A stretch of 64,000 nucleotides of DNA, from positions 64,001-128,000 of the IMG/VR virus record IMGVR_UViG_3300008267_000033, one strand, 5' to 3'. The stretch comes from a virus. The notes under the pieces were generated by a model. The model searched no databases. It saw only the letters and a list, made by a program, of their open reading frames with translations, and was not told where the DNA came from. Below, one piece after another: positions 1 to 64,000 of the stretch. Each line of letters starts with the position of its first letter. The first letter of the stretch is position 1. The translations under genes and the position numbers were made by a program.

Positions 1-499
1 TATCAATCACCCGATCAAACAAACTTTCACGGGTGAGACTATGACGAATTGTTTCATACAAATCCTTGGTTCCAGCATCTATGTCTATACCAATCCAGGA
101 AATCTTACGTAGTTTTTCAACAGAAACATTATCAAGTAAACAATTTAAATTGCTGCCATTGGTAGTAATGCTGGTCAAAAATCCTAAATCAATAGTGTGT
201 TCAATCACACTCTCATAGTTGGTTAGTATAGTAGGCTCACCACCACCAGGATATGTAATGGTGTGTAAACTTCCATAACTGCGTGGACTATGTTCTCGCC
301 AAGTAACCAGTTGATCCAATAGTCGAATATATTCTGTGTATTTTTTTTGTACTGGTTGCAGTCTGCGAAAATCTGCAGAGTTACAGTAATAGCAATCTTG
401 ATTGCATACGTTGGTTAAATCGATATCTACCTGTGCGGGTATAATCTTCATTGTGTTCTGGTTCTGAATCCAGTGTGCTATTTCAGCATGGTTATACAT
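1..499 (-). CDS. Radical SAM enzyme, N-terminal part (cut by window edge)
   Basis: The reading frame opens at the ATG at 499 and runs off the left edge, giving about 166 residues. It has the [4Fe-4S] signature C-N-Q-D-C-Y-Y-C (CxxxCxxC) about 30 residues from the start, followed by YPGGGEPT, the GGE motif that holds the methionine part of S-adenosylmethionine. These define the first half of a radical SAM TIM barrel; the substrate cannot be told. QueE is unlikely because its cysteine spacing differs. The start overlaps the end of the upstream transferase-like gene by 22 bases, so the two are probably co-transcribed within the sugar-chemistry block. The C-terminal half, where an auxiliary cluster or SPASM domain would lie, is outside the window. 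Confidence 0.85.
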   Translation of the reverse strand, partial: MYNHAEIAHWIQNQNTMKIIPAQVDIDLTNVCNQDCYYCNSADFRRLQPVQKKYTEYIRLLDQLVTWREHSPRSYGSLHTITYPGGGEPTILTNYESVIEHTIDLGFLTSITTNGSNLNCLLDNVSVEKLRKISWIGIDIDAGTKDLYETIRHSLTRESLFDRVID

Positions 500-1542
500 G
501 ATATAATTTTATCTCTATATTGGATGCCAAATTCTTCATTGAAGAATTTTTCAGCGTTGTTTATTCTGCGTTGTTTTGTATTATTGTAGATTTCTGCAAT
601 ATCTTGACTGAGCAAATCTTCAATCACTTGATGAATTTTTTGCAATCTCGCCTGCCAATTGGGTTCTGAATCATAATACTTATGGTCGATGTAATCATCA
701 AATGTGTCAACCCCGATATCTCTGAGATGTGCGATTATGTGCTGATACCCTGCCACCAAGAACAGTTGTGCGCTGGCTATAGGTTGCCAGGTTTTTTCTG
801 TCATATAAAAATTTTTCATATCGGTTTCTGTTACCAGATTGATATAACTATCAGAATGCGCTGGGTGATTATATGGGGTTCCGATCCCGTTGTTGACACT
901 GTGTCTTAATGGAAACTGATGTTTAATGCTGTCCCATTTTTGTGTTATGTTGAATGGTGATAACTCTGATTTAACTAATCGATCGTCTGTATCATGTTCG
1001 ACTGGTTGATCTGAGTACAATGTAATTGCAAAATCACTTATGTCAAACCGTTCTTTAAGCAAAATGTAATTGTAAATTCGGTGCCATCTGGTGTTTCCAT
1101 TCAAACACGATATTTTGTATTTTTTAGGCAACTGTTCTACATTTTTTTTGTACGCAGGTTTCCACATGCTTTTTACAACATAGCAATAGTGGGGATAGTA
1201 AATCATTAACGGCTTACTGTCAGCAGGATTATAAGTTAATTGTATAAAATTTACTCCAGCCTCAGATAGTATTTCATAACATGCCCAATAACCCATACGC
1301 TCTCGACTGAAATCTGCAATCACTAAAGAATACTTTTTTAAATTAATCAACAATGATATAATTGTTTTGTTTCTTGCAGAATCTTCAAGGAAAGCCCACG
1401 GTGGCAAATAGTTAAAATAAAAAATTGTGTGTTTGCCAACAGTGTAGATTTTACCTTGATCAATACCGACGTCAACATTTGATAATGCAACCATATCCTC
1501 AAACAGTTGACTAATATCAGTCACTTGGTATACCAGTTCCAT
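478..1542 (-). CDS. Putative glycosyltransferase-like protein (paralogue family A)
   Basis: 354 residues with no assured family. The C-terminal half has a block reading NLVTET...FYMTEKTWQPIA, then a hydrophobic strand and GVDTFDDYID. The TEKTW-P element resembles the sugar-nucleotide binding segment of fucosyltransferase/exostosin-like proteins, so a GT-B fold transferase is a reasonable guess but not proven. Two further genes here (12093-13115 and 20067-21128) share the pattern S-x-x-x-E-T, then E-K-[TA], then a GF-[TQ] block, so they form a divergent family. The gene overlaps galE upstream by 22 bases and the radical SAM gene downstream by 22 bases. Confidence 0.5.
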   Translation of the reverse strand: MELVYQVTDISQLFEDMVALSNVDVGIDQGKIYTVGKHTIFYFNYLPPWAFLEDSARNKTIISLLINLKKYSLVIADFSRERMGYWACYEILSEAGVNFIQLTYNPADSKPLMIYYPHYCYVVKSMWKPAYKKNVEQLPKKYKISCLNGNTRWHRIYNYILLKERFDISDFAITLYSDQPVEHDTDDRLVKSELSPFNITQKWDSIKHQFPLRHSVNNGIGTPYNHPAHSDSYINLVTETDMKNFYMTEKTWQPIASAQLFLVAGYQHIIAHLRDIGVDTFDDYIDHKYYDSEPNWQARLQKIHQVIEDLLSQDIAEIYNNTKQRRINNAEKFFNEEFGIQYRDKIISCITMLK

Positions 1543-2474
1543 GCGTGTTGGATCATGTGGTACAATTCAAACTGTCGCCAATCCGTGGCCACCATGCCAA
1601 ATTTAGCAGCACTGGCTGTGAGCACAGCAGGATCTCCTGGTCTAGCCTCGCCCATTACGACTTTCAATTTCTTCCCAGTCACACGTTCAGCCGCGGCAAT
1701 GATTTCTCTGTTGCTCGTACCTGTATTGTTGCCCAAATTGTATACGCCAGGTTTTATCTCAGTGTCAAGGGCCATGACATGTGCTCGAGCAATGTCTTCC
1801 ACATGCACATAGTCACGCACACATGTGCCATCCGGTGTGGCAAAATCCACACCATTCAATGTAAATTCTGTATCATCTCTAAGGGCTTGTAACACTCGGG
1901 CAATGATGTGTGTAGCATCTTCAGACTGGCCGTGTCTGGCTTGGCTGTCAGCACCGCAGGCATTGAAGTAACGAAACGCCACATAGTCCAATTTGTAGGC
2001 CTTATGATATGCTGCCATGATGCGTTCTACCATGAGCTTGCTGTCACCGTAAGGCGATATGGGTTCACAAGGATCCACTTCATGGCACGGAGTCATTATG
2101 GGCTCGCCATACACTGCGGCACTTGAACTGAAAATAACTCTGGTCCGGGGCATGCTTCTGCGCACTTGATCCAACAAGGTGAGTGTGTTCACCACATTGT
2201 TTTCAAAGTAACGACCAGGATGCCGGATGCTGGGTCCAACCAGGCTGTTGCCAGCACAGTGAACGATGGCCCGGGGTTCATGTATCAGGATTTTGACTAA
2301 AGAATCTTTGTCAGAAAAGTCTTTTTCAATATAGTCGTCGAACACTGACTTCAGCCGCTTGGGGCATTTGGCCTTGTCAATACCCACCACACGATGCCCT
2401 AAGTCGGCTAGCATTAGTGCAGTTTGTCCGCCAATGTATCCACCAGCACCTGTGACCACTATAGTTTGTTTCAT
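1521..2474 (-). CDS. galE: UDP-glucose 4-epimerase / extended SDR sugar epimerase
   Basis: 317 residues with the complete extended short-chain dehydrogenase layout. The N-terminus has the NAD-binding TGAGGYIG loop, followed by an SSSAAVYG segment with the catalytic Ser, then the YGDSK catalytic Tyr-x-x-x-Lys, then RYFNACGA and VRDYVHVEDIA, which are typical of GalE. It should interconvert UDP-glucose and UDP-galactose (or the N-acetyl forms), supplying donor sugar to the glycosyltransferases on either side. It is slightly shorter than E. coli GalE (338). It overlaps the upstream glycosyltransferase by 4 bases, which suggests translational coupling. Confidence 0.9.
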   Translation of the reverse strand: MKQTIVVTGAGGYIGGQTALMLADLGHRVVGIDKAKCPKRLKSVFDDYIEKDFSDKDSLVKILIHEPRAIVHCAGNSLVGPSIRHPGRYFENNVVNTLTLLDQVRRSMPRTRVIFSSSAAVYGEPIMTPCHEVDPCEPISPYGDSKLMVERIMAAYHKAYKLDYVAFRYFNACGADSQARHGQSEDATHIIARVLQALRDDTEFTLNGVDFATPDGTCVRDYVHVEDIARAHVMALDTEIKPGVYNLGNNTGTSNREIIAAAERVTGKKLKVVMGEARPGDPAVLTASAAKFGMVATDWRQFELYHMIQHAWNWYTK

Positions 2475-3685
2475 GACTCAACCTTTGTCACATGATACTT
2501 GGCTTCAGCCACATGGTCACGGTATCTCGTGCCCGCCCGATCCCAATGCTCACCATGACCACACAGTATATCAACCACACGATCAACAGTGCCATTGTTC
2601 CAGTTAGATATGAGGCCCATGTTGTGATGAGGTTCTCGCAGGAGATTTTGCATCTTGTGATATGCATCATCAATCGACCACGGAATGTACAGTCTGTTGG
2701 GATCGTTGGCAAAGGTTTCGGGGAATGACCGGTATGCCGGATATAACACATTACAGCCAATAGTGTCAGCCTCACTGACCGTATTGCTGACCCAATCTTG
2801 TAGAGCACAGTTGAACAAAACTCTAGTGTTGTTGAGATGCGCATAGTATTCATTCTTTGTGATGTTGTCGTAGATTTTGAGTTTGCCAGCTGCTTCCATT
2901 GCTCTAGCACGAGTCACATACTCAGGATTGTTGCTACGTAATTCACCACCTGAGTAGATGGCAAACTCGCATGGTTCCGTGGTTAACTCACCATACATTT
3001 CAATCAGGTCCATAAAGAAACCTGGTTGCTTCTCTTGGTCAAAACGTGCGGCAAAGCCCACACGCCTGGGACGATCTGCAAATGGTCGAATATTGCCAGA
3101 ACCGCCAATGCGTTCCAGCACTTCCTCTTTGCCAAATGCAAGACCGGAGATGTTGTAGATTGGACAATCCCATCCAGCAACTCGCATGTGCATTACCATT
3201 TCTTCGTTTGTGGCAAGTACAGCACCGCCAGAATCACACACTAGTTCGCACACCATTTTCTCATACAAGCCCATCCATTTCTGCATGCCCCATACATGAA
3301 CAAAATCATCTGGGTCAATGCTCTGTGCAAGACAGCGGACATAAATCTTAGGCCGTAAAGATTCTGGCACTTGATTAAGTATGTACGGCAAACTCTCAAT
3401 GCCTGGTTGGAACATGTCTTCAAAGTAGATCACATCTTCGGCAGTGACTTTGCCTTGTTGCATCATACGAACCAGATTCATCAGTTGACTCATGCCAAAG
3501 TAACTGCGACCATGTGCATCCAAGACCTGTCCAACCACAATCTTTTGACTGTTGTCTAAGGTCTCTCCTGGCACATAGACTACATCTAGGCCACGCCGAT
3601 CAAACACACGCCGGTTCCATTCTGTCAGTTGCAGTGTGTAGCGAGCTTCATAACTTTCAAGGCCCATGTAATAAAGTTTTCTCAT
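2471..3685 (-). CDS. Glycosyltransferase, GT-B fold (GT4-like)
   Basis: 404 residues. A segment around residues 205-220 reads RRVGFAARFDQEKQPG, like the glycan-phosphorylase-type linker and start of the C-terminal Rossmann domain in GT4 enzymes, and later NTVSEADTIGCNVLYP sits where the donor-binding E-x7-E region is expected. The protein probably transfers a sugar from a nucleotide donor to a phage or host surface acceptor; the acceptor is unknown. Overlaps of 4 bases with both neighbours place it in one transcription unit with galE. Confidence 0.7.
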   Translation of the reverse strand: MRKLYYMGLESYEARYTLQLTEWNRRVFDRRGLDVVYVPGETLDNSQKIVVGQVLDAHGRSYFGMSQLMNLVRMMQQGKVTAEDVIYFEDMFQPGIESLPYILNQVPESLRPKIYVRCLAQSIDPDDFVHVWGMQKWMGLYEKMVCELVCDSGGAVLATNEEMVMHMRVAGWDCPIYNISGLAFGKEEVLERIGGSGNIRPFADRPRRVGFAARFDQEKQPGFFMDLIEMYGELTTEPCEFAIYSGGELRSNNPEYVTRARAMEAAGKLKIYDNITKNEYYAHLNNTRVLFNCALQDWVSNTVSEADTIGCNVLYPAYRSFPETFANDPNRLYIPWSIDDAYHKMQNLLREPHHNMGLISNWNNGTVDRVVDILCGHGEHWDRAGTRYRDHVAEAKYHVTKVES

Positions 3686-4572
3686 TGATTTACTTTCTCT
3701 AATAGTGTATTAAACAGTATAGCATCAGTTGGAAATATGTCAAGTCCGTCACAGCGAATCTCGTAGCCTTTTGCTCGTAATCGCTGTTGAACAATGGCTT
3801 CTGCAATGATATTTACTGGTGGCCATACCAAAGGTTGGTTATTGATAGAGCAATCAACAATACGGTCTAACAAATTAAACTCATCCACAATGTATTTTTG
3901 TGCCCGTTGCCATTTGGTCACAAATTCTGACAGATCCTTGGTGTTAGTCAATCCGCAGTGATTGATTATTTTCAGCAGCGAATCCTTGGTATTGTACAGT
4001 ATATCAATATTGGTGAGTTTTAACCAACTATCGTCTACTTGATTTTGAGAATCAATAAACTCTTGCACATATCCTGGGTAATATATACTGAACCATTCTC
4101 TCAGTTCCCACGGTTTCATCTGAGACCAATGTGTGTAGTCTTTATTCCAGTTTAGAATATTGTGTTGATTTTCTCCAACAAGCATATCCAGTCCCAAATT
4201 TAAACTGACACAAACTTTATAATATTTAAACAATAGATTTAATTCACAAGCACGTAGATCAGGTTGAAATATCAAAATCTTTGTGTCATCCTTCCAAGAT
4301 TTAATCAAAGAAAAATGGTCGATGATTGCTGGAAATTTGAATTCCTTAAACGGATATGTTGGTGTGGTAATGGTTTTGCTGTTAAGAACGTCCAATTGAA
4401 GAAAATTATCTATTGTCGCAATATCACCCACATGTTGTTCCTTGCGAAAGGAATGCATGGACCCGTCATCTAAAATTTTGGCATCAATTGGTGTGCTATG
4501 ATCAGTGTAGTCGCGCAACACTGCTTCTATGGTACTACCAAAAGATCCACAATCAAAGAAGACGTGTATCAT
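3682..4572 (-). CDS. Protein of unknown function, sulfotransferase-like C-terminus (family B)
   Basis: 296 residues, not firmly recognised. The N-terminus (FFDCGSFGSTIEAVL) looks like a strand followed by a Ser/Gly-rich turn, and the C-terminal third has WELREWFS, then a strand, NTKDSLLKIINHCGL and W-x-x-x-Q. The gene at 41847-42875 has the same order (GCYGTFLQWL ... LRDNTLESIQHMFDHL ... QWSKLQ), so they appear to be distant paralogues. The layout resembles P-loop sulfotransferases, but no clear PAPS-binding loop is visible. It is coupled to the GT4-like gene by a 4-base overlap. Confidence 0.45.
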   Translation of the reverse strand: MIHVFFDCGSFGSTIEAVLRDYTDHSTPIDAKILDDGSMHSFRKEQHVGDIATIDNFLQLDVLNSKTITTPTYPFKEFKFPAIIDHFSLIKSWKDDTKILIFQPDLRACELNLLFKYYKVCVSLNLGLDMLVGENQHNILNWNKDYTHWSQMKPWELREWFSIYYPGYVQEFIDSQNQVDDSWLKLTNIDILYNTKDSLLKIINHCGLTNTKDLSEFVTKWQRAQKYIVDEFNLLDRIVDCSINNQPLVWPPVNIIAEAIVQQRLRAKGYEIRCDGLDIFPTDAILFNTLLEKVNQ

Positions 4573-4573
4573 G

Positions 4574-4795
4574 TTAGATATTTCTATTCAAACGACGAGT
4601 ATCCTCATCCCACATGTTCTTGGCATACTTGCCAGCATGCCACTTGCTGAACTGCTGCCAGGCATAGGTTTTAAAATTGTATAGATCCGCTTCGTTGTAG
4701 CGGTATCCATAGTCCTGACAGAACTCTTGGAATATTTCCAAGTCTTCAAAAATCTCTGTGACTTTAGGGTTGGGTTTAAAAGTAGGTCTTGCCAT
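4574..4795 (-). CDS. Small conserved phage protein, unknown function
   Basis: 73 residues starting MARPTF. The start at 4795 is chosen over the longer frame at 4816 because AAGGAG lies 8 bases upstream of it. The protein is rich in aromatic and charged residues (QEFCQDYGYRYNEADLYNFKTYAW), with no signal peptide or membrane segment. It follows queD by 10 bases, so it is likely the last member of the clamp-dpdA-queD transcript. No function can be assigned. Confidence 0.7.
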   Translation of the reverse strand: MARPTFKPNPKVTEIFEDLEIFQEFCQDYGYRYNEADLYNFKTYAWQQFSKWHAGKYAKNMWDEDTRRLNRNI

Positions 4796-4805
4796 GGGGT
4801 TCTCC

Positions 4806-5240
4806 TTAGATGACAATGTTGAGGTTGGGTTGAGTAAGTTCGTATTGGATCAATGCACCATTTTCGCCGTCTTCCGACACTTCGATATGTACCACACGAC
4901 CAGGATAGCGTGAAGCTATCTGTATATATAGGTCGTCTGCCATCATCTCACAACTTTTGTGGTCAAGACTTAGAACGGAACTGTCACTGTTGTACAGCGA
5001 TTCGCACCAGCGTTTGAATTGGATGAATTCAAGGTCTCGGTCGTTGTGGAACACATCAATCCACACCCGGAAGTGAAATATGTGACGATGAGGATACCCA
5101 AGGAATTGTACATCAGCAAGTGCAGGGTCTGTCAAGGCAGCAGGATATTTGTGGATGCCTTCTCGTTGCCAGGTAATCCAAATTTGTCGCTGTGCGTGTT
5201 CCATCACACGATCCACTGTGGCTCTTTGTTCTTGGTTCAT
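4806..5240 (-). CDS. queD: QueD-like 6-pyruvoyl/6-carboxy-tetrahydropterin synthase homologue
   Basis: 144 residues of the tunnelling-fold PTPS/QueD family. His30 (EGIHKYP) and the pair H51-R-H53 match the three zinc-binding histidines, and LDHKSCEMMAD matches the downstream Asp-His motif. QueD makes 6-carboxy-tetrahydropterin, an early step towards preQ0, the 7-deazaguanine base used by DpdA/TGT enzymes. The usual catalytic Cys just before the HxH motif is absent here (GYPHRH), so activity may differ. It lies in the same minus-strand run as the DpdA-like gene and the sliding clamp. QueC, QueE and FolE are not seen in the window, so the host or another phage region would have to supply them. 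Confidence 0.75.
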   Translation of the reverse strand: MNQEQRATVDRVMEHAQRQIWITWQREGIHKYPAALTDPALADVQFLGYPHRHIFHFRVWIDVFHNDRDLEFIQFKRWCESLYNSDSSVLSLDHKSCEMMADDLYIQIASRYPGRVVHIEVSEDGENGALIQYELTQPNLNIVI

Positions 5241-5551
5241 GATTTTAAACTTTCGAATGTTATAATTTTGCTTAGTGCTGTGCCAAGATTTTCATCTTCG
5301 TGTACAATGTGCAGGTCACAGTGATGTTGATCTTTGCGTTCGTCATATCTGTTGTACTCTACCATCATGCCACCATTGGCACGATACACAGTAAAACTCA
5401 TTCTGTGCCGACTGCTGCCAATGCTGGCACTGTCATGACTCTTTGAGATACCGGTGATGCTGTTGGATAATCTATCTGTTTGATACGTTGTTTCTTCGCG
5501 GCTTCTAATGCGCTTGGCACGTTTCAATATCCAGTTGTCTAACCATTTCAT
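5237..5551 (-). CDS. Conserved phage protein, unknown function
   Basis: 104 residues. A basic N-terminus (KRAKRIRSREE) leads into a beta-rich region with YRANGGMMVEYNRYD and a C-terminal acidic-hydrophobic segment (HIVHEDENLGTALSKIIT). This arrangement is familiar from T4-like marine and freshwater phages, but I know of no assigned function. It overlaps queD and the 134-residue gene by 4 bases each, so it is translated with the deazaguanine genes. Confidence 0.65.
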   Translation of the reverse strand: MKWLDNWILKRAKRIRSREETTYQTDRLSNSITGISKSHDSASIGSSRHRMSFTVYRANGGMMVEYNRYDERKDQHHCDLHIVHEDENLGTALSKIITFESLKS

Positions 5552-5952
5552 AATTTACTATCGCCTCTATAGTCATCCCAACTAGTAAATGTCTCACGGC
5601 TCATCAGACTGTGCAGACTATGGCACCAGACGCCGGGATTGGTAGCGTCAAAGTCCTTGTCATCTATTTTTAACATTGTATTATAATTCCACAGTTTTGT
5701 ATACGGTACACTTACTCGAATCTGTGGAATAAAGATCATGCTTTCCCATCGTTGCCATTCCAGTGCGTCTTTGGGGTCAAAACTGTGGTTAGCACCAAAG
5801 AAGATGTGCTGTTGAACTTGAAGTAGTCTAGACCCAATACTGTCAACCGGCTGAATGCCCACAACAAACAGCGTCTTCATGCCAAATGCAGGTGTGCGTT
5901 CTACTTCGGTTCCTACAAAGAAGTCAACATTGTCATGTCCTTCACGTTTCAT
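5548..5952 (-). CDS. Conserved phage protein in the deazaguanine operon, unknown function
   Basis: 134 residues, not recognised with certainty. It has FFVGTEVE near the start, then MKTLFVVGIQP, HIFFGANHSFDP and a C-terminal WDDYRGDSKL. It lacks cysteine clusters, so it is not a radical SAM protein. Because it sits between the DpdA-like gene and queD with 4-base overlaps, a role in deazaguanine synthesis or DNA modification is possible by context only. Confidence 0.6.
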   Translation of the reverse strand: MKREGHDNVDFFVGTEVERTPAFGMKTLFVVGIQPVDSIGSRLLQVQQHIFFGANHSFDPKDALEWQRWESMIFIPQIRVSVPYTKLWNYNTMLKIDDKDFDATNPGVWCHSLHSLMSRETFTSWDDYRGDSKL

Positions 5953-7544
5953 ACTGATTTCTCCAATTGGTCTAGTTGCGTTTCGTCAAAATCTTCTTGT
6001 TCAGTTTGCTCGTATTCAAACAGTGCATTGAACTGTGTACGTGCGTTCTTGGCCTTCTTGCCTTTGAAACCACGTGTGCCCACAATTTCCATCCAGTAGT
6101 CACTATAGTATTCAATGATGGCTTCTGACTCTGCCCGTGTGGGTGCGGCAAATATGGCTTCCACAATGTCTTCAAACTTGGCATAGTCGCCAGTGCTACG
6201 GCGCATCATGGCAGGATGTTCACCGGCATCAAAGCGTCTGTTTGCTTCTTGCACAGCAGTCAAGTGCATCCAAACATTATGGCCCATCAGCAGGGCATAA
6301 CTAAAACTGTCCCATGATGTCTTGCCCCATTTGCCATTTTTGTTCACATCCGGCAGCACATCATACAAGTCGGGATCACGGAAGTTTTCTTCTGTGAGCA
6401 CAACACCAGGCTTGGGTGTACCAGCACGATAGATGCAGATATCCTTCATGGTAAACATGTCGCTGAGTGGTGAGTCTTCCCAGCGTGGATAAATGCCATC
6501 TGCCACAACACCATCCGACCATCTGCGTGTGTCTGTGGCATACTTCTTGTCGTCTGCTGACGGAGCCATTCTATAACTCCACTTGGAATCATGTTCAAAC
6601 ACATTTTCAAAGTACACCTGACCATTGGCTGTGGCGAGGAATGGGCTGGCACAATCAAAGGAGATAGAGAATGCGGGATTAACGTATTTTCTAACTGCCC
6701 TTTGAATCACGGTGAGTAGCACAGCCCATTCCAACTTTGATGTACCCAAGAAGTGCATCCAGTCATGTGTGCCTTCTTGTAACAATCCATCATATTTGAG
6801 TGCAATCAATCTACGCAATACCAAGTGTACATCACACATGTTTTGTCCACCCATGGCCCAGCCATCAAAGTGTGTGTCAGGATACACAGCAGGATCGCAA
6901 TACTGCTTCATGGTTTGATACCATGTTTCTGCTGACGTGTGATTATCGCCTTGCAACACATTCAAGAACCGGGCACCACCATTGGCTTTGCCACGGCGAT
7001 GTTTCATAAAATATTCATTATTGAACTTGGTGGCATCCACTGCTTCTTCCAGCGTTTTGATACCGCAGGCCTTTGACGCTTTCTTGTCGTGTATGACCCA
7101 GGTGGGAATATCAAGAATCATGCCATAGTCGCTGATGGTATCCAGCCACTTCAAAATACTGCTACGTTTCTTTTCGGCCTTGGCACAACCTGAATTGGCT
7201 TTCCAATCACCTTCCCACAGGCCTTTGGCAATCTGGAATCCACCCGAATCGCCCAGCATGAACGTGCCAGGTTCACGATTGCGAACCATGTCTTCACTCC
7301 AGTCCTGCTTGGTCAAATCCAAGTTGGCATGACCACCCGAATACAAACTCCACCGGTAGGGAAACAATGCTTTTTGACTGTTGAGCCAGTTCATCTGTTC
7401 CATGTCTGTCAGCCCTGCAGGAAACCTTGCAGGATCCACATACGGTTCGTTGCGTTGCTTGCCCACAAACGTGGCATAGAAACCTGATATGGCTGGTAAG
7501 AACACAGCATAATCATTTTGTTTAGCGGTTAGGTTATCCTGCAA
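5949..7544 (-). CDS. dpdA: DpdA-like tRNA-guanine transglycosylase family DNA base-exchange enzyme
   Basis: 531 residues of the TGT/DpdA superfamily. LGDSGGFQ (Asp99) matches the SDSGGFQ motif, FLNVLQGD and GWAMGGQ match the base-recognition loop region, HFLGTSKLEW follows, and SFDCASPF (Asp297) matches the FDC-x-P motif that carries the TGT nucleophile. The tRNA-TGT zinc-binding CxCxxC is not visible, which fits a DNA-acting DpdA better than a bacterial Tgt. The predicted reaction is exchange of guanine in DNA for a 7-deazaguanine such as preQ0, protecting against host restriction. The start is TTG at 7544 with GGGG just upstream. The gene follows the sliding clamp and DUF2061 genes. Confidence 0.8.
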   Translation of the reverse strand: MQDNLTAKQNDYAVFLPAISGFYATFVGKQRNEPYVDPARFPAGLTDMEQMNWLNSQKALFPYRWSLYSGGHANLDLTKQDWSEDMVRNREPGTFMLGDSGGFQIAKGLWEGDWKANSGCAKAEKKRSSILKWLDTISDYGMILDIPTWVIHDKKASKACGIKTLEEAVDATKFNNEYFMKHRRGKANGGARFLNVLQGDNHTSAETWYQTMKQYCDPAVYPDTHFDGWAMGGQNMCDVHLVLRRLIALKYDGLLQEGTHDWMHFLGTSKLEWAVLLTVIQRAVRKYVNPAFSISFDCASPFLATANGQVYFENVFEHDSKWSYRMAPSADDKKYATDTRRWSDGVVADGIYPRWEDSPLSDMFTMKDICIYRAGTPKPGVVLTEENFRDPDLYDVLPDVNKNGKWGKTSWDSFSYALLMGHNVWMHLTAVQEANRRFDAGEHPAMMRRSTGDYAKFEDIVEAIFAAPTRAESEAIIEYYSDYWMEIVGTRGFKGKKAKNARTQFNALFEYEQTEQEDFDETQLDQLEKSV

Positions 7545-7740
7545 TTCGACCCCACTTGATTTTCAACCAAATACGTTCGTGAATGAAATAATCTACACTG
7601 AGCATGATGTGCAAGGCAGTGGCAAATCCTGTGGCCGATGCAATGTCACCAGTAAACAACCAAGTCCAAAATATAGTAAACAACCATGCGGTTATTCTAT
7701 ATGTGATCATTCTTGTTACAGTTCTAGCTTTGGTTTCCAT
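7534..7740 (-). CDS. DUF2061-like small membrane protein
   Basis: 68 residues: a positively charged start (METKARTVTRMITYR), a hydrophobic segment with TWLFTGD, a second helix, and the C-terminal HERIWLKIKWG signature of DUF2061 proteins. These are found in bacteria and many phages and have no known biochemical role. It starts on the TAATG junction with the clamp gene and overlaps the dpdA-like gene by 11 bases, so all three share one transcript. Confidence 0.75.
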   Translation of the reverse strand: METKARTVTRMITYRITAWLFTIFWTWLFTGDIASATGFATALHIMLSVDYFIHERIWLKIKWGRIAG

Positions 7741-8462
7741 TATTTGCTCTGTGCAGGTAAAATGTAATTGTAAACAGCCACACCCGAGTCCACTGTGATC
7801 TTGGCAGCACCATCATCACTAATGCGGATGGTCTTGTCCCCGGTCAAGGCCATGATGGCCATGAACTGTACAGCCGGCCATGACCATGTACGTTTCAATT
7901 GACCATTTACACCTGCGTGAAACACAAAGTTACCAGCGTGTGTTGAGTGATCACCAAAGAAAAACTTCAAGTCACCGTTTTCAGTCCGGGCCTGGAAGTT
8001 GGGCTCTTCAGCATTGGCCTGTGCTTGCATACGCAATCTTTGGATGGCAGCCACAGTGGGTTCAAATTCAATGTGCCATGTGACACCTTTGAACTTGGGT
8101 GTTTTGAGTTTGTCGTTCACGATCTCTGCTGCCATAAAACGATATGTGTTACGGAAGTCTCCCCCAGCGTTTTCAAACTCAATGCCATCGGGTGCACCTG
8201 TGGCTTTTTTAGTTAATTTGAGTTTGGCATTCTCTCGGTACTCTTGCAAGTTCAACAAAATTTTCAACTTGTTCAAGTTGGGCATGCCAAATGTACCGAT
8301 AAAATCTGCGTGTGGGTTTTTGAATTCACCCTCTAACACTACACTCAAATCTTCTGCCACGCCCACAATGGCTGTGCTTTTGTCGTCTCCGGTGATTTTG
8401 ATCAAGTCAATGCAGCCAAGATCGTGTGTGTGTTCTACCAAGTCTTTAAGATAATCTCTCAT
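7740..8462 (-). CDS. 45: DNA polymerase sliding clamp (T4 gp45-like)
   Basis: 240 residues, close to T4 gp45 (228). The N-terminal half has the clamp-like FIGTFGMPNLNKLKILL segment and the C-terminal half has FHAGVNGQLKRTWSWPAVQFMAIMAL, consistent with the gp45 clamp fold. It should form the ring that tethers the polymerase at 9436-12096 and, as in T4, may also act as a mobile activator for late transcription. It has its own sigma70 promoter (8483-8511) and a strong AGGAG site before the ATG. It leads the operon containing the DpdA-like and QueD-like genes. Confidence 0.85.
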   Translation of the reverse strand: MRDYLKDLVEHTHDLGCIDLIKITGDDKSTAIVGVAEDLSVVLEGEFKNPHADFIGTFGMPNLNKLKILLNLQEYRENAKLKLTKKATGAPDGIEFENAGGDFRNTYRFMAAEIVNDKLKTPKFKGVTWHIEFEPTVAAIQRLRMQAQANAEEPNFQARTENGDLKFFFGDHSTHAGNFVFHAGVNGQLKRTWSWPAVQFMAIMALTGDKTIRISDDGAAKITVDSGVAVYNYILPAQSK

Positions 8463-8482
8463 GCGTACTCCTATGTTGTATG

Positions 8483-8511
8483 ATTATATAGATTTTTTTA
8501 CTAGTGTGCAA
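8483..8511 (-). promoter_or_regulatory. Early sigma70-type promoter for the clamp-dpdA-queD operon
   Basis: On the minus strand TTGCAC (8511-8506) is followed after exactly 17 bases by TATAAT (8488-8483). A short leader with AGGAG then precedes the clamp ATG at 8462. The -35 box lies within the last codons of the methyltransferase-like gene. Confidence 0.75.
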
Positions 8512-9439
8512 CTATTTTGGCCAGGCTCTGACCGCCTCTAATTGATTCAATTTCTCCAGGACGGCGTATCTCCATCCAAGATACATCACCTTGCCCGCGG
8601 TTGACAGAAAGAATTTCAAATCCAAGTTGATTGCAATGGGATTGAATTTCTCTACCGGGTGTGTAACACATGAAATTCTTTTCAGCCAGTGCTACACCAT
8701 GTGCCCAATCACAATCGTTGTAGGTGAATATGGCCACCCCACCTGGTCTCAAACGTGCAAACATACTGTCCAAATATTGACGCACCACCTTCATGGGTTT
8801 GTAGTTGAAATAGTTGTAGGCAAAAATCAGTCCAAACTGATTTGCAGGCAATTGCCACAGTGCATCAACATGTTTGTAGTCGTCGATCACATATGGTCTC
8901 AATCTGCGTTGATATTCTGGCGTAAATGCCTGTACAGCAGGTTGCATCAAATCTTCATGCTGATCTACCACGTACAAAGGATCCAACGGCACTAGATCTT
9001 CAATAAACTTTTCGTTGCCAGGACGAATGATCATGCCAGGCAAGCGCCAGTCTGTGTACTGTAGCAGTCGTCCTGTGAGCAACAGTCGACTGTCTGCGTC
9101 AATGGCAAGTCGACGATTTAAAATATATTCCGTGGTTTCATAGCACATTTCTTGTTCGTACAGTTGTTGACTGGCCTGATACTGTACAGGTTCAAGAGCA
9201 GCAATCTGTCGGCGTACATTTGATTTGAGATCGTCCAGGGCAGTTTGTGCATGTTGAAACTCACGAGTAACAGCATTGATCTTTTCAGCAAATGCACTGC
9301 TGTACTCGTCAATTTGCACTGCGTGATTGGCAACCACATGACCTATTTCATGAAACTTTTTAACAGCCACATAGTAATCAGAAGCAAGTTCATTGCTTTC
9401 CAACAAGTTCAAGTATCCAACAAGTTCGCTCAGTTTCAT
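8501..9439 (-). CDS. SAM-dependent methyltransferase-like protein
   Basis: 312 residues from the ATG at 9439, which overlaps the polymerase stop as ATGA; a longer frame to 9499 is rejected for this reason. The first 130 residues are helical, with QTALDDLKSNVRRQIAAL suggesting a coiled coil. The C-terminal half reads like a class I methyltransferase: a LVPLDPLYVVDQHEDLMQ strand-turn, FGLIFAYNYFNY, then MFARLRPGGVAIFTYNDCD, where the LRPGG turn is typical after the motif III helix. The glycine-rich SAM loop is degenerate, so it may be inactive or act as a scaffold. Its position between polymerase and clamp suggests a replication-linked role, for example DNA modification. Confidence 0.5.
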   Translation of the reverse strand: MKLSELVGYLNLLESNELASDYYVAVKKFHEIGHVVANHAVQIDEYSSAFAEKINAVTREFQHAQTALDDLKSNVRRQIAALEPVQYQASQQLYEQEMCYETTEYILNRRLAIDADSRLLLTGRLLQYTDWRLPGMIIRPGNEKFIEDLVPLDPLYVVDQHEDLMQPAVQAFTPEYQRRLRPYVIDDYKHVDALWQLPANQFGLIFAYNYFNYKPMKVVRQYLDSMFARLRPGGVAIFTYNDCDWAHGVALAEKNFMCYTPGREIQSHCNQLGFEILSVNRGQGDVSWMEIRRPGEIESIRGGQSLAKIVAH

Positions 9440-12096
9440 TCGAATGAGAATAATGATGTAAATGTGTTTTCTGTGTTGGTGGCAGCGGCCAGATCCCAAT
9501 CCAACACGCCCAACAGATTGTCAATCTTTTGATCCACCACAGTGGCTTCCATCTCTGTGTCATCAAAAGGCAAGTCCTTGAACCACTGCGGCAGGTGCAT
9601 CTCGTCTGTGGGATAGCCAATTGATGTCCAGCCTAGAGCATTGCTTCGCAGTTTGCACACAATGGTCTTCATGCCGTCAACCACCTGCATGCTATAGTTG
9701 TCTGAATTCATTCGTCGCAAGTTGTTCCAGTTCAAGGCCGCACGTACATGCCCAGGCATGTTGGCTTTGCCCAGGCGTTCTTCTTCCTTGCCGTACTTGG
9801 TCAAGTTGTTCACACGCTTGGGCGAGCCTTTTTCCCAGCCTGGTCGCTCTTTGAATTCATACTTGAACTCACGCACACGTTCGATAATTTCATCACGTTC
9901 AGCACCAGACAGCACTTTATTTAGAATTTCTAACAGGAAGTCTTGAATAACTTTGGGTGTGTCACTACGCTTTAGATCCAGGCCAGTGGCCTTGGTCTTG
10001 CCAATTGCACCGTTGACATCTAGCCGTTTGTTTTCAATGTCAATGGCATTCACAGCATAGCGTTTCTTGGTGATAAACAGGCCACGGTCCGCCACTGTTT
10101 CACGTCCAGCCCGGATCAAATCTCCCATGTCTCTGGGGCAGTGGAAAGCACGTTCCATGAATGCTGGAAATGAGTCATTCACCTGGTCAGCAATGCTGTC
10201 GTACAACTGGATACAGATTTCTTTTGACCAGGCCATGCGACCTTCGGCAACTTCTTGTTTGAGCACAGGCCATGCTGAAAAGTAACACGAGTCTGTATCA
10301 CCATAGATCACTGCCCGACCCACATGATCGTATTCGCCAGTGATACATTCATTCAAGTGTGCATCCATGTGTTTGGCAATACTACGCCCAGTCAAGGTAG
10401 TTGATTGTCCAATACGTTTGTCAAAGAACCTGCAGCCGGGATTGAGAATAGCACCATACAAACTGTTCAAGTTAATCTTCTTGACCAGCTGGCGTTTGTC
10501 CCAGAACGCAATCTCTTTGGCATCTCGAGCTTCTTTCTTTTTGGCCTGCATTTCTTGACGTTCACGATACCAGCGTTCCAGCAGGCCTGGGATAACGCCT
10601 TTCTTCTCGTAGGTGAATATGGTACCATTTGCACTCAAAACCCAAGGTTGGTTAGAATCAAACAACATGTACCAAATTTCAGCACCCGAGTGTACAGTCT
10701 CTTCACCTGACTGCCAGTCAATGGTGATCTCTGTGCCACGTTGCTGTTCCATTACTGCTGTGTATTCTAGACTTGCAAACACACCTTCCCATGCAGCCGC
10801 AAATGAGTCACCCTTGGACATTTTGTCTTTGATATACCTATCAGTCATTACGGGGCGCAGTTGACCTATAATGGTTTCTGGACCCATGTTCAACGCACGA
10901 ATTGCCGACGGATATAGACTGTTGATGTCAACCGACCCAATCCACTCATGTAATCCTTTCTTGGGATACGCCACATAAGCACCGGCTGCCTGCGTATCGT
11001 CATCTGTAAGACGCTGTTGTCGATTGGGCACAACCATGCCACGTTCATGCGCTTCGTTGATGATGGCCTGTTCAGTCACAGCCACAGCACCCATTGTGGT
11101 GGCCAACAGCACAGTGTTGGCATGTGCCAGTTCGCTGGCCAGTTCCAAGAAGCGTAATTTCTTGTCCAGTTTGTCCAACAACAAGGTATCTTGCCTGTTG
11201 TATTCGATAAAGGTCTTGAAGTGCTGGTTGTACAACTGATCCAGTGTGCCTTCAAACTGTGTCTTGCGCTCACCCAGTTCGTACTCAGCAATGGCATCCA
11301 GGCTGTAGCTATGACGCTCTTCATAAGTGTACTTGCGATACAGTTGCATATAGTCCATATGCACACGACCCACCAGGTCATAGGTTTCATTCTCAGCACC
11401 AAAGCGTTCAAACACACGCTTCTTGGGAAACTGTCCCCACAAACAAAAACGTCTGGTGTCGTCTTTGCTGAGTACTCGAGTGATACGATTCACTGTGTAG
11501 GGTATGTCATAGCCTTCCGAGTTCCAACCGCTCAGGATGTCTGCATCTTCGATCAGGTCCAAGAACATCTTTAACATTTCTGACTCAGACTCGCACAGCA
11601 CAGTGTTCTCAAATTCTCCACAGATCTCACGAGCAGTCTCTGCACTCATGTGGCGCGGGGCCACCACCAGTGTGACCAGTTGCTCCAACCAATTCAGATA
11701 TACCGATATGGCAGTGATGGCATTGAAGGGATCTGTAACAGGAGAGAATCCACGCACTGGATCAAACGCAACTTCAATGTCAAAGAACGCTGTGTTCAGT
11801 GTGGGTGCGTCTTGATCTTTGTAGTTTTCTTCAAAGCAACGGAATATGGGATTGATATCCGATTCGTAGATTTGTCGCCCGCTTTGTGCTCGAACTTCTT
11901 TGCGAAACTCTTTGTTGTTGCGTGTGCTGAACCTTGACACAGGTGTGCCGTAGATGCTTTGAAACTTGCCTCGAGCATCGTCGTAGTAAAAAACATAATT
12001 GGCAGGATATTCCCGGTACTGCCTTTGGCCATCGCGGCGTTCTACCACGTGAATGCGATCGTGCTCACGATCAAATAGTGCGTCAATATAGCTCAA
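9436..12096 (-). CDS. 43: DNA polymerase, family B, T4 gp43-like with 3'-5' exonuclease
   Basis: 886 residues (T4 gp43 is 898). Exonuclease motifs are FFDIEVA (D106, E108), GWNSEGYDIPY and YNRQDTLLLD. Polymerase motifs are A (DINSLYPS), B (KKINLNSLYG) and C (YGDTDS, D600/D602), plus KKRYAV. The extreme C-terminus SLFSFE resembles the clamp-binding tail of T4/RB69 polymerase (SLFDMFDF). The start is TTG at 12096, overlapping the stop of the preceding gene as TTGA, so expression probably depends on translational coupling. It is the main replicative polymerase, working with the clamp at 7740-8462 and loader at 50358-51281. Confidence 0.97.
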   Translation of the reverse strand: MSYIDALFDREHDRIHVVERRDGQRQYREYPANYVFYYDDARGKFQSIYGTPVSRFSTRNNKEFRKEVRAQSGRQIYESDINPIFRCFEENYKDQDAPTLNTAFFDIEVAFDPVRGFSPVTDPFNAITAISVYLNWLEQLVTLVVAPRHMSAETAREICGEFENTVLCESESEMLKMFLDLIEDADILSGWNSEGYDIPYTVNRITRVLSKDDTRRFCLWGQFPKKRVFERFGAENETYDLVGRVHMDYMQLYRKYTYEERHSYSLDAIAEYELGERKTQFEGTLDQLYNQHFKTFIEYNRQDTLLLDKLDKKLRFLELASELAHANTVLLATTMGAVAVTEQAIINEAHERGMVVPNRQQRLTDDDTQAAGAYVAYPKKGLHEWIGSVDINSLYPSAIRALNMGPETIIGQLRPVMTDRYIKDKMSKGDSFAAAWEGVFASLEYTAVMEQQRGTEITIDWQSGEETVHSGAEIWYMLFDSNQPWVLSANGTIFTYEKKGVIPGLLERWYRERQEMQAKKKEARDAKEIAFWDKRQLVKKINLNSLYGAILNPGCRFFDKRIGQSTTLTGRSIAKHMDAHLNECITGEYDHVGRAVIYGDTDSCYFSAWPVLKQEVAEGRMAWSKEICIQLYDSIADQVNDSFPAFMERAFHCPRDMGDLIRAGRETVADRGLFITKKRYAVNAIDIENKRLDVNGAIGKTKATGLDLKRSDTPKVIQDFLLEILNKVLSGAERDEIIERVREFKYEFKERPGWEKGSPKRVNNLTKYGKEEERLGKANMPGHVRAALNWNNLRRMNSDNYSMQVVDGMKTIVCKLRSNALGWTSIGYPTDEMHLPQWFKDLPFDDTEMEATVVDQKIDNLLGVLDWDLAAATNTENTFTSLFSFE

Positions 12097-13115
12097 TGGG
12101 ATAGTACCTGTGTAAAAAATTCGTCAAAATACGTTGCATGGTGGTATCTTTGCTGCAACCTTGCACAAACATCTCGATTGTGCATACTTCTATTATATGA
12201 TACCGATGCATTAAAGTCAATGGAATTTTGTTCAATAACTTCAAGTAAGTGCTGTTGTCGTTGTTGCCACGGCGCAACATCAATACTATCATGATGGTCA
12301 ATTTGAAATCCAATAGATTGTAGTTTTTCTACCGCTCGTGTCTGCATAAACAATAATGGAATAGCCGGAAAGCATATGGCACGTATGGCTTTTTCTCCAA
12401 TGAGCCAACAGTCTGTGGCTGGATTGGTAGCATAAGTTTCAAGCACCAATGAATATTTACTATCTTGGATATATAGGGCAAGATCCAATACTTCTAGAAA
12501 GTTTTTGTAAGGTACCTGGCTACGCAGTTCCGTATATGCTTGATGAAAATGCGGTAGTTGATCTAAGTGATAGTTATAATGAATATAATCAAAAAGTTCT
12601 ACTCCTGTAAGTGAACTATATTCAGTCAACTGTGATAATAAAAAACTTACATGGCCTTTTTCAAGTAGTCCTTTGAGGTGCAAAAAATAAAACCAGGATT
12701 GTCTAACAGATTCAACACGTTGTATAAAACAATTATACAATTTTTTTGGGTTGTAGTTAACAGTCACTATATCTTGATATGATCCATAAATGGCATGCAA
12801 GGTAGGATCACTGTAAAATTTGACAAACTCTAAGTCATCAAATTCAACAAAATTGTCAGTAAAAACAAACATGGTAACACCAAGTTTCTGCAGTTGTTTG
12901 TTTTTAGAATACCAATACTCCGTTGGAGGTAACAGGTCACACAACCATATTTGAACTATTTTAAGTCTATTGTAGCGTAAACTGATTTTATTAGGATCTG
13001 TTGTATAGTTGATATTATTTTTTTTACACCAAAAAGATACTTGATCCAGCAGCAAATTACGTTCTTTCCGCCAGACATGCATATCGTGAGAATCAATCGG
13101 TGGTTGATTGTACAA
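12093..13115 (-). CDS. Putative glycosyltransferase-like protein (paralogue family A)
   Basis: The frame is open from a TTG at 13190, but the first good signal is GGAG followed after 6 bases by TTG at 13115, giving 340 residues; ATG at 13082 is the alternative. The C-terminal half shares SLVLET ... LIGEKAIRAICF ... IGFQID with the genes at 478 and 20067, which have the same order. These may be GT-B-like transferases, but no catalytic residue can be assigned. It sits unexpectedly between dsbA and the polymerase and is coupled to the polymerase by a 4-base overlap. The sequence is AT-richer than the polymerase gene, which could reflect separate acquisition. Confidence 0.5.
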   Translation of the reverse strand: MYNQPPIDSHDMHVWRKERNLLLDQVSFWCKKNNINYTTDPNKISLRYNRLKIVQIWLCDLLPPTEYWYSKNKQLQKLGVTMFVFTDNFVEFDDLEFVKFYSDPTLHAIYGSYQDIVTVNYNPKKLYNCFIQRVESVRQSWFYFLHLKGLLEKGHVSFLLSQLTEYSSLTGVELFDYIHYNYHLDQLPHFHQAYTELRSQVPYKNFLEVLDLALYIQDSKYSLVLETYATNPATDCWLIGEKAIRAICFPAIPLLFMQTRAVEKLQSIGFQIDHHDSIDVAPWQQRQQHLLEVIEQNSIDFNASVSYNRSMHNRDVCARLQQRYHHATYFDEFFTQVLSH

Positions 13116-13190
13116 ATAAGTCTCCGTTTGTGGCCGGTATAGCCTTGTTACATGTTCGTGACGTGAACGACTCGTTGCTGTTCGAAGCAA

Positions 13191-13198
13191 TATTTATA
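13191..13198 (-). promoter_or_regulatory. T4-type late promoter TATAAATA
   Basis: Perfect TATAAATA on the minus strand, overlapping the TAA stop of the dsbA-like gene. Transcription from here would start near 13185 and read the transferase-like gene, the polymerase and the methyltransferase-like gene. Confidence 0.55.
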
Positions 13199-13454
13199 GC
13201 GTCTTGCCCACTGTTTCAAGAATTGTTTCCAACAGTTCTTGATCTTGTTTGGTCTTGCCAAATTCGGCCTTGTGTGCCACTCTGATGGCTTTTTTCAACA
13301 CAGCCGGTTTGATTTCTAATTCCTCTGCTATGGCCTTGATGGTGTCGGACAGGCCGCCTTGTAGTGTATCAATCTCGTGCATGACAGCCATGCCTTCGTT
13401 GATGATCTGGGTGAGTTTGATCTTTTGTTCGCCGTTGAATGTTTTGGTATCCAT
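13194..13454 (-). CDS. dsbA: DsbA-like double-stranded DNA binding protein
   Basis: 86 residues, all helical and highly charged, with TLQGGLSDTIKAIAEELE and AVLKKAIRVAHKAEFGK. Size and pattern match the small T4-like DsbA protein, which binds DNA at late promoters and can enhance late transcription. It has AGGAGT four bases before the ATG and a sigma70-like promoter just upstream, which fits early or middle expression. A generic helical DNA-binding protein is the alternative. Confidence 0.6.
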   Translation of the reverse strand: MDTKTFNGEQKIKLTQIINEGMAVMHEIDTLQGGLSDTIKAIAEELEIKPAVLKKAIRVAHKAEFGKTKQDQELLETILETVGKTL

Positions 13455-13472
13455 GTGTACTCCTAAAATGCA

Positions 13473-13500
13473 AGTATAACATAAATTTTGTTAATTGCAA
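13473..13500 (-). promoter_or_regulatory. Sigma70-type promoter for dsbA
   Basis: TTGCAA (13500-13495), 16 bases, then TATACT (13478-13473) on the minus strand, followed by AGGAGT and the dsbA ATG at 13454. The -35 overlaps the last codons of the SGNH-like gene. Confidence 0.55.
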
Positions 13501-14273
13501 CCATCTGATTGCTCATTATATAATACGTTGAGTTCAATCAGCAAAGGTATTAAAATTTCACGCGGCCAGCGTTGTGGCCCATCCAATCCAGGATGAAATC
13601 CATCTGGTGTCAATAGCCCACGTTTAACACACCAGTCTCCAAAATAATCAGCAGATGCTAGATTCAACCATCTAGAGCGATCTATTTTTAATCCCATTTT
13701 GGCAAGAGTATTATCAATATCTACATGCACAGCATCAAAGTAAATTTCGTTGGATGCGTAATGCAAGAATGACGTAAAAAAGTGACAAATATTTTTACTG
13801 TTAAGATAAGATGCTAAATTGGTCATTGCTAGCCATGTTTGCAACCCCAAAGTATACTCGTCTTGAAATTTTGAGTAATCTGTTAGAATTTTATCTACAC
13901 CTATTGGATTTGTAGTATTCCACCAATTACCACCTTGATGTAATCGACATGATGGCGCATATAGATAGTTCCAAGTATATTTTTTCCTAGGATCAATCTC
14001 AGTAGAAACGGTGAAATCAATTCTTCCAGTGCCAGACCACATGGCAATGACCAACACGTCTTCCGGAGGTAATTGGGTTTTTTCAAGATACACAATTATG
14101 CTGTTAGCAATATGTGTATTACCAGCGCCAGCGGTGGCAAGATTATGAATGATCATGTTGGTATCTTTGGCTAAAATATTTGGCCAATTCCAATCGCTGC
14201 GGTCAGGAACATGCTCGTTGGTAGTAAAACTACAACCAGACACAACTAAATGTTTATATCGTGATTTCATCAT
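13491..14273 (-). CDS. SGNH/GDSL-type hydrolase-like protein
   Basis: 260 residues. Block I is VVSGCSFT (Ser nucleophile in a G-C-S-F form common in phage members), block III is LATAGAGNTHIAN with the Gly-x-Asn, and block V is DGFHPGLDGPQRW with the catalytic Asp-x-x-His. SGNH enzymes cleave or transfer acyl esters, often on polysaccharides, so it may trim or acylate a surface glycan. A second SGNH-like gene occurs at 21116-21925. The start has two adjacent ATGs and no clear Shine-Dalgarno. Confidence 0.65.
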   Translation of the reverse strand: MMKSRYKHLVVSGCSFTTNEHVPDRSDWNWPNILAKDTNMIIHNLATAGAGNTHIANSIIVYLEKTQLPPEDVLVIAMWSGTGRIDFTVSTEIDPRKKYTWNYLYAPSCRLHQGGNWWNTTNPIGVDKILTDYSKFQDEYTLGLQTWLAMTNLASYLNSKNICHFFTSFLHYASNEIYFDAVHVDIDNTLAKMGLKIDRSRWLNLASADYFGDWCVKRGLLTPDGFHPGLDGPQRWPREILIPLLIELNVLYNEQSDGCN

Positions 14274-14349
14274 TTTTGACTATATATGCTCACTTTTGAG
14301 TCCACGGTAGCGAATCGCTTTCTCAGGCCAGCAGCCGGCCCACACGGTC
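14274..14349. other. Short intergenic gap with small inverted repeats
   Basis: This 76-base gap holds two small inverted repeats (GGCC-7-GGCC and AGCG-ATT-CGCT on the minus strand). There is no T-run for a terminator and no tRNA-like cloverleaf that I can support. No promoter is certain; TATATA occurs shortly before the SGNH start. Confidence 0.35.
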
Positions 14350-16530
14350 CTAAGGTAGGTGTGATCGGTTGAGTGATTCGTTCAGGCCTTGAATCACACG
14401 TTGTATTTGTTTGAGTTTTAGATAGTTCTGTTCAGCGTCACGGGCTGCATAGTAGGCCTGTCCGTCTGCACGTTCGTAGTTGGGATCTCTATTGAGTTCG
14501 GCTCTACGTACCAGTTCATCAATGTTGGGGTACTTTGCTGTCAAGTCACGTTGCATTTTTTCAGCATCTTGTGCAGGTGGTGTGTATGGTTGGCGTCTAG
14601 CATCTGCACTGGCCAGGCCTTTGGTTCTGTTGGCAATGGTTCGATCGGCAGCAGCGACTTTTGTAGGATCATCACGGTCAAAGAATCGGTTGGTCTGAGC
14701 CATGGCCCGACTCATCATGGCTTTTTTACCATAGTCGCCTAGGCTGACTTCTGACACACCTTGTTTTCGCGAGTCGACATACGCTTTGTATTCTTTTTGT
14801 GCTGCTTGATGCACTGTATGATTTGTAGTGAAATCTTTATACTTGTCGCCTTGCGTCAGTACCCATGTGGCAAAGTCAAACCACTCGACCCCGGTATCAT
14901 TGTTTGCCTCTGCCACACCTTGCTCCGCAGTGACCACAGGTTTGCCACTTTTTCCTGTGTTGGCACCAAGTCCAGACACTTGGCCTTTGGTACCACGGCC
15001 ACCGGCTGCACCAATGTGTGCGGAACCTTGCCAACGTTCGCCTTTGCGTGGTTTGGCTGGTTTGAGTCGTTGTACTTGGCCACCACGTGCTAGGAATGCT
15101 GCCACAGCGTCATCGTCTTCCGCCATGCCTTGCTCTTTTTTGACAACAAAAACTATGTTTTGAATTCCAGTATTGGGGTCAGTGTATGTGCTCTTGAATA
15201 CTTTGCCGCCGTGTTGTTTAGCGTGATCAAATGCTTCTCGCTTGTTGTCAAATCTATTGGCAGGCGGACTGATCATTGGACTGGCTTCCTCTGCCAGGGA
15301 ACCTTTTGCTGCAATCTTTTGAGTTTCTGGTCCAACTTTGGCATAGCTATTCTTTGGATCATAGATACCAACTTTTCCACTTCTATCAGTGGCAATAGTA
15401 GCACCGTTGATCATTTTTTGTGTTGCAAATCTAGCTTCAGGATAACGATTCAATACTGATTCTTTCCATCTTTCTAATGACACAGCCATCAGTGGTTTTT
15501 GTGAGTTCATTGCCGAAGGTCTGGATGATGCCACTGCCCCGGCATTTTGTGGTACTGATTGTGGTCTGGGTTTTCCTGGCATGTAAACAGATCCGGACGT
15601 TACACCACCGGTTCGTTGTATGCCAGTGGCCTGTTCAGGATCTCTTACTATACTAACTTTTTCTTTAATAGCCAGTGGTTTGTTGGGTTTTGGCTCAACG
15701 TCAACTATATCATCGTTATTATTAGGCTTTGGTGGCTTAGTAGGAGCAGATAATTGCTGACTGGTGTGCCATTGATTTGCTTGTGGTCTAATTGGCTCGC
15801 CTGTATCTGGGTCAAAATTGGCCTGTGGGCTAGGTTGGGGTGCTGGTTCATCCTGTAGTTCTGATTCAGGTTTAGCTTTTTCTCTTTCTGCTTGACGCAT
15901 ATTGAATTCAGCTTTCATCTTATTCAATTCATGTGTGTCAGCATGAAGAATCTTTTCCATGTCTTGTTGGTGACCCATCTGTAACTTACGCAGATCATGC
16001 AAGTATTCTTTTTCAATCTTGGCTATTTCATGTTTGCGTTCAGCTTCGGTGTTGGCTTTTTCCCAAGCAAATCGTTCCATCTCCATTTTTTCTTTATGAA
16101 GTTGTTGACGCTGTGCTTCAAAGTCTTGTTTGGCCTGACGTTGTAATCCTCTTCGGTCAGATGCACTCATAGTTAATTCATCTGCCTGATCTAATTCTTT
16201 TACTTTTGCGGCATGTAGTATATCGTCAAGCTCTTCGCTACTCCAGCCATCCCATGTATACTGGCCGTGCCCTTCTTTATCTGACCACTTGTATTGACGA
16301 AACGGCGTCTTAAATCCGGCTTGTTGCAATGCTTTAGTTTTTTGGTTTGCATCCATCTCATCCCAACCCTGCAAGGCAGAATGGTTGACACCTTCCGCTA
16401 CACCTTGTTCATCAAGCCCGCGAGATTTGCGCCACCTGCGAATACTTTTGCCCTGATCACGTTTGGATCCAAGATCGCCAATGGCCTCCGCCGCGAATTT
16501 TTTGTTGTTGAATAAATCGTTGATGATCAT
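14350..16530 (-). CDS. Putative capsid-packaged polyprotein with four QGVAE motifs
   Basis: 726 residues of unknown function. The N-terminus MIINDLFNNKKFAAEA resembles a capsid-targeting peptide ending in an A-A-E/A site. EQGVAE-type motifs occur at residues 41-46, 466-471 (EQGMAE), 536-541 and 589-594 (KQGVSE) and divide the protein into modules. Residues 120-220 are a long charged coiled coil (QRQQLHKEKMEMERFAWE), followed by a Pro/Gln/Asn-rich linker (220-340). After that come a beta segment with NGATIATDRSGKVGIYDP and basic Gly-rich pieces (KPAKPRKGERW). The mix of coiled coil, disorder and basic patches fits an internal head or scaffold-core protein. It is separated from the next gene upstream by 2 bases. 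Confidence 0.6.
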   Translation of the reverse strand: MIINDLFNNKKFAAEAIGDLGSKRDQGKSIRRWRKSRGLDEQGVAEGVNHSALQGWDEMDANQKTKALQQAGFKTPFRQYKWSDKEGHGQYTWDGWSSEELDDILHAAKVKELDQADELTMSASDRRGLQRQAKQDFEAQRQQLHKEKMEMERFAWEKANTEAERKHEIAKIEKEYLHDLRKLQMGHQQDMEKILHADTHELNKMKAEFNMRQAEREKAKPESELQDEPAPQPSPQANFDPDTGEPIRPQANQWHTSQQLSAPTKPPKPNNNDDIVDVEPKPNKPLAIKEKVSIVRDPEQATGIQRTGGVTSGSVYMPGKPRPQSVPQNAGAVASSRPSAMNSQKPLMAVSLERWKESVLNRYPEARFATQKMINGATIATDRSGKVGIYDPKNSYAKVGPETQKIAAKGSLAEEASPMISPPANRFDNKREAFDHAKQHGGKVFKSTYTDPNTGIQNIVFVVKKEQGMAEDDDAVAAFLARGGQVQRLKPAKPRKGERWQGSAHIGAAGGRGTKGQVSGLGANTGKSGKPVVTAEQGVAEANNDTGVEWFDFATWVLTQGDKYKDFTTNHTVHQAAQKEYKAYVDSRKQGVSEVSLGDYGKKAMMSRAMAQTNRFFDRDDPTKVAAADRTIANRTKGLASADARRQPYTPPAQDAEKMQRDLTAKYPNIDELVRRAELNRDPNYERADGQAYYAARDAEQNYLKLKQIQRVIQGLNESLNRSHLP
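14749..14766 (-). repeat. QGVAE repeat copy, KQGVSE
   Basis: Codons AAA CAA GGT GTG TCA GAA at residues 589-594 of the 726-residue protein. This is the only copy with Ser in place of Ala. Confidence 0.75.
14908..14925 (-). repeat. QGVAE repeat copy, EQGVAE
   Basis: Codons GAG CAA GGT GTG GCA GAG at residues 536-541 of the 726-residue protein, at the border between a Gly-rich basic segment and an aromatic module. Confidence 0.8.
15118..15135 (-). repeat. QGVAE repeat copy, EQGMAE
   Basis: Codons GAG CAA GGC ATG GCG GAA at residues 466-471 of the 726-residue protein, followed by an acidic DDD stretch. Confidence 0.8.
16393..16410 (-). repeat. QGVAE repeat copy, EQGVAE
   Basis: Codons GAA CAA GGT GTA GCG GAA at residues 41-46 of the 726-residue protein, closing a very basic N-terminal segment (RRWRKSRG). 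Confidence 0.8.
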
Positions 16531-16532
16531 GA

Positions 16533-17204
16533 TTATCGTTCTTCTATGTAATCTGTGTTGCCGTTGCGTTGCTGTGCTTGACGACGAGCCTGATACAACT
16601 TCACTGCTATACCGGCATCATCCAGGCTGCGAAAGCGACTGGGCAAGGTCTTGCCGCCACGACGCAGTTCATATCCTTGGTCATCATTGCCACAACATTC
16701 CAAGGCCACACCGTCAGCCATTTCAAATGTGGCTACAGGTGCTTGTGGTGCGCCAAGTTTGTTGTCCACACCTAGTTCAGCAGCATGTGCCACTTCAGTA
16801 TCGCCCGGGTCACTGGGTCCTTGCATGGCAGCAGGATCTGTATCTATTTCTTCTTCAACTTCGCCACGTGCCACAGCGTCCTGTGCTTTGTCTTTCAAGT
16901 CACGGTCAACACGCACCTTCTTTTCCAAGCGATCCAGGTATTGTGTAAGGTCTTTCTTGACCTTGCTGATCATGTCTTCTTCAATCTCGGCCATTGCTTC
17001 TTCAAGAGCAGTGCGACGAGGCTCTGCACTATCGCCCACCATGTAGCCGTCCATGGGATGAGCAGGATCTTTTTTTGCACCCAGCGCACGAATATGCTTG
17101 GGCTTGAACAGTGCAGGCAACTGAGGTACTTTTTGTTGTGCAGGGCTCAACCGGCCCTCCACTGTGGCCAGCCGATCTAGGATTGATCTAATGTCGTTGC
17201 TCAT
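16533..17204 (-). CDS. Acidic coiled-coil phage protein, possible head-core component
   Basis: 223 residues starting MSNDIRSIL at 17204, where ATG overlaps the dps stop as ATGA; a longer frame to 17324 is rejected. Residues 65-125 form a charged helix (ALEEAMAEIEEDMISKVKKD), followed by an acidic linker. The C-terminal 50-residue module contains ECCGNDDQGYELRRGGK and FRSLDDAGIAVKLYQARR. No enzyme motif is visible. Its coupling to dps and position next to the 726-residue protein suggest the same expression class. Confidence 0.6.
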   Translation of the reverse strand: MSNDIRSILDRLATVEGRLSPAQQKVPQLPALFKPKHIRALGAKKDPAHPMDGYMVGDSAEPRRTALEEAMAEIEEDMISKVKKDLTQYLDRLEKKVRVDRDLKDKAQDAVARGEVEEEIDTDPAAMQGPSDPGDTEVAHAAELGVDNKLGAPQAPVATFEMADGVALECCGNDDQGYELRRGGKTLPSRFRSLDDAGIAVKLYQARRQAQQRNGNTDYIEER

Positions 17205-17641
17205 GCTCGTTGGTCTTTCAAATAACTGGTCAACTGCCATTTGTATTTGCCATGCTGGCTGAGTCGTTGAGACAAAAAGTCTGCAATGCCCTGTTGATTT
17301 TCTTCTGTGGCCGACTCGAAACACATGTTCAGCAGGTCTATCATTTGATCATTGTTGGCCAGCAGTTCTTCAAGCATGAGTCGGGCACGTGGTACCTTGG
17401 TCTGCCCCATGATCTGTGTTAGTTCACTGTAGCGTTCCAAGCTGCCGGGCGCATATTCGCCCAGATATCTGATGTATTCGGCAGTGGGATCCAAGGCCGA
17501 AAACGCATCTTCATAAATTTTTTGCAGGAACTTGTGCAGCTCGCCAAAGTCAGGACCTTCCACATTCCAGTGAAAATTGTGTGCCTTGAGATAGTAGGCA
17601 AAATTACTGGCTAGTAGAATTTTTAAACTGTCCGCGAGCAT
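17201..17641 (-). CDS. dps: Dps-like ferritin family protein
   Basis: 146 residues. HNFHWNVEG and ELHKFL are diagnostic, and the spacing H24-H36-D51-E55 equals the H31-H43-D58-E62 ferroxidase centre of bacterial Dps. Dps dodecamers oxidise and store iron with peroxide and can shield DNA; in a phage it might limit oxidative damage during infection. It is a little shorter than typical Dps (about 155-165) and lacks a long Lys-rich N-terminal tail, so DNA binding is less certain. Its start lies inside the preceding small gene (38-base overlap). Confidence 0.85.
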   Translation of the reverse strand: MLADSLKILLASNFAYYLKAHNFHWNVEGPDFGELHKFLQKIYEDAFSALDPTAEYIRYLGEYAPGSLERYSELTQIMGQTKVPRARLMLEELLANNDQMIDLLNMCFESATEENQQGIADFLSQRLSQHGKYKWQLTSYLKDQRA

Positions 17642-17822
17642 TATTATTCCTCTTGTATTCTTTAGGGGTATTCGGGGTTGGATCCGAATCTGTTGTATAT
17701 TTACCTGACAACAAGGAACCGCCAGATCTTGACACCATGCCCAAAGGTTGACTCACAGTGGCAATACCACCAGCACAACTGGCGCCTACTGATGCTGATT
17801 CTGCTATTTCATGCCAACGCAT
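17604..17822 (-). CDS. Small putative capsid-targeted protein
   Basis: 72 residues. The N-terminus [13 protein letters not shown] fits a capsid-targeting peptide with an I-A-E/S cleavage site. Next comes SCAGGIATVSQPLG, a Gly/Ser/Ala strand seen in many small phage proteins, and a basic, Asn/Thr-rich tail. Removal of the first 8 residues by a prohead protease would leave a small basic internal protein. GGAG precedes the ATG. A GGTAAATA box inside it could feed dps. Confidence 0.55.
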   Translation of the reverse strand: MRWHEIAESASVGASCAGGIATVSQPLGMVSRSGGSLLSGKYTTDSDPTPNTPKEYKRNNNARGQFKNSTSQ

Positions 17823-18114
17823 CTGATATCTCCAAACTTGGGTTGCCTTGATAATTTATTATCTGTCCTGCCCCAGTGACAACTCTGTAATTGCGCACTT
17901 TAATGCAGCCATTAGTTTCATCCACAGTTTCAAACACAATGGGATATATGCCGGGTTGAGCCTGTATCTGAAACGACTCTTCAAGATAGCAGTTGTTCCA
18001 TATCCAGGTGCGTTCTGCAAACAGTTCATTGTTTACATAAGCACGATAACGAAATGGCTGCACTTGCACCTCGGCAGTGACATCGCACTCTACTTGAACA
18101 AAATATTTTTGCAT
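17809..18114 (-). CDS. Small beta-rich phage protein, unknown function
   Basis: 101 residues from the ATG at 18114; longer frames are rejected because a late promoter box lies just upstream of this ATG. Alternating hydrophobic strands ([40 protein letters not shown]) suggest a beta-sandwich like a carbohydrate-binding or virion decoration domain. It resembles 32270-32704 in general character. No Shine-Dalgarno is seen. Confidence 0.6.
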
Positions 18115-18118
18115 AATG

Positions 18119-18126
18119 TATTTAGT
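18119..18126 (-). promoter_or_regulatory. Late-type promoter box ACTAAATA, 4 nt before ATG
   Basis: Minus-strand ACTAAATA, then CATT, then the ATG at 18114. It is divergent from the plus-strand box at 18139 with only 12 bases between them. Confidence 0.5.
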
Positions 18127-18138
18127 CAAAAAACAGCC

Positions 18139-18146
18139 TATAAATA
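18139..18146 (+). promoter_or_regulatory. T4-type late promoter TATAAATA, 4 nt before ATG
   Basis: Perfect TATAAATA on the plus strand, then CGCC, then the ATG at 18151. Initiation at the usual late-promoter distance would place the 5' end of the mRNA at about the start codon. Confidence 0.6.
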
Positions 18147-18150
18147 CGCC

Positions 18151-19200
18151 ATGTTGAAACTCAGTGAAGTACGCAAGGTGCAAGTTGAATTGACCACACG
18201 TTGCAATGCCAGATGCCCCATGTGTATGAGAAACTATCGTGGCCTGGACTATAATTCAGGATATCCTGTCACCGAACTTACTCTGCAACAATTCCAACAT
18301 ATTTTTACACCTGAGTTTTGTCAGCAGCTCACAGGTGTTGAACCCATAATTGATGGGTTTCAAAAAAAGTATTTTGGACAAGCTGGGGTCAGTTTCAATG
18401 GCAATCTTGGTGATTTTGCAAGTGCTCGGGATGCCGTGGAAATAGTCGAGTACTTGACGCAACATCAGGTGCCAGTACATATCAATACCAATGGCAGCCT
18501 ACGCACACCAGATTGGTGGAGTAGACTGGCCCAGCCCGGTGTTACTGTGGGATTTGCACTGGATGGCATGGCAGACACACATCACCTGTACAGACAGGAT
18601 ACGGACTGGCACAAAGTTATTGCCAATGCACAAGCGTTTATTGACGCTGGTGGACAGGCATGGTGGCGATTTGTTCCGTTTGATCACAATCGTCATCAAG
18701 AAGATCAGTGCCGACAATTGGCAGCAGACCTGGGATTTGTAAAATTTGAAAACATCTATGACGGCAGAGACTCAGGACCTGTGTTTACCAGAACAGGGGA
18801 ATACAGTCACAGAATTGGCCAAGACTCGGGCCCACCAGATCACCAACCGCAGGTTGAAGATTTGTTGGCCAATCATGTCACATGGTTTGATTCGCGCACT
18901 ATTAAGTCTCACAAAGACGTGTCAGATTTAAATTTACGTTGCATACACAAAATCAATCGAGAAATATACATAGCTGCAGATGGTTCAGTATATCCCTGTT
19001 GCTATCTGGGATTCTACCCTGAAACCATGACCCACGCTGGCAACAGCCAAACAAAAGAATTGGTGCAGGAAAACAATGCACTCGAATATGACTTGGCACA
19101 TTGCTTGGAATGGTTTGATCGTGTGGAACGGACCTGGGCAAAAGACAGCATTGCCGACGGCAGACTGTATCAATGTGTCAACAGTTGCTCAATCACCTAA
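18151..19200 (+). CDS. Radical SAM protein with SPASM-like C-terminus
   Basis: 349 residues from the ATG at 18151. C18-N-A-R-C22-P-M-C25 binds the SAM [4Fe-4S] cluster. [10 protein letters not shown] takes the place of the GGEP region, VHINTNGS is the next barrel strand, and the C-terminus has LRCIHK ... [10 protein letters not shown] ... YQCVNSC, consistent with auxiliary-cluster cysteines of a SPASM domain. SPASM enzymes modify peptides or sugars; the substrate is unknown here. It opens a plus-strand cluster with two transferase-like genes, so a glycan target is the contextual guess. Confidence 0.8.
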
Positions 19201-19207
19201 GGAAAAT

Positions 19208-20092
19208 ATGACTTCAGCAAGAATTTTATACCTAGCACGATATCGTGTGCCACATGCCATCATGAGTTTACAACCTGAGTTTGCCAACAATCTCATTGGC
19301 ATAGATCGTACTTGTATTGCCAGCCCTGTGCCACAGGAAGAACTGTGGCCTGTGTTTGAAAAGTACGGCATTGATACCACCAGGTTAGACTACGCACCTG
19401 ATTCGGACATCTACAGAATCTATCCTGAAGTCAACAACTGGGTATTTGAAGGTGACTACCGAACATACTGGCTGCGCCAGCAGGCCATCAAGTTTGCGTT
19501 CTTAGACTATCTCAACTATGACTTGATGATCATGCACGACTGTGATTGTTTGCTAATCAAACCCTATGAACCTATCAAAGACGGTGTACTAAACTTCCAA
19601 GTGTTGGAGAATGAACGTCACAGTTGGGGTTACTATGAAAGCATCAAGAACGGTCTAGGGTTTGACCGACTTACACCGCACTGTTTTATTAGTGAAAATG
19701 TGCCGGTGCTCAAACAAGACTTCACGGACCTTGTGAAGTTCCTGGAGGAAAAACATCAGAAGAAATGGTTGGATGCCATGATTGATTCATGTCCACCCGA
19801 AGCCACTGTGCCGCCCTGGGGCAACGGCGAGCTCATACGCTGGTTCAGTGAATATGAATTCATTGGTAACTGGATCATGAGTCGCAGACCCATTACCATG
19901 GAATTCCAACGCAGATATCACTACGACAACATGGAAAAGATTGGCGACTTTGATCCTGCATACCACACTGCTGTGTGCGATGCTGTGCCGGACCTGAGAC
20001 TAAGTTTACAAATGGACTGGGACCAAAAAGAAGTTGTAAACTTTGATTACTACATGAACAAGATACGTGAAACTCTTGCACGCCAGTCTTAA
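19208..20092 (+). CDS. Putative glycosyltransferase, GT-A-like with DxD motif
   Basis: 294 residues starting MTSARI at 19208 with AAGGA five bases upstream. LMIMHDCDCLLIKPYEP contains a D-x-D after a hydrophobic strand, as in metal-dependent GT-A enzymes, and VPPWGNGELIRWFSEYEFIGNW follows where acceptor-binding residues are expected. It is similar in design to the DUF6492-type gene at 22434-23276. It lies 7 bases after the radical SAM gene and overlaps the next gene by 26 bases. Confidence 0.6.
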   Translation: MTSARILYLARYRVPHAIMSLQPEFANNLIGIDRTCIASPVPQEELWPVFEKYGIDTTRLDYAPDSDIYRIYPEVNNWVFEGDYRTYWLRQQAIKFAFLDYLNYDLMIMHDCDCLLIKPYEPIKDGVLNFQVLENERHSWGYYESIKNGLGFDRLTPHCFISENVPVLKQDFTDLVKFLEEKHQKKWLDAMIDSCPPEATVPPWGNGELIRWFSEYEFIGNWIMSRRPITMEFQRRYHYDNMEKIGDFDPAYHTAVCDAVPDLRLSLQMDWDQKEVVNFDYYMNKIRETLARQS

Positions 20093-21128
20093 AGTATTCT
20101 CTCCTGGCTACCAGGCCACTGAGTGGGGCTTTGGTCACGATCAAATTGTGGACATGGCAACAGCCCTGGCACAACCTCATAAAATAGCAGTGATGCCAGT
20201 GTTCTACAGCCTGCCCAACAAGCATGAATACAACACAGAATACATGCAGTTGCCCTTGCACAAGTTTGACTTGGTGTTGTTTACAGATATTGAGTGGCAT
20301 TCACAAGCAGAACTTGTTGCTTGGATAGAAACCACAGGTGTAGTAAATTGGCTGTTGCACACATCCGGGGTATGGTTGGATGAACCCCAACATCCCCGAG
20401 TGATCTACAGACCAGCATGGAGTTTTAACTTGTTGCGTTGGAATCTGCCACGTGAAGATTTTCCTTCCAACCGTGCCTATGCATTTGAGTGCTTGCTGGG
20501 TGCTAGACGTGAGCACAGAGATTTTGTAATGTTAGGACTGCAACAGTCAGGGTGTTTGGATCAAGGTATTGTGACCTACAGAGATTTATTTGTAGGCCAC
20601 TGGATTGATTCAACACCTGAACGTGTGGCTCAACTGTTCACAGATACAAAACTACAGTATCCGTACGTCAGCGCCAATCTTGATCCTGCGTGGGAAGTCA
20701 AACAAAACATGGACAACTCTGTCAGTGGTCTAGTGCCTTGGGAAATCTACAATAGAACATGGTTTTCAGTAGTGTGTGAAACCCTGGGCCAAGGCCGCAC
20801 ATTTTTGTCAGCAGAAAAAACAGCCAAGTGTTTTCAGGCTCGTAGACTGTTTGTGGTGTTTGCCATACAGGGTTTCTTGCAACAATATCGAGACTGGGGA
20901 TTTGAAACTTTCGGCGATGTCATAGACGAGTCGTATGATACAGAGCCAGATGATGTTCGACGTTGGGGTCGAGCATTTGAACAAGTGCAATGGTTGTGTG
21001 AACAAGATTTGTCTGCACTGTTGCAAAAACTAAAACCTAGACTGGACCACAATCACAACAGACTGTATGAGTTTGAACGAGAAAAAACTCAGGAACTACA
21101 AAATTTTGTTGTGAGTTACTTGAAGTGA
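20067..21128 (+). CDS. Putative glycosyltransferase-like protein (paralogue family A)
   Basis: 353 residues, GTG start at 20067 inside the end of the preceding gene. The C-terminal half carries FSVVCETLGQGRTFLSAEKT, then a hydrophobic strand and GFETFGDVIDESYDTEPD, which match the TEKTW / GVDTFDDYID / YYDSEPN blocks of 478-1542 closely enough to infer common descent. The N-terminal half has LVLFTDIEWHSQ and LLHTSGVWLDEP. It probably has a transferase fold; the donor and acceptor are unknown. It ends by overlapping the convergent SGNH gene by 13 bases. Confidence 0.55.
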   Translation: MKLLHASLKVFSPGYQATEWGFGHDQIVDMATALAQPHKIAVMPVFYSLPNKHEYNTEYMQLPLHKFDLVLFTDIEWHSQAELVAWIETTGVVNWLLHTSGVWLDEPQHPRVIYRPAWSFNLLRWNLPREDFPSNRAYAFECLLGARREHRDFVMLGLQQSGCLDQGIVTYRDLFVGHWIDSTPERVAQLFTDTKLQYPYVSANLDPAWEVKQNMDNSVSGLVPWEIYNRTWFSVVCETLGQGRTFLSAEKTAKCFQARRLFVVFAIQGFLQQYRDWGFETFGDVIDESYDTEPDDVRRWGRAFEQVQWLCEQDLSALLQKLKPRLDHNHNRLYEFEREKTQELQNFVVSYLK

Positions 21129-21925
21129 TTTAACCAAGTTTGGTAGAAGTTTTTGGCAATGATCTTTTGTCCTGCAGGGCCAGAATGATAGCCAGGATCT
21201 TCACCAGTGAATGGATTGTTGCCGCATATGGCCTGTGGAGATCGAGCAGAATCCAAGTTGATGTAATGGTCAGGCACAATACTGGGGAATGCCTCACGCC
21301 ATTGTGTTTGGTTGTTGGGATCAAAAGGCCACAGCAAGTTAGGGCAAACAATAAATTTGATGTCATCTAAATACATCATTGTAATACCATCTCTCATGAT
21401 CCATTCATCACACTGTTTTTTCCAAGCGTTGTCGTAGATACTATCAATCCAGTGGCGCACACCTGTCTGTGCTTGACGAGTAATGCGTCCCTGTCTATAA
21501 GGATGATCAAAGTTTTCAGCAAGGGTAAAGATAGTTTCGCAAATCATGTTTGATGGCTCTGTACCATAGTTGACATTGCGGATGCCATCCTCTCTGCAAT
21601 AACCATTACCTAGTTTTCTATTTTGCAAATGTTGTTCCAACGGGGGATTCTCTCCAGAACTGGGTTTTTGATTCCAGTTGTAAGGCACTGAGTCAGCCGG
21701 TATTTCCATTCTGTCCCAGAACGTGGGCATGATCACAGCAAAGTCCGGCCGCTGTCGGCGTATTTCATCTATCTGTATTCTAATGCCGCCATTGCTACAA
21801 CCTTGACGTGCTAGGTTAATCAACTCCCAATCACCCAGTTGCTGAGCCAGCAGTTCACTCCAGGCAGTACCTGGCAATGTTTTTGATACTGCTGAAAAAC
21901 TGCAGCCTGCTACCATTAATTTCAT
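21116..21925 (-). CDS. SGNH/GDSL-type hydrolase-like protein
   Basis: 269 residues. MVAGCSFSA gives block I (Ser10 region), LARQGCSNGG gives the Gly-x-Asn-like block III, and YHSGPAGQKIIAKNFY near the end gives the catalytic His block V. It is likely an esterase or O-acyl transferase of the SGNH fold acting on sugars, since it is followed by a PIG-L deacetylase and a glycosyltransferase with 4-base overlaps. Confidence 0.65.
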   Translation of the reverse strand: MKLMVAGCSFSAVSKTLPGTAWSELLAQQLGDWELINLARQGCSNGGIRIQIDEIRRQRPDFAVIMPTFWDRMEIPADSVPYNWNQKPSSGENPPLEQHLQNRKLGNGYCREDGIRNVNYGTEPSNMICETIFTLAENFDHPYRQGRITRQAQTGVRHWIDSIYDNAWKKQCDEWIMRDGITMMYLDDIKFIVCPNLLWPFDPNNQTQWREAFPSIVPDHYINLDSARSPQAICGNNPFTGEDPGYHSGPAGQKIIAKNFYQTWLNHFK

Positions 21926-22437
21926 ACAGGTTCCTTGTAACTGTTTTGATGTTGTATAATATGAAAGCCAGCAATGATATCACCGTGCATGGGCAATTCA
22001 TCCAGTTTGTATGTGTCTAAAGGCACAGTGTGTGTGACTGTGCCTTGACCAGGCGGAGCAAATGTGATCAGGTGCGGATGCCACTGCACAGAATTATGTA
22101 CCAACACATGATGTATGTGCCCATAGTCTCCTGACTGGTCATGTGTCAGCACTAGGTCAAAATCTTTTGCCAGGTTCCAACAGGCTCGTTCAGCACGTTC
22201 TTGTGTCCAGCGAGTAAATTGTTTTAGTTCATTGTCGTGCCAGTGATCTTCAAAGCCCAGGAACACACAAGGTACACCACGACGCTGCCAAAAATTTGAT
22301 AACTCAGAACCACGTGGATCTTGCGCAGTGTAGGTCAAGTATCCAATGGTCCATGCATGCTCAGGATGGTGGTGTATGTAACTCAATCCAAAGATCACAC
22401 AGTCATCAGGATGAGCCACAAGACACAAGGCTTTCAT
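21922..22437 (-). CDS. PIG-L/LmbE-type N-deacetylase
   Basis: 171 residues. The N-terminal AHPDDCVIFG (H9, D11, D12) and the C-terminal GDYGHIHHVLVH supply the zinc ligands and catalytic Asp of the PIG-L family, which removes acetyl groups from GlcNAc-containing molecules. The size is at the small end of the family (about 180-250). Context points to modification of an N-acetylated sugar built by the adjacent transferases. Confidence 0.8.
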   Translation of the reverse strand: MKALCLVAHPDDCVIFGLSYIHHHPEHAWTIGYLTYTAQDPRGSELSNFWQRRGVPCVFLGFEDHWHDNELKQFTRWTQERAERACWNLAKDFDLVLTHDQSGDYGHIHHVLVHNSVQWHPHLITFAPPGQGTVTHTVPLDTYKLDELPMHGDIIAGFHIIQHQNSYKEPV

Positions 22438-23276
22438 AGATCTGCTGCTGCTGCAATACCACGTTGTGCCAACAAGTCCCGGTACTGTTGCTGTTGCTCA
22501 ACAGTTAGTTTTGCCCAGGCACCTCTATGCACACTCACTGTGAGAGTTTCACCTTTGCGCATTTGATTGATTTTTATTGGCCAAGCATCAGTTTCGTCGT
22601 GACTGACATTTATCACACTGCCGAGACTGTTGTGAGTGTCGTACAGCACATTCAAATTGCCGCATAAGAATTGCACAAAACCTGAATACAATATAAATTC
22701 CGTTACCATGCCTTGTTGTTGGAACCATATGGGGAATGATGTTTTTGTGCGTATGGTCACTTCGGCAATCATCATTCGCACAGTGTCGTTGTGTACAATA
22801 AATGGCACACCACCTGGTCCTATTTGTTGTTGTAAATCAATATCAAACAACTTGTTGACAATTTGTCTGCTGGGCTCAAACACAGGATAGATGGGTAACC
22901 TACCAGTTTGTATTCTGCCTGCTGAATCTACTACGTGAGCAGGAATAATCTCACGCACAAACACAGTTTTGGCATCCAGGATCATGCTATACGTGTTGTA
23001 ACTTATTGATGCGGCCAACAGTTTTAACACCTGTTGACTGACCCAGCCGTTTTCTACAAACGGTGTGGAGAATGCGGTGCGTGGGATTACCAGTACTGAG
23101 TTGGCCAGCGGTCCCCACCAGGCGGGATCAATTTGTGCGGCAATGGTTTCAACATCATTCAACACCACATAGATGTTGCGTATGCCTAACTTTTGGCCAT
23201 ACAACGCCAGGCTTTGTGCCTGTGCTCGTAATACGGGAATTTCTGGTTCAAAAACAACAGTGACAATATCAATCAT
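22434..23276 (-). CDS. DUF6492-type putative glycosyltransferase
   Basis: 280 residues. It starts MIDIVTVVFEPEIPVLRAQAQSL, then YVVLND, WVSQQVLKLLAA and YSMILDAKTVFVRE, where L-D-A-K replaces the D-x-D of GT-A enzymes. This pattern is characteristic of DUF6492 proteins near sugar-biosynthesis genes. The C-terminal 70 residues have a Gln-rich helix (LTVEQQQQYRDLL). It is coupled to the PIG-L gene by a 4-base overlap. Confidence 0.65.
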   Translation of the reverse strand: MIDIVTVVFEPEIPVLRAQAQSLALYGQKLGIRNIYVVLNDVETIAAQIDPAWWGPLANSVLVIPRTAFSTPFVENGWVSQQVLKLLAASISYNTYSMILDAKTVFVREIIPAHVVDSAGRIQTGRLPIYPVFEPSRQIVNKLFDIDLQQQIGPGGVPFIVHNDTVRMMIAEVTIRTKTSFPIWFQQQGMVTEFILYSGFVQFLCGNLNVLYDTHNSLGSVINVSHDETDAWPIKINQMRKGETLTVSVHRGAWAKLTVEQQQQYRDLLAQRGIAAAADL

Positions 23277-23309
23277 GCACTTATGTATTTGTGATTCACA
23301 GTCGGGCTG

Positions 23310-23666
23310 TTATTTTCCTGCCACTGCCAAGCCAGCGCCTTTGTTGAAGCTGGGGCTCCATGAATTGGCTTGACGCAGGCCTCGACGTTTTGACCAGTCA
23401 TATCCTGCACGATGTCCTGAACAGTCTTTGGTGCATTCAGATCCCAGGAAGCTGAGTTCTCGCAGTTGATCACGGGTCCACTTGTCAGGAATCACACCGT
23501 GTTTGGCCACAAACTTGTCATGCAATTGCTTGCCAGTAATGCCGTGGTCACGAGCAATGGTTTGCATCATGTGGTCAATTGCACTGTAGCTTTTGGGATC
23601 ATCAAGATCTTTTTCCAAGTCTTCTACTGCATCTTCTTTCAAATGTACAAACTCTTGTGCTCTCAT
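23310..23666 (-). CDS. Small basic phage protein, possible packaged cargo
   Basis: 118 residues. The N-terminus MRAQEFVHLKEDAVEDLE is an acidic amphipathic peptide that could serve as a capsid-targeting sequence. The C-terminus has CTKDCSGHRAGYDWSKRRG and SWSPSFNKGAGLAV, a basic conserved module I associate with phage virion-internal proteins. It overlaps the 458-residue motif-bearing gene by 4 bases. No enzyme motif. Confidence 0.55.
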   Translation of the reverse strand: MRAQEFVHLKEDAVEDLEKDLDDPKSYSAIDHMMQTIARDHGITGKQLHDKFVAKHGVIPDKWTRDQLRELSFLGSECTKDCSGHRAGYDWSKRRGLRQANSWSPSFNKGAGLAVAGK

Positions 23667-25039
23667 TTTTTAGGTTGAACTGCTGTGGGCATGTTGCGAT
23701 ACTGTCGCCGGGCAGGATCGTACACAGTCTTCATGGGACCAAGTCCGGCCAGTTTTTTTACTCTGGCAACCATGTCATCGTATTCATCATCATAGTCAAC
23801 TTCTTTTGGGTCACGATAGTCAGCACCCTTTTGTTGCTCGCCTTCCTCTACACCTGGTTGTTTTTGATCTTGCTGTTGTGCCCATTGAGCAATTTTTCCA
23901 AAAAGTGTGTCAGGAACACCAGAATCCTTAGCAGCCTTTGGATCTCTAATATCAACTACGTTGATGGTTCTATCGGCCAATGGGCCGCTTGCTTGAATAG
24001 GGCCACCTGATGCAATTGTTGCGGCACCTGTATATTTTTTCTCTGGATCATTTAGTCTTTGATCTAATCCCAATTGTTTAGCGGCTGCAGGAGCCAAGGG
24101 TTTTATATCAATAAATGATGCTGAATTACTTGCAGTAGATAAATCTTGGTTGCGACGCCAATTGGCTGCGACGTATGTACCATTGGCCAATCTAACATAA
24201 GTGGTCACTGGTGCAAACATATCTAATTCATTTAAGTTATCTTCCGCCACATCTTGTTCTCTCACACTACTGCGGAAAAGTCTGGCATCATTTGCATCGT
24301 GTTTGCCGCGTTCTAATCCTTTTTCCCACTCGTCGTATTTGCGAGCTTCTCGTGTGGCACTGTAAGGATTGTCCTTGATGGTCTTGCGTTCTTGGTAGGC
24401 TCTACGGCCCAGTTCGTATGCCACACCCACACCGGCCAGTTCATACTCTTCCGCCACACCTTGCTCTCTGACGCTAAGTTTATCAGCAGGATTGCCACCA
24501 CCAAACATATTGCCGAAAGCATCACGGGCACGTTGTTGAGTTTGTTTTTGCTGCTCTTTGCGATCTGCGGTCTTTTGTTTATTAGTGCCCTGTTTGATAG
24601 TTGTCATCATTTTGTCAAAAGGTTTATCACCGGTAGCCTCCGCCACACCTTGTTTCAAATAGCCCCATTCGTCCTTGCTTGTACAGTCACGCTTGGCAAT
24701 GTCTCTACCTTTAAGTTGATCTTCTCTGCGCTTGTCGCCGGCGGCACGTAGTTTAACAACCTTGCCATCATCTTTATTAGCAAGACGACTTGCGGTATTG
24801 ACCATGGCATTGCTTTTGTCTTCCGCCACGCTTTCTGATTTGTTGCCATAGTTGCCAGCACCTTTTTTGCGGCACTGTACCAAGCGTCCGGATGCATAGG
24901 CCGACGGCCATACCTTGGCACTTGCTTTGACTTTGTGATAGCAGGCGTCTTTCTTTTCAGCCAGGATCAAATCACTGAAACTGATGCCACCGCATTCGGG
25001 GCACTGTTGTGGGGCTTCAAAAAGTTCGTCTATGATCAT
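23663..25039 (-). CDS. Putative capsid-packaged polyprotein with four QGVAE motifs
   Basis: 458 residues. The start MIIDELFEAPQQ is a near-ideal T4-type capsid-targeting peptide (L-F-E/A). A CPECGG element precedes a basic module (residues 30-60, KKDACYHKVK ... VWPSAYASGRLVQCRKKG) that recurs in phage proteins. Motifs SESVAE (68-73), KQGVAE (129-134), EQGVAE (192-197) and EQDVAE (261-266) split the rest, with a degenerate PGVEE near 398. The piece after residue 267 is beta-rich (TTYVRLANGTYVAANWRR). The C-terminal region is acidic then basic. Best reading: an internal head protein cut into several small peptides. Confidence 0.6.
   Translation of the reverse strand: MIIDELFEAPQQCPECGGISFSDLILAEKKDACYHKVKASAKVWPSAYASGRLVQCRKKGAGNYGNKSESVAEDKSNAMVNTASRLANKDDGKVVKLRAAGDKRREDQLKGRDIAKRDCTSKDEWGYLKQGVAEATGDKPFDKMMTTIKQGTNKQKTADRKEQQKQTQQRARDAFGNMFGGGNPADKLSVREQGVAEEYELAGVGVAYELGRRAYQERKTIKDNPYSATREARKYDEWEKGLERGKHDANDARLFRSSVREQDVAEDNLNELDMFAPVTTYVRLANGTYVAANWRRNQDLSTASNSASFIDIKPLAPAAAKQLGLDQRLNDPEKKYTGAATIASGGPIQASGPLADRTINVVDIRDPKAAKDSGVPDTLFGKIAQWAQQQDQKQPGVEEGEQQKGADYRDPKEVDYDDEYDDMVARVKKLAGLGPMKTVYDPARRQYRNMPTAVQPKK
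24242..24259 (-). repeat. QGVAE repeat copy, EQDVAE
   Basis: Codons GAA CAA GAT GTG GCG GAA at residues 261-266 of the 458-residue protein, marking the start of its beta-rich module. Confidence 0.8.
24449..24466 (-). repeat. QGVAE repeat copy, EQGVAE
   Basis: Codons GAG CAA GGT GTG GCG GAA at residues 192-197 of the 458-residue protein; this copy equals the consensus at every base. Confidence 0.85.
24638..24655 (-). repeat. QGVAE repeat copy, KQGVAE
   Basis: Codons AAA CAA GGT GTG GCG GAG at residues 129-134 of the 458-residue protein, before a Lys/Gln-rich helix. Confidence 0.8.
24821..24838 (-). repeat. QGVAE repeat copy, SESVAE
   Basis: Codons TCA GAA AGC GTG GCG GAA at residues 68-73 of the 458-residue protein. 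Only the last four codons follow the consensus, directly after the basic VWPSAYASG module. Confidence 0.65.
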
Positions 25040-25389
25040 TTCTTTTTAGTGGCCACGTTGATGGCCTTTCCTGTACGGTTGGGGTTGGGATCTTGTCTGC
25101 GTTTTCTTGCGGCTGCTGATGCGCGACCTTTTTTGCCCAGTGCATTGGCCTTGGCCCGGGGCAGGCACTTGGGCTTGCCTTCTGATTCTGATCCTCTGGC
25201 ACAGTCTCCACGGATCTTGCCGTCAGGACCAAAGCGTACCCATTTTTCTTTGAACCAATTGCGGAGATTTTCTTCTAACTCAGCTTCGCGCACAGGCACA
25301 CAGTTGGGCACCTGACGACCACCTTTGTTTTTCATACCTGCTTGGCGATAACCAGTCCAACAGGCTTCAAGAATTTCTTTGTAAGTCAT
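25036..25389 (-). CDS. DUF5872-like basic protein with capsid-targeting-like start
   Basis: 117 residues. MTYKEILEACW fits the T4 capsid-targeting pattern with an I-L-E/A site. The rest (WVRFGPDGKIRGDC, EGKPKCLPRAKA, KRRQDPNPNRTGKAINV) matches DUF5872-type proteins of large viruses and phages, which are very basic with conserved cysteines. A DNA- or RNA-contacting role in the virion is plausible. Overlaps of 4 bases with both neighbours link it to the cargo cluster. Confidence 0.65.
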   Translation of the reverse strand: MTYKEILEACWTGYRQAGMKNKGGRQVPNCVPVREAELEENLRNWFKEKWVRFGPDGKIRGDCARGSESEGKPKCLPRAKANALGKKGRASAAARKRRQDPNPNRTGKAINVATKKK

Positions 25390-26048
25390 GATTGTTTATT
25401 TATTGGTTTATCTAGATCATATGTCACAGTGTCCGAATCACCCAGGCGCCATTTGGGGTTGGTTTCAACCACCCACTTTTTGGTGGCCACTTTGAAGTCT
25501 GGGAACAGCATTTCTCGGGGATTGCTGGCAGCATCTAAAAAGATACATCTGTTGTTGGGCTGTGCGGCATACTGTCCGTTGTCCAGTTCAATGAAGTTAA
25601 AGCTCTTGTGATCTTCGGGCCATTCTGAATAAGTGGTATCTATGATGTTCATGTCAGGTGCGGCATTGTCCACTGTGAACATGTAGTTGCCCTGATATGA
25701 TTCTCGGTTCTTGGCATAAAATTTACAGCTGAGATTGCGTAGGAATGCTTTCTGAATCACAGCAATGTCATAACTGAAGCAGTCCCAGATCTGCAGGGTG
25801 TCCAAGGCCAGAAACTGGTCAGGTTCTAGGTTGTCTTTACGACTCACATAAGCGTGTAGTGGCAGCTTGTCATACAGTGCGCCATAGCGTGGCAAGTAGG
25901 CTTCTATGCGAAATGCTTGGCTGCGTAGGCTTTTGATTGACACCCATATGCAGGGTTCGTACTCACCGTGACCTTGTTCAAAATCATACAAAAATTCTCT
26001 ACGAACAAAACAATGTATGGGGGGTAAATTTGCTACTAAAAAACTCAT
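25386..26048 (-). CDS. Conserved phage protein, unknown function
   Basis: 220 residues of mixed alpha/beta composition with no known catalytic motif. Recognisable blocks are CIWVSIKSLRSQAFRIEAYLPRYGA, YQGNYMFTVDN and FIELDNGQYAAQPNNRCIF. This set recurs in T4-like phages. Unlike its neighbours it has neither a targeting-like N-terminus nor a QGVAE motif, so it may be a partner rather than cargo. Confidence 0.65.
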   Translation of the reverse strand: MSFLVANLPPIHCFVRREFLYDFEQGHGEYEPCIWVSIKSLRSQAFRIEAYLPRYGALYDKLPLHAYVSRKDNLEPDQFLALDTLQIWDCFSYDIAVIQKAFLRNLSCKFYAKNRESYQGNYMFTVDNAAPDMNIIDTTYSEWPEDHKSFNFIELDNGQYAAQPNNRCIFLDAASNPREMLFPDFKVATKKWVVETNPKWRLGDSDTVTYDLDKPINKQS

Positions 26049-26049
26049 A

Positions 26050-27213
26050 TCAGTGAAACATTAAAAATTGGTTGGCCACGTCCAGTCGGCTTGCACCCAA
26101 ATCGCCATGACCTGCAGGGAACACCACAACGTTCCATTTGGGAGCAGGCCCTTCGGGTATGCGATTCATTTCGTCATATGTGATCACAGTGTTGGGATCA
26201 ATTTTGTACTTGGCACCCAGATCCTGGCGGAACTGTTGCCAGGCGTCTGCGCTTTTTACCTGTGTGCGTCCTTTTTCGTCTTTCACATACTTGCCCTTGG
26301 CATCGGTCACAAACAACTCACGGAACATGTCTTTGGGCAGGGTCACAGCGTCTTTCACATGCCGGCCGGCATCTCGTTGTAGTTGAACTGTTTTGACTTC
26401 GCGACTTTGTGCACCTGGTGAAAACTGTTTGACCACGTTGTCCGGCGTGTCAGGGTCTGTAACTATTTGCCCCATCTTGGTGTAGAAGTAAAATTTCACA
26501 TCAGGATTGTTCCGGGCCACATCCATCATCAAGTTGTAGTATTCTTTTGAGAAGAAGTCACCAGCGTCATGTATGCGCACCAGTAGTTTGATGCCATTCT
26601 TGCTGGCCAATGCCGCGGCTTTTTTGACTTCGCTGTCGAACTTCTCCATGTAGTCTGACGGATGATTAACCAGGAAGTTTAGTGCCTGTGCCGCACTCAT
26701 TGAGCTGGCTGGGAACATCACATAGCCGCCTTTTCTGGCATAGCAGTAGGTCTGGCATTCGCCAGCACCGGGGCAGGTGATCACTTCCACAAACTCACCA
26801 GTTTCTTCATCCACCACAATGCCACTCAGGGCTGGCAAGGTCAAGTCATATGTGATGGCGCCTTCCTCTTTGCTCTTGGCCATTTTGGCATTGGTGCCCA
26901 GGATCTGTCTTGGCGGCTGCATGATCTGACTTTTTAAATCGTCTAGGTCCCACTCAGTACCACCGTCATCTCGAGTGATGGCCTTGATATTGCTGCCGTG
27001 TATGATGGGCTTGAATCGGTCAGCCTTGGTCTTGGTACCAGTTTTGATACGAGTTGCATAGTCTTGCATGTCTTGGGCGGACATAGACCGTTGTGGTGCA
27101 TCCAGTTTGAGTGCTTCGTCTGTGGCACCTTGTTCCACATTCAATACTTTGGCAGGAAATCCACCCAGGGTTCGGCCACGTTCAGCAGCTTCTACAATTT
27201 GTCTTATTCTCAT
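26050..27213 (-). CDS. GP88-family protein with capsid-targeting-like N-terminus
   Basis: 387 residues. The N-terminus MRIRQIVEAAERG carries an I-V-E/A site. CPGAGECQTYCYA (C147, C153, C157) followed by RIHDAGDFFS and KFYFYTKMG is the signature of the GP88 family of phage proteins, whose function is unknown but whose Cys pattern and strand order recall a metal- or cluster-binding barrel. Residues 26-33 read VEQGATDE, a possible degenerate QGVAE copy. It is coupled to the 1129-residue gene by a 4-base overlap. Confidence 0.7.
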   Translation of the reverse strand: MRIRQIVEAAERGRTLGGFPAKVLNVEQGATDEALKLDAPQRSMSAQDMQDYATRIKTGTKTKADRFKPIIHGSNIKAITRDDGGTEWDLDDLKSQIMQPPRQILGTNAKMAKSKEEGAITYDLTLPALSGIVVDEETGEFVEVITCPGAGECQTYCYARKGGYVMFPASSMSAAQALNFLVNHPSDYMEKFDSEVKKAAALASKNGIKLLVRIHDAGDFFSKEYYNLMMDVARNNPDVKFYFYTKMGQIVTDPDTPDNVVKQFSPGAQSREVKTVQLQRDAGRHVKDAVTLPKDMFRELFVTDAKGKYVKDEKGRTQVKSADAWQQFRQDLGAKYKIDPNTVITYDEMNRIPEGPAPKWNVVVFPAGHGDLGASRLDVANQFLMFH

Positions 27214-30200
27214 TTTCTTTTGGCCTTTGCTCTTCCGGCTTTCATGTTGGCCAGCCAGTGGGCCATGCGTTGCTTTTCACCTGACGAATTCTTTGCTGTC
27301 TTGCGCAAACTGCTGACTGACGCTTTGGTATTTACTCCTGAGCGTTTGGCTAGACCTTTGCGCCCAGGATTCTTGCCATCGGCAAAGTTTTCCGTGACAC
27401 CTTGCTCGTGTAGTCCAAATGCGTCACGAATGATATTTAACAACTCGCTTACACTTGCGTCTGTAGTGGGCAATACGTCTTTGAAAGCATCATCCAAATA
27501 AGGGTCGCCGTCTTCTACAGTACCTAACGCATAGCTAAACATGCCATTACCTTGATTGGCGATCAACATTATGTACCATTGATCATCTGTTTCTTGTCCT
27601 TTGGCAGTAAACAAGAAAGTATCTTCTCCCTCACGTTTACCGTTCCAACCAGTAGCTTTCATTGCACTGTTAATTTTGTTAACAACTTCTGGCCATGATA
27701 AAACATTTCCCAGTGCTGCTTCTGTTACACTTTTGTTGGCATTTCTTAATATCTCAATGACTTTCTCACCGGCTGTTTTTATTGCTTGATCAAGTCCCAT
27801 CTCCTTGGCTTGTTTCTCAGTTTTACCCAAGAAAGGTCGGAGCATACTTTTAGCAACATCTAACCTGGCCTTGACCTCTGCAGGATCTCCGTAACGTATT
27901 TGTTGTCGTTGTCGTTCTCTATCATAGTCTCCGTTGTACATGATGGCATCAGCCAACTCTTGTATATCGTATTGTCTGGCTTTTACTTTTGGATTACGAT
28001 TGACAAACATCTTGTGTTGTCGTATAATCCTTGGATCTAGTACTACACCTTGTGTTGGTTCATTATAAGCAATCCAGCCCGCACCGGGATCATATACACT
28101 GGTGAATCCCAAATCACGCAATACTTTGTTCCAACGAACGATATTGGTTTCATCGTTTGTGCCTAGTCTACTCAAGCAGTCGTAAATCATCCAGTATGGC
28201 GTATCATCATACAATGAATCTGGTTCATCTAATACTTGTTGTATTATTTTTTCAGGGCAGTATTGACTCAGGGCTTGACGTAATTGAGCAGGATCGACTT
28301 GGGTTTGCTGAGTCATTTCATTCGAACGGTCGTATTGAAACAACTGCATATAGGGCATGTTATCTCCCCATGGCAGTGGTTGATAACGGTTGACCATCTG
28401 TATAAAGTATTCCAATGGATAAAAGTAAATACCCTTGGGAGTGTCTTCACTGATGCCCACTTGCGGATTGATCCCCAACTTGGGCTCAGCAGTCATGCTA
28501 ACACCCCAGTTTTCTTGGTCTCTGATATCTTCAGCAAATGCAGCCAGCTCATATTTACCCATCCCATATTTTTTATTCTGATCTGGGTTTTTACGTGCTT
28601 CCGCCATGCCTTGCTTGTTGGACCAAAGCAATTGGCCTTCTTCTTGTGCTATGAGGTGTATGTTGTATCCTGGATGGGTGGGTTGTATGTCATGGTTGTC
28701 AAAGTGAGAAGATAGTTTTTGTAATATTCTTACCACGCCAAGATACTGATCACCCACAAGATCATCAGGTACCACTACCAAGATATCAGTGTCACTGTTT
28801 TTACGATGTTTTCCTGTAGCACGACTGCCATGGAACCAAATTTCTTGTGCTATGGGCATGACTTTGAGTATGGCATCAACCACTGGCTGGCCTGGTTGTT
28901 TGCCCTCCGCCACGCCTTCTTTGACCACAGCAGGCACAGTTTCATCGCCCAGCAAGTTCAACAAAAATGTTCTGTGATGGCCGTCTTGCAAGTGATACGA
29001 GCCATCAGGCAGGGCAGACACTGTGATGGGATTCTTTTGTACAAATTGTCTTAGACGTTGTTGTGCCGCAGGGTCAGCTTTCAATGCATCCACCAGTTGT
29101 CTCATGCTCATGTCTGGTGACACTTGCATGCCAGCAGCGTGGGTCAACACATCTGCTGCTTGCTCAATGTTCACCCCTTGTGTGCCAATGGCACCGTTGG
29201 CTCTGCGCACATTAGCAATGGGAAAATTCTCAATGTCTTCACGCAGGTTCACAGTCTTCATCAACAGTCCAGGCTCGCCATTGCGACCTGTGTTCAAGGC
29301 CAGTTTGTTGGCTTCTTTGCCAGTCTGTCCAGGTTTGATATCCACACTCAGAGCCATGGCATATTGTGGCATGGCTGCTTCACGCTTGTTCTTGGGAATG
29401 TACCCTGAGGCGCCTTCTTCCAATGAATCACGGGCAAAATGTTCAGGATGAGAGTTGGCCCAGTCACGCATGATGATGCCTGCTCTGGCGTTGGCATCAT
29501 TTTCCCACCGACTGCCAGTTTCGCCTGCGTCATCTGGTAACTGACCATGTTGTTGATTTTGTGAGCAGTGAACTAATTCATGTGCCACTGTGCGCAACAC
29601 GTCCATGACATGGCGATTGGGCATGCTTACATTTAGTGTGTGTGATTCTGGATCGTAACGTCCAAAACTTTGATTGCGTTCGCTCCACTCAGGATCAGTG
29701 TGCAAATGAATTTCAGGTGCAGGATCTATGCCCAGCTCTGTTGTGACGTGTTTAATAAAGTCCTGCACAATGTTGTCATCAGATTCAGAGTCTTCCAAGA
29801 AAGACTTGGTACTGGCAGCAACACCATCCGACGTGCTGTAAGGCTGACTCTGCATGCCTTCACCGAAGCCGTAACGAAACCGTTGTCGAGGTGCTTCACG
29901 CAGACTCAGTTTGCGATCTTGTGCGGCTCTACGTGCGTCCCACAGCAGTTTTATACAACCACTATTGCGCAAGATTTTAAACGCAAGATTTTCACAGCCA
30001 AACTCGCCTTGTTGTTCAAGTCCTGCCTGCCGCATGGCCTTGATTTTGTCGGCCAAGGTGGCCATTTTAGATTGATCTCCTGAACGCACAGCATCGTGAA
30101 TACGTGCGTCCAAGTCTGCAACTTTGTCACGCACACACGCATCATCTACCCTGGCACGTTTGCGTTGGGGTATGGAGATCCAGCTATTGTGTTGCACTGA

Positions 30201-30599
30201 ATAAATGCCCAGGCTGATGTGTGGTTGATCAGCAGGCTGAACATACAGTTCTACATCGGCACCACCAATTTTTATGTTGTGCTCGTTGTTGTATTGATAT
30301 TTCTTGGCTGAAAACAGTTCCTGATACACAGGATCATCAGGCATTGTGACCACAATGTGCAGGTCAATATCTGAGTTTTTTGTATAAGAGTAGGCTGCGT
30401 TTGAGCCTGATATGGTGATGTCTTCGACGTCAAGATCTTTGACACCCAAAAATTCTTGAAAGTCTTCAGCAATGGTGAGTAGTCGTTCACGCACTTCAGG
30501 AAGCAACTGCTCGTCTCGCCCCCAGATTCTGGGATTGAGACGGCGGTGAAACTTTACTGCGTCGCCAAGATTGTAAGAGTCCAACTCATGAATGTTCAT
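27210..30599 (-). CDS. Giant modular putative capsid cargo polyprotein (nucleotidyltransferase, metallopeptidase-like, ParB-like)
   Basis: 1129 residues. Residues 55-130 are a nucleotidyltransferase-like domain (GSNAAYSYTKNSDIDL, D77/D79). Residues 290-400 have a zincin-like HELVH (H340-E341-H344) with ENDAN downstream. Residues 515-557 resemble a ParB/sulfiredoxin-type domain (LQDGHHRTFLL). KEGVAE (560-565) then leads to a second nucleotidyltransferase (FHGSRATG, D603/D605), and KQGMAE (662-667) to a long region including LGFTSVYDPGAGWIAYNEPTQGV. After HEQGVTEN (motif at 1065-1070) comes a basic tail (DGKNPGRKGLAKRSG ... MAHWLANMKAGR). Putative cleavage at the motifs would release four parts. 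It could be a toxin-antitoxin-like or host-takeover effector set; function is inferred. Confidence 0.6.
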   Translation of the reverse strand: MNIHELDSYNLGDAVKFHRRLNPRIWGRDEQLLPEVRERLLTIAEDFQEFLGVKDLDVEDITISGSNAAYSYTKNSDIDLHIVVTMPDDPVYQELFSAKKYQYNNEHNIKIGGADVELYVQPADQPHISLGIYSVQHNSWISIPQRKRARVDDACVRDKVADLDARIHDAVRSGDQSKMATLADKIKAMRQAGLEQQGEFGCENLAFKILRNSGCIKLLWDARRAAQDRKLSLREAPRQRFRYGFGEGMQSQPYSTSDGVAASTKSFLEDSESDDNIVQDFIKHVTTELGIDPAPEIHLHTDPEWSERNQSFGRYDPESHTLNVSMPNRHVMDVLRTVAHELVHCSQNQQHGQLPDDAGETGSRWENDANARAGIIMRDWANSHPEHFARDSLEEGASGYIPKNKREAAMPQYAMALSVDIKPGQTGKEANKLALNTGRNGEPGLLMKTVNLREDIENFPIANVRRANGAIGTQGVNIEQAADVLTHAAGMQVSPDMSMRQLVDALKADPAAQQRLRQFVQKNPITVSALPDGSYHLQDGHHRTFLLNLLGDETVPAVVKEGVAEGKQPGQPVVDAILKVMPIAQEIWFHGSRATGKHRKNSDTDILVVVPDDLVGDQYLGVVRILQKLSSHFDNHDIQPTHPGYNIHLIAQEEGQLLWSNKQGMAEARKNPDQNKKYGMGKYELAAFAEDIRDQENWGVSMTAEPKLGINPQVGISEDTPKGIYFYPLEYFIQMVNRYQPLPWGDNMPYMQLFQYDRSNEMTQQTQVDPAQLRQALSQYCPEKIIQQVLDEPDSLYDDTPYWMIYDCLSRLGTNDETNIVRWNKVLRDLGFTSVYDPGAGWIAYNEPTQGVVLDPRIIRQHKMFVNRNPKVKARQYDIQELADAIMYNGDYDRERQRQQIRYGDPAEVKARLDVAKSMLRPFLGKTEKQAKEMGLDQAIKTAGEKVIEILRNANKSVTEAALGNVLSWPEVVNKINSAMKATGWNGKREGEDTFLFTAKGQETDDQWYIMLIANQGNGMFSYALGTVEDGDPYLDDAFKDVLPTTDASVSELLNIIRDAFGLHEQGVTENFADGKNPGRKGLAKRSGVNTKASVSSLRKTAKNSSGEKQRMAHWLANMKAGRAKAKRK
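27390..27407 (-). repeat. QGVAE repeat copy, EQGVTE
   Basis: Codons GAG CAA GGT GTC ACG GAA at residues 1065-1070 of the 1129-residue protein, exactly before its basic C-terminal module. Confidence 0.8.
28599..28616 (-). repeat. QGVAE repeat copy, KQGMAE
   Basis: Codons AAG CAA GGC ATG GCG GAA at residues 662-667 of the 1129-residue protein, at the end of the second nucleotidyltransferase module. Confidence 0.8.
28905..28922 (-). repeat. QGVAE repeat copy, KEGVAE
   Basis: Codons AAA GAA GGC GTG GCG GAG at residues 560-565 of the 1129-residue protein, between the ParB-like and second nucleotidyltransferase modules. Confidence 0.8.
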
Positions 30600-30605
30600 A
30601 AGTTG

Positions 30606-30613
30606 TATTTACC
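30606..30613 (-). promoter_or_regulatory. Late-type promoter box GGTAAATA, 6 nt before ATG
   Basis: Minus-strand GGTAAATA followed by CAACTT and the ATG (30599) of the 1129-residue gene. No Shine-Dalgarno lies between. It would also drive the downstream cargo cluster to about 23.3 kb. Confidence 0.5.
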
Positions 30614-30614
30614 G

Positions 30615-31550
30615 TTAGACTGCGGCAGCGGCTTTCTTGCTCTTCTTGCTGGCAGCCATCACTACAGGCTCGGGCACAGGTGCTGGTTCTCTGGCCAGTT
30701 CATGTCCTGCAGGCACTGCATTGTTGGGTAAACCTTCAACTGGTGTAACTGTGACTGCACTGGGCTCAAACATCTGCTTGAGATCTTTGTACAGTTGTTC
30801 ATGTGTGTTGTAGTCAAATGTGTAGGTGCCCACGTGACGCAACAGGATACGTTTGTCCACATACACGTTGCCGCCTAGATCCCGCCAGTTTTCACAGAAT
30901 GTCCAGTCTTCCGAATAGTAGCGGTTTTCACGCACAGCAGTGTCAAAGTAGGTTTTCATGTAAGGATTCAGTTCTTCAGGCAGGCCAATGTCATTGTTGA
31001 ACGGCTTGGTAGCAGGGTGTGCATTCAGCTTCTCAAACACATCACGCTTGATCAACAAGAAACCTGTGCCTGTTTTTGTGACTTCAATTAGTTTGCCATC
31101 TGGTTCGTCAGGTTGGCCAGGAATACCGTTCACGCACCATTTAACTGGCAGGCTCTTCATGGGATACAATCCGCCGATGACATCTTTTTGTGCGTCCAGC
31201 AGCACCAACAAATGCCAAGGTTCCCAGCCAATGTCAGCGTCAATAAACATCAAGTGTGTTGACTCTTTGGTGTGCAAGAACTTGGCTGTGAGTGTGTTAC
31301 GTGCTCGGCTGATCAATGATTCATTGGTCATGGTTTCCACAGTCCAGTCAATGTTGAGTTGACGGCACAAGTTGGCCCATTTGATATAACTCATAAAGCA
31401 TTGCTCTGTAAGTTGTCCACCATAACAAGGCATGCAAATATGCACTCGTGTGGTACGCAAATAATCAATGTTGACTTGAATGTTTGATTGATTGGTTTGG
31501 GCAGGATCGGTTGGTGGTGTTGTGGTCACCGGTACTTGAGGTTCTGACAT
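30615..31550 (-). CDS. Glycosyltransferase, GT-A fold (GT2-like)
   Basis: 311 residues. Residues 35-45 (RVHICMPCYGG) begin the nucleotide-binding domain, HLMFIDADIGW holds the D-x-D metal site, GTGFLLIKRDVFEKL the middle strand, and YYSEDWTFCENWRDLGG the catalytic Glu/Asp region. The N-terminal 30 residues are Pro/Thr/Gln-rich and the C-terminus is a basic Lys/Ala tail (ASKKSKKAAAAV). Possible targets are phage structural proteins, DNA bases or host glycans. CGGAGAA precedes the ATG by 6 bases. Confidence 0.8.
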   Translation of the reverse strand: MSEPQVPVTTTPPTDPAQTNQSNIQVNIDYLRTTRVHICMPCYGGQLTEQCFMSYIKWANLCRQLNIDWTVETMTNESLISRARNTLTAKFLHTKESTHLMFIDADIGWEPWHLLVLLDAQKDVIGGLYPMKSLPVKWCVNGIPGQPDEPDGKLIEVTKTGTGFLLIKRDVFEKLNAHPATKPFNNDIGLPEELNPYMKTYFDTAVRENRYYSEDWTFCENWRDLGGNVYVDKRILLRHVGTYTFDYNTHEQLYKDLKQMFEPSAVTVTPVEGLPNNAVPAGHELAREPAPVPEPVVMAASKKSKKAAAAV

Positions 31551-31574
31551 GGGTTCTCCGTTAAAATATGCTAG

Positions 31575-31582
31575 TATTTAAA
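31575..31582 (-). promoter_or_regulatory. Late-type promoter box TTTAAATA
   Basis: Minus-strand TTTAAATA located 24 bases before the ATG of the glycosyltransferase at 31550, with CGGAGAA between. TATAAT also lies just upstream (within GTTATAATC), so a sigma70 start is possible. Confidence 0.45.
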
Positions 31583-31606
31583 GATTATAACAGAGAGTAT
31601 TATTTT

Positions 31607-32254
31607 TTACGACCGACGTTCTTCCACGTAGTCTTCATAAGTGGCAGCCCAGCCTTGGTTCTCAGCAACTTCTGTGCCAATTGCTGTGTCTAGCATTTTG
31701 ACCACATTAGCGGCCAACTTGGGATTGCTTTGTGTCTTGGGATACAAGCTCATTATCAGGGCAGTTTTTCGTTTTTCATTCAGCTGAGGCCATGCTGCGC
31801 GGATTTCTGAGGCTGATGTCATGCCAGGTCCAAACTCCACAGTGGGCAAATAGGCCATGTAACCTTGTTGACTCATGGGTGCTGTGGAGTTTTTGTTGTA
31901 GGGCTGTAGATATGAAGGTTCACCGTTCTTTTTGACACCGCCGGGTCGGGGAGGTTTGTCTGCATCCTTTTGACTGCGAACAAAGATCAACTGTGTGTCT
32001 TCAGCATTGTATGGTGCTGTGATCTCAGTGGCTTGAAAAGGGCTTTTGACTTGCATGAATCTGCCTTTGTCTACCCCGGCTAACTGTGCTAGTTTTTCTT
32101 TGATCTGAAAAGGAAAAGGCCGAGCGCTGGTGTCGTTGGTAGCAGCCACATACACATCAGCGCCGGGAAATGCTGCTTTCGCTGACTGATACAAGGCAGC
32201 ATGTCCTGCGTGAAAAGGGTGAAAGCCACCGGGCATTATAACAACTTGTTTCAT
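31607..32254 (-). CDS. Nucleotidyltransferase-fold protein (HxGH, NMNAT/cytidylyltransferase-like)
   Basis: 215 residues. GGFHPFHAGHAALY contains the H15-A-G-H18 motif of the nucleotidylyltransferase superfamily, and TSASEIRAAW is like the C-terminal S-x-S-x-x-R region that contacts triphosphate. Such enzymes adenylate or cytidylate NMN, phosphopantetheine or polyols. The middle (PRPGGVKKNGEPSYLQPY) is unusual. The protein may act in NAD supply during infection or in activated-sugar formation; I cannot choose. Confidence 0.7.
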   Translation of the reverse strand: MKQVVIMPGGFHPFHAGHAALYQSAKAAFPGADVYVAATNDTSARPFPFQIKEKLAQLAGVDKGRFMQVKSPFQATEITAPYNAEDTQLIFVRSQKDADKPPRPGGVKKNGEPSYLQPYNKNSTAPMSQQGYMAYLPTVEFGPGMTSASEIRAAWPQLNEKRKTALIMSLYPKTQSNPKLAANVVKMLDTAIGTEVAENQGWAATYEDYVEERRS

Positions 32255-32260
32255 ACCCTG

Positions 32261-32268
32261 TATTTATG
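32261..32268 (-). promoter_or_regulatory. Late-type promoter box CATAAATA, 6 nt before ATG
   Basis: Minus-strand CATAAATA, six bases (CAGGGT), then the ATG of the HxGH gene at 32254. It leaves no room for a normal leader. Confidence 0.5.
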
Positions 32269-32269
32269 G

Positions 32270-32704
32270 TTACATGTTTTCCAGCAGCCACAGGTAAATG
32301 GGTGTGGAGAACTTGAAGCTTATCACTCCATTACAACCTGCAATGCCGTGAAATGTGTCGTTGATGTCAGGCTGCGAGCCATTGAAATTGTGTTCATACA
32401 CACATTTTTCTAAAAACAACTGATTGATGTCAAGATCATCAATAATCACTTGCGACACTTCTACTGTGGCATCTTTAACAATACTTCCTGTGTCATCAAT
32501 CACAGTGTGTGCAGAAGTTTTGCCGCTGAGTATAATCCTTAATTCATGTTCACCATCATCGTCGTTAAAATCATGATTGAACGCTACAGGTTGATTTAGT
32601 TGTGGTACAGACAACAACAAAACATTGTCCATCCAAACTTCAGCAGTCATGGGGCACTGATCATCAGAGGATGACAGCACAAATTTGAAGTTTACAGTTT
32701 CCAA
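32270..32704 (-). CDS. Beta-rich phage protein, carbohydrate-binding-like
   Basis: 144 residues. Repeated hydrophobic strands separated by acidic turns (VNFKFVLSSSDDQCP, VAFNHDFNDDDGEHELRIILSG, ISFKFSTPIYLWLLENM) suggest a jelly-roll like a carbohydrate-binding module or decoration protein. It lies next to another beta-sandwich-like gene and probably belongs to the virion. No catalytic residues are visible. Confidence 0.55.
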   Translation of the reverse strand: METVNFKFVLSSSDDQCPMTAEVWMDNVLLLSVPQLNQPVAFNHDFNDDDGEHELRIILSGKTSAHTVIDDTGSIVKDATVEVSQVIIDDLDINQLFLEKCVYEHNFNGSQPDINDTFHGIAGCNGVISFKFSTPIYLWLLENM

Positions 32705-32722
32705 TTTTAACCTCGGGAAAGT

Positions 32723-33085
32723 TTAGTAAGTGATAGTAACGGCGTTGATAGTGCCGCCTGAAAATCCTTCAACTCGTACACGCATCCAGGTAAAGTTTCC
32801 TGTGACAGTGGCCGGGTGATAGTCGGTGAGTGGAATAGTACTGCCATCACCATATGTGTATGTGTCAAACCAGTTGGCTTCGGCAGGATTGTCGTCCAAG
32901 CAGGCTTCCAGGATCATGTCACCTTCAAATTGTGTGACGGAAAATGTGATGGTTTGTACACCACCACGTCCGCGATAGTAGTTGGCCGCTGTAACAGGGT
33001 CACTTGACCAGTCTTGACTGCTTCCGTCATAGTTGCCCGCGGGCGTACCATACACAGTGGTGTCAAGAATGGTTTTTGTGGTCAT
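32723..33085 (-). CDS. Beta-strand virion-type protein, unknown function
   Basis: 120 residues. The sequence is Thr/Gly/Asp-rich with strands such as GVQTITFSVTQFEGDMILEACLD and WMRVRVEGFSGGTINAVTITY, as in small decoration or fibre-associated proteins. The ATG overlaps the stop of the preceding 55-residue gene as ATGA. Confidence 0.6.
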   Translation of the reverse strand: MTTKTILDTTVYGTPAGNYDGSSQDWSSDPVTAANYYRGRGGVQTITFSVTQFEGDMILEACLDDNPAEANWFDTYTYGDGSTIPLTDYHPATVTGNFTWMRVRVEGFSGGTINAVTITY

Positions 33086-33249
33086 TGAACCTTGTCCGCT
33101 TCCACAACAACACCTGGACCTGTTAGTTCTTCAGCAACTGACTGCAGGGCAGCAACAATGTCAGCGGTGGCAATGTCGTCACCAGCATCGTTATCTTTGA
33201 TCAATTTTGAGAGTTTGATCACAACTACTTCTTCGTGTATTTTAGCCAT
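33082..33249 (-). CDS. Short conserved phage protein (55 residues)
   Basis: A reading frame of 55 codons plus stop beginning MAKIHEEVVVIKLSKLI. It is a short strand-helix protein with an acidic middle (KDNDAGDDIATADIV) and a helix ending in ELTGPGVVVEADKVQ. Support comes from the tight ATGA junction with the gene at 32723-33085, the late-type box 7 bases before its ATG, and the filling of an otherwise empty gap. Confidence 0.7.
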   Translation of the reverse strand: MAKIHEEVVVIKLSKLIKDNDAGDDIATADIVAALQSVAEELTGPGVVVEADKVQ

Positions 33250-33255
33250 AGTCAA

Positions 33256-33948
33256 CTATTTAGTCGTTTGAATGGGCATGGTCTTTCTTACAATGCCCGG
33301 CATCACTAGACTGATCATGGTGCCTTCGTTGGGATGATCATGATCCACAAAATAATGAGCTCGGGAGTAGTTGAGATTGTACCTAAAACTGCTGCTGCCT
33401 TTGAGCCATGCAATCAGTGCATCACAAGGTTGAAGTGTATCTTTTCTTGAATTTAAAAAATTAACCAGCATGGTTCGTTGTTCAAGACCGTATTTGCGTT
33501 CTCGAAGATATGTTCTGTAAGCATATTTTGATTCACGCAGTTGCACAACATTAACTGGTCGGGTGAGCACTGCCTGTCGTACCAGTCGAATCCTGACCCC
33601 GTCATTGCCCAGCGTGACCAATCGGTCAGCCAGGCCACGATGATTGGTGTACACGCTCACTGTCATAAAACTAACCACAGTTTTGAATGGTGCAATTTCG
33701 GACAAAAGCACCTCACGAGTTTCACGCAGGGCAGTTTCTTTGGTAATGCTCCAGGCTCGATTAGACCATCGATCACTCTCAGCCCAATGTTTGGCATTGA
33801 CAATGGCTCGTTCAAACTGAGAGGCATCCAGATTTCTCAAGCAAACAGCCTCTGAGATGTTGATGGTTATGCACCATTCATACTGAGCATAATACAGACT
33901 GCTACGATCGTCTAATTCAACTTTATACAACAATGATACCCTCAGCAT
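33256..33948 (-). CDS. Conserved phage protein, unknown function
   Basis: 230 residues, not recognised. The first third is beta-rich, the middle has a helix-rich Arg/Glu stretch (TALRETREVLLSEIAPFKTVVSF, RESKYAYRTYLRERKYGLEQ), and the end carries HYFVDHDHPNEGTMISLVMPG. It overlaps the end of the upstream clpA gene by 26 bases, so it is probably made together with it. Confidence 0.6.
   Translation of the reverse strand: MLRVSLLYKVELDDRSSLYYAQYEWCITINISEAVCLRNLDASQFERAIVNAKHWAESDRWSNRAWSITKETALRETREVLLSEIAPFKTVVSFMTVSVYTNHRGLADRLVTLGNDGVRIRLVRQAVLTRPVNVVQLRESKYAYRTYLRERKYGLEQRTMLVNFLNSRKDTLQPCDALIAWLKGSSSFRYNLNYSRAHYFVDHDHPNEGTMISLVMPGIVRKTMPIQTTK
33257..33264 (-). promoter_or_regulatory. Late-type promoter box ACTAAATA, 7 nt before ATG
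   Basis: Minus-strand ACTAAATA that includes the TAG stop of the 230-residue gene, then seven bases, then the ATG at 33249. Confidence 0.45.
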
Positions 33949-36178
33949 TTACAGTGCTCACTGCATCCTGTTCTATCATGAACTCCACAGCATCCGCCTT
34001 CATCACTGCTGTGATCATGCAGTTTTCCAATCGATCAAACAACATCTGCTTTGACAACGGCACACGGATCAGTTCATCAATCTTGCGTGATAAAGGCCGT
34101 GCGCCCATTTTTGAATCGTATCCTTTGTCAGCCAAGTGATCAATCACAGGCTCAGTCAACACTAAGCGGATATTTTTGTGTGTCATGCTGGCCTTGAGTT
34201 CGTCCACAAACTTCACAACAATCTTCTTGATAGCAAGTGTGTCTAACTTGGTGAACTTGCAGATCCGGTCAATACGATTGCGCAGTTCTGGACGGAAGAA
34301 GTCTTTCATTGCACGATCTTCTTCGCCTGACTTCTCCAGGCTACCAAAACCAATGTTGTTGGCATCGTTGGCCTGTGCGCCTAGATTAGACGTCATGATG
34401 ATGATGCAGTTCTTAACATCTACTCGTTTGCCATTTGCTGAAGTAATGTGCCCTTCATCCAACATCTGCAACAGGATGTTGGTCACATCCGAGTGTGCTT
34501 TTTCAATTTCATCGAACAATATTACAGCATAAGGGTTCTTGCTGATATCAGAGATCAGTTTGCCACCGCCTATGTTGCCATCTTCAAAGCCCACGTAGCC
34601 GGGAGGTGCACCGATTAGGCTTGACACTGTGTGCTTTTCTTGATACTCACTCATGTCGTAACGCAACAGTTTCATTTCCAAGTGTTCGCTTAGGAGTTTG
34701 GCCAGTTCAGTTTTGCCTGTGCCTGTTGGACCAAGGAACAAGAAACTGCTGATGGGACGTTTTGCATTACCAATGCCAGCAAAATTAATGTACACACGTT
34801 CCAGCACAGCCTCCACAGCTGAATCTTGTCCGTACAATTTCTGTTTGATGTTGCTTTCTAAGTCCACAATCTTTGCACTTCGTTCATTCTGCAGTCGGTC
34901 CACTGGCACACCAGCCACGCGGCTTACCTGTGCTTGGATCATTTCTTTGGTAACTGTAACAGTGCCTTCGTCTTTCACACGCTCACGTGCGCATGATGCG
35001 TCCAGCAAGTCAATGGCTTTGTCAGGATTTTTACGATCGTGAATGTAACGATTGGCCAGTTCTACCGAAGCCATGATAGCATCAGTGTCAATCATGACAT
35101 CATGAAACTTTTCCAATCTAGGACTTAATCCAATCAAGATCTTTTCTGTGGTGTCCGTATCAGGCTCGTCGATACTGAGTCTGTAGAATCTGCGCATGAG
35201 TGCGCGATCTTTTTCAAATGATTCGTAGTATTCTTCCCATGTGGTTGATGCTATCACTTTCAAATGGCCTTTGGTGATTGCGGGTTTTAACATGTTGGCA
35301 AAGTCTAGGCTGCTGTTTGAGCCAGAGCCTGCACCTTTCATGGTGTGTGCTTCGTCAATGAACAGGATACATTTTTTCTTTGTCTCCAAGGCAGCAATTA
35401 CAGCCTTGAATTTTTCTTCAAACTCACCACGATACTTGGATCCTGCCAACAGCGATCCAATCTCAAGACCCCATACTTCGTGATCTTGAATGAACCGGGG
35501 CACACGTCCGGCAATGATCTCCTGCGCTAAGCCGTCCACAATACAGGTCTTGCCCACACCAGGATCGCCTACCATGAGCACGTTGGCTTTGAAGCGTCGA
35601 GCCATCACAGTGATCATTTCGTGCAGTTCAGTCTGACGTCCAATCAAGGGTTCCAACTGATCATTCTTGGCCTGTTCAGTCAAGTTGGTACAGTACTCGT
35701 TCAAGATGTCATTGGCTTGATTCATGTTCATCTTGGATGCTTCACCAGCTGTGTAATTCTTGGCAAAGAACTCAGAGAATTCAGTCTTCTTCACACCATA
35801 TTTCAACAAGAAGTAGTGTGCATGACTGTTGGTTTCAGCCATGATGCTCAAGTACAAATCCAATGTGGTCAAGGTTCTACGTCCTGTGAACATGACCTGC
35901 ACATTAGCACGGTTGAACAAGCGTTCCAGGGTTTGTGTTTTTCTTGGTTGCAAATTTACATCGTCTTTGACGATGCCTTTCATGCCGTTCAAATAAACAT
36001 TTATTTCTTGATCCATTTGTTTGACCTCTACACCAAACCGATCTAGAATTTTATGAAATGGTGCATGCCTAATCAAACTCAACAGCACATGTTCTGTTGT
36101 GACATATTCGTGCAATTTCTCACGAGCAATTTTTACTGCTTGTTCTACAATGTGTTCAATTTCGGGATTGTTTTGCAT
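33923..36178 (-). CDS. clpA: ClpA-type AAA+ unfoldase
   Basis: 751 residues, the size of bacterial ClpA (758). It has a ClpN domain (residues 1-140), first AAA+ module with Walker A GDPGVGKT (204-211) and Walker B FIDEAH (around 275), and second module with GPTGTGKT (483-490), FDEIEKAH and the sensor-2 GARPLSRKI. An I-G-F tripeptide at 609-611 lies in the loop where ClpA docks onto ClpP (IGL/IGF), so this protein could associate with host ClpP and redirect proteolysis. No ClpP gene is present in the window. A strong sigma70 promoter precedes it, suggesting early expression. Confidence 0.93.
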   Translation of the reverse strand: MQNNPEIEHIVEQAVKIAREKLHEYVTTEHVLLSLIRHAPFHKILDRFGVEVKQMDQEINVYLNGMKGIVKDDVNLQPRKTQTLERLFNRANVQVMFTGRRTLTTLDLYLSIMAETNSHAHYFLLKYGVKKTEFSEFFAKNYTAGEASKMNMNQANDILNEYCTNLTEQAKNDQLEPLIGRQTELHEMITVMARRFKANVLMVGDPGVGKTCIVDGLAQEIIAGRVPRFIQDHEVWGLEIGSLLAGSKYRGEFEEKFKAVIAALETKKKCILFIDEAHTMKGAGSGSNSSLDFANMLKPAITKGHLKVIASTTWEEYYESFEKDRALMRRFYRLSIDEPDTDTTEKILIGLSPRLEKFHDVMIDTDAIMASVELANRYIHDRKNPDKAIDLLDASCARERVKDEGTVTVTKEMIQAQVSRVAGVPVDRLQNERSAKIVDLESNIKQKLYGQDSAVEAVLERVYINFAGIGNAKRPISSFLFLGPTGTGKTELAKLLSEHLEMKLLRYDMSEYQEKHTVSSLIGAPPGYVGFEDGNIGGGKLISDISKNPYAVILFDEIEKAHSDVTNILLQMLDEGHITSANGKRVDVKNCIIIMTSNLGAQANDANNIGFGSLEKSGEEDRAMKDFFRPELRNRIDRICKFTKLDTLAIKKIVVKFVDELKASMTHKNIRLVLTEPVIDHLADKGYDSKMGARPLSRKIDELIRVPLSKQMLFDRLENCMITAVMKADAVEFMIEQDAVSTVNAEGIIVV

Positions 36179-36204
36179 GATGTCCTTGAGTAGTCCTATG
36201 AGTT

Positions 36205-36233
36205 ATTATATGCTATTTTGCTATTGGGTGCAA
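36205..36233 (-). promoter_or_regulatory. Sigma70-type promoter for clpA
   Basis: TTGCAC (36233-36228), 17 bases, TATAAT (36210-36205) on the minus strand; AAGGA occurs before the ATG at 36178. This is the same -35/-10/spacing combination as the clamp promoter. Confidence 0.75.
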
Positions 36234-36250
36234 CCTGTGCTGTGCCAAAA

Positions 36251-36258
36251 TATTTATT
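36251..36258 (-). promoter_or_regulatory. Possible late promoter box AATAAATA
   Basis: Minus-strand AATAAATA overlapping the dnaJ TAA stop, about 70 bases before the clpA ATG. It would give clpA a second, late start. Confidence 0.35.
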
Positions 36259-37039
36259 CATGGTGCTTTTGAATAACATCAATGATTTCGGGTGCAATGT
36301 TGTCTGGAATTGATGCCTGCAACTTTATAAGAATGTCTCCGGTGTTGCCATGGCGATCCCGTAGTCCTTGTGCTTTTAATCTTAACACAGTTCCAGGTTG
36401 TGTTCTAGCAGGTACTCGAGTGCTCAATGTTTTTCCAGTTAAGGTGTTTATGGTAAGATCACCGCCCAGGATCAAATTCCAAATGTCAATTCGGACTTCC
36501 TGTGCAAGATTCAGTTTATCACGCTGCCAAGTTTGATTCGGACTTACTCTAAATTGTGCCACCAGGTCAGCACCGCCCGGACCAATGCCTTCGTACTGCA
36601 CATTGTCACCGTCATTGATGCCCAAAGGTATGTCAATTTCCACTGCACTCACACCGCTTTGTGTGCCCAGGCTCACTGTGCGTTTGCCACCAGTGGCCAC
36701 ATCCAGCAATGAGATCCACAATGTCATTCTCACATGACTGCGACGAGGATGTTGATGTTGTTGTGCAAACTGCTGCCCGAACATTTGCCCAAAGATGTCA
36801 TTGATGTTTACGCCACCCGGATGTCCTTGGAATCCCGAAAACTGTGGTCTGGGATTGTCATACTCGGCACGTTTTTGTTCGTCACCCAGTGTGGCATAGG
36901 CTTCCTGTATGGCCTGAAACTTTTGAGTGTCGCCACCCTTGTCCGGATGGTGCTGACTGGCCAACTTACGAAAGGCTCGTTTGATATCGTCAGCAGTGGC
37001 AGTTTTTGGCACGCCTAGTGCGGCGTAGTAGTCGGTCAT
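36254..37039 (-). CDS. dnaJ: DnaJ/CbpA-type co-chaperone
   Basis: 261 residues. The J-domain (1-65) has the HPD tripeptide in [10 protein letters not shown] Gly/Phe/Gln-rich linker with [14 protein letters not shown] follows, then two C-terminal beta-barrel substrate domains ([40 protein letters not shown]). There is no zinc-finger region, so it is of the type B/CbpA class. It should recruit host DnaK. Together with ClpA and the GroES-like protein it forms a phage proteostasis set. It is driven by a consensus promoter with an operator-like dyad. Confidence 0.93.
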
Positions 37040-37046
37040 AAGAAAA

Positions 37047-37072
37047 GTCCTGTACAGTTAATTATACAGGAC
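37047..37072. promoter_or_regulatory. Operator-like inverted repeat overlapping the dnaJ promoter
   Basis: Perfect inverted repeat GTCCTGTA - 10 bases - TACAGGAC. The -10 box lies within the loop and one arm. On the minus strand the repeat is followed by TTTTCTT, so a terminator or 5' hairpin is the alternative reading. Confidence 0.5.
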
Positions 37073-37089
37073 CCTGGCTTGGTTGTCAA
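37061..37089 (-). promoter_or_regulatory. Consensus sigma70 promoter for dnaJ
   Basis: Perfect TTGACA (37089-37084), exactly 17 bases, perfect TATAAT (37066-37061). The dnaJ ATG is at 37039. This is the strongest host-type promoter in the window. Confidence 0.8.
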
Positions 37090-37305
37090 TTATTTCTTTT
37101 CAGGTACTGGGGTGCCTTCTAGTTTCTTGTGTACTTTGATTTTTTTGCAATCTTGTGCAGGTTTGTTGGTCTTTTTGTCTACGACTACTTTGCCAGCTTT
37201 GTCTTTTCGGTCTTTGCAAACTTCTTTGATTTCGGCAGCGGCAAACACAGGAGTGGCAGCGACCGAGCCTATGGCTAGTGCGACGGATAATATGATTGTT
37301 TTCAT
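37090..37305 (-). CDS. Small secreted or periplasmic basic protein
   Basis: 71 residues. MKTIILSVALAIGSVAATPVFAAAE is a clear Sec signal peptide (short basic start, hydrophobic core, AxA site). The mature part is about 47 residues, very Lys-rich with two cysteines (EVCKDRKDKAG, QDCKKIKVHKK) that could form one disulfide. Function unknown; its place beside the holin suggests an envelope or lysis-timing role. Confidence 0.65.
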   Translation of the reverse strand: MKTIILSVALAIGSVAATPVFAAAEIKEVCKDRKDKAGKVVVDKKTNKPAQDCKKIKVHKKLEGTPVPEKK

Positions 37306-37317
37306 TGTGATTCCTTT

Positions 37318-37764
37318 TTAGAGTTCTGGGTAGTCGGGCTCAGGTGGTGCTTTTTTTCCGCCGAAGCCTGTGGTAACTGCTGCTGGAGCAGGTGCGAAAC
37401 TGGGTTCAATTTTTGTGCCGGCTGGTGCAGAGACAAAGCTCATGCTGGGCGCAGGTGTTGGCAACGGCGTGCCTGGTGCTGTGGGATTCACAGCGGCTCC
37501 GGCCAGTTTTTCTTGTGTGCGACCAAATGCAGCAATGCCTAGCACTGCGCCCATGGCAATGTGGAATAGTCCTGCGCCTTGCAAGGTGAGTGGCTGCCAC
37601 TGTGTGATTGAGGTGTTTTGAAACATCTGCAACATGGCCCACAGCACTGGGAATATGGCCATGTCCAGTGTACAGATACCCATGTACATCCATCCCATAG
37701 CTGGGCGCCATTTTTTCTGCATCCAATCTTCGTCTTTCTTTTCTGGTTTTTGTTCTTGTGACAT
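37318..37764 (-). CDS. Putative holin
   Basis: 148 residues. It starts with a charged cytoplasmic segment (KPEKKDEDWMQKKWRPAMGWMY) and has two to three hydrophobic helices (GICTLDMAIFPVLWAML, GAGLFHIAMGAVLGIAAFG). The KWRP-x3-W start resembles 3TM holins of phage and gene-transfer-agent type. A long Pro/Ala-rich tail (residues 90-148) is disordered. It should form membrane lesions letting the endolysin at 39744-40358 reach peptidoglycan. A late promoter and AAAGGAG precede it. Confidence 0.7.
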   Translation of the reverse strand: MSQEQKPEKKDEDWMQKKWRPAMGWMYMGICTLDMAIFPVLWAMLQMFQNTSITQWQPLTLQGAGLFHIAMGAVLGIAAFGRTQEKLAGAAVNPTAPGTPLPTPAPSMSFVSAPAGTKIEPSFAPAPAAVTTGFGGKKAPPEPDYPEL

Positions 37765-37782
37765 GTGGGGCTCCTTTAGGAA

Positions 37783-37790
37783 TATTTATA
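37783..37790 (-). promoter_or_regulatory. T4-type late promoter TATAAATA for the holin
   Basis: Perfect TATAAATA on the minus strand, 18 bases before the holin ATG (37764), with AAAGGAG between. Confidence 0.7.
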
Positions 37791-37835
37791 ACTTTTGGGT
37801 TAGATAACTGCTGTGTAATATTTGTGCAATATTGT

Positions 37836-37843
37836 TTTAAATA
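37836..37843 (+). promoter_or_regulatory. Late-type promoter box TTTAAATA, 5 nt before ATG
   Basis: Plus-strand TTTAAATA, then ATAAT, then the ATG at 37849. It is divergent from the holin late promoter. Confidence 0.4.
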
Positions 37844-37848
37844 ATAAT

Positions 37849-37992
37849 ATGGCTAAGTCTCAATCTGACCAACTGTACGAATATCTTTCCATGGTAAAAC
37901 GTCCTTGGCTGTTTCTTGTGTCAGTGTTTAGCATGTTCCTAGTTATCTCTGCCATAGTGTTGAGTGCTGTGTGGTTTTATGTTCGCCACTAA
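37849..37992 (+). CDS. 47-residue single-pass membrane protein
   Basis: Begins MAKSQSDQLYEYLSMVKRPW, a polar N-terminal segment, followed by one hydrophobic helix (LFLVSVFSMFLVISAIVLSA) and a short tail WFYVRH. It is divergent from the holin and convergent with the next membrane protein, ending on a stop shared with it. Its size and topology fit an antiholin or pinholin-type regulator, but this is inference. No Shine-Dalgarno is visible. Confidence 0.55.
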   Translation: MAKSQSDQLYEYLSMVKRPWLFLVSVFSMFLVISAIVLSAVWFYVRH

Positions 37993-38324
37993 TGTTTTCT
38001 AGGGTGTTTGACAAACCATTGCTCTAGTTGTTCTAAATCCAAATCACCGTCAAAGTGTTTTTTGAACCCCCGATAGAATCGTATTTTTTCTGGGTCGCCT
38101 GCAAAGCGAGCCATGACTTGCTCTTCTTCCATGTGTGCTTGACGAAACTCTAGCAATAGTTCTTGATATGAATAATACGCAAACAACACAAAGCAAGTCA
38201 CAAACAATACTATGGCAAAGAACGCATTCAAGTATGCATGAAACACAATCAGCACCGCAGGTACGGCAAACACAGCCAGTATGGTGCCCAAGATCAACAA
38301 CAAGGTTTTAACGACTGGACTCAT
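37989..38324 (-). CDS. Membrane protein with two predicted helices
   Basis: 111 residues if started at MSPVVK (38324); an upstream ATG at 38393 would add 23 residues lying inside the preceding gene. Two long hydrophobic segments (TLLLILGTILAVFAVPAVLIV and NAFFAIVLFVTCFVLFAYYSY) are followed by a charged cytoplasmic tail (ELLLEFRQAHMEEEQ). Function unknown; it is part of the membrane/lysis block. Confidence 0.6.
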   Translation of the reverse strand: MSPVVKTLLLILGTILAVFAVPAVLIVFHAYLNAFFAIVLFVTCFVLFAYYSYQELLLEFRQAHMEEEQVMARFAGDPEKIRFYRGFKKHFDGDLDLEQLEQWFVKHPRKH

Positions 38325-39132
38325 TTTGCTCAGACTCACGACGACGCTGTTCCAAGAACTCTTGGTATTCTTGCAATCGTCGTTGACGTTCAAACCACTC
38401 TTGTTTTTGCACTGCTTCTAGTGTGTCTCTGTATCTGGTGTCAGTCACACCGCCCCAACGGCGTTGTGCATCATACGCAATGTACATGAACATGCCCATC
38501 ACCGCAAACATCACCACCACAGCGCCAATGCCCAGGGCAATTTCAAACTGATATTTCTGCATGCGTTGGCGTTTGCGGTGGGCTTTTTCAAGTTCATATG
38601 ACATGAGCACTTTTTGTTCTTTGCCCAGGTCCTTGGTCATGCTTTCCACTTCGGTGAACAGCGCACCCAGTTCAGGTGGGCTTTGGTAGATCATGAGTTC
38701 GCGCAGTTCCTTGCCCATGGCCTCCAGTTGCTTTTTCATCAGCACACGTTTCAGCGCACGTTTTGCTAGACTGTCACCACCTGAATACACTTCAGTTTTT
38801 GATCGTTTTTCTTCGTCTTCCAGCACTGCTAGACATTTGAAATAGTTGTCGTAGTAGGCGCCCAGGGCATCGCCAATCTCTGTGTAGATATTGGTGTTTT
38901 CCTCACTGCGTTTGTTTAGGTCTCGTACCCGGGTTTTTTCTTCGTTGAGTTGTTTGACCGCAGCATCAGGCACTGGCCGGCCATCGTACTTTTTGTGAAA
39001 CTGATCGTCAAGATCTCGAAGTACGCCTTTAACATCGCCCGCGGCACTTTTGATGTCCTTGTACAGTTGACATCCTTTTTTCACGGCTGCAACAGCCGTG
39101 TTGGCCAAGGCAAATAGTGTTAGTGGATCCAT
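38308..39132 (-). CDS. Coiled-coil, single-pass membrane phage protein
   Basis: 274 residues. N-terminal helix LFALANTAVAAVKKGCQLYKD, long charged coiled coils (60-190), one strong membrane helix near residue 205 (IALGIGAVVVMFAVMGMFMYIA), and a very basic C-terminal helix (ERQRRLQEYQEFLEQRRRESEQ). The arrangement is seen in T4-like freshwater phages without assigned function. It has no enzymatic motif. It could organise the infection-time membrane or act in lysis timing. Confidence 0.6.
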   Translation of the reverse strand: MDPLTLFALANTAVAAVKKGCQLYKDIKSAAGDVKGVLRDLDDQFHKKYDGRPVPDAAVKQLNEEKTRVRDLNKRSEENTNIYTEIGDALGAYYDNYFKCLAVLEDEEKRSKTEVYSGGDSLAKRALKRVLMKKQLEAMGKELRELMIYQSPPELGALFTEVESMTKDLGKEQKVLMSYELEKAHRKRQRMQKYQFEIALGIGAVVVMFAVMGMFMYIAYDAQRRWGGVTDTRYRDTLEAVQKQEWFERQRRLQEYQEFLEQRRRESEQNESSR

Positions 39133-39167
39133 TGTTATTGCTCATGCCACTACGCTGGTGGCTTGAG

Positions 39168-39175
39168 TATTTAAC
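39168..39175 (-). promoter_or_regulatory. Late-type promoter box GTTAAATA
   Basis: Minus-strand GTTAAATA, 35 bases upstream of the ATG at 39132, in the 70-base gap between two membrane-protein genes. Confidence 0.4.
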
Positions 39176-39202
39176 AGATCCTTGTGCGAGATCTAGTGGG
39201 TG

Positions 39203-39742
39203 TTACACAAACGGTATCCACAGCCAAATACCTTGGCTCAACAGCACTGTGCCAATCACAGCCACCACTTCGCTGATGCGATACATGGTGTTGTTCACAC
39301 TCAAAATGCTGGCACTCAACAGCACAATAGCCAGTTGAAATGCCAGGGACGCAAAGGTCAACCATGGTGTGTGGCGTGTGGCTTCATCACGTGCGGCTTC
39401 GTGGGCCTGTGCCTTTTGCAATAGTTCACGCTTGCCTTCCGCCTTCACAGGGTCTGATTCGTAACGTGCAATCTTGGCCTCCAGTAGTGCTCTGCGCTGG
39501 GGATCACGTGTTTCTTCCAGTTGTCCTTCAGCAATGCTTTGTTTGATGCTTTTGCTTTGATAGAACGCATAGGTGTCTGTGGCTTTGAGCATGTTCTTTA
39601 GCACAGCACCTGAGTAGTTGTTTGAAAAGTATGTGGTCACGGCCATGAACAGGGCCATGATCACAATCACAAGTCCGGCTTTGTCTTTGATTGCTGCTTC
39701 ACGTTCTGAACGTGATAAGGGTTTTGTTTCTGCTTCTGCCAT
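39203..39742 (-). CDS. DUF4337-like membrane protein
   Basis: 179 residues starting MAEAETKPLS at 39742 (GGGAG upstream); a longer frame to 39814 lies in the endolysin gene and is rejected. A helix near residue 25-42 (AGLVIVIMALFMAVTTYF), the YAFYQSKSIKQ segment typical of DUF4337, a charged coil, and two C-terminal membrane helices. Function unknown. Confidence 0.65.
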   Translation of the reverse strand: MAEAETKPLSRSEREAAIKDKAGLVIVIMALFMAVTTYFSNNYSGAVLKNMLKATDTYAFYQSKSIKQSIAEGQLEETRDPQRRALLEAKIARYESDPVKAEGKRELLQKAQAHEAARDEATRHTPWLTFASLAFQLAIVLLSASILSVNNTMYRISEVVAVIGTVLLSQGIWLWIPFV

Positions 39743-39743
39743 G

Positions 39744-40358
39744 TCATGCTCCCATAATGTGTAAGGCGTGTTCGTAATGCTTGATACGATCTTCAAGACC
39801 AATGTAACCACCATTGATCTTTTTAGTCATCTTCTTGATGTCGCCGGCATCTGCTTCCACATTCAAGTTGTTGCTTTCCCAGAACCAGCAGGCTGATTGT
39901 GCGGCACCTTCAAATGTACCTAGGTATTCTGCGGCTTCTTCAGCGGAGATTTCCAAGCTGGCAGCAAAGTTTTCATAGTTGCTCTTGCCGGTGAGTTGAA
40001 TCAGTCCACGACCGCAGTAGCGATATCCGTCACCTGAGTGTTCGTCACCATTGCCCATGCGACTTGCATACACTCGGTTGGCAATCATTGCAGGCTTCTT
40101 GGCATAGGCCTGTGCTAGTTCTGCTGTGGGGAAATATTTGCCAAAAATCTTTTGTAGGCTTTCTGCCTTGTAATTAAGATTTTCTTTGATAAATCTAAAA
40201 TTTCCTGACTCATGTGCGCACTGTGCAATAAAAGCAGCAATGCGACGAGGTGTGTTGATCTCATAATCTGGCAGTAACTGGTCCAAGGCTTCCAACCAGT
40301 GTTCAGCATGGGGTATACCATGTACCATTTGTTTTAGTTGTCCGAGTGTTAGTTCCAT
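39744..40358 (-). CDS. Endolysin, GH19 chitinase-like glycosidase
   Basis: 204 residues with the GH19 catalytic core: AAFIAQCAHESGNF supplies the general acid Glu50 and FIKENLNY the second acidic residue Glu59. GDGYRYCGRGLIQLTGKSNY is the conserved substrate-groove motif. It should cleave the peptidoglycan glycan strand at the end of infection. There is no signal peptide, so release depends on the holin at 37318-37764. AAGGAG precedes the ATG. Confidence 0.92.
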   Translation of the reverse strand: MELTLGQLKQMVHGIPHAEHWLEALDQLLPDYEINTPRRIAAFIAQCAHESGNFRFIKENLNYKAESLQKIFGKYFPTAELAQAYAKKPAMIANRVYASRMGNGDEHSGDGYRYCGRGLIQLTGKSNYENFAASLEISAEEAAEYLGTFEGAAQSACWFWESNNLNVEADAGDIKKMTKKINGGYIGLEDRIKHYEHALHIMGA

Positions 40359-40367
40359 CTTGGCTCC

Positions 40368-40655
40368 TTATTTTATGTTGTTGAATATTTGTTGTTGTTT
40401 TTGATACCATTCAATCCAGGCATCTGTTTTGACAGCACACTCATAGTAGGTGCCGTAGTTCACAGTCACAGTCCTTGATATGTCACTTAGACGGGCATCA
40501 TCAGGAATTTTTTGCAGTTGTGGACAGGCCGTCATGGCCACGTTGCCCGGTGCTTCGGGGAACCGTGCTGTTACAGGTACTACTGTACTGCATCCAGTGG
40601 CAAGGAATGCCAGTATCACAAACACCACTAGAAAGAACAATTTAATCGAATGCAT
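40368..40655 (-). CDS. Outer-membrane spanin-like lipoprotein (Rz1-type)
   Basis: 95 residues from the ATG at 40655, which overlaps the preceding stop as TGATG. Signal peptide with lipobox LATGC (Cys22), then a Pro-containing segment and NYGTYYECAVKTDAWIEWYQ. As an o-spanin it would sit in the outer membrane and pair with the i-spanin at 41380-41838. It is longer than lambda Rz1 but similar in plan. Confidence 0.7.
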   Translation of the reverse strand: MHSIKLFFLVVFVILAFLATGCSTVVPVTARFPEAPGNVAMTACPQLQKIPDDARLSDISRTVTVNYGTYYECAVKTDAWIEWYQKQQQIFNNIK

Positions 40656-41383
40656 CAGCAGTTCCAACGACGTCGTGCTTTGCATATGGCTTTGTCAGGA
40701 GTCTTGGCACAACTGATGCTGTGCATTTTCATTTGTCCACGACTGCGGCTGCAATAACTCTTTCTACGCTTGGATGCCTTGCCACCTTTTTTGAGTTTGC
40801 CAGGTTTGGTGGTTACAGCAGTTTTTAGTTTTGAGCCAGGATTTTCTCTGCGGTAAGCATTCACAGCCTTTTGACTCATGCCATCTGTCTTGTCACGTTT
40901 GTTGGCTTTTTGCCAGTCTTCCATCACACCTTGCTGACTGTACATATCCATCAGTTGTCGAATATAGAAATTATAAAAACCACGACGGCCGTTGTATTCT
41001 CTGTCTCCAAGCACAGTCTTTAGTGCGGCTACAGCATCATTTACTTCCGAACCACGCATTATTTTTAGTGCATCCGTCACAAGTGAATCAACTTGTTGTG
41101 TGTCTTCCGCCATGTCTTGTGATTCCATGATGGGCTCTGAAGTCACAGCAAAAGCATACAGTTCATCTTCGGTGAGTGTTTCCAAATCTTCCCAGATCAC
41201 TTCAGCATCCACACCGTTGTGTTGGGCCAGACGTTCAATGATGGATTCGATAAGATCAAACTCTTCCTCAAGTTCTACACTTTCGTTCTTGGGCTTCTTG
41301 CCAGCTTTTTTCATTGCAATGGCCGTTGCAGCCTGTTGTGGATGTGCCGACTTGGCTTCTGCTAAGATTTCATTAATTTTCAT
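40655..41383 (-). CDS. Putative capsid-packaged protein with two QGVAE-like motifs
   Basis: 242 residues. MKINEILAEAKSAH is almost identical in pattern to the T4 internal-protein targeting peptide, with an I-L-A-E/A site. Motifs SQDMAE (88-93) and QQGVME (150-155) separate an acidic first half (ELEEEFDLIESIIERL, EDLETLTEDELYAF), a middle helix bundle, and a very basic tail (KKGGKASKRRKSYCSRSRG ... CKARRRWNC) that recurs in phages. An acidic pro-part and basic DNA-contacting tail fit a core protein cut on maturation. It lies, oddly, between the two spanin genes. Confidence 0.65.
   Translation of the reverse strand: MKINEILAEAKSAHPQQAATAIAMKKAGKKPKNESVELEEEFDLIESIIERLAQHNGVDAEVIWEDLETLTEDELYAFAVTSEPIMESQDMAEDTQQVDSLVTDALKIMRGSEVNDAVAALKTVLGDREYNGRRGFYNFYIRQLMDMYSQQGVMEDWQKANKRDKTDGMSQKAVNAYRRENPGSKLKTAVTTKPGKLKKGGKASKRRKSYCSRSRGQMKMHSISCAKTPDKAICKARRRWNC
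40919..40936 (-). repeat. QGVAE repeat copy, QQGVME
   Basis: Codons CAG CAA GGT GTG ATG GAA at residues 150-155 of the 242-residue protein; Met replaces Ala before the last Glu. It precedes the basic C-terminal module. Confidence 0.7.
41105..41122 (-). repeat. QGVAE repeat copy, SQDMAE
   Basis: Codons TCA CAA GAC ATG GCG GAA at residues 88-93 of the 242-residue protein; followed by an Asp as in several other copies. Confidence 0.7.
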
Positions 41384-41838
41384 TTGGGTGCCTCTGCTGC
41401 ATCATTATGCGCTTTGATAAATTCTCTAGGAATTTCACACTGACCACCAGGCGCAAACTTTGTATCATATTGTACAATTTCCCGGTCAATGTATTTGGTG
41501 ATGGTTTCGCCACGTGTGCGTATGACCTGTGTCTTGGTCACAACCTTGGTGACAATCTTGACATTTTCTTCTTTGCTTTGTGCTTCAGCAGCCGCGACTC
41601 GCGCTTCTACTGCCGCCACACGCTCACGCCATTCTTGTTCAATTGCATAGCCGCCGCGCCAGTACACACCAAGAACCAACAGTGCCATGCCCAGGACCTG
41701 TGCGGGCGTCCGATATTGGTTAATGATGGGTATGCGCTTGATAAAGAACACTGTCACAGTCAGTGCGATACCTACCAACAGTACAATGTTGCAGATCCAA
41801 AGTATAAGTGCGTCAGGTAAGAAATGTAAAATCCACAT
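41380..41838 (-). CDS. Inner-membrane spanin-like protein (Rz-type)
   Basis: 152 residues: N-terminal hydrophobic helices (ALILWICNIVLLVGIALTVTV and AQVLGMALLVLGVYW), a periplasmic coiled coil (EQEWRERVAAVEARVAAAEA), a Thr/Val-rich segment and a C-terminal FAPGGQCEIPREFIKAHN. The plan of membrane anchor plus coiled coil plus short globular end fits an i-spanin, and it is separated from the o-spanin only by the cargo gene. Confidence 0.65.
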   Translation of the reverse strand: MWILHFLPDALILWICNIVLLVGIALTVTVFFIKRIPIINQYRTPAQVLGMALLVLGVYWRGGYAIEQEWRERVAAVEARVAAAEAQSKEENVKIVTKVVTKTQVIRTRGETITKYIDREIVQYDTKFAPGGQCEIPREFIKAHNDAAEAPK

Positions 41839-41843
41839 ATTGA

Positions 41844-41851
41844 TATTTAGC
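41844..41851 (-). promoter_or_regulatory. Late-type promoter box GCTAAATA, 5 nt before ATG
   Basis: Minus-strand GCTAAATA followed by TCAAT and the ATG (41838) of the i-spanin-like gene. No Shine-Dalgarno fits in between. This box would drive i-spanin, cargo, o-spanin and endolysin. Confidence 0.55.
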
Positions 41852-42875
41852 GAAGTAGCAATAGGTCATGTGTGTTGGTAGGCAGTTTGTCTAAATGATG
41901 CACATTCAGATGCAGTCTATTTTTGTAAACTAACTCATGCAACAAATAAACCTCATCAAATATATCAAAATTCAACTCACTCCAGTCTTTGTCTTGTCCC
42001 TGCTGTATTGCCTGTATAATTTCTTTGTGTTCTTGATCCCTGTGCATTGTGGTCTGTAATTTAGACCATTGACCTAGTACATTGTGTGCCGGCGCTGTTG
42101 ATCCCACGGCCAAATGATCAAACATGTGTTGAATTGATTCCAAGGTATTGTCACGCAGTTGATCTAGAGATATAAATCTTATCTTGGGAAACTGTGCTGG
42201 TAACAGAGCCCAATGACTCACATAGTCCGAAAACTCATATCTAATAGACTGTGCCATTACGGTACGCAACTGTCCCAGGGAAAGATTTTGAGTTTGATCA
42301 CATTGAAATTTATTCATCAAGCGTTGGTACCAGGCTCGAGATTCATAATAACTCATTTGTATTTTGGCTCGTTCAATAGGATCCTCGGCAGTCAACCAAG
42401 CCTGGGACGAGATCATTATTTGGGCCTCTTCACTGCCCGGAGCAAAACTGTTGATTTTTTTGTCATACATACCAGGTGACCAAACAACTTTTTTGCAGTT
42501 GTTGTGCCACCACCAAATCTTACTAGTAACAGTTGGATATATTACACAGACCTGTACTGAATAATTTTGAAAATATTGCAGATGACCATGAGTCAAGTTG
42601 TAATAAAAATTTGACAGCCCTTTTTCATTGAACATTTTGCCGTTGTGGTCCAAGGGCCAGATACATGATACCACTGTGTCATACTGAGTACTCACAAAAT
42701 CACGGTAACATTGTGGTGTGACCAACAGTTTGTATTGATCTGACAGCACATAGCCGTGGCTGTTGCCATCGGTGTGAAACGGCAAATTTTGCTCTTGCAA
42801 CTCTGCAGGGGTGTTACACAACCACTGTAAAAAAGTGCCGTAGCAACCTGTGGGATAATATATTAGTTTATTCAA
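41847..42875 (-). CDS. Sulfotransferase-like protein of unknown function (family B)
   Basis: 342 residues. YYPTGCYGTFLQWLCNT at the start resembles the P-loop region of sulfotransferase-like phage proteins, with FISLDQLRDNTLESIQHMFDHLAV and QWSKLQTTMHRDQEHKEI later, where sulfotransferases bind the 3'-phosphate. It is a distant relative of 3682-4572. Substrate unknown. It is coupled to the glutamine amidotransferase gene by a 4-base overlap. Confidence 0.5.
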   Translation of the reverse strand: MNKLIYYPTGCYGTFLQWLCNTPAELQEQNLPFHTDGNSHGYVLSDQYKLLVTPQCYRDFVSTQYDTVVSCIWPLDHNGKMFNEKGLSNFYYNLTHGHLQYFQNYSVQVCVIYPTVTSKIWWWHNNCKKVVWSPGMYDKKINSFAPGSEEAQIMISSQAWLTAEDPIERAKIQMSYYESRAWYQRLMNKFQCDQTQNLSLGQLRTVMAQSIRYEFSDYVSHWALLPAQFPKIRFISLDQLRDNTLESIQHMFDHLAVGSTAPAHNVLGQWSKLQTTMHRDQEHKEIIQAIQQGQDKDWSELNFDIFDEVYLLHELVYKNRLHLNVHHLDKLPTNTHDLLLLR

Positions 42876-43405
42876 TTAAACAGCACCGCAATTTCTCTTG
42901 GAACCCATGGTTCTTTCATGCGCTCAGGATGCCACATTATGCCAGCTGTCAAGCCATGTATCCAGGCTTCCGTGTTGCCGTCTGGGTCGTGTGCCAAGCC
43001 AGTTGCCCCAGGAGGCAGTTGTTTTATGCGCAGGGTATGATAACTGTTGACTAGGTGCTGTTGATTGTTATAAGAGATTTCATGATAACTGCCCTGGTGA
43101 TCATCCACAGGCACAATTGAGCCGCCTAGTTTGGTTGTCAACAGTTGACAACCATGACAAATACCTATCACAGGAACATTACGAGCTGTCATGACGTCAA
43201 TCAATTCATGTTCAACTTGGTTGCGCACAGGATGGTCATCGCCGCCGGTGATGATCAACACATCTAGATCTGGGATTGATATTGGGAGTCTGTTTGGAAT
43301 AGAAACAAGCGTATGTCCTTGCAAAAACTCATACCATGAGTGCTCCAAGGAATCATACGCTCGATCTCGGTGAAACAGGACTCGTTGGGTGAGTCCTATT
43401 CGCAT
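42872..43405 (-). CDS. Class I glutamine amidotransferase domain protein
   Basis: 177 residues from the ATG at 43405 (TAATG junction with the di-iron gene). IITGGDD and VIGICHGCQLL place the nucleophile Cys83 in a GICHG elbow, and GIMWHPERM supplies the His and Glu of the triad. It is a stand-alone glutaminase of the PuuD/GMP-synthase-amidase class that delivers ammonia to, or hydrolyses gamma-glutamyl bonds of, a partner substrate. No synthetase domain partner is visible nearby. Confidence 0.8.
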   Translation of the reverse strand: MRIGLTQRVLFHRDRAYDSLEHSWYEFLQGHTLVSIPNRLPISIPDLDVLIITGGDDHPVRNQVEHELIDVMTARNVPVIGICHGCQLLTTKLGGSIVPVDDHQGSYHEISYNNQQHLVNSYHTLRIKQLPPGATGLAHDPDGNTEAWIHGLTAGIMWHPERMKEPWVPREIAVLFN

Positions 43406-44100
43406 TACCAACCGTAGGCGTCAGCCACTAGTTGTCGGCCTGCCGCAGCAGCCACAGTGTTCTTGCATGAAATGTCATACAAGTCCCGACGCATCTTAAC
43501 CACCAAGGCTTCAACACGTTGTTGAGTGGCTTCGTCTTGAGCCAATTTTTCCAATTTCCAACCACCAATATTGGCATGGAAGCCTTCGTCCCGGGCAATC
43601 TTGGCATATGAAGTAGAAATAAACTCGTCTTCAATGCAGTCAGCCATTTGATTCCAAACAGCTTCGGCACGGCCTTCGGCCACCAACTGATATGCAGCCA
43701 GAGCAGCAGGATCAGTTTCTGCGCCGTACTTGGCCAACAAGCCAGCACCTTTGGCAGTGGGTTTGGCAGCCTCGGCAGCGATGGCAGCAGCTACGTCTAG
43801 CGGCTGACCAGTCATGTGCTCAATGACTTCTTTGACCATGCGGAAGTGGCGGGCTTCGTCTTGTGCTTGACGAGTCAACAGTTCAAGTTCTTCTGTTGGG
43901 GTGTCAGCAGGCATCTGAGCAATGGCTTGGCTGATTTCAACCATGTTCATGCGCTCGTTGACCATGCGGCCCACAAAGTGCTCTACTAATTCTTCTTGAG
44001 CAGGCTTGCTGTCAAAGTATTCTTTAACGTTGTGTTGACTGGCCTGGAACAATGCTTGATTGTCCTCAACTAGTTTTTTAACAAATTGTTTTGCATCCAT
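43405..44100 (-). CDS. Ferritin-like di-iron protein (possible oxygenase)
   Basis: 231 residues, all helical. Two copies of E-x-x-H (E82-A-R-H85 and E172-G-F-H175), each preceded by an upstream Glu (E49 in VNER, and E142 or E146), give the full ligand set of a carboxylate-bridged di-iron centre. It is larger than Dps and closer to di-iron oxygenases or rubrerythrin-like proteins. The substrate is unknown. TAAGGAGA lies before the ATG, and a 14-base palindrome plus a late-type box occur upstream. Confidence 0.75.
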   Translation of the reverse strand: MDAKQFVKKLVEDNQALFQASQHNVKEYFDSKPAQEELVEHFVGRMVNERMNMVEISQAIAQMPADTPTEELELLTRQAQDEARHFRMVKEVIEHMTGQPLDVAAAIAAEAAKPTAKGAGLLAKYGAETDPAALAAYQLVAEGRAEAVWNQMADCIEDEFISTSYAKIARDEGFHANIGGWKLEKLAQDEATQQRVEALVVKMRRDLYDISCKNTVAAAAGRQLVADAYGW

Positions 44101-44114
44101 CGTATTCTCCTTAA

Positions 44115-44128
44115 GTGTATCGATACAC
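44115..44128. promoter_or_regulatory. 14-base perfect palindrome, operator candidate
   Basis: GTGTATCGATACAC between the late-type box and the Shine-Dalgarno of the di-iron gene. It could bind a dimeric regulator or form a 5' hairpin; no similar copy was noticed elsewhere. Confidence 0.35.
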
Positions 44129-44131
44129 GAA

Positions 44132-44139
44132 TATTTATG
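44132..44139 (-). promoter_or_regulatory. Late-type promoter box CATAAATA
   Basis: Minus-strand CATAAATA, 31 bases before the ATG of the di-iron gene. A further TATAAATA at 44283-44290 within the Bug-type gene could add a second start. Confidence 0.45.
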
Positions 44140-45105
44140 TTATTCGTTGGGGTTGATTTGGTTTGCTAGGGGTAGGAATGTTCGTCGCAGTTCTTGGGCA
44201 TGCTGCCTCAAACCATCTGGATCTAGCTCTCTGCTGTCCACAAATACCAAGTTTTGATCCATCCACTCTTGATATTCAACTGTATTTATAGCTCTAGCAA
44301 ATAAATTAGCATAATAGTCCACTATTACTCGGTCTGTACGAGGGGGCAGCACAAGATTCCAGGCTGCAAATACATTGATTCCAGGGGCAATTTTTCTCAA
44401 CAGCGGGATGGTTGGCATTTGTGCAACTTTGCGATCTCCAGTGATACCAATAGCTCGGACTCGACCTGCTTCTATTAGCGGACGGGCTATGGCCAATGGC
44501 ATGATACCAAATTCTGTGCCACCTGCACTACTGGCCACACTTTGCAGGGCTTGTGCAGGGCCGTTGAATTGTATGTGTTTTATCAGGCTGCGATTGCCTG
44601 AAGTTTTCATCATCAAGTATTCAAGGGTGATTCGGTGTGCGCCCGATCCCACAGCAATAAACACAGGCTGCTGTGTGGTGCGTAGCAGCGTGGCAAACTC
44701 ATCTGGAGTGTTCACAGCACTAGTGGCAATGGCAACAAGCACTAGTGGACTTTTGCCTATTGTGAGCACATCTTCAAATGTGTTATACTCATAGCGTTTG
44801 ATGTCACGCTGCCAGATATCCTGCGTGACATACTGACTCATGTGATTGAGTGCAGCAATGGTATGCCCATCTGGCAGCACAGTCATAAGGTGATTCATGG
44901 CAATCACACTGTCTGCCCCTGCACGATTTTCCACAACAAACGTGATCTTTTTGTTTGTGCGGCTGATGATCTGTGACAGTTTTCTAAATGCTATTTCGTT
45001 GCCAGCACCAGGTGCGTTGCCTATCACAATTGTGACAGGGCGTGTGGGTTCCCAGGCAGCAGCCATGATAGGAACCAGTAATAAGAGTAGGAGTAGTCGT
45101 TTCAT
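44140..45105 (-). CDS. Tripartite tricarboxylate transporter receptor (Bug/TctC) family protein
   Basis: 321 residues. MKRLLLLLLLVPIMAAAWEPTRP is a Sec signal peptide. PVTIVIGNAPGAGNEIAFRKL is the N-terminal ligand-binding loop of Bug proteins, and the body (ENRAGADSVIAMNHL, LPDGHTIAALNH, GRVRAIGITGDRKVAQMPTIPLL) follows the family through the end. These periplasmic proteins bind carboxylates and are extremely numerous in Burkholderiales. No TctA/TctB membrane partner is present here. Likely acquired from the host; it may boost solute uptake during infection. Confidence 0.88.
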   Translation of the reverse strand: MKRLLLLLLLVPIMAAAWEPTRPVTIVIGNAPGAGNEIAFRKLSQIISRTNKKITFVVENRAGADSVIAMNHLMTVLPDGHTIAALNHMSQYVTQDIWQRDIKRYEYNTFEDVLTIGKSPLVLVAIATSAVNTPDEFATLLRTTQQPVFIAVGSGAHRITLEYLMMKTSGNRSLIKHIQFNGPAQALQSVASSAGGTEFGIMPLAIARPLIEAGRVRAIGITGDRKVAQMPTIPLLRKIAPGINVFAAWNLVLPPRTDRVIVDYYANLFARAINTVEYQEWMDQNLVFVDSRELDPDGLRQHAQELRRTFLPLANQINPNE

Positions 45106-45335
45106 TTTAAAAAATATATGTACACCAGTGCTGGTATAATGATAAAGAACTGTGGCACGAAGTTCAACATCAGAGCTCGTTCATTCCACTTGTATCCCAC
45201 ATAGACCCAGCCACAGGCTCCGATCAGTTGTACAAAACTGTTCCAGGGCGTGATGCCAAACGTATGCAATACCATGGCACACAAGATTGTGACAGCACTG
45301 GCGTACTTGATATACCAAACATGATCTCGTTTCAT
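45102..45335 (-). CDS. Small membrane protein, about three helices
   Basis: 77 residues: MKRDHVWYIKY then hydrophobic helices (ASAVTILCAMVLHTFG, FVQLIGACGWVYVGY, FVPQFFIIIPALVYIYFL) with short polar links. It overlaps the Bug gene by 4 bases and might act with it, but it does not look like TctB. Function unknown. Confidence 0.6.
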   Translation of the reverse strand: MKRDHVWYIKYASAVTILCAMVLHTFGITPWNSFVQLIGACGWVYVGYKWNERALMLNFVPQFFIIIPALVYIYFLK

Positions 45336-45907
45336 TTAAACACCGTTACTAAAATATCTGGAAAAGTTCGTGCAATCTCAACCTTATATCCAAATGTACT
45401 TTCAACCCACTCGGAAGTGAAGTGATGCCAAGTGGCATTTCTACTGTGTGCATATTCCAGTATGCACTGATTCTGTCGAGTGATTGCTGCCAACATACCT
45501 GTGCTGTCCTGGTAGGCATCGTAACAAGGGTACTTGATCTGAAACCCTCCGGCTTCGTGCCACCATGCGTAACTGGCCATGTCTGGACGATACACCAGCA
45601 TGATCCAGTCATTGGGAAATACTTGTGTGACCTTGGGCAACATATATGCCCAGTCATGGCTTTTGACCAATCGTGTGCCACCGGGCTCGGTCCATGCTGA
45701 GTCAATGTAATCAGCACTCAACAGACATTCCAGTTCCATGCCCGGACCAAAGTACGCACCTTGATGTCCTGTGTAACTGTGATGTGTGTATGTGCGAGCA
45801 GGTGTACGGTCTGTGGTATTAAATCCTGGAATAGACTCCAAGGTCTGTGCAATACCTGACCAACGTGAACCAGGCACGCCAGTTAGAAATATTCTGTTGG
45901 GAAGCAT
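45332..45907 (-). CDS. P-loop sulfotransferase-like protein
   Basis: 191 residues. IFLTGVPGSRWSGIAQ is a modified P-loop as in sulfotransferases (G-x-P-x-S), and RLVKSHDW then LVYRPDMASYAWWHEAGGF matches the R-D-P-x(3)-S 3'-phosphosulfate region. It is conserved in T4-like phages of aquatic bacteria. The target may be a glycan. Confidence 0.6.
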   Translation of the reverse strand: MLPNRIFLTGVPGSRWSGIAQTLESIPGFNTTDRTPARTYTHHSYTGHQGAYFGPGMELECLLSADYIDSAWTEPGGTRLVKSHDWAYMLPKVTQVFPNDWIMLVYRPDMASYAWWHEAGGFQIKYPCYDAYQDSTGMLAAITRQNQCILEYAHSRNATWHHFTSEWVESTFGYKVEIARTFPDILVTVFK

Positions 45908-45910
45908 TTG

Positions 45911-45924
45911 TATAATTAATTATA
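45911..45924. promoter_or_regulatory. Symmetric divergent promoter element
   Basis: TATAATTAATTATA is a perfect 14-base palindrome with TATAAT on each strand. It lies 3 bases from the minus-strand ATG (45907) and directly abuts the plus-strand ATG (45924). -35 boxes are weak (TTGTCC on the minus side). Confidence 0.5.
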
Positions 45925-46439
45925 TGGATCAACACACCCTGGACAAATATTTCAGCACACATTGGCACTCAAACATTGATCAATATGAGTATTCTGGATG
46001 GGCTTTGCTGCAAAAGATAAAATTAGGCGAATCAGTATTGGATGTAGGCTGTGGTCCCAATCCGTTCAAAGCACGTATTGCCAATTTGACCGGAATTGAT
46101 CCTGCGTTTGATTCGGCAGATGTCAAGTGTACCATCGAAGAGTTTGAGAGCAACATTCAATTCAATGTGGCGTTCTGTTTAGGCAGTATCAATTTTGGCA
46201 CCGAAGACACAATACTGCGGCAGATTGGTCATGTGGTTCAATTACTGACACCGCATGCTAGAATCTACTGGCGTTGCAATCCTGGGCGGCAGGATCATGG
46301 CAATGAGCATTGTCAAGCGATTGATTTTTTTAACTGGACTCCAGAACTGTTGCAAAAATATGCTGATCAGTTTGAATTTTGTGTTGCTGATCTACAGCAG
46401 GATTCCAACAACAGAATCTACTGCGAGTGGGTTAGATAA
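45924..46439 (+). CDS. Class I SAM-dependent methyltransferase
   Basis: 171 residues. SVLDVGCGPNPFKARI is motif I and NLTGIDPAF the next acidic strand end, then FNVAFCLGSINF and LTPHARIYWRCNPG for motifs II-III. It is a small single-domain methyltransferase; the substrate could be a sugar, small molecule or DNA base. The ATG at 45924 is preferred over an earlier in-frame start at 45786 because the region before it lies within the opposite gene. It converges with 46432-46923, overlapping by 8 bases. Confidence 0.75.
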   Translation: MDQHTLDKYFSTHWHSNIDQYEYSGWALLQKIKLGESVLDVGCGPNPFKARIANLTGIDPAFDSADVKCTIEEFESNIQFNVAFCLGSINFGTEDTILRQIGHVVQLLTPHARIYWRCNPGRQDHGNEHCQAIDFFNWTPELLQKYADQFEFCVADLQQDSNNRIYCEWVR

Positions 46440-46923
46440 GGCCAGCAGCGGCCTGCAAGGCCCGCATGTCAGGTTTGGTCTCGTGAATTTGTTTTACAGG
46501 CAAACCAGCAGCAGTGCGCCACTCGTTCAATTCTGACTCATGTGTGCGACGATAGTCATCGGGTGTGAGAGGTACAGTGCTTGCAAACGCTTCTTCTGAC
46601 CAGGGTTGTGTTCGGCCATCATACTTCATGGTCCAGTCTTCACTCTCGTGTTCTGTTAGTGTGCCCAGGTCATCAATCAGTTCAGCCACGTACTGTGGTG
46701 CGGCACTGCGTCTGCGAATTTCAACATATACCAAAAAACGTGATGGTTTGATCTCGCCTGGTGAGCGGTCAGCATCCAACACAAAGTCATAGCCCTTTTC
46801 AAACCAGGCCACCAGGTCCTTGGCAGCCTGTTTGTCACGCACAAAGAAGCTGAGTACAATGATGTCTTCATCGTCGCCCATTTTGCCACTAAATTCGTCC
46901 ACATGAACAGTGGACTTCATCAT
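46432..46923 (-). CDS. Conserved phage protein, unknown function
   Basis: 163 residues from MMKSTVHVDEF (46923, AGAGGG upstream); the frame to 47019 would overlap the preceding gene. Blocks are KMGDDEDIIVLSFFV, AAKDLVAWFEKGYDFVLDAD and YVEIRRRSAAPQYVAELIDDLGTL, giving an alpha/beta ferredoxin-like impression. Often present in T4-like phages; function unknown. Confidence 0.6.
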   Translation of the reverse strand: MMKSTVHVDEFSGKMGDDEDIIVLSFFVRDKQAAKDLVAWFEKGYDFVLDADRSPGEIKPSRFLVYVEIRRRSAAPQYVAELIDDLGTLTEHESEDWTMKYDGRTQPWSEEAFASTVPLTPDDYRRTHESELNEWRTAAGLPVKQIHETKPDMRALQAAAGLI

Positions 46924-46951
46924 GCCCTCTAGGTCACGGTACTGTAGCCCT

Positions 46952-47563
46952 TCAAGCAGCTGGGACGGGGGCAAGGTCTTGTTCGAGGTTTTGTTGTGCA
47001 TCTTGTGCCTTTGCATCACTTTGTGTGTCTTCTTTGTCTAGATCCTGCTCGTAGGCTGCGTCTAGTTCGTCCAGGTCAATTTCTTGGCCTTCCATCTCTA
47101 TTGAGCCTGTGCGTATTTCACTCATGAGTCGCTTGGGCATGACAATTTCCACCAGCCACACAGGTTTTTCAACAATGCGGGCTTTCTTGGTGCCGGGAAC
47201 GTAATCTGACGGATCGTTGATCCGGATGGGAATTTTGATCTTTTGCTTTTTATAAGTAACTTTGCAATCAAATGGCAGCAGACGTTTGCCGCCTCTGGGG
47301 TCCGGCATCATTTTTTCCGGCCACATGAAAGTCACACCCACTGTGTATTTGTTGATGTCTGGGCCGGCCACTAGTTCACCAATTTCCCAGTTCTTAAATG
47401 CGTAGATATCCATCTCGTCCAGCACACGTTCAAAGTCCAGCAGCGTGGTCAGGCTACCGTCACTCATGTAAATGTCACGGATGTTGTCAGCCACCTGCCA
47501 GTAATCTTCGTGATTTTTAAACAGTTCTTTGTCGTTGATGCCGTGAATGTTTTTGGTTTGCAT
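46952..47563 (-). CDS. Conserved phage protein, unknown function
   Basis: 203 residues. The first 150 are a mixed fold (GSLTTLLDFERVLDEMDIYAF, YTVGVTFMWPEKMMPDP, KIPIRINDPSDYVPG) and the last 50 are acidic, Gln/Asp-rich and likely disordered (DKEDTQSDAKAQDAQQNLEQ). A late-type box 7 bases before the ATG suggests a virion or assembly role. Confidence 0.6.
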   Translation of the reverse strand: MQTKNIHGINDKELFKNHEDYWQVADNIRDIYMSDGSLTTLLDFERVLDEMDIYAFKNWEIGELVAGPDINKYTVGVTFMWPEKMMPDPRGGKRLLPFDCKVTYKKQKIKIPIRINDPSDYVPGTKKARIVEKPVWLVEIVMPKRLMSEIRTGSIEMEGQEIDLDELDAAYEQDLDKEDTQSDAKAQDAQQNLEQDLAPVPAA

Positions 47564-47570
47564 AATACAT

Positions 47571-47578
47571 TATTTACC
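47571..47578 (-). promoter_or_regulatory. Late-type promoter box GGTAAATA, 7 nt before ATG
   Basis: Minus-strand GGTAAATA, then ATGTATT, then the ATG at 47563. No Shine-Dalgarno is visible. Confidence 0.5.
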
Positions 47579-47691
47579 AAAGTTGTTGAGTACGTACAAC
47601 AGACTTGAGTCATGGTACTTTTATGCTGCCTGGTTAATATTTAGCAACCAAATATTTGAAAATACCACTCCGTTATTGTCAAATCTTGCAC

Positions 47692-47699
47692 CGTAAATA
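47692..47699 (+). promoter_or_regulatory. Late-type promoter box CGTAAATA for phoH
   Basis: Plus-strand CGTAAATA, 31 bases before the phoH start, with AGGAG between. The 113 bases between this and the opposite box at 47571 hold no gene and no other clear signal. Confidence 0.45.
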
Positions 47700-47730
47700 C
47701 CAGGCCCTACAGGGCTTAGGAGAATAACAC

Positions 47731-48465
47731 TTGAGTAGACAACGAGCACAAAAAGCACAAAAACGTATGAACCTGGAAGTAGCAAACACCATAGCCTTTA
47801 ACTCAACGCAGCGAGCACAACCTCGTCGCATTGACTTGATCCCTCGCACACGAAATCAAGAACGCTTGGTCATGGCCCTGCAAGATCCGGATCAACACAT
47901 TGTAGTCACAGCAGGACCCGCTGGCACAGGCAAAACGTACCTGGCCATGCTGGCTGCTGTTAAGAATCTCAGAGAAGGAGTATGCGATCGAATAGTGCTG
48001 ACAAGACCCGCAGTGGGTGTGGAGGGTGAAAGTCATGGCTTTCTTCCCGGCAATTTAGTTGCCAAAATGGAACCTTGGACTCGTCCCTTACTGGACGTCA
48101 TGCGTGAATACTATAGGCCACAAGACATCTTGGCCATGATTGAAGATCAGATTCTGGAAATATCTCCTCTGGCATACATGAGAGGCCGGACCTTCAAAAA
48201 TTCGTGGATCATCGCAGACGAAATGCAGAATGCCACACCAGCACAGGTCAAGATGCTGATGACACGCATTGGACAACATTCCAAGATAGTGATCACAGGA
48301 GATGTGGATCAAGCAGATCGTGCTCAAGGAGACAACGGCCTGCTGGATCTATGTGCCAAACTGCAACAAACCGCAGTGGCAGGAATTGCTGTGTGCGAAA
48401 TGCAAACTCGTGACGTGCAACGCCACAGCATCATTGGGTCAGTGTTGAAACTCTACGCGGTTTAG
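47731..48465 (+). CDS. phoH: PhoH-like P-loop ATPase
   Basis: 244 residues. VVTAGPAGTGKTYLAML is Walker A, WIIADEMQNATPAQVKMLM is Walker B, and KIVITGDVDQAD the C-terminal sensor, as in phage PhoH. The start is TTG at 47731, chosen because AGGAG lies 8 bases upstream; the next ATG (47767) would lose a basic N-terminal segment. PhoH is widespread in aquatic phages; it binds ATP and probably acts on RNA, but its precise role is debated. It converges with the HAD gene and overlaps it by 27 bases. Confidence 0.92.
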   Translation: MSRQRAQKAQKRMNLEVANTIAFNSTQRAQPRRIDLIPRTRNQERLVMALQDPDQHIVVTAGPAGTGKTYLAMLAAVKNLREGVCDRIVLTRPAVGVEGESHGFLPGNLVAKMEPWTRPLLDVMREYYRPQDILAMIEDQILEISPLAYMRGRTFKNSWIIADEMQNATPAQVKMLMTRIGQHSKIVITGDVDQADRAQGDNGLLDLCAKLQQTAVAGIAVCEMQTRDVQRHSIIGSVLKLYAV

Positions 48466-49056
48466 GAGGTGATTATTGCGTAGATTTCCCGCCAAAGGGT
48501 ACGGGCACTCATGATTCATGTTGTGCCCGTGTTCCATTAATATACTCTGCAAACCCATGTACATGCCTAGGTCAGCATTTTCGGGCTTGTCCTCAATCCA
48601 CCACAGGTAGGAATTACGATAGGGTTCCAAGGCTGAGTCTTTGTTGGCACCAGTGGCCAAACAAGTCACCCCTTCAAACGCAGTCCTACCAAACAGTTTA
48701 CGCAGGTTCATTTCTCGCAAGCGGCCAGCATTGACATCGGTGCTCAAACTGGTGATGCAATGAAACACATAGCCATGTTCTTCATGCAGTCGTTTCACAT
48801 AGTACATGGCATCACGCAGTGGTGGCAAGAATCCAATTGCAGCTGATTCGTTGAACATCTTGATCAGTTTAAATGACTGCTCTCGATCAATGCCATAACG
48901 AACACCAATGTCATATTCGAATTGGTGTCCTTCCTGCTTGGCAAATCCGTGCTCTTCCATCCAGATTGAAAATGCGTATTCCCAATCAAGCAAGACACCA
49001 TCGGCATCAACCAGGATCAGATTCTTTTTGTGTGTTGACTTCAACTTCGTATCCAT
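48439..49056 (-). CDS. HAD-superfamily phosphatase (5'-nucleotidase-like)
   Basis: 205 residues. LVDADGVLLDWE gives the nucleophile D17 and acid D19, FHCITSLS gives motif II, and LWWIEDKPENADLG supplies motif IV. The cap region lies between residues 30 and 90. This matches phage 5'(3')-deoxyribonucleotidase-like HAD enzymes that may tune nucleotide pools or repair intermediates. It overlaps the next upstream gene by 50 bases. Confidence 0.75.
   Translation of the reverse strand: MDTKLKSTHKKNLILVDADGVLLDWEYAFSIWMEEHGFAKQEGHQFEYDIGVRYGIDREQSFKLIKMFNESAAIGFLPPLRDAMYYVKRLHEEHGYVFHCITSLSTDVNAGRLREMNLRKLFGRTAFEGVTCLATGANKDSALEPYRNSYLWWIEDKPENADLGMYMGLQSILMEHGHNMNHECPYPLAGNLRNNHLLNRVEFQH
48501..48530. 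terminator. Strong hairpin after phoH, possible bidirectional terminator
   Basis: ACGGGCAC and GTGCCCGT form a perfect 8-base stem, with an inner CATG-ATT-CATG stem in the loop. It starts 36 bases after the phoH stop and lies inside the end of the HAD gene. No T-run follows, so termination is uncertain; an RNA-end stabiliser is an alternative. Confidence 0.4.
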
Positions 49057-49297
49057 TCTCTTTAAACAATCGTTCTATTGTGGCAGCATAGTGTTGATGA
49101 TAGTAACCAGCAATTCGGTCAAAATCTCTAGGTACTTGAGTACCTGCCATGCTGCATTTTAACACAGAAAGGGTTTTGAAGTCAAGTATAACATTACAAG
49201 TTTGATAGTCGCGGGTCTTTAAGTTTTTGGCCACAGCCATGACTTCATCAATTTTGCCATCTGGTTTGGTATAATAGGTTAAAAGTAAGTATCTCAT
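49007..49297 (-). CDS. Small conserved phage protein, unknown function
   Basis: 96 residues. MRYLLLTYYTKPDGKIDEVM, then TCNVILDFKTLSVLKCSMAG and a C-terminal helix (HYAATIERLFKENGYEVEV). This compact alpha/beta protein recurs in T4-like aquatic phages. It overlaps the HAD gene by 50 bases and the radical SAM gene by 4. Confidence 0.65.
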   Translation of the reverse strand: MRYLLLTYYTKPDGKIDEVMAVAKNLKTRDYQTCNVILDFKTLSVLKCSMAGTQVPRDFDRIAGYYHQHYAATIERLFKENGYEVEVNTQKESDPG

Positions 49298-50361
49298 GTT
49301 AGTTTTATTGGTAAAAAATCCTGATGATTGATGCCTCGACGACTATCTAAGGCAGCAATGTAATTGGTCAGTGCTGTACTGGATCCTGCTTGATCCAAAA
49401 GAGCCGATGCATGTGTCACACGGCTTTTGAATACTGGATCCTTTGTGAAGAATTTACTGGATTTTATTTTGTCCCAACTTTTGCGCACCTGATCTCTTGC
49501 ATGTTCGGGTAAGTTATTGATCTGCAATTCTACAGGTCCTGTTAGCACAGCGAGGTTCCACATGTCACATTGTGATTCTATTAAAACTAATTCTGCGGCA
49601 TTTATAATGCTTACAGCATCTAGTACTGTATTAAACTGTATTGTACAACCAACATCTCTGGCCCAGGTTAGATTGTCAATAAATTTTTTCCATTTCATTG
49701 GCCATCTATGATATTCATTTACTCGACTGTATGCATCCACACTAATCACCAGCGTGAGATTTTTTATGCGTTGTAGAATCATTTGCATATCAGGATCGAC
49801 CCTGGTCAGATTGGTGTTTATCACAACCTCTGGTTGTTGATCCTGCCCAGCTACCTGTTTCAACAACTCAATACATTTGTCAATGATCAAAGGCTCACCG
49901 CCTGCCATGTATATTTTACTGCTGGTCACAATATCGGCGTTGTCAAAATCAAGTGGATATGATTTGATTTCTAAACCCATCTCTTTACTCCATAATGAAC
50001 TAGAATTAGGGCCGCAAGTGATACACGCTAGGTTACATTTATTATCAAATCGTAAATCATAAAAAAAAGTACGATCTGGATCACCAGGTTTCCATTGTTC
50101 AATGTGGGATTTTACTTCAGTATTTTTTAACCATCTTGCAGTTTCTTGTAATCTAGGACTAATTGTTTGCTGCTGATCTAATTTATAACAGGATTCGCAA
50201 TGCGGAACAGGTTCTTGATTTGCCAACTTTGTTCTAATACCATCAATCTCGTCAGAACCTATAGGTATGGTACTGTAACAACAAACATATCGTTTGCCGT
50301 CAAGATTTTGATACTTTTCAATCCAAGGCAAAACACAAAACGTCTTGCTCCTTAAATTCAA
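49294..50361 (-). CDS. Twitch-type radical SAM protein
   Basis: 355 residues. An N-terminal Cys-rich part (FCVLPWIEKYQNLDGK, VCCYS, HCESCYKLD) typical of twitch-domain radical SAM proteins is followed by C109-N-L-A-C113-I-T-C116, YMAGGEPLI (GGEP) and EVVINTNLT. It should generate a 5'-deoxyadenosyl radical; the natural substrate of the family is unknown. It is coupled by 4-base overlaps to the clamp loader and the small gene downstream. Confidence 0.82.
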   Translation of the reverse strand: MNLRSKTFCVLPWIEKYQNLDGKRYVCCYSTIPIGSDEIDGIRTKLANQEPVPHCESCYKLDQQQTISPRLQETARWLKNTEVKSHIEQWKPGDPDRTFFYDLRFDNKCNLACITCGPNSSSLWSKEMGLEIKSYPLDFDNADIVTSSKIYMAGGEPLIIDKCIELLKQVAGQDQQPEVVINTNLTRVDPDMQMILQRIKNLTLVISVDAYSRVNEYHRWPMKWKKFIDNLTWARDVGCTIQFNTVLDAVSIINAAELVLIESQCDMWNLAVLTGPVELQINNLPEHARDQVRKSWDKIKSSKFFTKDPVFKSRVTHASALLDQAGSSTALTNYIAALDSRRGINHQDFLPIKLT

Positions 50362-51281
50362 GGTATTCCTGCAAGTTCAATTAGTGTAGCACTCAAATTG
50401 ATTTCATGATCGGCCACAAGACTGGCATTGGCTGCGCTGTTACGGATGATTATGATGGCTTGATCTTGGCGTTCAGGTGTGGTACCCCACAAGTCCAAGT
50501 TGTTGTACATCCAACGGAACAATGCTTCCATGTCCTCACTGCGCACATTTTGGCACAACAGGGTTCTGGCTTCACGTATCTTACCACGTTTGAACATATC
50601 CACTGCACTGAGCAAATAGTCTGAAGTTGCTCCACCTTCGTCTCCGTGCGGCGCACTCAGTCGACCATCCACGGTGTTCATTTGACACAGGTTGATACAC
50701 TTGCGCAGATCTGGATATGTGGCTTTGACATAACTGTCTAGTGTGTCCAAATCAAACTCCACACTCTCTGTCACCAGTATAGTGGCCATTCTAGCAGTGA
50801 ACTCTGTCACATCCACTTTCTCAATGTGAAATCCTTGACATCTACTGTGTAGGGCAGGGATCACACGATTGGGATAGTTGCAAGTGAGAATGAATCTTGC
50901 AGTACTGGAATAAGTTTCCATTACACCACGCAAGGCCGCCTGACCATTGGGGGTGATGTAGTCTGCTTCGTCCAACAACACAATTTTAAAATCGCCAAAT
51001 GGCATGGTTTGCACAAAGCCTGTGATCTTGGCTCGAATGGTGTCAATGTTGTTTTCTCTGGACGCATTGATTTCCATTACATCAAATGGATCAATGCCCA
51101 GTTCGTGAATCAAGATTCGGGCCAAGGTGGTCTTGCCCACACCCGGTGATCCTGAAAACAACAGGTGCGGTATGGCACCTGACCGAACCCAACCCTCCAC
51201 TTGTTCTCGTTGTGCTTGGTCACGAAACACATAGTCAATCAACTGATTGGGGCGATACTTCTCTGTCCATAACTCTTTCAT
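50358..51281 (-). CDS. 44: Clamp loader AAA+ subunit (T4 gp44-like)
   Basis: 307 residues (T4 gp44 is 319). LFSGSPGVGKTTLARIL (Walker A, 44-51), IVLLDEADYITPNGQAALRGVME (Walker B) and IPALHSRCQGF with the SRC arginine-finger motif. It should load the gp45-like clamp with a small gp62-type partner that is not identified in this window. Confidence 0.93.
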   Translation of the reverse strand: MKELWTEKYRPNQLIDYVFRDQAQREQVEGWVRSGAIPHLLFSGSPGVGKTTLARILIHELGIDPFDVMEINASRENNIDTIRAKITGFVQTMPFGDFKIVLLDEADYITPNGQAALRGVMETYSSTARFILTCNYPNRVIPALHSRCQGFHIEKVDVTEFTARMATILVTESVEFDLDTLDSYVKATYPDLRKCINLCQMNTVDGRLSAPHGDEGGATSDYLLSAVDMFKRGKIREARTLLCQNVRSEDMEALFRWMYNNLDLWGTTPERQDQAIIIIRNSAANASLVADHEINLSATLIELAGIP

Positions 51282-51284
51282 GTT

Positions 51285-51521
51285 TTACCTTGACGTTAAT
51301 CGTTTCCACATTTTATCTTTTTCTTGCTCCAGCAGCCATTCCGCTTCGCCGCTGAACTGGCTGGTTTTTGCCAGCATCTCGTCTACAGCAAATTTTACAC
51401 GATATAAGTCTTGTTTGCAAGGCCAGTTTACCCAACCTGTCACATGTGGATCATTGGCACCAAAATACATTTGTTGGCATTCACTTATGACCCGATTGGC
51501 ATCCCAATGCTTTGTCACCAT
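51285..51521 (-). CDS. Small conserved phage protein next to the clamp loader
   Basis: 78 residues with no known motif; notable are NRVISECQQMYFGANDPHVTGWVNWPCKQDL and a C-terminal helix (EWLLEQEKDKMWKRL). It is too short to be an ordinary gp62 (187 residues). It lies 3 bases upstream of the loader and overlaps the GroES-like gene by 7 bases, so a replication or assembly role is possible by context. Confidence 0.6.
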   Translation of the reverse strand: MVTKHWDANRVISECQQMYFGANDPHVTGWVNWPCKQDLYRVKFAVDEMLAKTSQFSGEAEWLLEQEKDKMWKRLTSR

Positions 51522-51907
51522 TCTTTCTTTTCCACGTGGATGGCGTCGGAGAATGTGACGTCAGCAGGACGTTCATCTGCACTCATTAGGATGTCTTTAG
51601 GATCAATTTTACGAATGGTATGCTGTCCCTCATCATCTTCGATGTCCAGGCCACGTGTCCAACGTCCATGTGCCACAAGAATCCACTCGCCCACATGCAC
51701 ATCCTGTTGCTCAGGGCCAACAGCATACACTCTGCCCCAGCGTGGACGTATGCCCGAACTCTTGCCATTATCGTTCAACAACACAATTCCACCATTGGAT
51801 AAACGTTCGTCAAATGTCATGTCTTCTACCAGCACTGAATCACTCAGTGCTTGTAGTCGGCTTACCTTGTGTGCGCTGTATGCTGCCTTCATTGGTCTAA
51901 ATTCCAT
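51515..51907 (-). CDS. 31: GroES/gp31-like co-chaperonin
   Basis: 130 residues. LSDSVLVEDMTFDERLSNGGIVLL covers the GroES mobile-loop region, followed by IRPRWGRVYAVGPEQQDVHVGEWILVAHGRWTRG, which matches the barrel core of phage co-chaperonins. In T4, gp31 replaces GroES so that GroEL can fold the large capsid protein. It is longer than GroES (97) with a C-terminal extension. A late-expressed partner overlaps its start by 19 bases. Confidence 0.8.
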   Translation of the reverse strand: MEFRPMKAAYSAHKVSRLQALSDSVLVEDMTFDERLSNGGIVLLNDNGKSSGIRPRWGRVYAVGPEQQDVHVGEWILVAHGRWTRGLDIEDDEGQHTIRKIDPKDILMSADERPADVTFSDAIHVEKKEW

Positions 51908-52119
51908 TTATGTGAAGATGTCTTGGCCTGAACTTGTTTTTGATATTGATCGTGAACTTGTTGTGGACGGCTTTGAACAGGTTGATTTTGTTCATTTATT
52001 GCGTCACCACGTGCATTGACTTTCATGTTGCCCACTGCACGTTCTTTTTCGTTTTTCAAACGCAAGGCACCCATGTCCACTGGTTTACCTCTAGAACTTT
52101 TGTATATTTCTTTGGTCAT
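51889..52119 (-). CDS. Small basic conserved phage protein
   Basis: 76 residues, predicted disordered and basic: MTKEIYKSSRGKPVDMGAL, KNEKERAVGNMKVNARGD and a Gln-rich end. This sequence type is common in T4-like phages and is probably structural or assembly-related. AGGAG lies nine bases before the ATG, with a late-type box just upstream. Confidence 0.65.
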   Translation of the reverse strand: MTKEIYKSSRGKPVDMGALRLKNEKERAVGNMKVNARGDAINEQNQPVQSRPQQVHDQYQKQVQAKTSSHKWNLDQ

Positions 52120-52137
52120 TGTTTTCTCCTAAAATCT

Positions 52138-52145
52138 TATTTAAC
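52138..52145 (-). promoter_or_regulatory. Late-type promoter box GTTAAATA
   Basis: Minus-strand GTTAAATA overlapping the TAA stop of the upstream gene, followed by AGGAG and the ATG at 52119. It would drive the 76-residue and GroES-like genes late. Confidence 0.5.
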
Positions 52146-52671
52146 GCAGGAACTCACGGGCATCTAAATCATAGAAAATTGAGTCAATTCTATGCACACC
52201 CAACAAGTACAACACGTAACTGGCCACACTGGACCCACGTCCTACTCCCCATATCATGCGGTTGGCTTGCAATGTATCCACAAGATATTTAAGATAACGC
52301 AACAGGTCAAACAAGTTGCGTTCTTGAAACAGCAACAGCTCTTGACCACAACGTTGTAATTTTGCTTCTGAATCACACAGGCTCAAGATATATTCAGCAA
52401 TGTCCATGTGTTGATATTCCGCAGGCATGTGCCAGCAGTTCTGCTTAATTGTATCAAACTCCGCCACGGTCATGTCTGTAAATGCATACTCAACCAGCTC
52501 AGGAACTTGGTCCAGGTATGCTGATGCTGTTTCCAAGTTCACATCCGGCTCCACCAGCATGCCCGACAGGCTTTCGATTGTGGCATCACGCATGATCATG
52601 CTCACAAGATCACTCTCGTTGTAGATGATTTGTCCGTATTGATCAGTCTTCATTTCGTGTGAAGTTGGCAA
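52141..52671 (-). CDS. Fragment-like homologue of DNA polymerase III alpha
   Basis: 176 residues. The last 45 residues, IWGVGRGSSVASYVLYLLGVHRIDSIFYDLDAREFLR, match the conserved GRGS-x-x-S-x-V-x-Y-LLGI-x-x-x-DP block at the start of the PolIII-alpha palm domain. The catalytic Asp motifs that follow in DnaE are missing because the protein ends there. The first 130 residues are helical and acidic. It could be a clamp-loader decoy, a regulator, or a relic; it is intact and coupled to its neighbour, so probably functional. Confidence 0.6.
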   Translation of the reverse strand: MPTSHEMKTDQYGQIIYNESDLVSMIMRDATIESLSGMLVEPDVNLETASAYLDQVPELVEYAFTDMTVAEFDTIKQNCWHMPAEYQHMDIAEYILSLCDSEAKLQRCGQELLLFQERNLFDLLRYLKYLVDTLQANRMIWGVGRGSSVASYVLYLLGVHRIDSIFYDLDAREFLR

Positions 52672-53245
52672 ACACCACTGTGTTGGCAGTGGGTTCAGAC
52701 ATGTTTTCGGGCCAGGTCAGGCCATATTCAACCCAGGCATTGGGCACAACTTTGAGTACATTGTCTGCCAAGGCATCTGCTTCTATGGTGTTGTGTTGCA
52801 CTGTGGATGCATGCCACCAGCCTTCCACACGGAACGGCCCTGGGCTATCTTCTTCAGCATCATGTTGATACCAAACTGAATCCCCCAACACACTGCTCAA
52901 ATCTAATCTGGTCACTGTCATTCGCCCTTCCATGATGGCATTGAGTTTGTAGTATAACATCATGCCAATGATCTGGTCAACTGGTTCTTCGGGCAGGGTG
53001 GTCACATTCACACCCATGATCTGCAACATTTCGGCACGTTCTCTTGAGTCTTGGTTGATGAACACAGTATTGGCCAACTCGCCATGCATGAACATTTTGA
53101 GTCGGTCCATGGCAATGTTGGTATTGAGTGCATCCATGGTCTTGGTCAACAGGCTCATGCTTAGTGAATAGCTGTTCATTTGCAGGCGGTCATCGTAGTA
53201 GATTCCGGCCAGGAAGTCTAGGTCGTATTGTAGTCTAACGTTCAT
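52643..53245 (-). CDS. Conserved phage protein, unknown function
   Basis: 200 residues. Helical first half (NSYSLSMSLLTKTMDALNTNIAMDRLKMF, EEPVDQIIGMMLYYKLNAIME) and beta-rich second half with SVLGDSVWYQHDAEEDSPGPFRVEGWW. It overlaps the polymerase III alpha-like gene by 29 bases and the 78-residue gene by 4, suggesting that the three work together. Confidence 0.6.
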   Translation of the reverse strand: MNVRLQYDLDFLAGIYYDDRLQMNSYSLSMSLLTKTMDALNTNIAMDRLKMFMHGELANTVFINQDSRERAEMLQIMGVNVTTLPEEPVDQIIGMMLYYKLNAIMEGRMTVTRLDLSSVLGDSVWYQHDAEEDSPGPFRVEGWWHASTVQHNTIEADALADNVLKVVPNAWVEYGLTWPENMSEPTANTVVFANFTRNED

Positions 53246-53478
53246 TGGATGTTGATCTTGTCGTCAAAGTTTGAGTCACCTTGAGCCTTCTTGTAGCTCT
53301 CTTGCAACCGGGTTTGATACATGTTTTGATAGTTTTCCATGGCCATGCGTATTTGATCGCACAAATGACCATTTCCTGTGCGAGCAGCAATGCTTAGTTT
53401 TTTGCCCAGTTCGTTGATTCGGGCGCCGAGTTCTTCCAGCGTTTGTTCGTCGAGTGAGCCTATCAGCGGATGTTCCAT
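53242..53478 (-). CDS. Small helical conserved phage protein
   Basis: 78 residues, two or three helices: SLDEQTLEELGARINELGKKLS, RTGNGHLCDQIRMAMENYQN. It resembles small oligomerising phage proteins of unknown role. A sigma70-type promoter with its -10 only five bases before the ATG predicts a leaderless mRNA. Confidence 0.65.
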   Translation of the reverse strand: MEHPLIGSLDEQTLEELGARINELGKKLSIAARTGNGHLCDQIRMAMENYQNMYQTRLQESYKKAQGDSNFDDKINIQ

Positions 53479-53483
53479 AGTGT

Positions 53484-53513
53484 ATTATAGCGCGACCCGC
53501 TGACAGAAGTCAA
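53484..53513 (-). promoter_or_regulatory. Sigma70-type promoter, -10 five bases before ATG
   Basis: TTGACT (53513-53508), 18 bases, TATAAT (53489-53484) on the minus strand, then ACACT and the ATG at 53478. No Shine-Dalgarno is possible. Confidence 0.6.
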
Positions 53514-53523
53514 GGCGTTTGGA

Positions 53524-55026
53524 TTACCAGTTGCCCACAAAAGTAACAGCATTGTTTCCAATAGGAGTCAATCTGATGTAACTGTTGGTCAGTACAGTGG
53601 GTGCGCCACCAGGTGCCGAACTGTATTGAATCTGCGGAGTGAATGTGGTTGCAGCATTGGTTCTCACAATGCCACGAATTACCACAGTGATATTTTCTGT
53701 TGCACTGACACTGGCAGCAGTTACTACCACCGCAGTAACAGACGTGCCGTATATTCTACTCACAGCACCCAGGGTATTACCAGTAGTGCTAGTAGTGTCA
53801 GCAGTGTAGGTAATACCAGTCAATGCGGCAGACACAGCAAACAGTGTGCTCAAGGTATGTGAGTTTGACCCCACTCCGCGTGTGATGTAATACACTGCTT
53901 CCATAAAGTAACTGGTACCAGATGGCAGTGAAATTGCCCCCAAACCACTAGTACCAATGTTGAATACTTTTTGTGCTGCACTACTGTCGTTGGCCAGGTA
54001 GTCTGCGGCCAACACCATAAAGTGTGTGGTGTCTAACACACCGCGATTGCTGGCACTGGGTGTGCCGTAAAATGACACACCGTCATATTCAAATGCACCA
54101 GCACCAGCAGTGGTCATATTGGTACCACTACTGAATGACAGTGCAGGAACTGTGGCTGTACCTGCAGTTGGACGTACAAAAGCATTGACATTGCCACCTG
54201 TGACATTTCCTGTGGCACTTACCAAACCAACTGTGCGTAAGTTACCACCTTGTATGTTGCCAGTGATATTGGCCAAGCCTGCTGAATTAATATTGCCACC
54301 GGTGACATTACCTGTGGCCGAAACTAACCCTGCAGTGTTGACATTGCCACCTATGACATTGCCTGTGGCGCTGACAAAACCACTGGCAGTCAAACTGGCC
54401 ACAGTGAGTGCGCCGCCGGGGAAACTGCTCAAACCGCGATTCAAGTCAAACACAGTGATGGTGCTGCCGCCGTCATAACTGCCAAATCCAAATTCAAATG
54501 TACCTGTGGTGCCAAATGTAATGGTGTTGCTGACTCCAGACGTACCCGGGCTTATGCCTTGAATACCTGTCAACCCCACGCTGACTGTTGCAGGCAAGGT
54601 CAATGTGTGTGCCACGTTGGTGATGGCTATTTGCAGTTTCATGTAGCCATAGCTTCCACTGGAGGGGAAATTATTAAATGCCAAGGTCACGCTGCCTGCA
54701 CTGGCCGAAGAATAAGACTGATAGTGTGCAGATGCATAATTCAGTGTGAGTGTGCCCGAAATTGGGCTGGGAGCAATTTTTACCGCTGAAAAATCCTGGA
54801 TCAATGCTGCATATAGCAATGCATCATTCATGTTGTTGTCCAAGGTGGTTCCTGTGAGTGCTGCCTTGAGTACAACTTTGGTCTGCAGATCATTAATTTC
54901 ATCTGCAGCATACTGAAAATTCACCTTGGTCTGTGTGAAGTTGTCACGAAACCCTTGCGAGTTGTTGTCTTGACCAGCAATGGGGTAAGTGCCGTCAATG
55001 TTGTTTGGGTTAATATTACTTGACAT
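53524..55026 (-). CDS. Tail-fibre-like structural protein with GNVTGGN repeats
   Basis: 500 residues. N-terminal segment INPNNIDGTYPIAGQDNNSQGFRDNFTQTK is typical of T4-like fibre proteins. Residues 215-290 contain the repeating S-A-T-G-N-V-x-G-G-N motif that also fills 58873-61317, and the C-terminal 190 residues form a beta-rich head with low sequence complexity. It probably trimerises. Its repeats are near-identical in DNA to those of the other fibre, allowing recombination. Confidence 0.75.
   Translation of the reverse strand: MSSNINPNNIDGTYPIAGQDNNSQGFRDNFTQTKVNFQYAADEINDLQTKVVLKAALTGTTLDNNMNDALLYAALIQDFSAVKIAPSPISGTLTLNYASAHYQSYSSASAGSVTLAFNNFPSSGSYGYMKLQIAITNVAHTLTLPATVSVGLTGIQGISPGTSGVSNTITFGTTGTFEFGFGSYDGGSTITVFDLNRGLSSFPGGALTVASLTASGFVSATGNVIGGNVNTAGLVSATGNVTGGNINSAGLANITGNIQGGNLRTVGLVSATGNVTGGNVNAFVRPTAGTATVPALSFSSGTNMTTAGAGAFEYDGVSFYGTPSASNRGVLDTTHFMVLAADYLANDSSAAQKVFNIGTSGLGAISLPSGTSYFMEAVYYITRGVGSNSHTLSTLFAVSAALTGITYTADTTSTTGNTLGAVSRIYGTSVTAVVVTAASVSATENITVVIRGIVRTNAATTFTPQIQYSSAPGGAPTVLTNSYIRLTPIGNNAVTFVGNW
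54170..54400 (-). repeat. In-frame fibre repeat block, five units
   Basis: About 45-base units encoding variants of LVSATGNVTGGNVN. The same units occur in the gene at 58873-61317, at similar DNA identity. Confidence 0.75.
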
Positions 55027-55038
55027 CGATAATCCTTG

Positions 55039-58000
55039 TTAGACCAAAATATTAGATTTGGGAAATACCAGATATTTATCCAATGTGTCACTGGTATCAT
55101 ACATATCCACTGGCGCAATAAACTGCATGCTGGCTTCATCAAATGTGGTTTCGTTGCCAATCACAGTGACCACAGTTATCAAATTTTGCCAGTTGATTAG
55201 TGTCAATCCCACGCCTGGAGCTGTTGGACGATACAATTGAGCAGTAGCGTAGAACTGTCCTTGTGTGACTTGTACAAAGCTGTTGGGTGCAATCTGCTGA
55301 AAAGGTTGCAGGGTGACCACAGCCGGATCAGTGGCAGTGGCTGGTGTTATGACCACTTCATAAATGTCCATGCGGTAATTGCCCCAGTTAGCAGTCATCA
55401 ACCCTGTGTCATTGAGTAGTTGTACAGGAGGGCTGTCGGCAGCAGTGATGGTAGCGACAGACACAGTTTGATTCACACTCACAGTGTATGTGCCTGCGCC
55501 ACCGGCCGCAGTCTGAAATGCCGTGATTGTGGTATTTGCAGATATTCCAGTTCCTATGAGTTCTGTGCCTATTGCCAGGGTACCTGTAATGATAGAACTC
55601 ACAGTGAGTGTGGTGCCAGATATTGATCCTCTAAATGTGGCGGCAATTTCTGCAATACGAAATTGAGTACTATTGGGTTTGTCATACACACAATAAATTT
55701 GGTTGTTGGTACCAAATCCTACCACGTCGCCAATGGCATCACCGGTGAACCATATGATATCACCTGCTGTCATGTCAGTGGTATCGGTACAAGTTATACG
55801 GTCTGTGGCTGCTGTGGTAGCTGTGCAGTCCACCTGAAAGCCGCCGGGAATGGTGTAAGCACTATCAAAACTGCCGGTAGCAAATCCCACTGTGGCAGTA
55901 TCAAATCCTGTGCTGTCATACACCGCAGTGTACTCTTGCCAGGCTTCATCGTTTGTGTAATTGGCAAAATTTTCTTGTTTGACAAAGATGATTTTGGTGC
56001 CGTTGTCTAGAACCACTTTTGTACCAAATGGTGCTGTGCCACCATCGTCGATCCAGGTCAAGCCATCAACTCCACCCATAGCATTGATTTCATCTTGAGT
56101 GCGGTAGTTGATGTCCACATAGGCCAAATTGGTAGCACATTGTACCTGGCCCAGATTCACAAAACCTGCGGTGTTTTCATAGTCAAAAGTGGTTAGACTG
56201 CCCTCAGGGGTCCACTGCTGTGTTTCTGTGTCCCAGTTGCGACTTAGAGTGCGATCCAGCACATAGCGATCAACCTTGTAGTCCACACTGTTGAGTTGTT
56301 GCGCAAAATATTCCGATATGTAGTAGGCAATCTGCTGACTGCGTCCTGGGTTGGCGTAGCAGATCACCCAGGCTGGTGTAAATCCCAGCACCCGCCCATT
56401 GGTTTGTTTGCTGGTCATCCACAAGGGCAATTTGGTAGATATCTGTCCCACCACATCAATCACTTGGTCTCGCATGTTGATCAAACTGTTGGGATACACC
56501 TGTGTGACAGACGTACTGCCGTCGCCGGGGTCTGTGATGGCATAGGGCAAATTTACAATTTTGTTCACACTTTCACCGGCTGCATTCACAAGATTGTCAA
56601 CAATTCGGCTGTACACAACTTCATAAACAACATTGCCGTTGACGTCCAATGCCTGCGCAGTTTCAATACTGCCCAGTATGAGATTTTTCCAGTAGTGGTT
56701 GAGGTACAAGCTGGACACATAAGTGTCAATGGTTTCCGGTGCCAGGCCCACCGCATGTTCGTACTTAACAGCAGTGCTGACTCCAAAGTTGGCGTCATCA
56801 GGTCTGTAAATGTATGTAGGCACAAAAATTTCTTGATTGGTTAACAGGCTGTTCAGCAGCAGTCGATCATTCACCGGCGGTTGTGCTACCACATACAAAT
56901 TTTGATAAGGATAGTTGTACTCTCTTAGCAATTTTAGATTGAATGTGCGAAACACCGACACTGCATCCAGTGCGCCAGTGACCTGCATCACTGGCTCGAG
57001 CACAGCACCAGTACCGCCAAATCCCTGGGTCACTGTCAGTGTGGCTGGCGCAGTGTATCCTTCGCCCTGTGTGGTCACAATCACAGAAGTGATGACCCCA
57101 CCACTGACCACTGCTGTGGCAGTGGCTGTGACTGCGGTGGCACCCACTGGAGCTGAAAACGTCAGCGTGGGCAAATTCACACTGCTGTAGCCTGATCCGC
57201 CATTGACCACGGTCACACTGGCCACATTGAATATATCTTGTGTGCTACTTTCTGAATAGGCATTGATAGTAAACACAAATTCACTGTCAAATGTGGTCTC
57301 TTCCACTCCGGTGATATTGCTTTGAGTTCGGTCAAATGTGGTAAAACCCAGGTCCACTGCAAATGTGTTGAACGTGACCCTTCCGGCAATTTCTCCACTG
57401 GGCAACAGTTGCAGACCCTGCGGCAGTTCGTTGAATGCACCACTTTTGAGTCTATAGCTCAACACAGTGCCGCCACGATTCACAGCTTCAATTTTGAGTA
57501 GGCTGGTGGCTCCATTTTCTATTGCGCCCAGATCTGTCTCAGTGATCCAGAGAGATTCAGTGTCAGACTGACCAATGATGGTGATGGTAAAAGGATATGG
57601 TTGACTGACCACTGTGGGATTGCTGACCTGGCTCACAGTGATGTTGAAGCTGAAAGTTACTTCTAACAGACCTTGATCAGGAATAAATCCGTAATACCAA
57701 CCTGTGGTGGGATCCAGTGTGAGTCCCGGTGGTAGTCCTTCGCCTTGATTGACAGAAATACTGTAGGTCAATCCCACAGTGTCATAGTCATTGCCCCTAA
57801 ACTGATAGGCAAAATAGTTGTCGGCACGCACTCGACCCAGATCACTGGGTTGAGCATTCAGCAAAAAGGGACTGCGATCTACATCAACGTCTGCTGTGAC
57901 AAAAGTATTGTCACTGGTGACTTCTGTGTTGTCTGCAGTGAGATCATCTTTGTTGTACACATATATGGTAAAAGTTCTTAGATTGCTGCTTTTGCCGTCA

Positions 58001-58866
58001 GTGGCTTGCAGGGTAAACTGATAATTTTTGTTGATGGCTTCGACCACAAAATCAAAAGGCACAGTGTCATTTTGAGTAAGGTCGTAGCCTGCAGTTTGTC
58101 CAACGTCGGCAGCAGGTTGTATGTAGCCAGACAGACGACCGGCTGTGGTGAGGGTTAGTCCTGGGGGTAATTCACCTGCCACTTTACGAACTGTGATGGT
58201 TTCGTCAGGATCTTGATTGGTTGTTTCAAAGGTCAGATCCACAAGATCACCGTCATAGTAGATGCCCACCCAACCAGTGATTGTGGCACCCAAGTTGGTT
58301 TGACTGATGTTAATGGTGTATCGTCCTATGCCGCCGTTGGCTGTGCCAGTGTTGGTAATGGTGGTGCCTGGCACAATGCCAATGCCACGCAGTGCCATGC
58401 CATTGAGTATGGGGCCGGTGGTGACTGCACTTACCACAAGCTGGTCGCCGTTGATGGCTGCCACAAAAACAGCAGTGTCCGAAGTATCAAACGACCCCAC
58501 AGGGGTGGCAAATTCAGGCACGTCATTGCCTGACACAGTGAGTATGAATGTGCGATCGGCAATGCGAAGAACAGCACCAGTGGCTTCATTTTCGGTGTAG
58601 GCTCGCACAGTGAATTTGCTGGTTTCGTTACGATTGACCAGTTGCGGCACACCCTGCAAACTGGCAATGGCCTGCGGCACCCCAGCCACCAGGCCAGTGA
58701 GGCTGCACTGTACACCAGCAGGCAAACGGCCGGCTATGACTTGATAATACACCTCTGTGCCAGGTTCGGGCACAGGATCATAGGCCGACAGTGTTTGCTG
58801 GTAAAATATGCCTTCAGGTATGATACCCAAGCTGCCGGCGGGGGTGATCCAAATAGGTTGTGCCAT
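55039..58866 (-). CDS. Giant fibre or baseplate-associated protein with Ig-like (He_PIG) domains
   Basis: 1275 residues, starting [19 protein letters not shown]. Multiple Ig-like units have the phrase LPPGLTL-x-x-x-G-x-x-x-G (for example [37 protein letters not shown] and [17 protein letters not shown]), typical of He_PIG domains. Two copies of an adhesin-like module lie near residues 170-210 and 1080-1145 ([29 protein letters not shown]). A G-S-G-Y repeat ([15 protein letters not shown]) lies near residue 560. It is likely a long tail fibre or baseplate appendage. It is 6 bases from the fibre gene upstream. Confidence 0.75.
55073..55080 (-). promoter_or_regulatory. Late-type promoter box GATAAATA
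   Basis: Minus-strand GATAAATA in the last codons of the 1275-residue gene, 46 bases before the ATG of the 500-residue fibre gene. Confidence 0.4.
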
Positions 58867-58872
58867 GTTATG

Positions 58873-61317
58873 TTACACGTTCTGCCAGGCGTTGGCATTG
58901 TAGATTCTGAGTACATTGGCGGCGGTGTTGAAGTAAAATTGCCCTTGGACATTACCACTTAATGGGTTAGCGTTTGCGGTTGGTATGATCAAACTGGTCA
59001 ATGATCCCAGGCTGGTGATGTTGGGCTGGGCCGCTGTGGTAACTGTGCCTGCTGTTGTAGCACTGGTGGCTGTGGTTGCTGTGGTTGCTGTGGTGGCTGT
59101 GGTGGCTGTGGTTGCACTGGCCACTGTTCCTGTGACATTGCCCCCTGTGATTGATGACAACGCTGCACCTGATCCAAAATGTGTGCCGGTGATATTGGCA
59201 CCAGTAATGTTGCCTGTTACTGAAACAGTGGCGCCTGTGAGTGTTGTGGCATTGACATTGGCTCCGCCCAGCACATTACCACCTGTGATATTGCCAGAGA
59301 CTGACACTGTGGTGCCTGTGTGAGTGGTGGCATTGACATTGGCAACACCGGTGATGTTGCCACTGGTTATGTTGCCGGTAACATTGAGTGCAGAAACTAC
59401 GTTGCCACTCAAACTCAAACCAACAGCGTTCAAGTTGCCACCTGTGATATTGCCTGTTACTGACACTGTGGTACCTGTGTGAGTGGTGGCATTGACATTG
59501 GCTCCACCCAGCACATTACCACCTGTTATATTGCCAGTGGCACTGACAGTGGAACCTTCCAAGGCACCAACTAAAAAAGTGCCATAGCTACTGACTGTGA
59601 CCACTTCGTTGGTGATACCCACTTCTTGAGCAGCAATTAGTTTTCCTGCACTTTGATCGTAGCCTATGAATGCTGATTTTTCTGCGGTGCTGTAATAAAA
59701 CAACTGCTGGCCACGATCAAAGCCGTCATTGCTGGCCAAAGCAGCATTGTTGGCTCCGCGACCTACGCCAACAATGGGATCTTTGATGGCCAAGTTTGTG
59801 GCATTCAAATAGCTGGTACTACCCCCCACTGCAAGATTCCCGGCCAACACTGTATCGCCGGCTGCACTCACTGTGCCACCAGTGGCCAGGTTGCCTCCAG
59901 TGATGGTTCCTGTGGCTGCAAAGGCATTGGTGGTTTTGTCAAAGGTCAAGTTGGCAGTGGCGTTTGCTATTGCACTGTCGTTGAATATCACTTGAGTGTT
60001 GGCACCAGGCGCTGTTAAATTACCTGAAATATTACCAACCACATTGCCAATGAAGTTTGGTGCTGTGACATTGCCTGCAGACGACACAATGCCTAAGGTG
60101 CGTATATTGCCACCGTCTATGTTGCCAGCCACGTTGGCTAGACCAGCAGTGACCAAGTTGCCACCTGTGACGTTGCCTGTGACTGAAACAGTGGCGCCTG
60201 TGTGAGTGGTGGCATTGACATTGGCTCCGCCCAGTACGTTGCCACCAGTGATGTTGCCTGTTGCGCTGACTTGGCCACCAGTGAGAATATTGCCACCAGT
60301 GATGTTGCCTGTAGCTGTGATAACGCCTAATGAATTTAGTTGTGTGGCAATTTCGATGTTGCCTCCAGAAATATTGGCTGCTGTCACAATATTACCAACA
60401 GCAGAAACAATTGTGCCTGATTGAATAACACCAGTGGCACTGACTATGCCACCTGTGTTGACATTGCCACCTGTGATGTTGCCTGTGGCCACTATGGTCT
60501 GCCCAGCTGTGACTGTGTTGCTGCTGATGGCACCATTGCCGCCCAGGGCATTGCTCACATTCAAAAAGTTCAGTGTTCCCACTGTGGTCAAACTGCTGGT
60601 GGTCACGTTAGAACTAAGTGTGGCACCAGTGAGCAAGGCTGCATTGGAGCTCACGGTGATACCTGACAATTGTGATCCATTGCCAATGAAATAGTTGCCT
60701 GACACATTACCCACTGCACTCATTGTGGCACCCACGGTGATCAACCCGGTTATGGCCAAGTTGGCGCCTGTAATATTGCCTGCAGCATTGACATCCTGCC
60801 CGGCATTTACTGTGGCCACTGCTATGTCGCCTGCGGCTGATACTGCACCAGGTGTGACCAAGTTACCACCACGTACATTGCCTGTGACACTGAGTGTGCC
60901 CAAGGTGCCCACTGTGGTCAAACTGCTGACTGTGACGTTGGAACTCAGGGTTGATCCTGTGATCAATGCTGCGGCAGCAACAGACACCACCCCTGTCAGT
61001 TGCGAGCCATTGCCCAAGAAAAACTGCCCAGCAGTGATGTTGCCCACAGCTGAAATAGCTGTGTTGCCAATCAAGGTGCCTGTCACAGTGGCTCCTGTGG
61101 CAGTGACAGCTATCACGTTGGCCACGCCCTGCGGGCTCATTAATATAGCACCGCTGTTGAGTATGTTGATATTGCTGGTACCGTTGCTGATACCGCTTAC
61201 CCCGCCAGCAGCAAACAGCTGACTGAAGTTGTTGTTGGTTTTGCCAAATGCTGTGCGAATCGGGTCGCCTGCGCCGTCGTTGGCAGTGGTTCCAATGCTG
61301 ATGATTTCTTGTGCCAT
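58873..61317 (-). CDS. Tail fibre, highly repetitive beta-structure
   Basis: 814 residues. After ISIGTTANDGAGDPIRTAFGKTN (a phage fibre start) the protein is built of 13-16 residue units of the form V-S-A-T-G-N-I-T-G-G-N-V, likely a triple-stranded beta-helix. A non-repetitive island (SYLNATNLAIKDP ... YYSTAEKSAFIGYDQSAGK) lies near residues 495-570. The C-terminus QGQFYFNTAANVLRIYNANAWQNV is a common fibre end. An Ala/Thr run (TATTATTATTATTATSATTAG) lies near residue 755. Late promoter upstream. Confidence 0.8.
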   Translation of the reverse strand: MAQEIISIGTTANDGAGDPIRTAFGKTNNNFSQLFAAGGVSGISNGTSNINILNSGAILMSPQGVANVIAVTATGATVTGTLIGNTAISAVGNITAGQFFLGNGSQLTGVVSVAAAALITGSTLSSNVTVSSLTTVGTLGTLSVTGNVRGGNLVTPGAVSAAGDIAVATVNAGQDVNAAGNITGANLAITGLITVGATMSAVGNVSGNYFIGNGSQLSGITVSSNAALLTGATLSSNVTTSSLTTVGTLNFLNVSNALGGNGAISSNTVTAGQTIVATGNITGGNVNTGGIVSATGVIQSGTIVSAVGNIVTAANISGGNIEIATQLNSLGVITATGNITGGNILTGGQVSATGNITGGNVLGGANVNATTHTGATVSVTGNVTGGNLVTAGLANVAGNIDGGNIRTLGIVSSAGNVTAPNFIGNVVGNISGNLTAPGANTQVIFNDSAIANATANLTFDKTTNAFAATGTITGGNLATGGTVSAAGDTVLAGNLAVGGSTSYLNATNLAIKDPIVGVGRGANNAALASNDGFDRGQQLFYYSTAEKSAFIGYDQSAGKLIAAQEVGITNEVVTVSSYGTFLVGALEGSTVSATGNITGGNVLGGANVNATTHTGTTVSVTGNITGGNLNAVGLSLSGNVVSALNVTGNITSGNITGVANVNATTHTGTTVSVSGNITGGNVLGGANVNATTLTGATVSVTGNITGANITGTHFGSGAALSSITGGNVTGTVASATTATTATTATTATTATSATTAGTVTTAAQPNITSLGSLTSLIIPTANANPLSGNVQGQFYFNTAANVLRIYNANAWQNV
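59150..60700 (-). repeat. In-frame fibre repeat array
   Basis: Irregular 36-66 base units with near-identical phrases such as GGCATTGACATTGGCTCCGC at 59245, 59493 and 60211. Units encode G-N-[IV]-T-G-G-N-[VIL]; unit order varies, so slippage or recombination can change length. Confidence 0.75.
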
Positions 61318-61335
61318 GTTTGTGTTCCAGTGCAG

Positions 61336-61343
61336 TATTTACC
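61336..61343 (-). promoter_or_regulatory. Late-type promoter box GGTAAATA for the fibre operon
   Basis: Minus-strand GGTAAATA, 18 bases before the ATG at 61317. It is divergent from GCTAAATA at 61358. Confidence 0.5.
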
Positions 61344-61357
61344 AAAACTTTTATTGT

Positions 61358-61365
61358 GCTAAATA
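61358..61365 (+). promoter_or_regulatory. Late-type promoter box GCTAAATA for the plus-strand fibre genes
   Basis: Plus-strand GCTAAATA, 19 bases before the ATG at 61385, with GGGAG between. With 61336 it forms a divergent late-promoter pair at the fibre locus. Confidence 0.5.
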
Positions 61366-61384
61366 CTCAGAATGGGAGTGTTCA

Positions 61385-63223
61385 ATGGCATATATCGTCA
61401 ATAATAGTCGTGGGCAGATTGTGGCCGTGGTAGGTGACGGCACTGTAAATACATCTGCTACCGATTTGGCTCTGATTGGGCGAGCTGTAACCAATTTTGG
61501 TGATTTTCAAAACGAAAATTTTATATATCTGCTGGAAAATTTTGCCAGTCCCGCTGCGCCCACACAGCCGGTACTGGGGCAACTGTGGTACAACAGTTCT
61601 CTGGATGAAATCAATACCTACAGCACAGCCAATGTGTTTGTGGCCTTGGCCACTCAAGACTATGTACAATTACAAAAAATCAGTCCTGTGTTTACTGGCA
61701 CACCCACAGCACCCACGGCTGCCACACTGACCAACAGCACACAGTTGGCCACCACAGCTTTTGTGCAACTGAACAAGATCAGCCCTGCTTTTACTGGCAC
61801 ACCCACTGTGCCCACGCCTGTTTATGGCACAAATACCACACAGGTGGCCACCACAGCTTTTGTGCAGGGCGAAAAGGTCAGCCCTGCTTTTACTGGCACA
61901 CCCACTGTGCCCACGCCTGTTTATGGCAGTAGTACTACTGAAATTGCTTCCACAGCATTTGTACAGGGTGAAAAAGTCAGTCCGGTGTTTACTGGCATTC
62001 CTATTGCACCCACTGCTGCACCAGGAACCAGTACCACTCAGATTGCTACCACAGCTTTTGTGGGTACAAGTCCGGTGTTCACTGGCGTACCAATTGCGCC
62101 CACTGCTGTGCCAGGTACCAGTAGCACTCAGATTGCTACCACAGCTTTTGTGGGTACAAGTCCAGTGTTCACTGGCGTACCAATTGCACCCACTGCTGCA
62201 CCAGGAACCAGTACCACTCAAATTGCTACCACAGGTTTTGTACAAGGGGAGAAAACAAGCCCTGCGTTTAATGGCGTGCCCACTGCGCCCACTGCTGCGC
62301 CAAGTACAAACAGTGTGCAGTTGGCCACCACAGCGTTTGTACAAGGTGAAAAAGTCAGTCCTATATTCACTGGCGTGCCCACTGCGCCCACTGCTGCACC
62401 AGGGACCAGTACCACTCAGATTGCTACCACAGCTTTTGTGACAAATGCGCCAGTGTTTCAGGGCGTTGCCATAGCAACCACAGCCGTAGCAGGAACCAAC
62501 ACTGATCAAATTGCTACCACGGCTTTTGTACAAAGTGAAAAAGTCAGTCCTATATTTACTGGTGTGCCCACAGCACCTACTGCTGGACCAGGCACCGGTA
62601 CCACTCAAATTGCCACCACAGCTTTTGTACAAGGTGAAAAAGTCAGTCCTGTGTTTACTGGTGTGCCCACAGTACCTACTGCACCCCTTGCTACCAACAC
62701 TGATCAAATTGCTACCACAGCTTTTGTAAAAAACAATGTGAACAATCTTGGCAGTATGTCCACACAAAATGCCAGTGCAGTGGCTATCACAGGTGGAACT
62801 GTGACTGGTATCACACCGTTGACCATTGCCAACGGTGGCACAGGTGCCAGTGATGCTGGAGTGGCCAGATTCAACCTTGGTCTGGCCACAGGAGCAACAA
62901 CCACAGTGGGCACAATGGCAACACAAAATGCCAATGTTGTGGCCATCACAGGTGGTAGCATACTCAATATAACAGACTTGATCATTGCTGATGGCGGTAC
63001 AGGTGCCAGCACTGCTGCACAGGCCAGAATCAACCTGGGCGTACCTGATGCTGCCAATATCTCAATCTCTGGAGGTAGTGGACTCACTGGAGGTGGTGAT
63101 TTAACAGCCAGCAGAACCATATCAATAGCCACCAACAGCAATGGATTTGGCGAAAGATATATATCTAGCGCCACTCCCAGCAACGCCACGGGTGTTGACG
63201 GAGATATCTGGTATCAAATCTAA
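61385..63223 (+). CDS. Tail fibre with SPVFTGVPTAPTA repeats
   Basis: 612 residues from MAYIVNNSRGQIVAVV (61385). The N-terminal 75 residues (DLALIGRAVTNFGDFQNENF, PVLGQLWYN) match T4-like fibre attachment domains. Twelve units of about 25 residues of the form SPVFTGVP-[TI]-APTAAPGTSTTQIATTAFV follow (residues 100-455). Then come IANGGTGASD blocks and a C-terminal GGSGLTGGGDLTASRTISI region. The first part of the repeats resembles lambda Stf-type modules. It is divergently oriented from the other fibres, with the adhesin gene 3 bases after it. Confidence 0.85.
   Translation: MAYIVNNSRGQIVAVVGDGTVNTSATDLALIGRAVTNFGDFQNENFIYLLENFASPAAPTQPVLGQLWYNSSLDEINTYSTANVFVALATQDYVQLQKISPVFTGTPTAPTAATLTNSTQLATTAFVQLNKISPAFTGTPTVPTPVYGTNTTQVATTAFVQGEKVSPAFTGTPTVPTPVYGSSTTEIASTAFVQGEKVSPVFTGIPIAPTAAPGTSTTQIATTAFVGTSPVFTGVPIAPTAVPGTSSTQIATTAFVGTSPVFTGVPIAPTAAPGTSTTQIATTGFVQGEKTSPAFNGVPTAPTAAPSTNSVQLATTAFVQGEKVSPIFTGVPTAPTAAPGTSTTQIATTAFVTNAPVFQGVAIATTAVAGTNTDQIATTAFVQSEKVSPIFTGVPTAPTAGPGTGTTQIATTAFVQGEKVSPVFTGVPTVPTAPLATNTDQIATTAFVKNNVNNLGSMSTQNASAVAITGGTVTGITPLTIANGGTGASDAGVARFNLGLATGATTTVGTMATQNANVVAITGGSILNITDLIIADGGTGASTAAQARINLGVPDAANISISGGSGLTGGGDLTASRTISIATNSNGFGERYISSATPSNATGVDGDIWYQI
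61680..62740 (+). repeat. Fibre repeat array, units of about 51-78 bases
   Basis: About twelve units beginning AGTCC[TG]GTGTTTACTGGC and ending in the codons for IATTAFV. Units lacking the Q-G-E-K-V insert are shorter. Length variation by slippage is expected. Confidence 0.8.
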
Positions 63224-63226
63224 CAT

Positions 63227-64000
63227 ATGGCAAACACAGTTGTAAGACCCCTTGGTTACGATAACACTCGACAACAGTTGACTTGGACCAGCCTTACATC
63301 AAGTTGCAGGGCCTATCTTTTTGGCGGGGGTGGCGGGGGTGGCGGCAATGATTCTGCAACAGGTGGGGTTGGGTCGGGCGGAGGATTCTCATATGTTAAT
63401 TTCAATATAAATCCTGGCGATGTGCTCACAGTGGTAGTAGGCGGGCCTGGCGGAGCTGGTGCCAGCGGTGTCAGTGGACAAGGTGGTGGGCAAGCTGGTG
63501 CCAGCTTGTTGGACGCCAACACAGTGTTCACCACACGAGATGCAGCAGCCTCTCCGCCGGTGTACGCCCAATACAACCCTAATTATTGTGCATTTCTCAA
63601 CACCTATGGTGTATGGGAATCTAATACCAACATACAGGATTTTGATAGATCTTACCTAGTGTCATTTCCCAGCACTGGTTTGTACACTTTTACCGCCAGT
63701 TCTGACAACAGCGCATCGATTTCCTTGGACGGCCAGGCACTTTTCTTTACTGATACTTTTGTACAAACTTTTGAAAGACCAGCCCAGGTCACTGCTGGCA
63801 ATCACACTGTGAGAATCCAGGCCTTAAACACCGGCGGACCAGGCTCAGTGGGCCTGACCATCAGTGGAGGCAACAACTACAGCGGCGCTCGTGGCGGCAA
63901 TGCTGGTGGTAATGGTTCATCTGGTGCTGGCGGGGGTGGTGCCGGTGCCACGGTGTTGTTGTTGAATGGCACAGTGATTGGCGTGGCTGGTGGTGGTGGC
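63227..64000 (+). CDS. Glycine-rich receptor-binding adhesin, N-terminal part (cut by window edge)
   Basis: 258 codons open to the right end, starting MANTVVRPLGYDNTRQQLTW. Poly-Gly tracts (FGGGGGGGGND, GGVGSGGGFSY, PGGAGASG, GGGGAGATVLLL) surround a PA14-like or jelly-roll segment (YLVSFPSTGLYTFTASSDNSASISLDG, GNHTVRIQALNTGGPG). Gly-rich sandwiches resemble the tip of T4-like gp38 adhesins, which bind the host receptor. The C-terminus is outside the window. It has ATG 3 bases after the fibre stop. Confidence 0.75.
   Translation, partial: MANTVVRPLGYDNTRQQLTWTSLTSSCRAYLFGGGGGGGGNDSATGGVGSGGGFSYVNFNINPGDVLTVVVGGPGGAGASGVSGQGGGQAGASLLDANTVFTTRDAAASPPVYAQYNPNYCAFLNTYGVWESNTNIQDFDRSYLVSFPSTGLYTFTASSDNSASISLDGQALFFTDTFVQTFERPAQVTAGNHTVRIQALNTGGPGSVGLTISGGNNYSGARGGNAGGNGSSGAGGGGAGATVLLLNGTVIGVAGGGG

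Follow-up and report, generated by a model that had tools for sequence, protein, structure and literature searches.

Why does one short peptide motif recur within viral proteins whose modules are otherwise very different? We address this question for a stretch of 64,000 nt (hereafter the window; positions 64,001-128,000) of the 146-kb record IMGVR_UViG_3300008267_000033. Our analysis suggests that the motif-bearing ORFs probably encode internal-head proteins of a T4-like aquatic phage, that is, ejected polyproteins cut by a gp21-type protease, in which the QG word also acts as a recombination seam.

Recurrence of the motif

The strict motif [EK]QG[VM]AE occurs six times in the window, always on the minus strand, with three copies in ORF 14350-16530, two in 23663-25039, one in 27210-30599 and none in 40655-41383. 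The relaxed form Q[GD][VMI]xE is found four, three, two and two times, respectively (11 in total). Shuffling of the four ORFs yields on average 0.0004 strict and 0.19 relaxed copies; the composition-based expectation is 0.005 strict copies over the called ORFs of the 146-kb record, and the remaining called ORFs of this record hold only three relaxed matches, all weak. The original prediction of "thirteen clear copies" was generous: the sites are real and 11 fit the relaxed form, but thirteen is reached only with two degenerate copies, EGVAE (28905-28919) plus either ESVAE (24821-24835) or GVEE (23843-23854). Once one shared domain is set aside, no enriched 5-mer of the relatives is as common as QGVAE, which reaches 186 times expectation. 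We found no literature on the peptide QGVAEG.

The motif indeed lies at module borders, as BLAST alignment ends gather there about three-fold above random. The four proteins had also been called unrelated, which is only partly right because they draw on a common pool of modules: a cassette of one ORF lies inside a relative's homolog of another. Two of the ORFs and their neighbours carry the following features (a slash after Glu marks the predicted cut; L and G numbers denote related records):

14350..16530, minus strand: ORF of 726 aa with leader-like start MIINDLF.., coiled-coil and basic modules and four sites
16393..16407, minus strand: site QGVAE/GVN, DNA CAAGGTGTAGCGGAA
15118..15132, minus strand: site QGMAE/DDD, DNA CAAGGCATGGCGGAA
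14908..14922, minus strand: site QGVAE/ANN, DNA CAAGGTGTGGCAGAG, where similarity to L011 ends
14749..14763, minus strand: site QGVSE/VSLGDY, where similarity to L012, L014 and L019 ends
23663..25039, minus strand: ORF of 458 aa with leader-like start MIIDELFE/A, a KKDACYHKVK cysteine module and several short modules
24638..24836, minus strand: mobile cassette ESVAE/DKSN...WGYLKQGVAE/, matched at 94% DNA identity within another gene of L011
24638..24652, minus strand: site QGVAE/ATG, DNA CAAGGTGTGGCGGAG
24449..24463, minus strand: site QGVAE/EYE, DNA CAAGGTGTGGCGGAA
24242..24256, minus strand: site QDVAE/DNL, DNA CAAGATGTGGCGGAA
23310..23666, minus strand: small neighbouring ORF with leader-like start MRAQEFVHLKE/D
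25036..25389, minus strand: neighbouring ORF with leader MTYKEILE/A and a CWxGY cysteine module
26050..27213, minus strand: neighbouring ORF with leader MRIRQIVE/A

A whole-protein search with ORF 14350-16530 in cultured phages gave no match.

Leaders and internal sites share one register

Modules that stand behind an internal motif in one protein open other genes directly after a nine-residue leader, in the same register. This leader, M[KR]xxE[FI][IL]xE, resembles MKTYQEFIAE of T4 IPIII (T4 ipIII from NC_000866), and its pattern is found at 163 of 688 N-terminal M[KR] positions versus 9 of 2233 internal ones. ORF 40655-41383 illustrates the arrangement:

40655..41383, minus strand: ORF of 242 aa with leader MKINEILAE/A, acidic helical module, VDSLVTD module and basic C-terminal DUF6321 module (Pfam PF19846, E=1.1e-8)
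41357..41383, minus strand: capsid-targeting-like leader MKINEILAE with predicted cut after E9, laid out as T4 ipIII MKTYQEFIAE/A and as the logo of 173 leader ORFs
41105..41119, minus strand: site QDMAE/D, DNA CAAGACATGGCGGAA
40919..40933, minus strand: site QGVME/DWQK, preceding the DUF6321 module

In that logo, built from similar leaders in related loci, P1' is mostly A, G or S, and V is also used at P3. Targeting leaders that end in aliphatic-x-Glu, the mark of cargo with a capsid targeting sequence (CTS), open ORFs 40655-41383, 25036 and 26050; ORFs 14350 and 27210 have leader-like starts only, lacking a strict xE around residue 9. Our searches returned no literature linking "capsid targeting sequence" with metagenomes.

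Alignments of leaders with internal sites show an offset of 0 in 136 of 606 cases, and |d|<=2 in 28.9% versus 2.1% under the null. With queries devoid of leaders, [ILVMF]xE stands exactly at the module start in 197 of 495 internal contexts, compared with 1.75% at random, and the roughly 60% of contexts without an exact site are partly explained by alignment slip. Most of the exact junctions (149 of 197) are not of the QG type. Across varied contexts, P1 Glu and an aliphatic P3 are the sole fixed residues ahead of modules: three module types have E at P1 in 31/31, 44/44 and 38/38 contexts, with P3 aliphatic in nearly all (31/31 distinct contexts of the DUF6321 module, 38/44 of the NFADGK tail). 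This P1/P3 rule corresponds to the L/I-x-E rule of T4 gp21, which PMC9026906 describes together with CTS function. The use of V and M at P3 extends the rule described for T4. The motif also occurs at the very end of an ORF.

Alternatively, QGVAE could be a docking peptide for a head core or scaffold protein, its place between modules providing spacing rather than cuts. Docking would likewise put the proteins in the head, and repeated short motifs presumably often bind partners. However, QG is dispensable at most junctions, whereas P3 and P1 are not, and a terminal position in an ORF also speaks against a spacing role, so that we regard docking as extremely unlikely.

Protease, capsid and virion context

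Head genes are missing from the window's own record, which is a fragment, and no protease, capsid or scaffold gene was found on it; co-occurrence with these genes therefore rests on relatives. Peptidase_S77 (T4-type prohead protease) and the Gp23 capsid protein occur together in 4 of 16 related records, and all four relatives found with head genes encode both. The prohead protease gene sought in the original prediction is thus absent from the record itself but present in such relatives. The further copies expected in head genes were found in part, as EEQGMSE in a gp68-like protein of relative G003 and as a conserved LxE at the amino end of the relatives' Gp23, where the presumed major capsid protein (MCP) site reads LKE/N, LME/T or LAE/N.

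Virion mass spectrometry of cyanophage S-CREM2 detected ORFs 137, 156 and 160 (PMC10665884), and five window proteins are homologous to these: 40655 and, weakly, 23310 (gp137), 27210 (gp156), and 23663 and 25036 (gp160). The QG motif is absent from the detected S-CREM2 homologs, and detection says nothing of cuts. Together, the register shared by leaders and motifs, the P1/P3 rule, Peptidase_S77 and Gp23 in relatives and the S-CREM2 virion homologs lend strong, independent computational support, from tests that could have failed, to the earlier proposal of prohead cleavage, which is itself a prediction.

A multidomain chain with a metallopeptidase-like domain

27210..30599, minus strand: multidomain ORF of 1129 aa with Pfam and PHROG matches and S-CREM2 homology
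Domains of this ORF: NTase-like (about residues 14-232), HExxH metallopeptidase-like (H340-H344) and ParB-like (about 511-563)
C-terminal part of this ORF: Pol-beta NTase module (566-662), further modules and NFADGK basic tail (1071-1129)
28905..28919, minus strand: site EGVAE/GKQPG, an "empty" seam relative to L011, which carries a 182-nt cassette there
28599..28613, minus strand: site QGMAE/ARKN, DNA CAAGGCATGGCGGAA, where identity with L011 ends
27390..27404, minus strand: site QGVTE/NFADGK, preceding the basic tail

The ORF matches PF01909 (Pfam, E=1.7e-11), phrog_36119 and ParB-like PHROGs, and combines disparate catalytic domains (NTase, HExxH, ParB-like) in one chain, as polyvalent proteins do; chains of relatives include amidoligase, GH19, GNAT, LysM and deaminase modules. 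Its AlphaFold model has a mean pLDDT of 54 and is confident only at about residues 150-230 and 280-380. The three sites fall in low-confidence stretches, which would be compatible with linkers or with a poor model.

Cutting could instead be performed by the zincin-like metallopeptidase embedded in this ORF (HELVH, residues 340-344) and not by a gp21 homolog; for polyvalent proteins, such embedded MPTases are what is usually invoked (PMC5512222). However, gp21 follows the same site rule, as do the MCP and leader sites of these phages, and we consider this alternative very unlikely.

The QG site is conserved as DNA

Conservation of the QG form reaches down to the DNA, CAAGG(T/C)(G/A)TGGCGGAA, a feature that is new here and was missed in the original prediction. 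Its Ala codon is GCG in 60 of 72 cases versus 7.2% elsewhere. Pure codon bias was rejected as the cause, as GCG accounts for only 7% of all Ala codons, and for 10% of those in [ILVM]AE lacking QG. Allowing up to two mismatches, 419 of 429 occurrences share one reading frame. Loci for this count were partly chosen by the word, which biases the 0-mismatch class and, to a smaller degree, those with one or two mismatches; an antisense or intergenic element was rejected on this frame sharing. Likewise, a ribosome-binding or start-site reading of AAGG..ATG/GTG was discarded because the word is translated through in frame within long ORFs. A host origin was rejected too: scanning 84,980 bacterial and archaeal genomes for exact 21-nt matches turned up two, a number close to that allowed by chance. 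The word has at least 120 matches in IMG/VR, and chains of this kind seem widespread among the large phages of that collection.

In two independent natural comparisons of empty and filled loci, cassettes are inserted with breakpoints inside the word: an 801-nt cassette distinguishes L078 and L188 from L083, and the 182-nt cassette distinguishes L011 from the window (empty at 28905-28919). Paired insertions at the protein level have their junction at the motif in 16 of 187 cases versus 4.6% under the null, a noisy measure that is not our main evidence.

Because conservation extends to the DNA, proteolysis alone is insufficient as an explanation, and we infer that recombination maintains the word. 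The motif might even be a seam or linker only, with modules exchanged in frame, no proteolysis and chains that stay long and multidomain. Conservation of the 15-nt word beyond codon use and the breakpoints inside it would fit. Yet the 149 exact [ILVMF]xE junctions without the QG word, the fixation of P3 and P1 amid variable positions and the register identity with N-terminal leaders are not what a DNA seam predicts, which makes a seam without cutting unlikely. A bolder version of exchange sees the 15-18-bp word as an active, dedicated site for a phage nuclease or recombinase. Head cargo cassettes, each a module with its cut site, would then be gained, shed and passed between large aquatic phages through integron-style slots; this version is speculative and in our view rather unlikely.

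Proposed mechanism and comparison with known systems

In the reading that we prefer, cleavable head cargo joined at a seam, a leader about nine residues long, the counterpart of the T4 capsid-targeting sequence, would bring the chain into the prohead core. A gp21-type protease would then cleave C-terminally of the Glu in [I/L/V/M]-x-E, both where the leader ends and at module borders. Inside the head this would free nucleotidyltransferase, metallopeptidase-like and ParB-like enzymes together with small DNA-binding-like pieces that are basic or rich in cysteine, and all of these would enter the next host with the DNA. That this phage packages the chains, cuts them and delivers the products to its host is what we infer. 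The near-fixed word of the commonest internal site, QG[V/M]AE, would be an in-frame recombination seam: as a cassette consists of a module and its own terminal site, the chain stays readable and cuttable whichever cassette is gained, lost or swapped at the word. If true, packaged cargo would become predictable from sequence alone, many "hypothetical proteins" would resolve into mature products with defined ends, and a modular system for protein delivery into bacteria would emerge, along with the testable question of how a coding DNA word persists as a recombination seam.

S-CREM2 gp137, gp156 and gp160 show that homologous modules occur in virions, but these proteins lack the QGVAE word and are not described as cut or chained cargo (PMC10665884). 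The ejection proteins of the large phages phiKZ and SPN3US are similar in being packaged, cut C-terminally of Glu and equipped with multi-site propeptides; their prohead protease, in contrast, cuts at S/A-x-E, the repeated QGVAE word is lacking, and the available parts of PMC9026906 and PMC5694885 report no cassette shuffling. The polyvalent proteins that Iyer et al. (2017, PMC5512222) describe from phages and conjugative elements likewise join disparate enzymes in one chain (Pol-beta NTase, zincin-like, ParB-like, acetyltransferase, deaminase) and are thought to enter with the injected DNA. Their release is mainly credited to embedded peptidases, whereas the chains here bear the signature of the prohead protease, with a defined site and a cassette seam in the DNA.

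T4 provides the precedent of a short leader that loads proteins into the head and is then removed by the head protease. Its IPI, IPII, IPIII and Alt proteins (PMC9026906) share with our ORFs a nine- or ten-residue leader of equal layout ending in aliphatic-x-E and the cut-site rule; the internal proteins are likewise small and basic and come with a gp21-type protease and Gp23 (here in relatives). They are mostly single modules with one leader, whereas the chains here string many modules together, with several internal sites, and exchange modules with leader-led genes. The T4 leader and cut rule seems to be extended here to cargo chains with built-in cut sites.

Motif copies and the DNA word

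Four ORFs of the window carry the recurrent motif:

14350-16530, minus strand, motif-bearing chain
23663-25039, minus strand, motif-bearing chain
27210-30599, minus strand, chain with two nucleotidyltransferase-like domains, an HExxH domain and a ParB-like domain
40655-41383, minus strand, motif-bearing chain

The original prediction counted thirteen copies. Six exact [EK]QG[VM]AE and 11 relaxed Q[GD][VMI]xE copies are present, both far over shuffled expectation, and it takes degenerate copies to arrive at thirteen. In related loci, collected via three window proteins, QGVAE occurs at 186 times expectation, between modules that recur elsewhere in other orders.

The motif is also a near-fixed DNA word. 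QG[VM]AE is written CAA GGT/GGC GTG/ATG GCG GAA (72 distinct copies) in two linked forms, GGT-GTG and GGC-ATG. In this count, restricted to loci not chosen by the word, GCG provides 60 of 72 Ala codons; its share is 7.2% among Ala codons overall and 10% where [ILVM]AE lacks QG. Conservation ends sharply beyond about 16-18 nt, in a set chosen in part by the word. Two QD-type sites carry the word with one or two changes and so are probably, on their sequence, diverged copies of it:

24242-24256 and 41105-41119, QD-type sites (CAAGATGTGGCGGAA, CAAGACATGGCGGAA)

Insertion at the word is visible in two natural comparisons. In related loci L078 and L188 an ORF ends in CAAGGTGTGGC(A/G)GAA TAA, whereas L083 has an additional 801-nt cassette flanked by two word copies, with flanks 91-95% identical. 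At the position of window site 28905-28919, locus L011 holds a 182-nt cassette with 94% identity to window 24637-24836, located in another ORF; the adjoining NTase cassette matches L011 at 97% identity, its flanks at only 82-86%. Joints stay readable because the word is shared and the cassettes are frame-neutral. The uniformity of the word may be kept by recombination using it as mere microhomology, or a dedicated enzyme may act on it. ORFs ending precisely in QGVAE plus a stop codon (L078 5947-7371, L083 5182-7371, L188 near 2900) look like the result of a lost cassette or of an unfilled slot at the 3' end.

Equivalence of leaders and internal sites

Many small genes near the chains have a leader of nine residues at their start, M[KR]xxE[FI][ILV]xE, followed by a module. 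Of 173 leaders, 161 carry I, L or V at P3, and A, G or S are most frequent at P1'. The T4 records read MKTYQEFIAE/A at the start of ipIII and FLTE/A at gp23 65/66 (slash, known or predicted cut point). Leader-borne modules also lie behind the internal motif in other proteins, as in MRAQEFVAE/GKQPGKPVVDA (leader, locus L019) versus LKQGVAE/GKQPGQPVVDA (internal, L011). Leader-to-internal alignments have an offset of exactly zero in 136 of 606 cases, and of at most two residues either way in 28.9%, versus 2.1% at random positions. With queries cut to mature parts alone, which removes the leader's own pull on the alignment, [ILVMF]xE stands exactly ahead of the projected first residue in 197 of 495 distinct internal contexts (random positions, 1.75%); 149 of these 197 junctions are neither QG nor QD sites. 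Three modules occur behind many partners; the Glu ahead of them never varies (31/31, 44/44 and 38/38 contexts) and P3 is nearly always aliphatic. By this first, sequence-based test, leaders and internal motif are equivalent.

Head genes and virion proteins of relatives

The window's IMG/VR virus record has 146,212 bases, the window being its bases 64001-128000. Its genes, dense on the minus strand, include those for a family-B DNA polymerase and a ClpB-like AAA protein. Searches of the record for Peptidase_S77, Gp23 and a relative's capsid protein found none, and it was therefore taken to be one piece of a larger genome. Peptidase_S77 occurs in 4 of 16 related records and Gp23 in those same 4. 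Their head cluster follows the T4 order (portal, gp67-like, gp68-like, protease, scaffold, capsid protein). Their capsid proteins have in common an LxE (LKE/N, LME/T, LAE/N), which lies just ahead of where the mature-like part begins with ASAG or ATAG. EEQGMSE occurs in one gp68-like protein. According to PMC9026906, T4 gp21 cleaves C-terminal to E of L/I-x-E, and IPIII residues 1-10 are enough for packaging.

ORFs 137, 156 and 160 of S-CREM2, a cultured T4-like cyanophage, are hypothetical proteins detected by mass spectrometry in purified virions (PMC10665884 Table 3). They have homologs in the window:

gp137: ORFs 40655 and 23310
gp156: ORF 27210
gp160: ORFs 23663 and 25036

This detection, which bears on localisation and not on cuts, speaks for a location of the module families in the head. 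Shared modules in gp137 and gp160 are again preceded by SMNE, EISE or LSE. The S-CREM2 virion cytidylyltransferase gp154 was also detected and starts with a CTS-like leader, MKNFSSFLTE/A; a cytidylyltransferase-like window ORF (31607-32254, minus strand) ends in GTEVAE/NQGWAATYEDYVEERRS and has no such leader. KDACYxKVK and KSAKDKGYSLHDWF cysteine modules of cultured cyanophages stand mostly behind [ILVM]xE (loci L007-L009, L270, L271), hinting that head cargo is chained more widely than the QGVAE word occurs.

Cargo and overall interpretation

Leader and motif equivalence, the protease and capsid genes of relatives and the S-CREM2 virion homologs together give good support, as a prediction, to the proposal of polyproteins packaged and cut in the prohead. 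The proposal can now be put more strongly, as chains of cargo that are targeted by a leader, cut in the prohead and provided with a DNA seam; the cuts themselves, packaging in this particular phage and delivery are inferences. Tandem small genes with MRAREF-type leaders (G003:C1:263121-263878 in a related genome; L106 6367-9090, sharing a C-terminal VSPVKxFKGY motif) are a possible further head-cargo family. Chains of relatives contain, among others, amidoligase, GH19, GNAT, LysM and deaminase domains. The domain mix of these chains and of the 27210-30599 chain resembles that of polyvalent proteins, whose proposed cutters are embedded metallopeptidases (PMC5512222).

Follow-up and report, generated by a model that had tools for sequence, protein, structure and literature searches.

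A modular polyprotein gene of a T4-like freshwater phage whose module borders resemble prohead protease sites

Polyvalent proteins, encoded by phages and conjugative elements, combine 2–15 disparate domains and are predicted to be injected into the host together with the DNA (Iyer et al. 2017, PMC5512222). In the available portion of that paper, zincin, ParB-like, GNAT, kinase and nucleotidyltransferase (NTase) domains are among those described, conjugative elements are the only carriers named for pol-beta NTases, and processing of the chain is credited to embedded zincins, an autoprocessing that was proposed also for DdrB of phage P1 and for other proteins. A related mode of delivery is known from phage T4. 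Its Alt and IPI-III proteins are effectors packaged in the head and ejected from it, which carry a short N-terminal propeptide and are cut at L/I-X-E, the motif of the gp21 protease; the capsid-targeting sequence (CTS) has 10 residues (PMC9026906). Alt is cut by gp21 at both ends, at ITE-6 and LTE-619 (PMC5694885). From purified virions of the cyanomyovirus S-CREM2, mass spectrometry identified gp154 (a cytidylyltransferase), gp156 and gp160 (PMC10665884, Table 3), with the authors' proviso that carry-over is possible in CsCl-purified virions. Polymorphic toxin systems, according to the available part of their description, diversify by recombining effector cassettes and swap C-terminal domains (PMC3482391).

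Here we describe a phage gene encoding a chain of 1129 amino acids (aa), probably a polyvalent cargo protein that a freshwater T4-like phage packages in its capsid, that its prohead protease cuts and that is reassorted at a shared joint.

Domain composition of the 1129-aa protein

The analyzed window is a stretch of 64,000 nucleotides (positions 64,001 to 128,000 of IMG/VR record IMGVR_UViG_3300008267_000033). On its minus strand, within a dense array of genes of the same orientation, an ORF of 1129 aa (27210..30599) starts with ATG and runs without interruption, in agreement with a preliminary description of this DNA. Profile matches and alignment define it as a modular polyprotein gene, with full-length relatives in loci L002, L003, L004, L005, L010 and L013. 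All motifs named in the preliminary description were found: GSNAAY (residues 65–70), SDIDL (76–80), HELVH (340–344), LQDGHHR and GSRATG...SDTD. The modules and joints distinguished below are all encoded on the minus strand.

The chain opens with the peptide MNIHE|L (residues 1–5, 30585..30599), which has the form of a CTS or propeptide and is a candidate capsid-targeting/propeptide site, comparable with the ITE-6 cut of T4 Alt; IxE is present here in 9 of 10 sequences. It is followed by NTase1 (residues 6–235, 29895..30584), a Pol-beta/aminoglycoside-adenylyltransferase-like module matched by PHROG 36119 over residues 14–232 (1.2e-37), and by a zincin-like metallopeptidase module (residues 236–395, 29415..29894). 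Residues G65, S66, N67, D77, I78 and D79 of NTase1 and H340, E341, L342 and H344 of the zincin are invariant in 10 of 10 aligned sequences. The AlphaFold model of residues 1–460 is modest (pLDDT 63). The best Foldseek matches of this model were aminoglycoside adenylyltransferases (AAD(9), E 3.8e-4, with low TM-scores), while VIA-align matched it to zincins: YbeY-like 1oz9 (Z 9.4, 102 residues, 2.6 Å), Wss1 (Z 8.9) and SprT-like 6mdx (Z 8.8); minigluzincins were matched as well.

The next module, SGYIP (residues 396–454, 29238..29414), has LEE| and LRE| at its ends and recurs in differing contexts. The ParB-like module with LQDGHHR (residues 455–561, 28917..29237) was recognized by the PHROG ParB-like profile (6.8e-05); its match to Pfam ParBc_2 (PF08857) lies below the cut-off (0.11; 13.0 bits versus 23.6), and the copy in L010 reaches 0.0014. 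The ParB-like domain proposed in the preliminary description is weak by sequence. Joint EGVAE (GAAGGCGTGGCGGAG, residues 561–565, 28905..28919) leads to NTase2, an MntA-like minimal nucleotidyltransferase (residues 566–667, 28599..28904), which is the best stretch for the Pfam matches of the whole protein (NTP_transf_2 1.7e-11; Polbeta 3e-10). With its GS...DxD motif and 44.8 bits against a cut-off of 21 (best stretch 585–626), the protein falls within the Pol-beta NTase superfamily (NTP_transf_2). Residues 587–637 also match model residues 10–56 of the NCBIfam MntA antitoxin family NF047752 (4.8e-9), with 36.1 bits below the curated cut-off of 60. NTase2 is thus similar to the MntA-type antitoxin adenylyltransferases at a sub-cut-off level, but is embedded in a polyprotein, and no HepT partner was seen.

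Joint QGMAE (CAAGGCATGGCGGAA, residues 663–667, 28599..28613) is followed by U1 (residues 668–960, 27720..28598), which has no Pfam match and is preceded by other modules in L007, and by U2 (residues 961–1065, 27405..27719), whose relatives, among the loci examined, occur only within the same virus. An ADP-ribosyltransferase assignment of U1, considered on account of GIYFYP...VVLDP, was dropped for want of Pfam or NCBIfam support. The last joint, EQGVTE (27390..27407; QGVTE at residues 1066–1070), precedes the basic NFADGK tail module (residues 1071–1129, 27213..27389), for which no match was found across the phage record collection. A PDB sequence search gave no match to the N-terminal part of the protein and only weak Mnt-type rows for the remainder. 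The model of residues 459–1129 is poor (pLDDT 47) and its fold matches were left out of account, so U1 and U2 carry no fold assignment.

The 1129-aa chain is therefore composed of several biochemically disparate domains joined in one polypeptide, as are polyvalent proteins, and it contains the zincin-like metallopeptidase that is a common, non-obligatory hub of that class. The preliminary description held in part; the two more striking features, module swapping between phages and a joint conserved in its DNA, were not among its observations. Its two nucleotidyltransferases agree with the Pfam and NCBIfam matches, the invariant residues and the structural matches, and its zincin-like motif with the invariant HExxH and the zincin folds. 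Its view of the protein as fused toxins or host-takeover effectors was not supported as worded, and for the architecture, which it did not recognize, there is a described class of multi-domain proteins predicted to be injected (PMC5512222). Among the polyvalent proteins listed there pol-beta NTases are confined to conjugative elements, whereas here they are found in a T4-like phage.

Module exchange and the motif at module borders

Relatives of the protein in public viral contigs keep NTase1, the zincin and usually SGYIP, while the remainder differs. The modules swapped in include an amidoligase-like one (L003, L004), GNAT (L002), cytidine deaminase with LysM and GH19 chitinase (L010), and others; L001 is the same virus in a different assembly. 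The ParB-like module and NTase2 (28599–29237) are 98–99% identical to those of L002, compared with approximately 75–81% in other shared parts, so this exchange looks recent. To judge from these alignments, the protein is combinatorial, and the 1129-aa chain is one of its forms. Polymorphic toxins, in the available part of their description, exchange C-terminal domains, whereas here many internal positions are involved and a joint resembling a cleavage site is rebuilt each time.

The same joints occur in two further genes of the window (minus strand), which the preliminary description did not include. The first, of 458 aa (23663..25039, N-terminus MIIDELFE|A), contains joints QGVAE (CAAGGTGTGGCGGAG, 24638..24652), QGVAE (CAAGGTGTGGCGGAA, 24449..24463) and QDVAE (24242..24256). 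At the first of these, L002 fuses the same upstream module to NTase2; a module of the 458-aa gene lies in L002 between the ParB-like module and NTase2. The second, of 726 aa (14350..16530), has three joints (16393–16407, 15118–15132 and 14908–14922). Cassette genes with a similar N-terminal motif, also on the minus strand, are a small one (25036..25389, MTYKEILE|A) and one with a C-terminal DUF6321 (40655..41383, MKINEILAE|A). A GP88-like gene (26050..27213, minus strand, MRIRQIVE|A; Pfam 7e-31) may encode further cargo; with its T4 CTS-like start, it lies directly downstream of the polyprotein gene in the window and in L002, and one gene later in L010. In the cassette proteins of L001–L139, many short modules rich in Cys or Lys (KKDACYHKV, WFKxKWV, KWSxKYK) are found repeatedly in T4-like phages, from freshwater to marine ones.

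The borders of the modules were analyzed at breakpoints, i.e. positions at which the similarity of two proteins stops within each of them in an all-versus-all alignment of ORFs from the loci analyzed (728 after de-duplication). The motif [LIVM].E was found within 7 residues of 342 of the 728 cassette breakpoints, compared with 148 (sd 11) at random positions of the same proteins (z 17.5); unrelated proteins showed no clear excess (11/40 breakpoints, 7.8 expected). A residue-pair scan without prior assumptions placed V.E first, with L.E, I.E and M.E also enriched, and detected no enrichment of [LIVM].D or [LIVM].Q at breakpoints. Modules with a fixed start agree with this motif. Before the NFADGK module, in 19 independent upstream contexts, position −1 is E in 19 and position −3 is [LIVM] in 18 (F in the other), with positions −2 and −4 variable; the agreement is 14/14 for KWF, 9/9 for KWS and 8/8 for SFLGS, and SGYIP has [LIVM]xE at most 3 residues upstream in 8/8 contexts. 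At N-termini, [LIVM]xE is present in 105 of 220 cassette proteins versus 76 of 939 others. The QGVAE-type separators pointed out in the preliminary description thus appear, from the breakpoint enrichment and the anchored joints, to behave like cleavage sites.

The module borders match the L/I-x-E of T4 gp21, which suggests, at the sequence level, that the joint is a cutting site of the head protease. In the gp23 proteins of ten relatives (including that of G006), the maturation-site position is occupied by LxE followed by N or S in all ten cases, and LLTE|A of S-CREM2 gp23 aligns with FLTE|A of T4. The [LI]xE form expected of T4-type gp21 substrates is present at the borders, yet the commonest P3 residue at joints is Val, compared with Leu at every gp23 site of the relatives; in terms of sequence, this is the main weakness of reading the joints as head-protease sites. 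Some [LIVM]xE motifs (E35, E38, E45) also fall within folded regions and would need protection from cutting.

The chief rival to cleavage by the prohead protease is that the polyprotein is a classical polyvalent protein whose own zincin processes the chain, before packaging or after injection, with [LIVM]xE as its sites or as mere linkers. An intact HExxH always adjoins NTase1 in this family, and self-processing of this kind is what Iyer et al. propose, in the available portion of their paper. We nevertheless regard it as unlikely, given that the same joints are found in the 458-aa and 726-aa genes, where no zincin was detected, and in many unrelated contexts, and that Glu at P1 with an aliphatic P3 is the signature of gp21, seen also in gp23 of this lineage. 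The borders differ in this respect from those of polyvalent proteins, being marked by a motif of the prohead-protease type and a joint with conserved DNA; the available portion of PMC5512222 does not refer to a joint of this kind.

Conservation of the joint at the DNA level

All 8 QGVAE variants of the window are in frame and confined to three genes, and the coding-DNA joint motif has 8 matches in the window against 0.03 expected from shuffles. The DNA form of the QGVAE joint is CAAGGTGTGGCGGAAG, roughly 16 bp. At 65 QGVAE-coding sites in loci found by protein similarity, the codons are CAA GGT GTG GCG GAA nearly without exception. The Ala codon is GCG at 60 of these 65 joints, though GCG makes up 8% of the Ala codons in the genome (binomial tail approximately 1e-59 on the assumption of independent sites, which these are not fully). 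Even where the flanks of two sites are unrelated, the codon choice is the same in 86% of synonymous codons. When up to 2 mismatches were allowed, 142 contexts were found, 139 of them in frame, with borders sharp at 16 bases. Chance motifs were ruled out by shuffles and a reversed-pattern control. Coincidence in coding DNA was ruled out by comparison with bacterial genomes: among the matches listed, the exact CAAGGTGTGGCGGAAG lies within long ORFs, in the frame that reads QGVAE, at 110 of 112 phage-contig sites of the loci examined, while the same 16-mer occurs in mixed frames in bacteria, where 28 of 80 sites have this frame.

Among site pairs, 44 share the upstream module only and 62 the downstream module only, and these are chimeric; just 2 share both. 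In the pairs sharing the upstream module, nucleotide identity in 15-base bins is 0.84, then 0.97 at the joint, then 0.34 and 0.28, and the other set mirrors this profile. Identity breaks exactly at the motif, which indicates that exchange happens at the joint. Where flanks are homologous, synonymous identity is 0.63 in the flank and 0.90 in the joint (10 pairs, loci found by protein); a larger set of this kind is biased, because many of its sites were found via the motif itself. Such conservation of DNA may stem from selection acting on the site or from its continuous copying, and the two may act together. When ten large contigs were searched for site-specific recombinases as a cause, neither a tyrosine recombinase (PF00589) nor a resolvase (PF00239) was found; four of the ten carry a RecA/UvsX-like gene.

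The near fixation of the codons and the break of identity at the motif would also fit a joint acting purely at the DNA level, as a short homology for a phage recombinase, with QGVAE a neutral linker in a chain that stays whole. This we judge distinctly unlikely: other joints of differing DNA still give [LIVM]xE with variable adjacent residues, the same motif is found at N-termini, and nearly all copies stand in one frame. A tentative proposal, which we hold as a real possibility and not as a probable one, unites the two functions: CAAGGTGTGGCGGAAG would be a dedicated exchange joint, selected as DNA, phage-wide and in frame, serving efficient recombination, either through short homology or triggered by nucleases, and also encoding a prohead-protease site, and would form the basis of a modular-assembly system for injected effectors common to many large T4-like freshwater phages.

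A literature search on QGVAE returned mostly alpha-synuclein papers, with no phage paper among the matches listed, and no paper on such joints was found in the literature, of which subscription journals and preprints were thinly covered. As far as the literature examined extends, the combination of apparent head-protease-type borders, shuffling at multiple positions and a DNA-conserved joint seems to be undescribed.

Candidate virion cargo and its significance

Genes for gp21 and gp23 were not found in the contig that contains the window, a fragment of 146,212 b, so their co-occurrence with the joint rests on relatives. Both were identified in 9 of 15 large joint-bearing contigs and also in G006, which has a relative of NTase1 and the zincin.

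An indirect connection to virions is provided by S-CREM2. Its gp156, detected in virions, is homologous to NTase1 (35% identity over 227 residues, E 2e-37) but is a stand-alone protein, not part of a polyprotein, and gp160, likewise detected, has one module in common with the product of the 458-aa gene: KKDACYHKV...WGNKS, directly after EISE|, is 76% identical to residues 25–69 of the latter. The cytidylyltransferase gp154 is encoded two genes upstream of gp156; in the window, a cytidylyltransferase/NMNAT-like gene recognized by profile matches lies two genes upstream of the polyprotein gene (31607..32254, minus strand), with weak similarity to gp154 (E 0.013). S-CREM2 gp160 (L140, 15343–16236) also contains GFTGAAAPEGPVAGYDPLM, a near-copy of GFTGAAAPGGPNAGFDPVM, which follows LTE|A in the major capsid protein of the same phage (5482–6852). 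The comparison with T4 Alt drawn in the preliminary description is borne out by the processing of Alt and by the NTase1 homologue in virions. Alt and the IPs are, however, single effectors with terminal propeptides, whereas the 1129-aa protein is a multi-module chain with several internal candidate sites.

Further genes were noted in the window. ClpB/Hsp100-like ATPase and DnaJ genes are located close upstream of the cassette region (33923–37039), a gene at 42872–43411 has a class-I glutamine amidotransferase/peptidase C26 domain, and a phage-borne metabolic gene of host-like type at 44140–45105 codes for a periplasmic binding protein of the TctC type (Pfam 1.4e-24).

That the polyprotein is an unpackaged early or late intracellular enzyme of several domains, modifying host factors after its expression, seems very unlikely, since the purified virions of S-CREM2 contained gp156 and gp160 and the N-terminal motifs are like T4 CTS and propeptides, even though the homologues of S-CRM01 and DSL-LC02 sit among replication genes.

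Injected cargo processed by the prohead protease is the best explanation of the domains, module swapping, joints, border motif and DNA conservation seen in the sequences, together with the work of others on S-CREM2 virions, gp21 specificity in T4 and Alt processing; from these we infer cleavage at the joints, packaging of the 1129-aa protein and its activities. The N-terminal IxE|L-type peptide and the internal [LIVM]xE| sites would be substrates of a prohead protease of the gp21 type. As the head matures, the chain would be cut into about eight pieces: NTase1, the zincin, the SGYIP peptide, the ParB-like module, NTase2, U1, U2 and the basic tail. These would reach the host together with the DNA and act early, possibly by adenylylation (both NTases) and proteolysis (the zincin); the MntA-like NTase2 would perhaps neutralize HEPN-type toxins. 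Recombination at the in-frame CAAGGTGTGGCGGAAG of approximately 16 bp, encoding QGVAE, would rearrange modules between phages, and each exchange would restore both the reading frame and the cleavage site.

A joint that would serve both the swapping of modules and their release by a protease points to a naturally occurring plug-and-play system for cargo that enters the host with the phage DNA. If so, many T4-like phages, a large group, assemble their injected cargo from interchangeable modules, and the joint is a sequence handle for listing hundreds of uncharacterized injected effector modules and probably anti-defence factors. It would also mean that head proteolysis of the T4 type extends from the trimming of propeptides to the release of many proteins from one chain.
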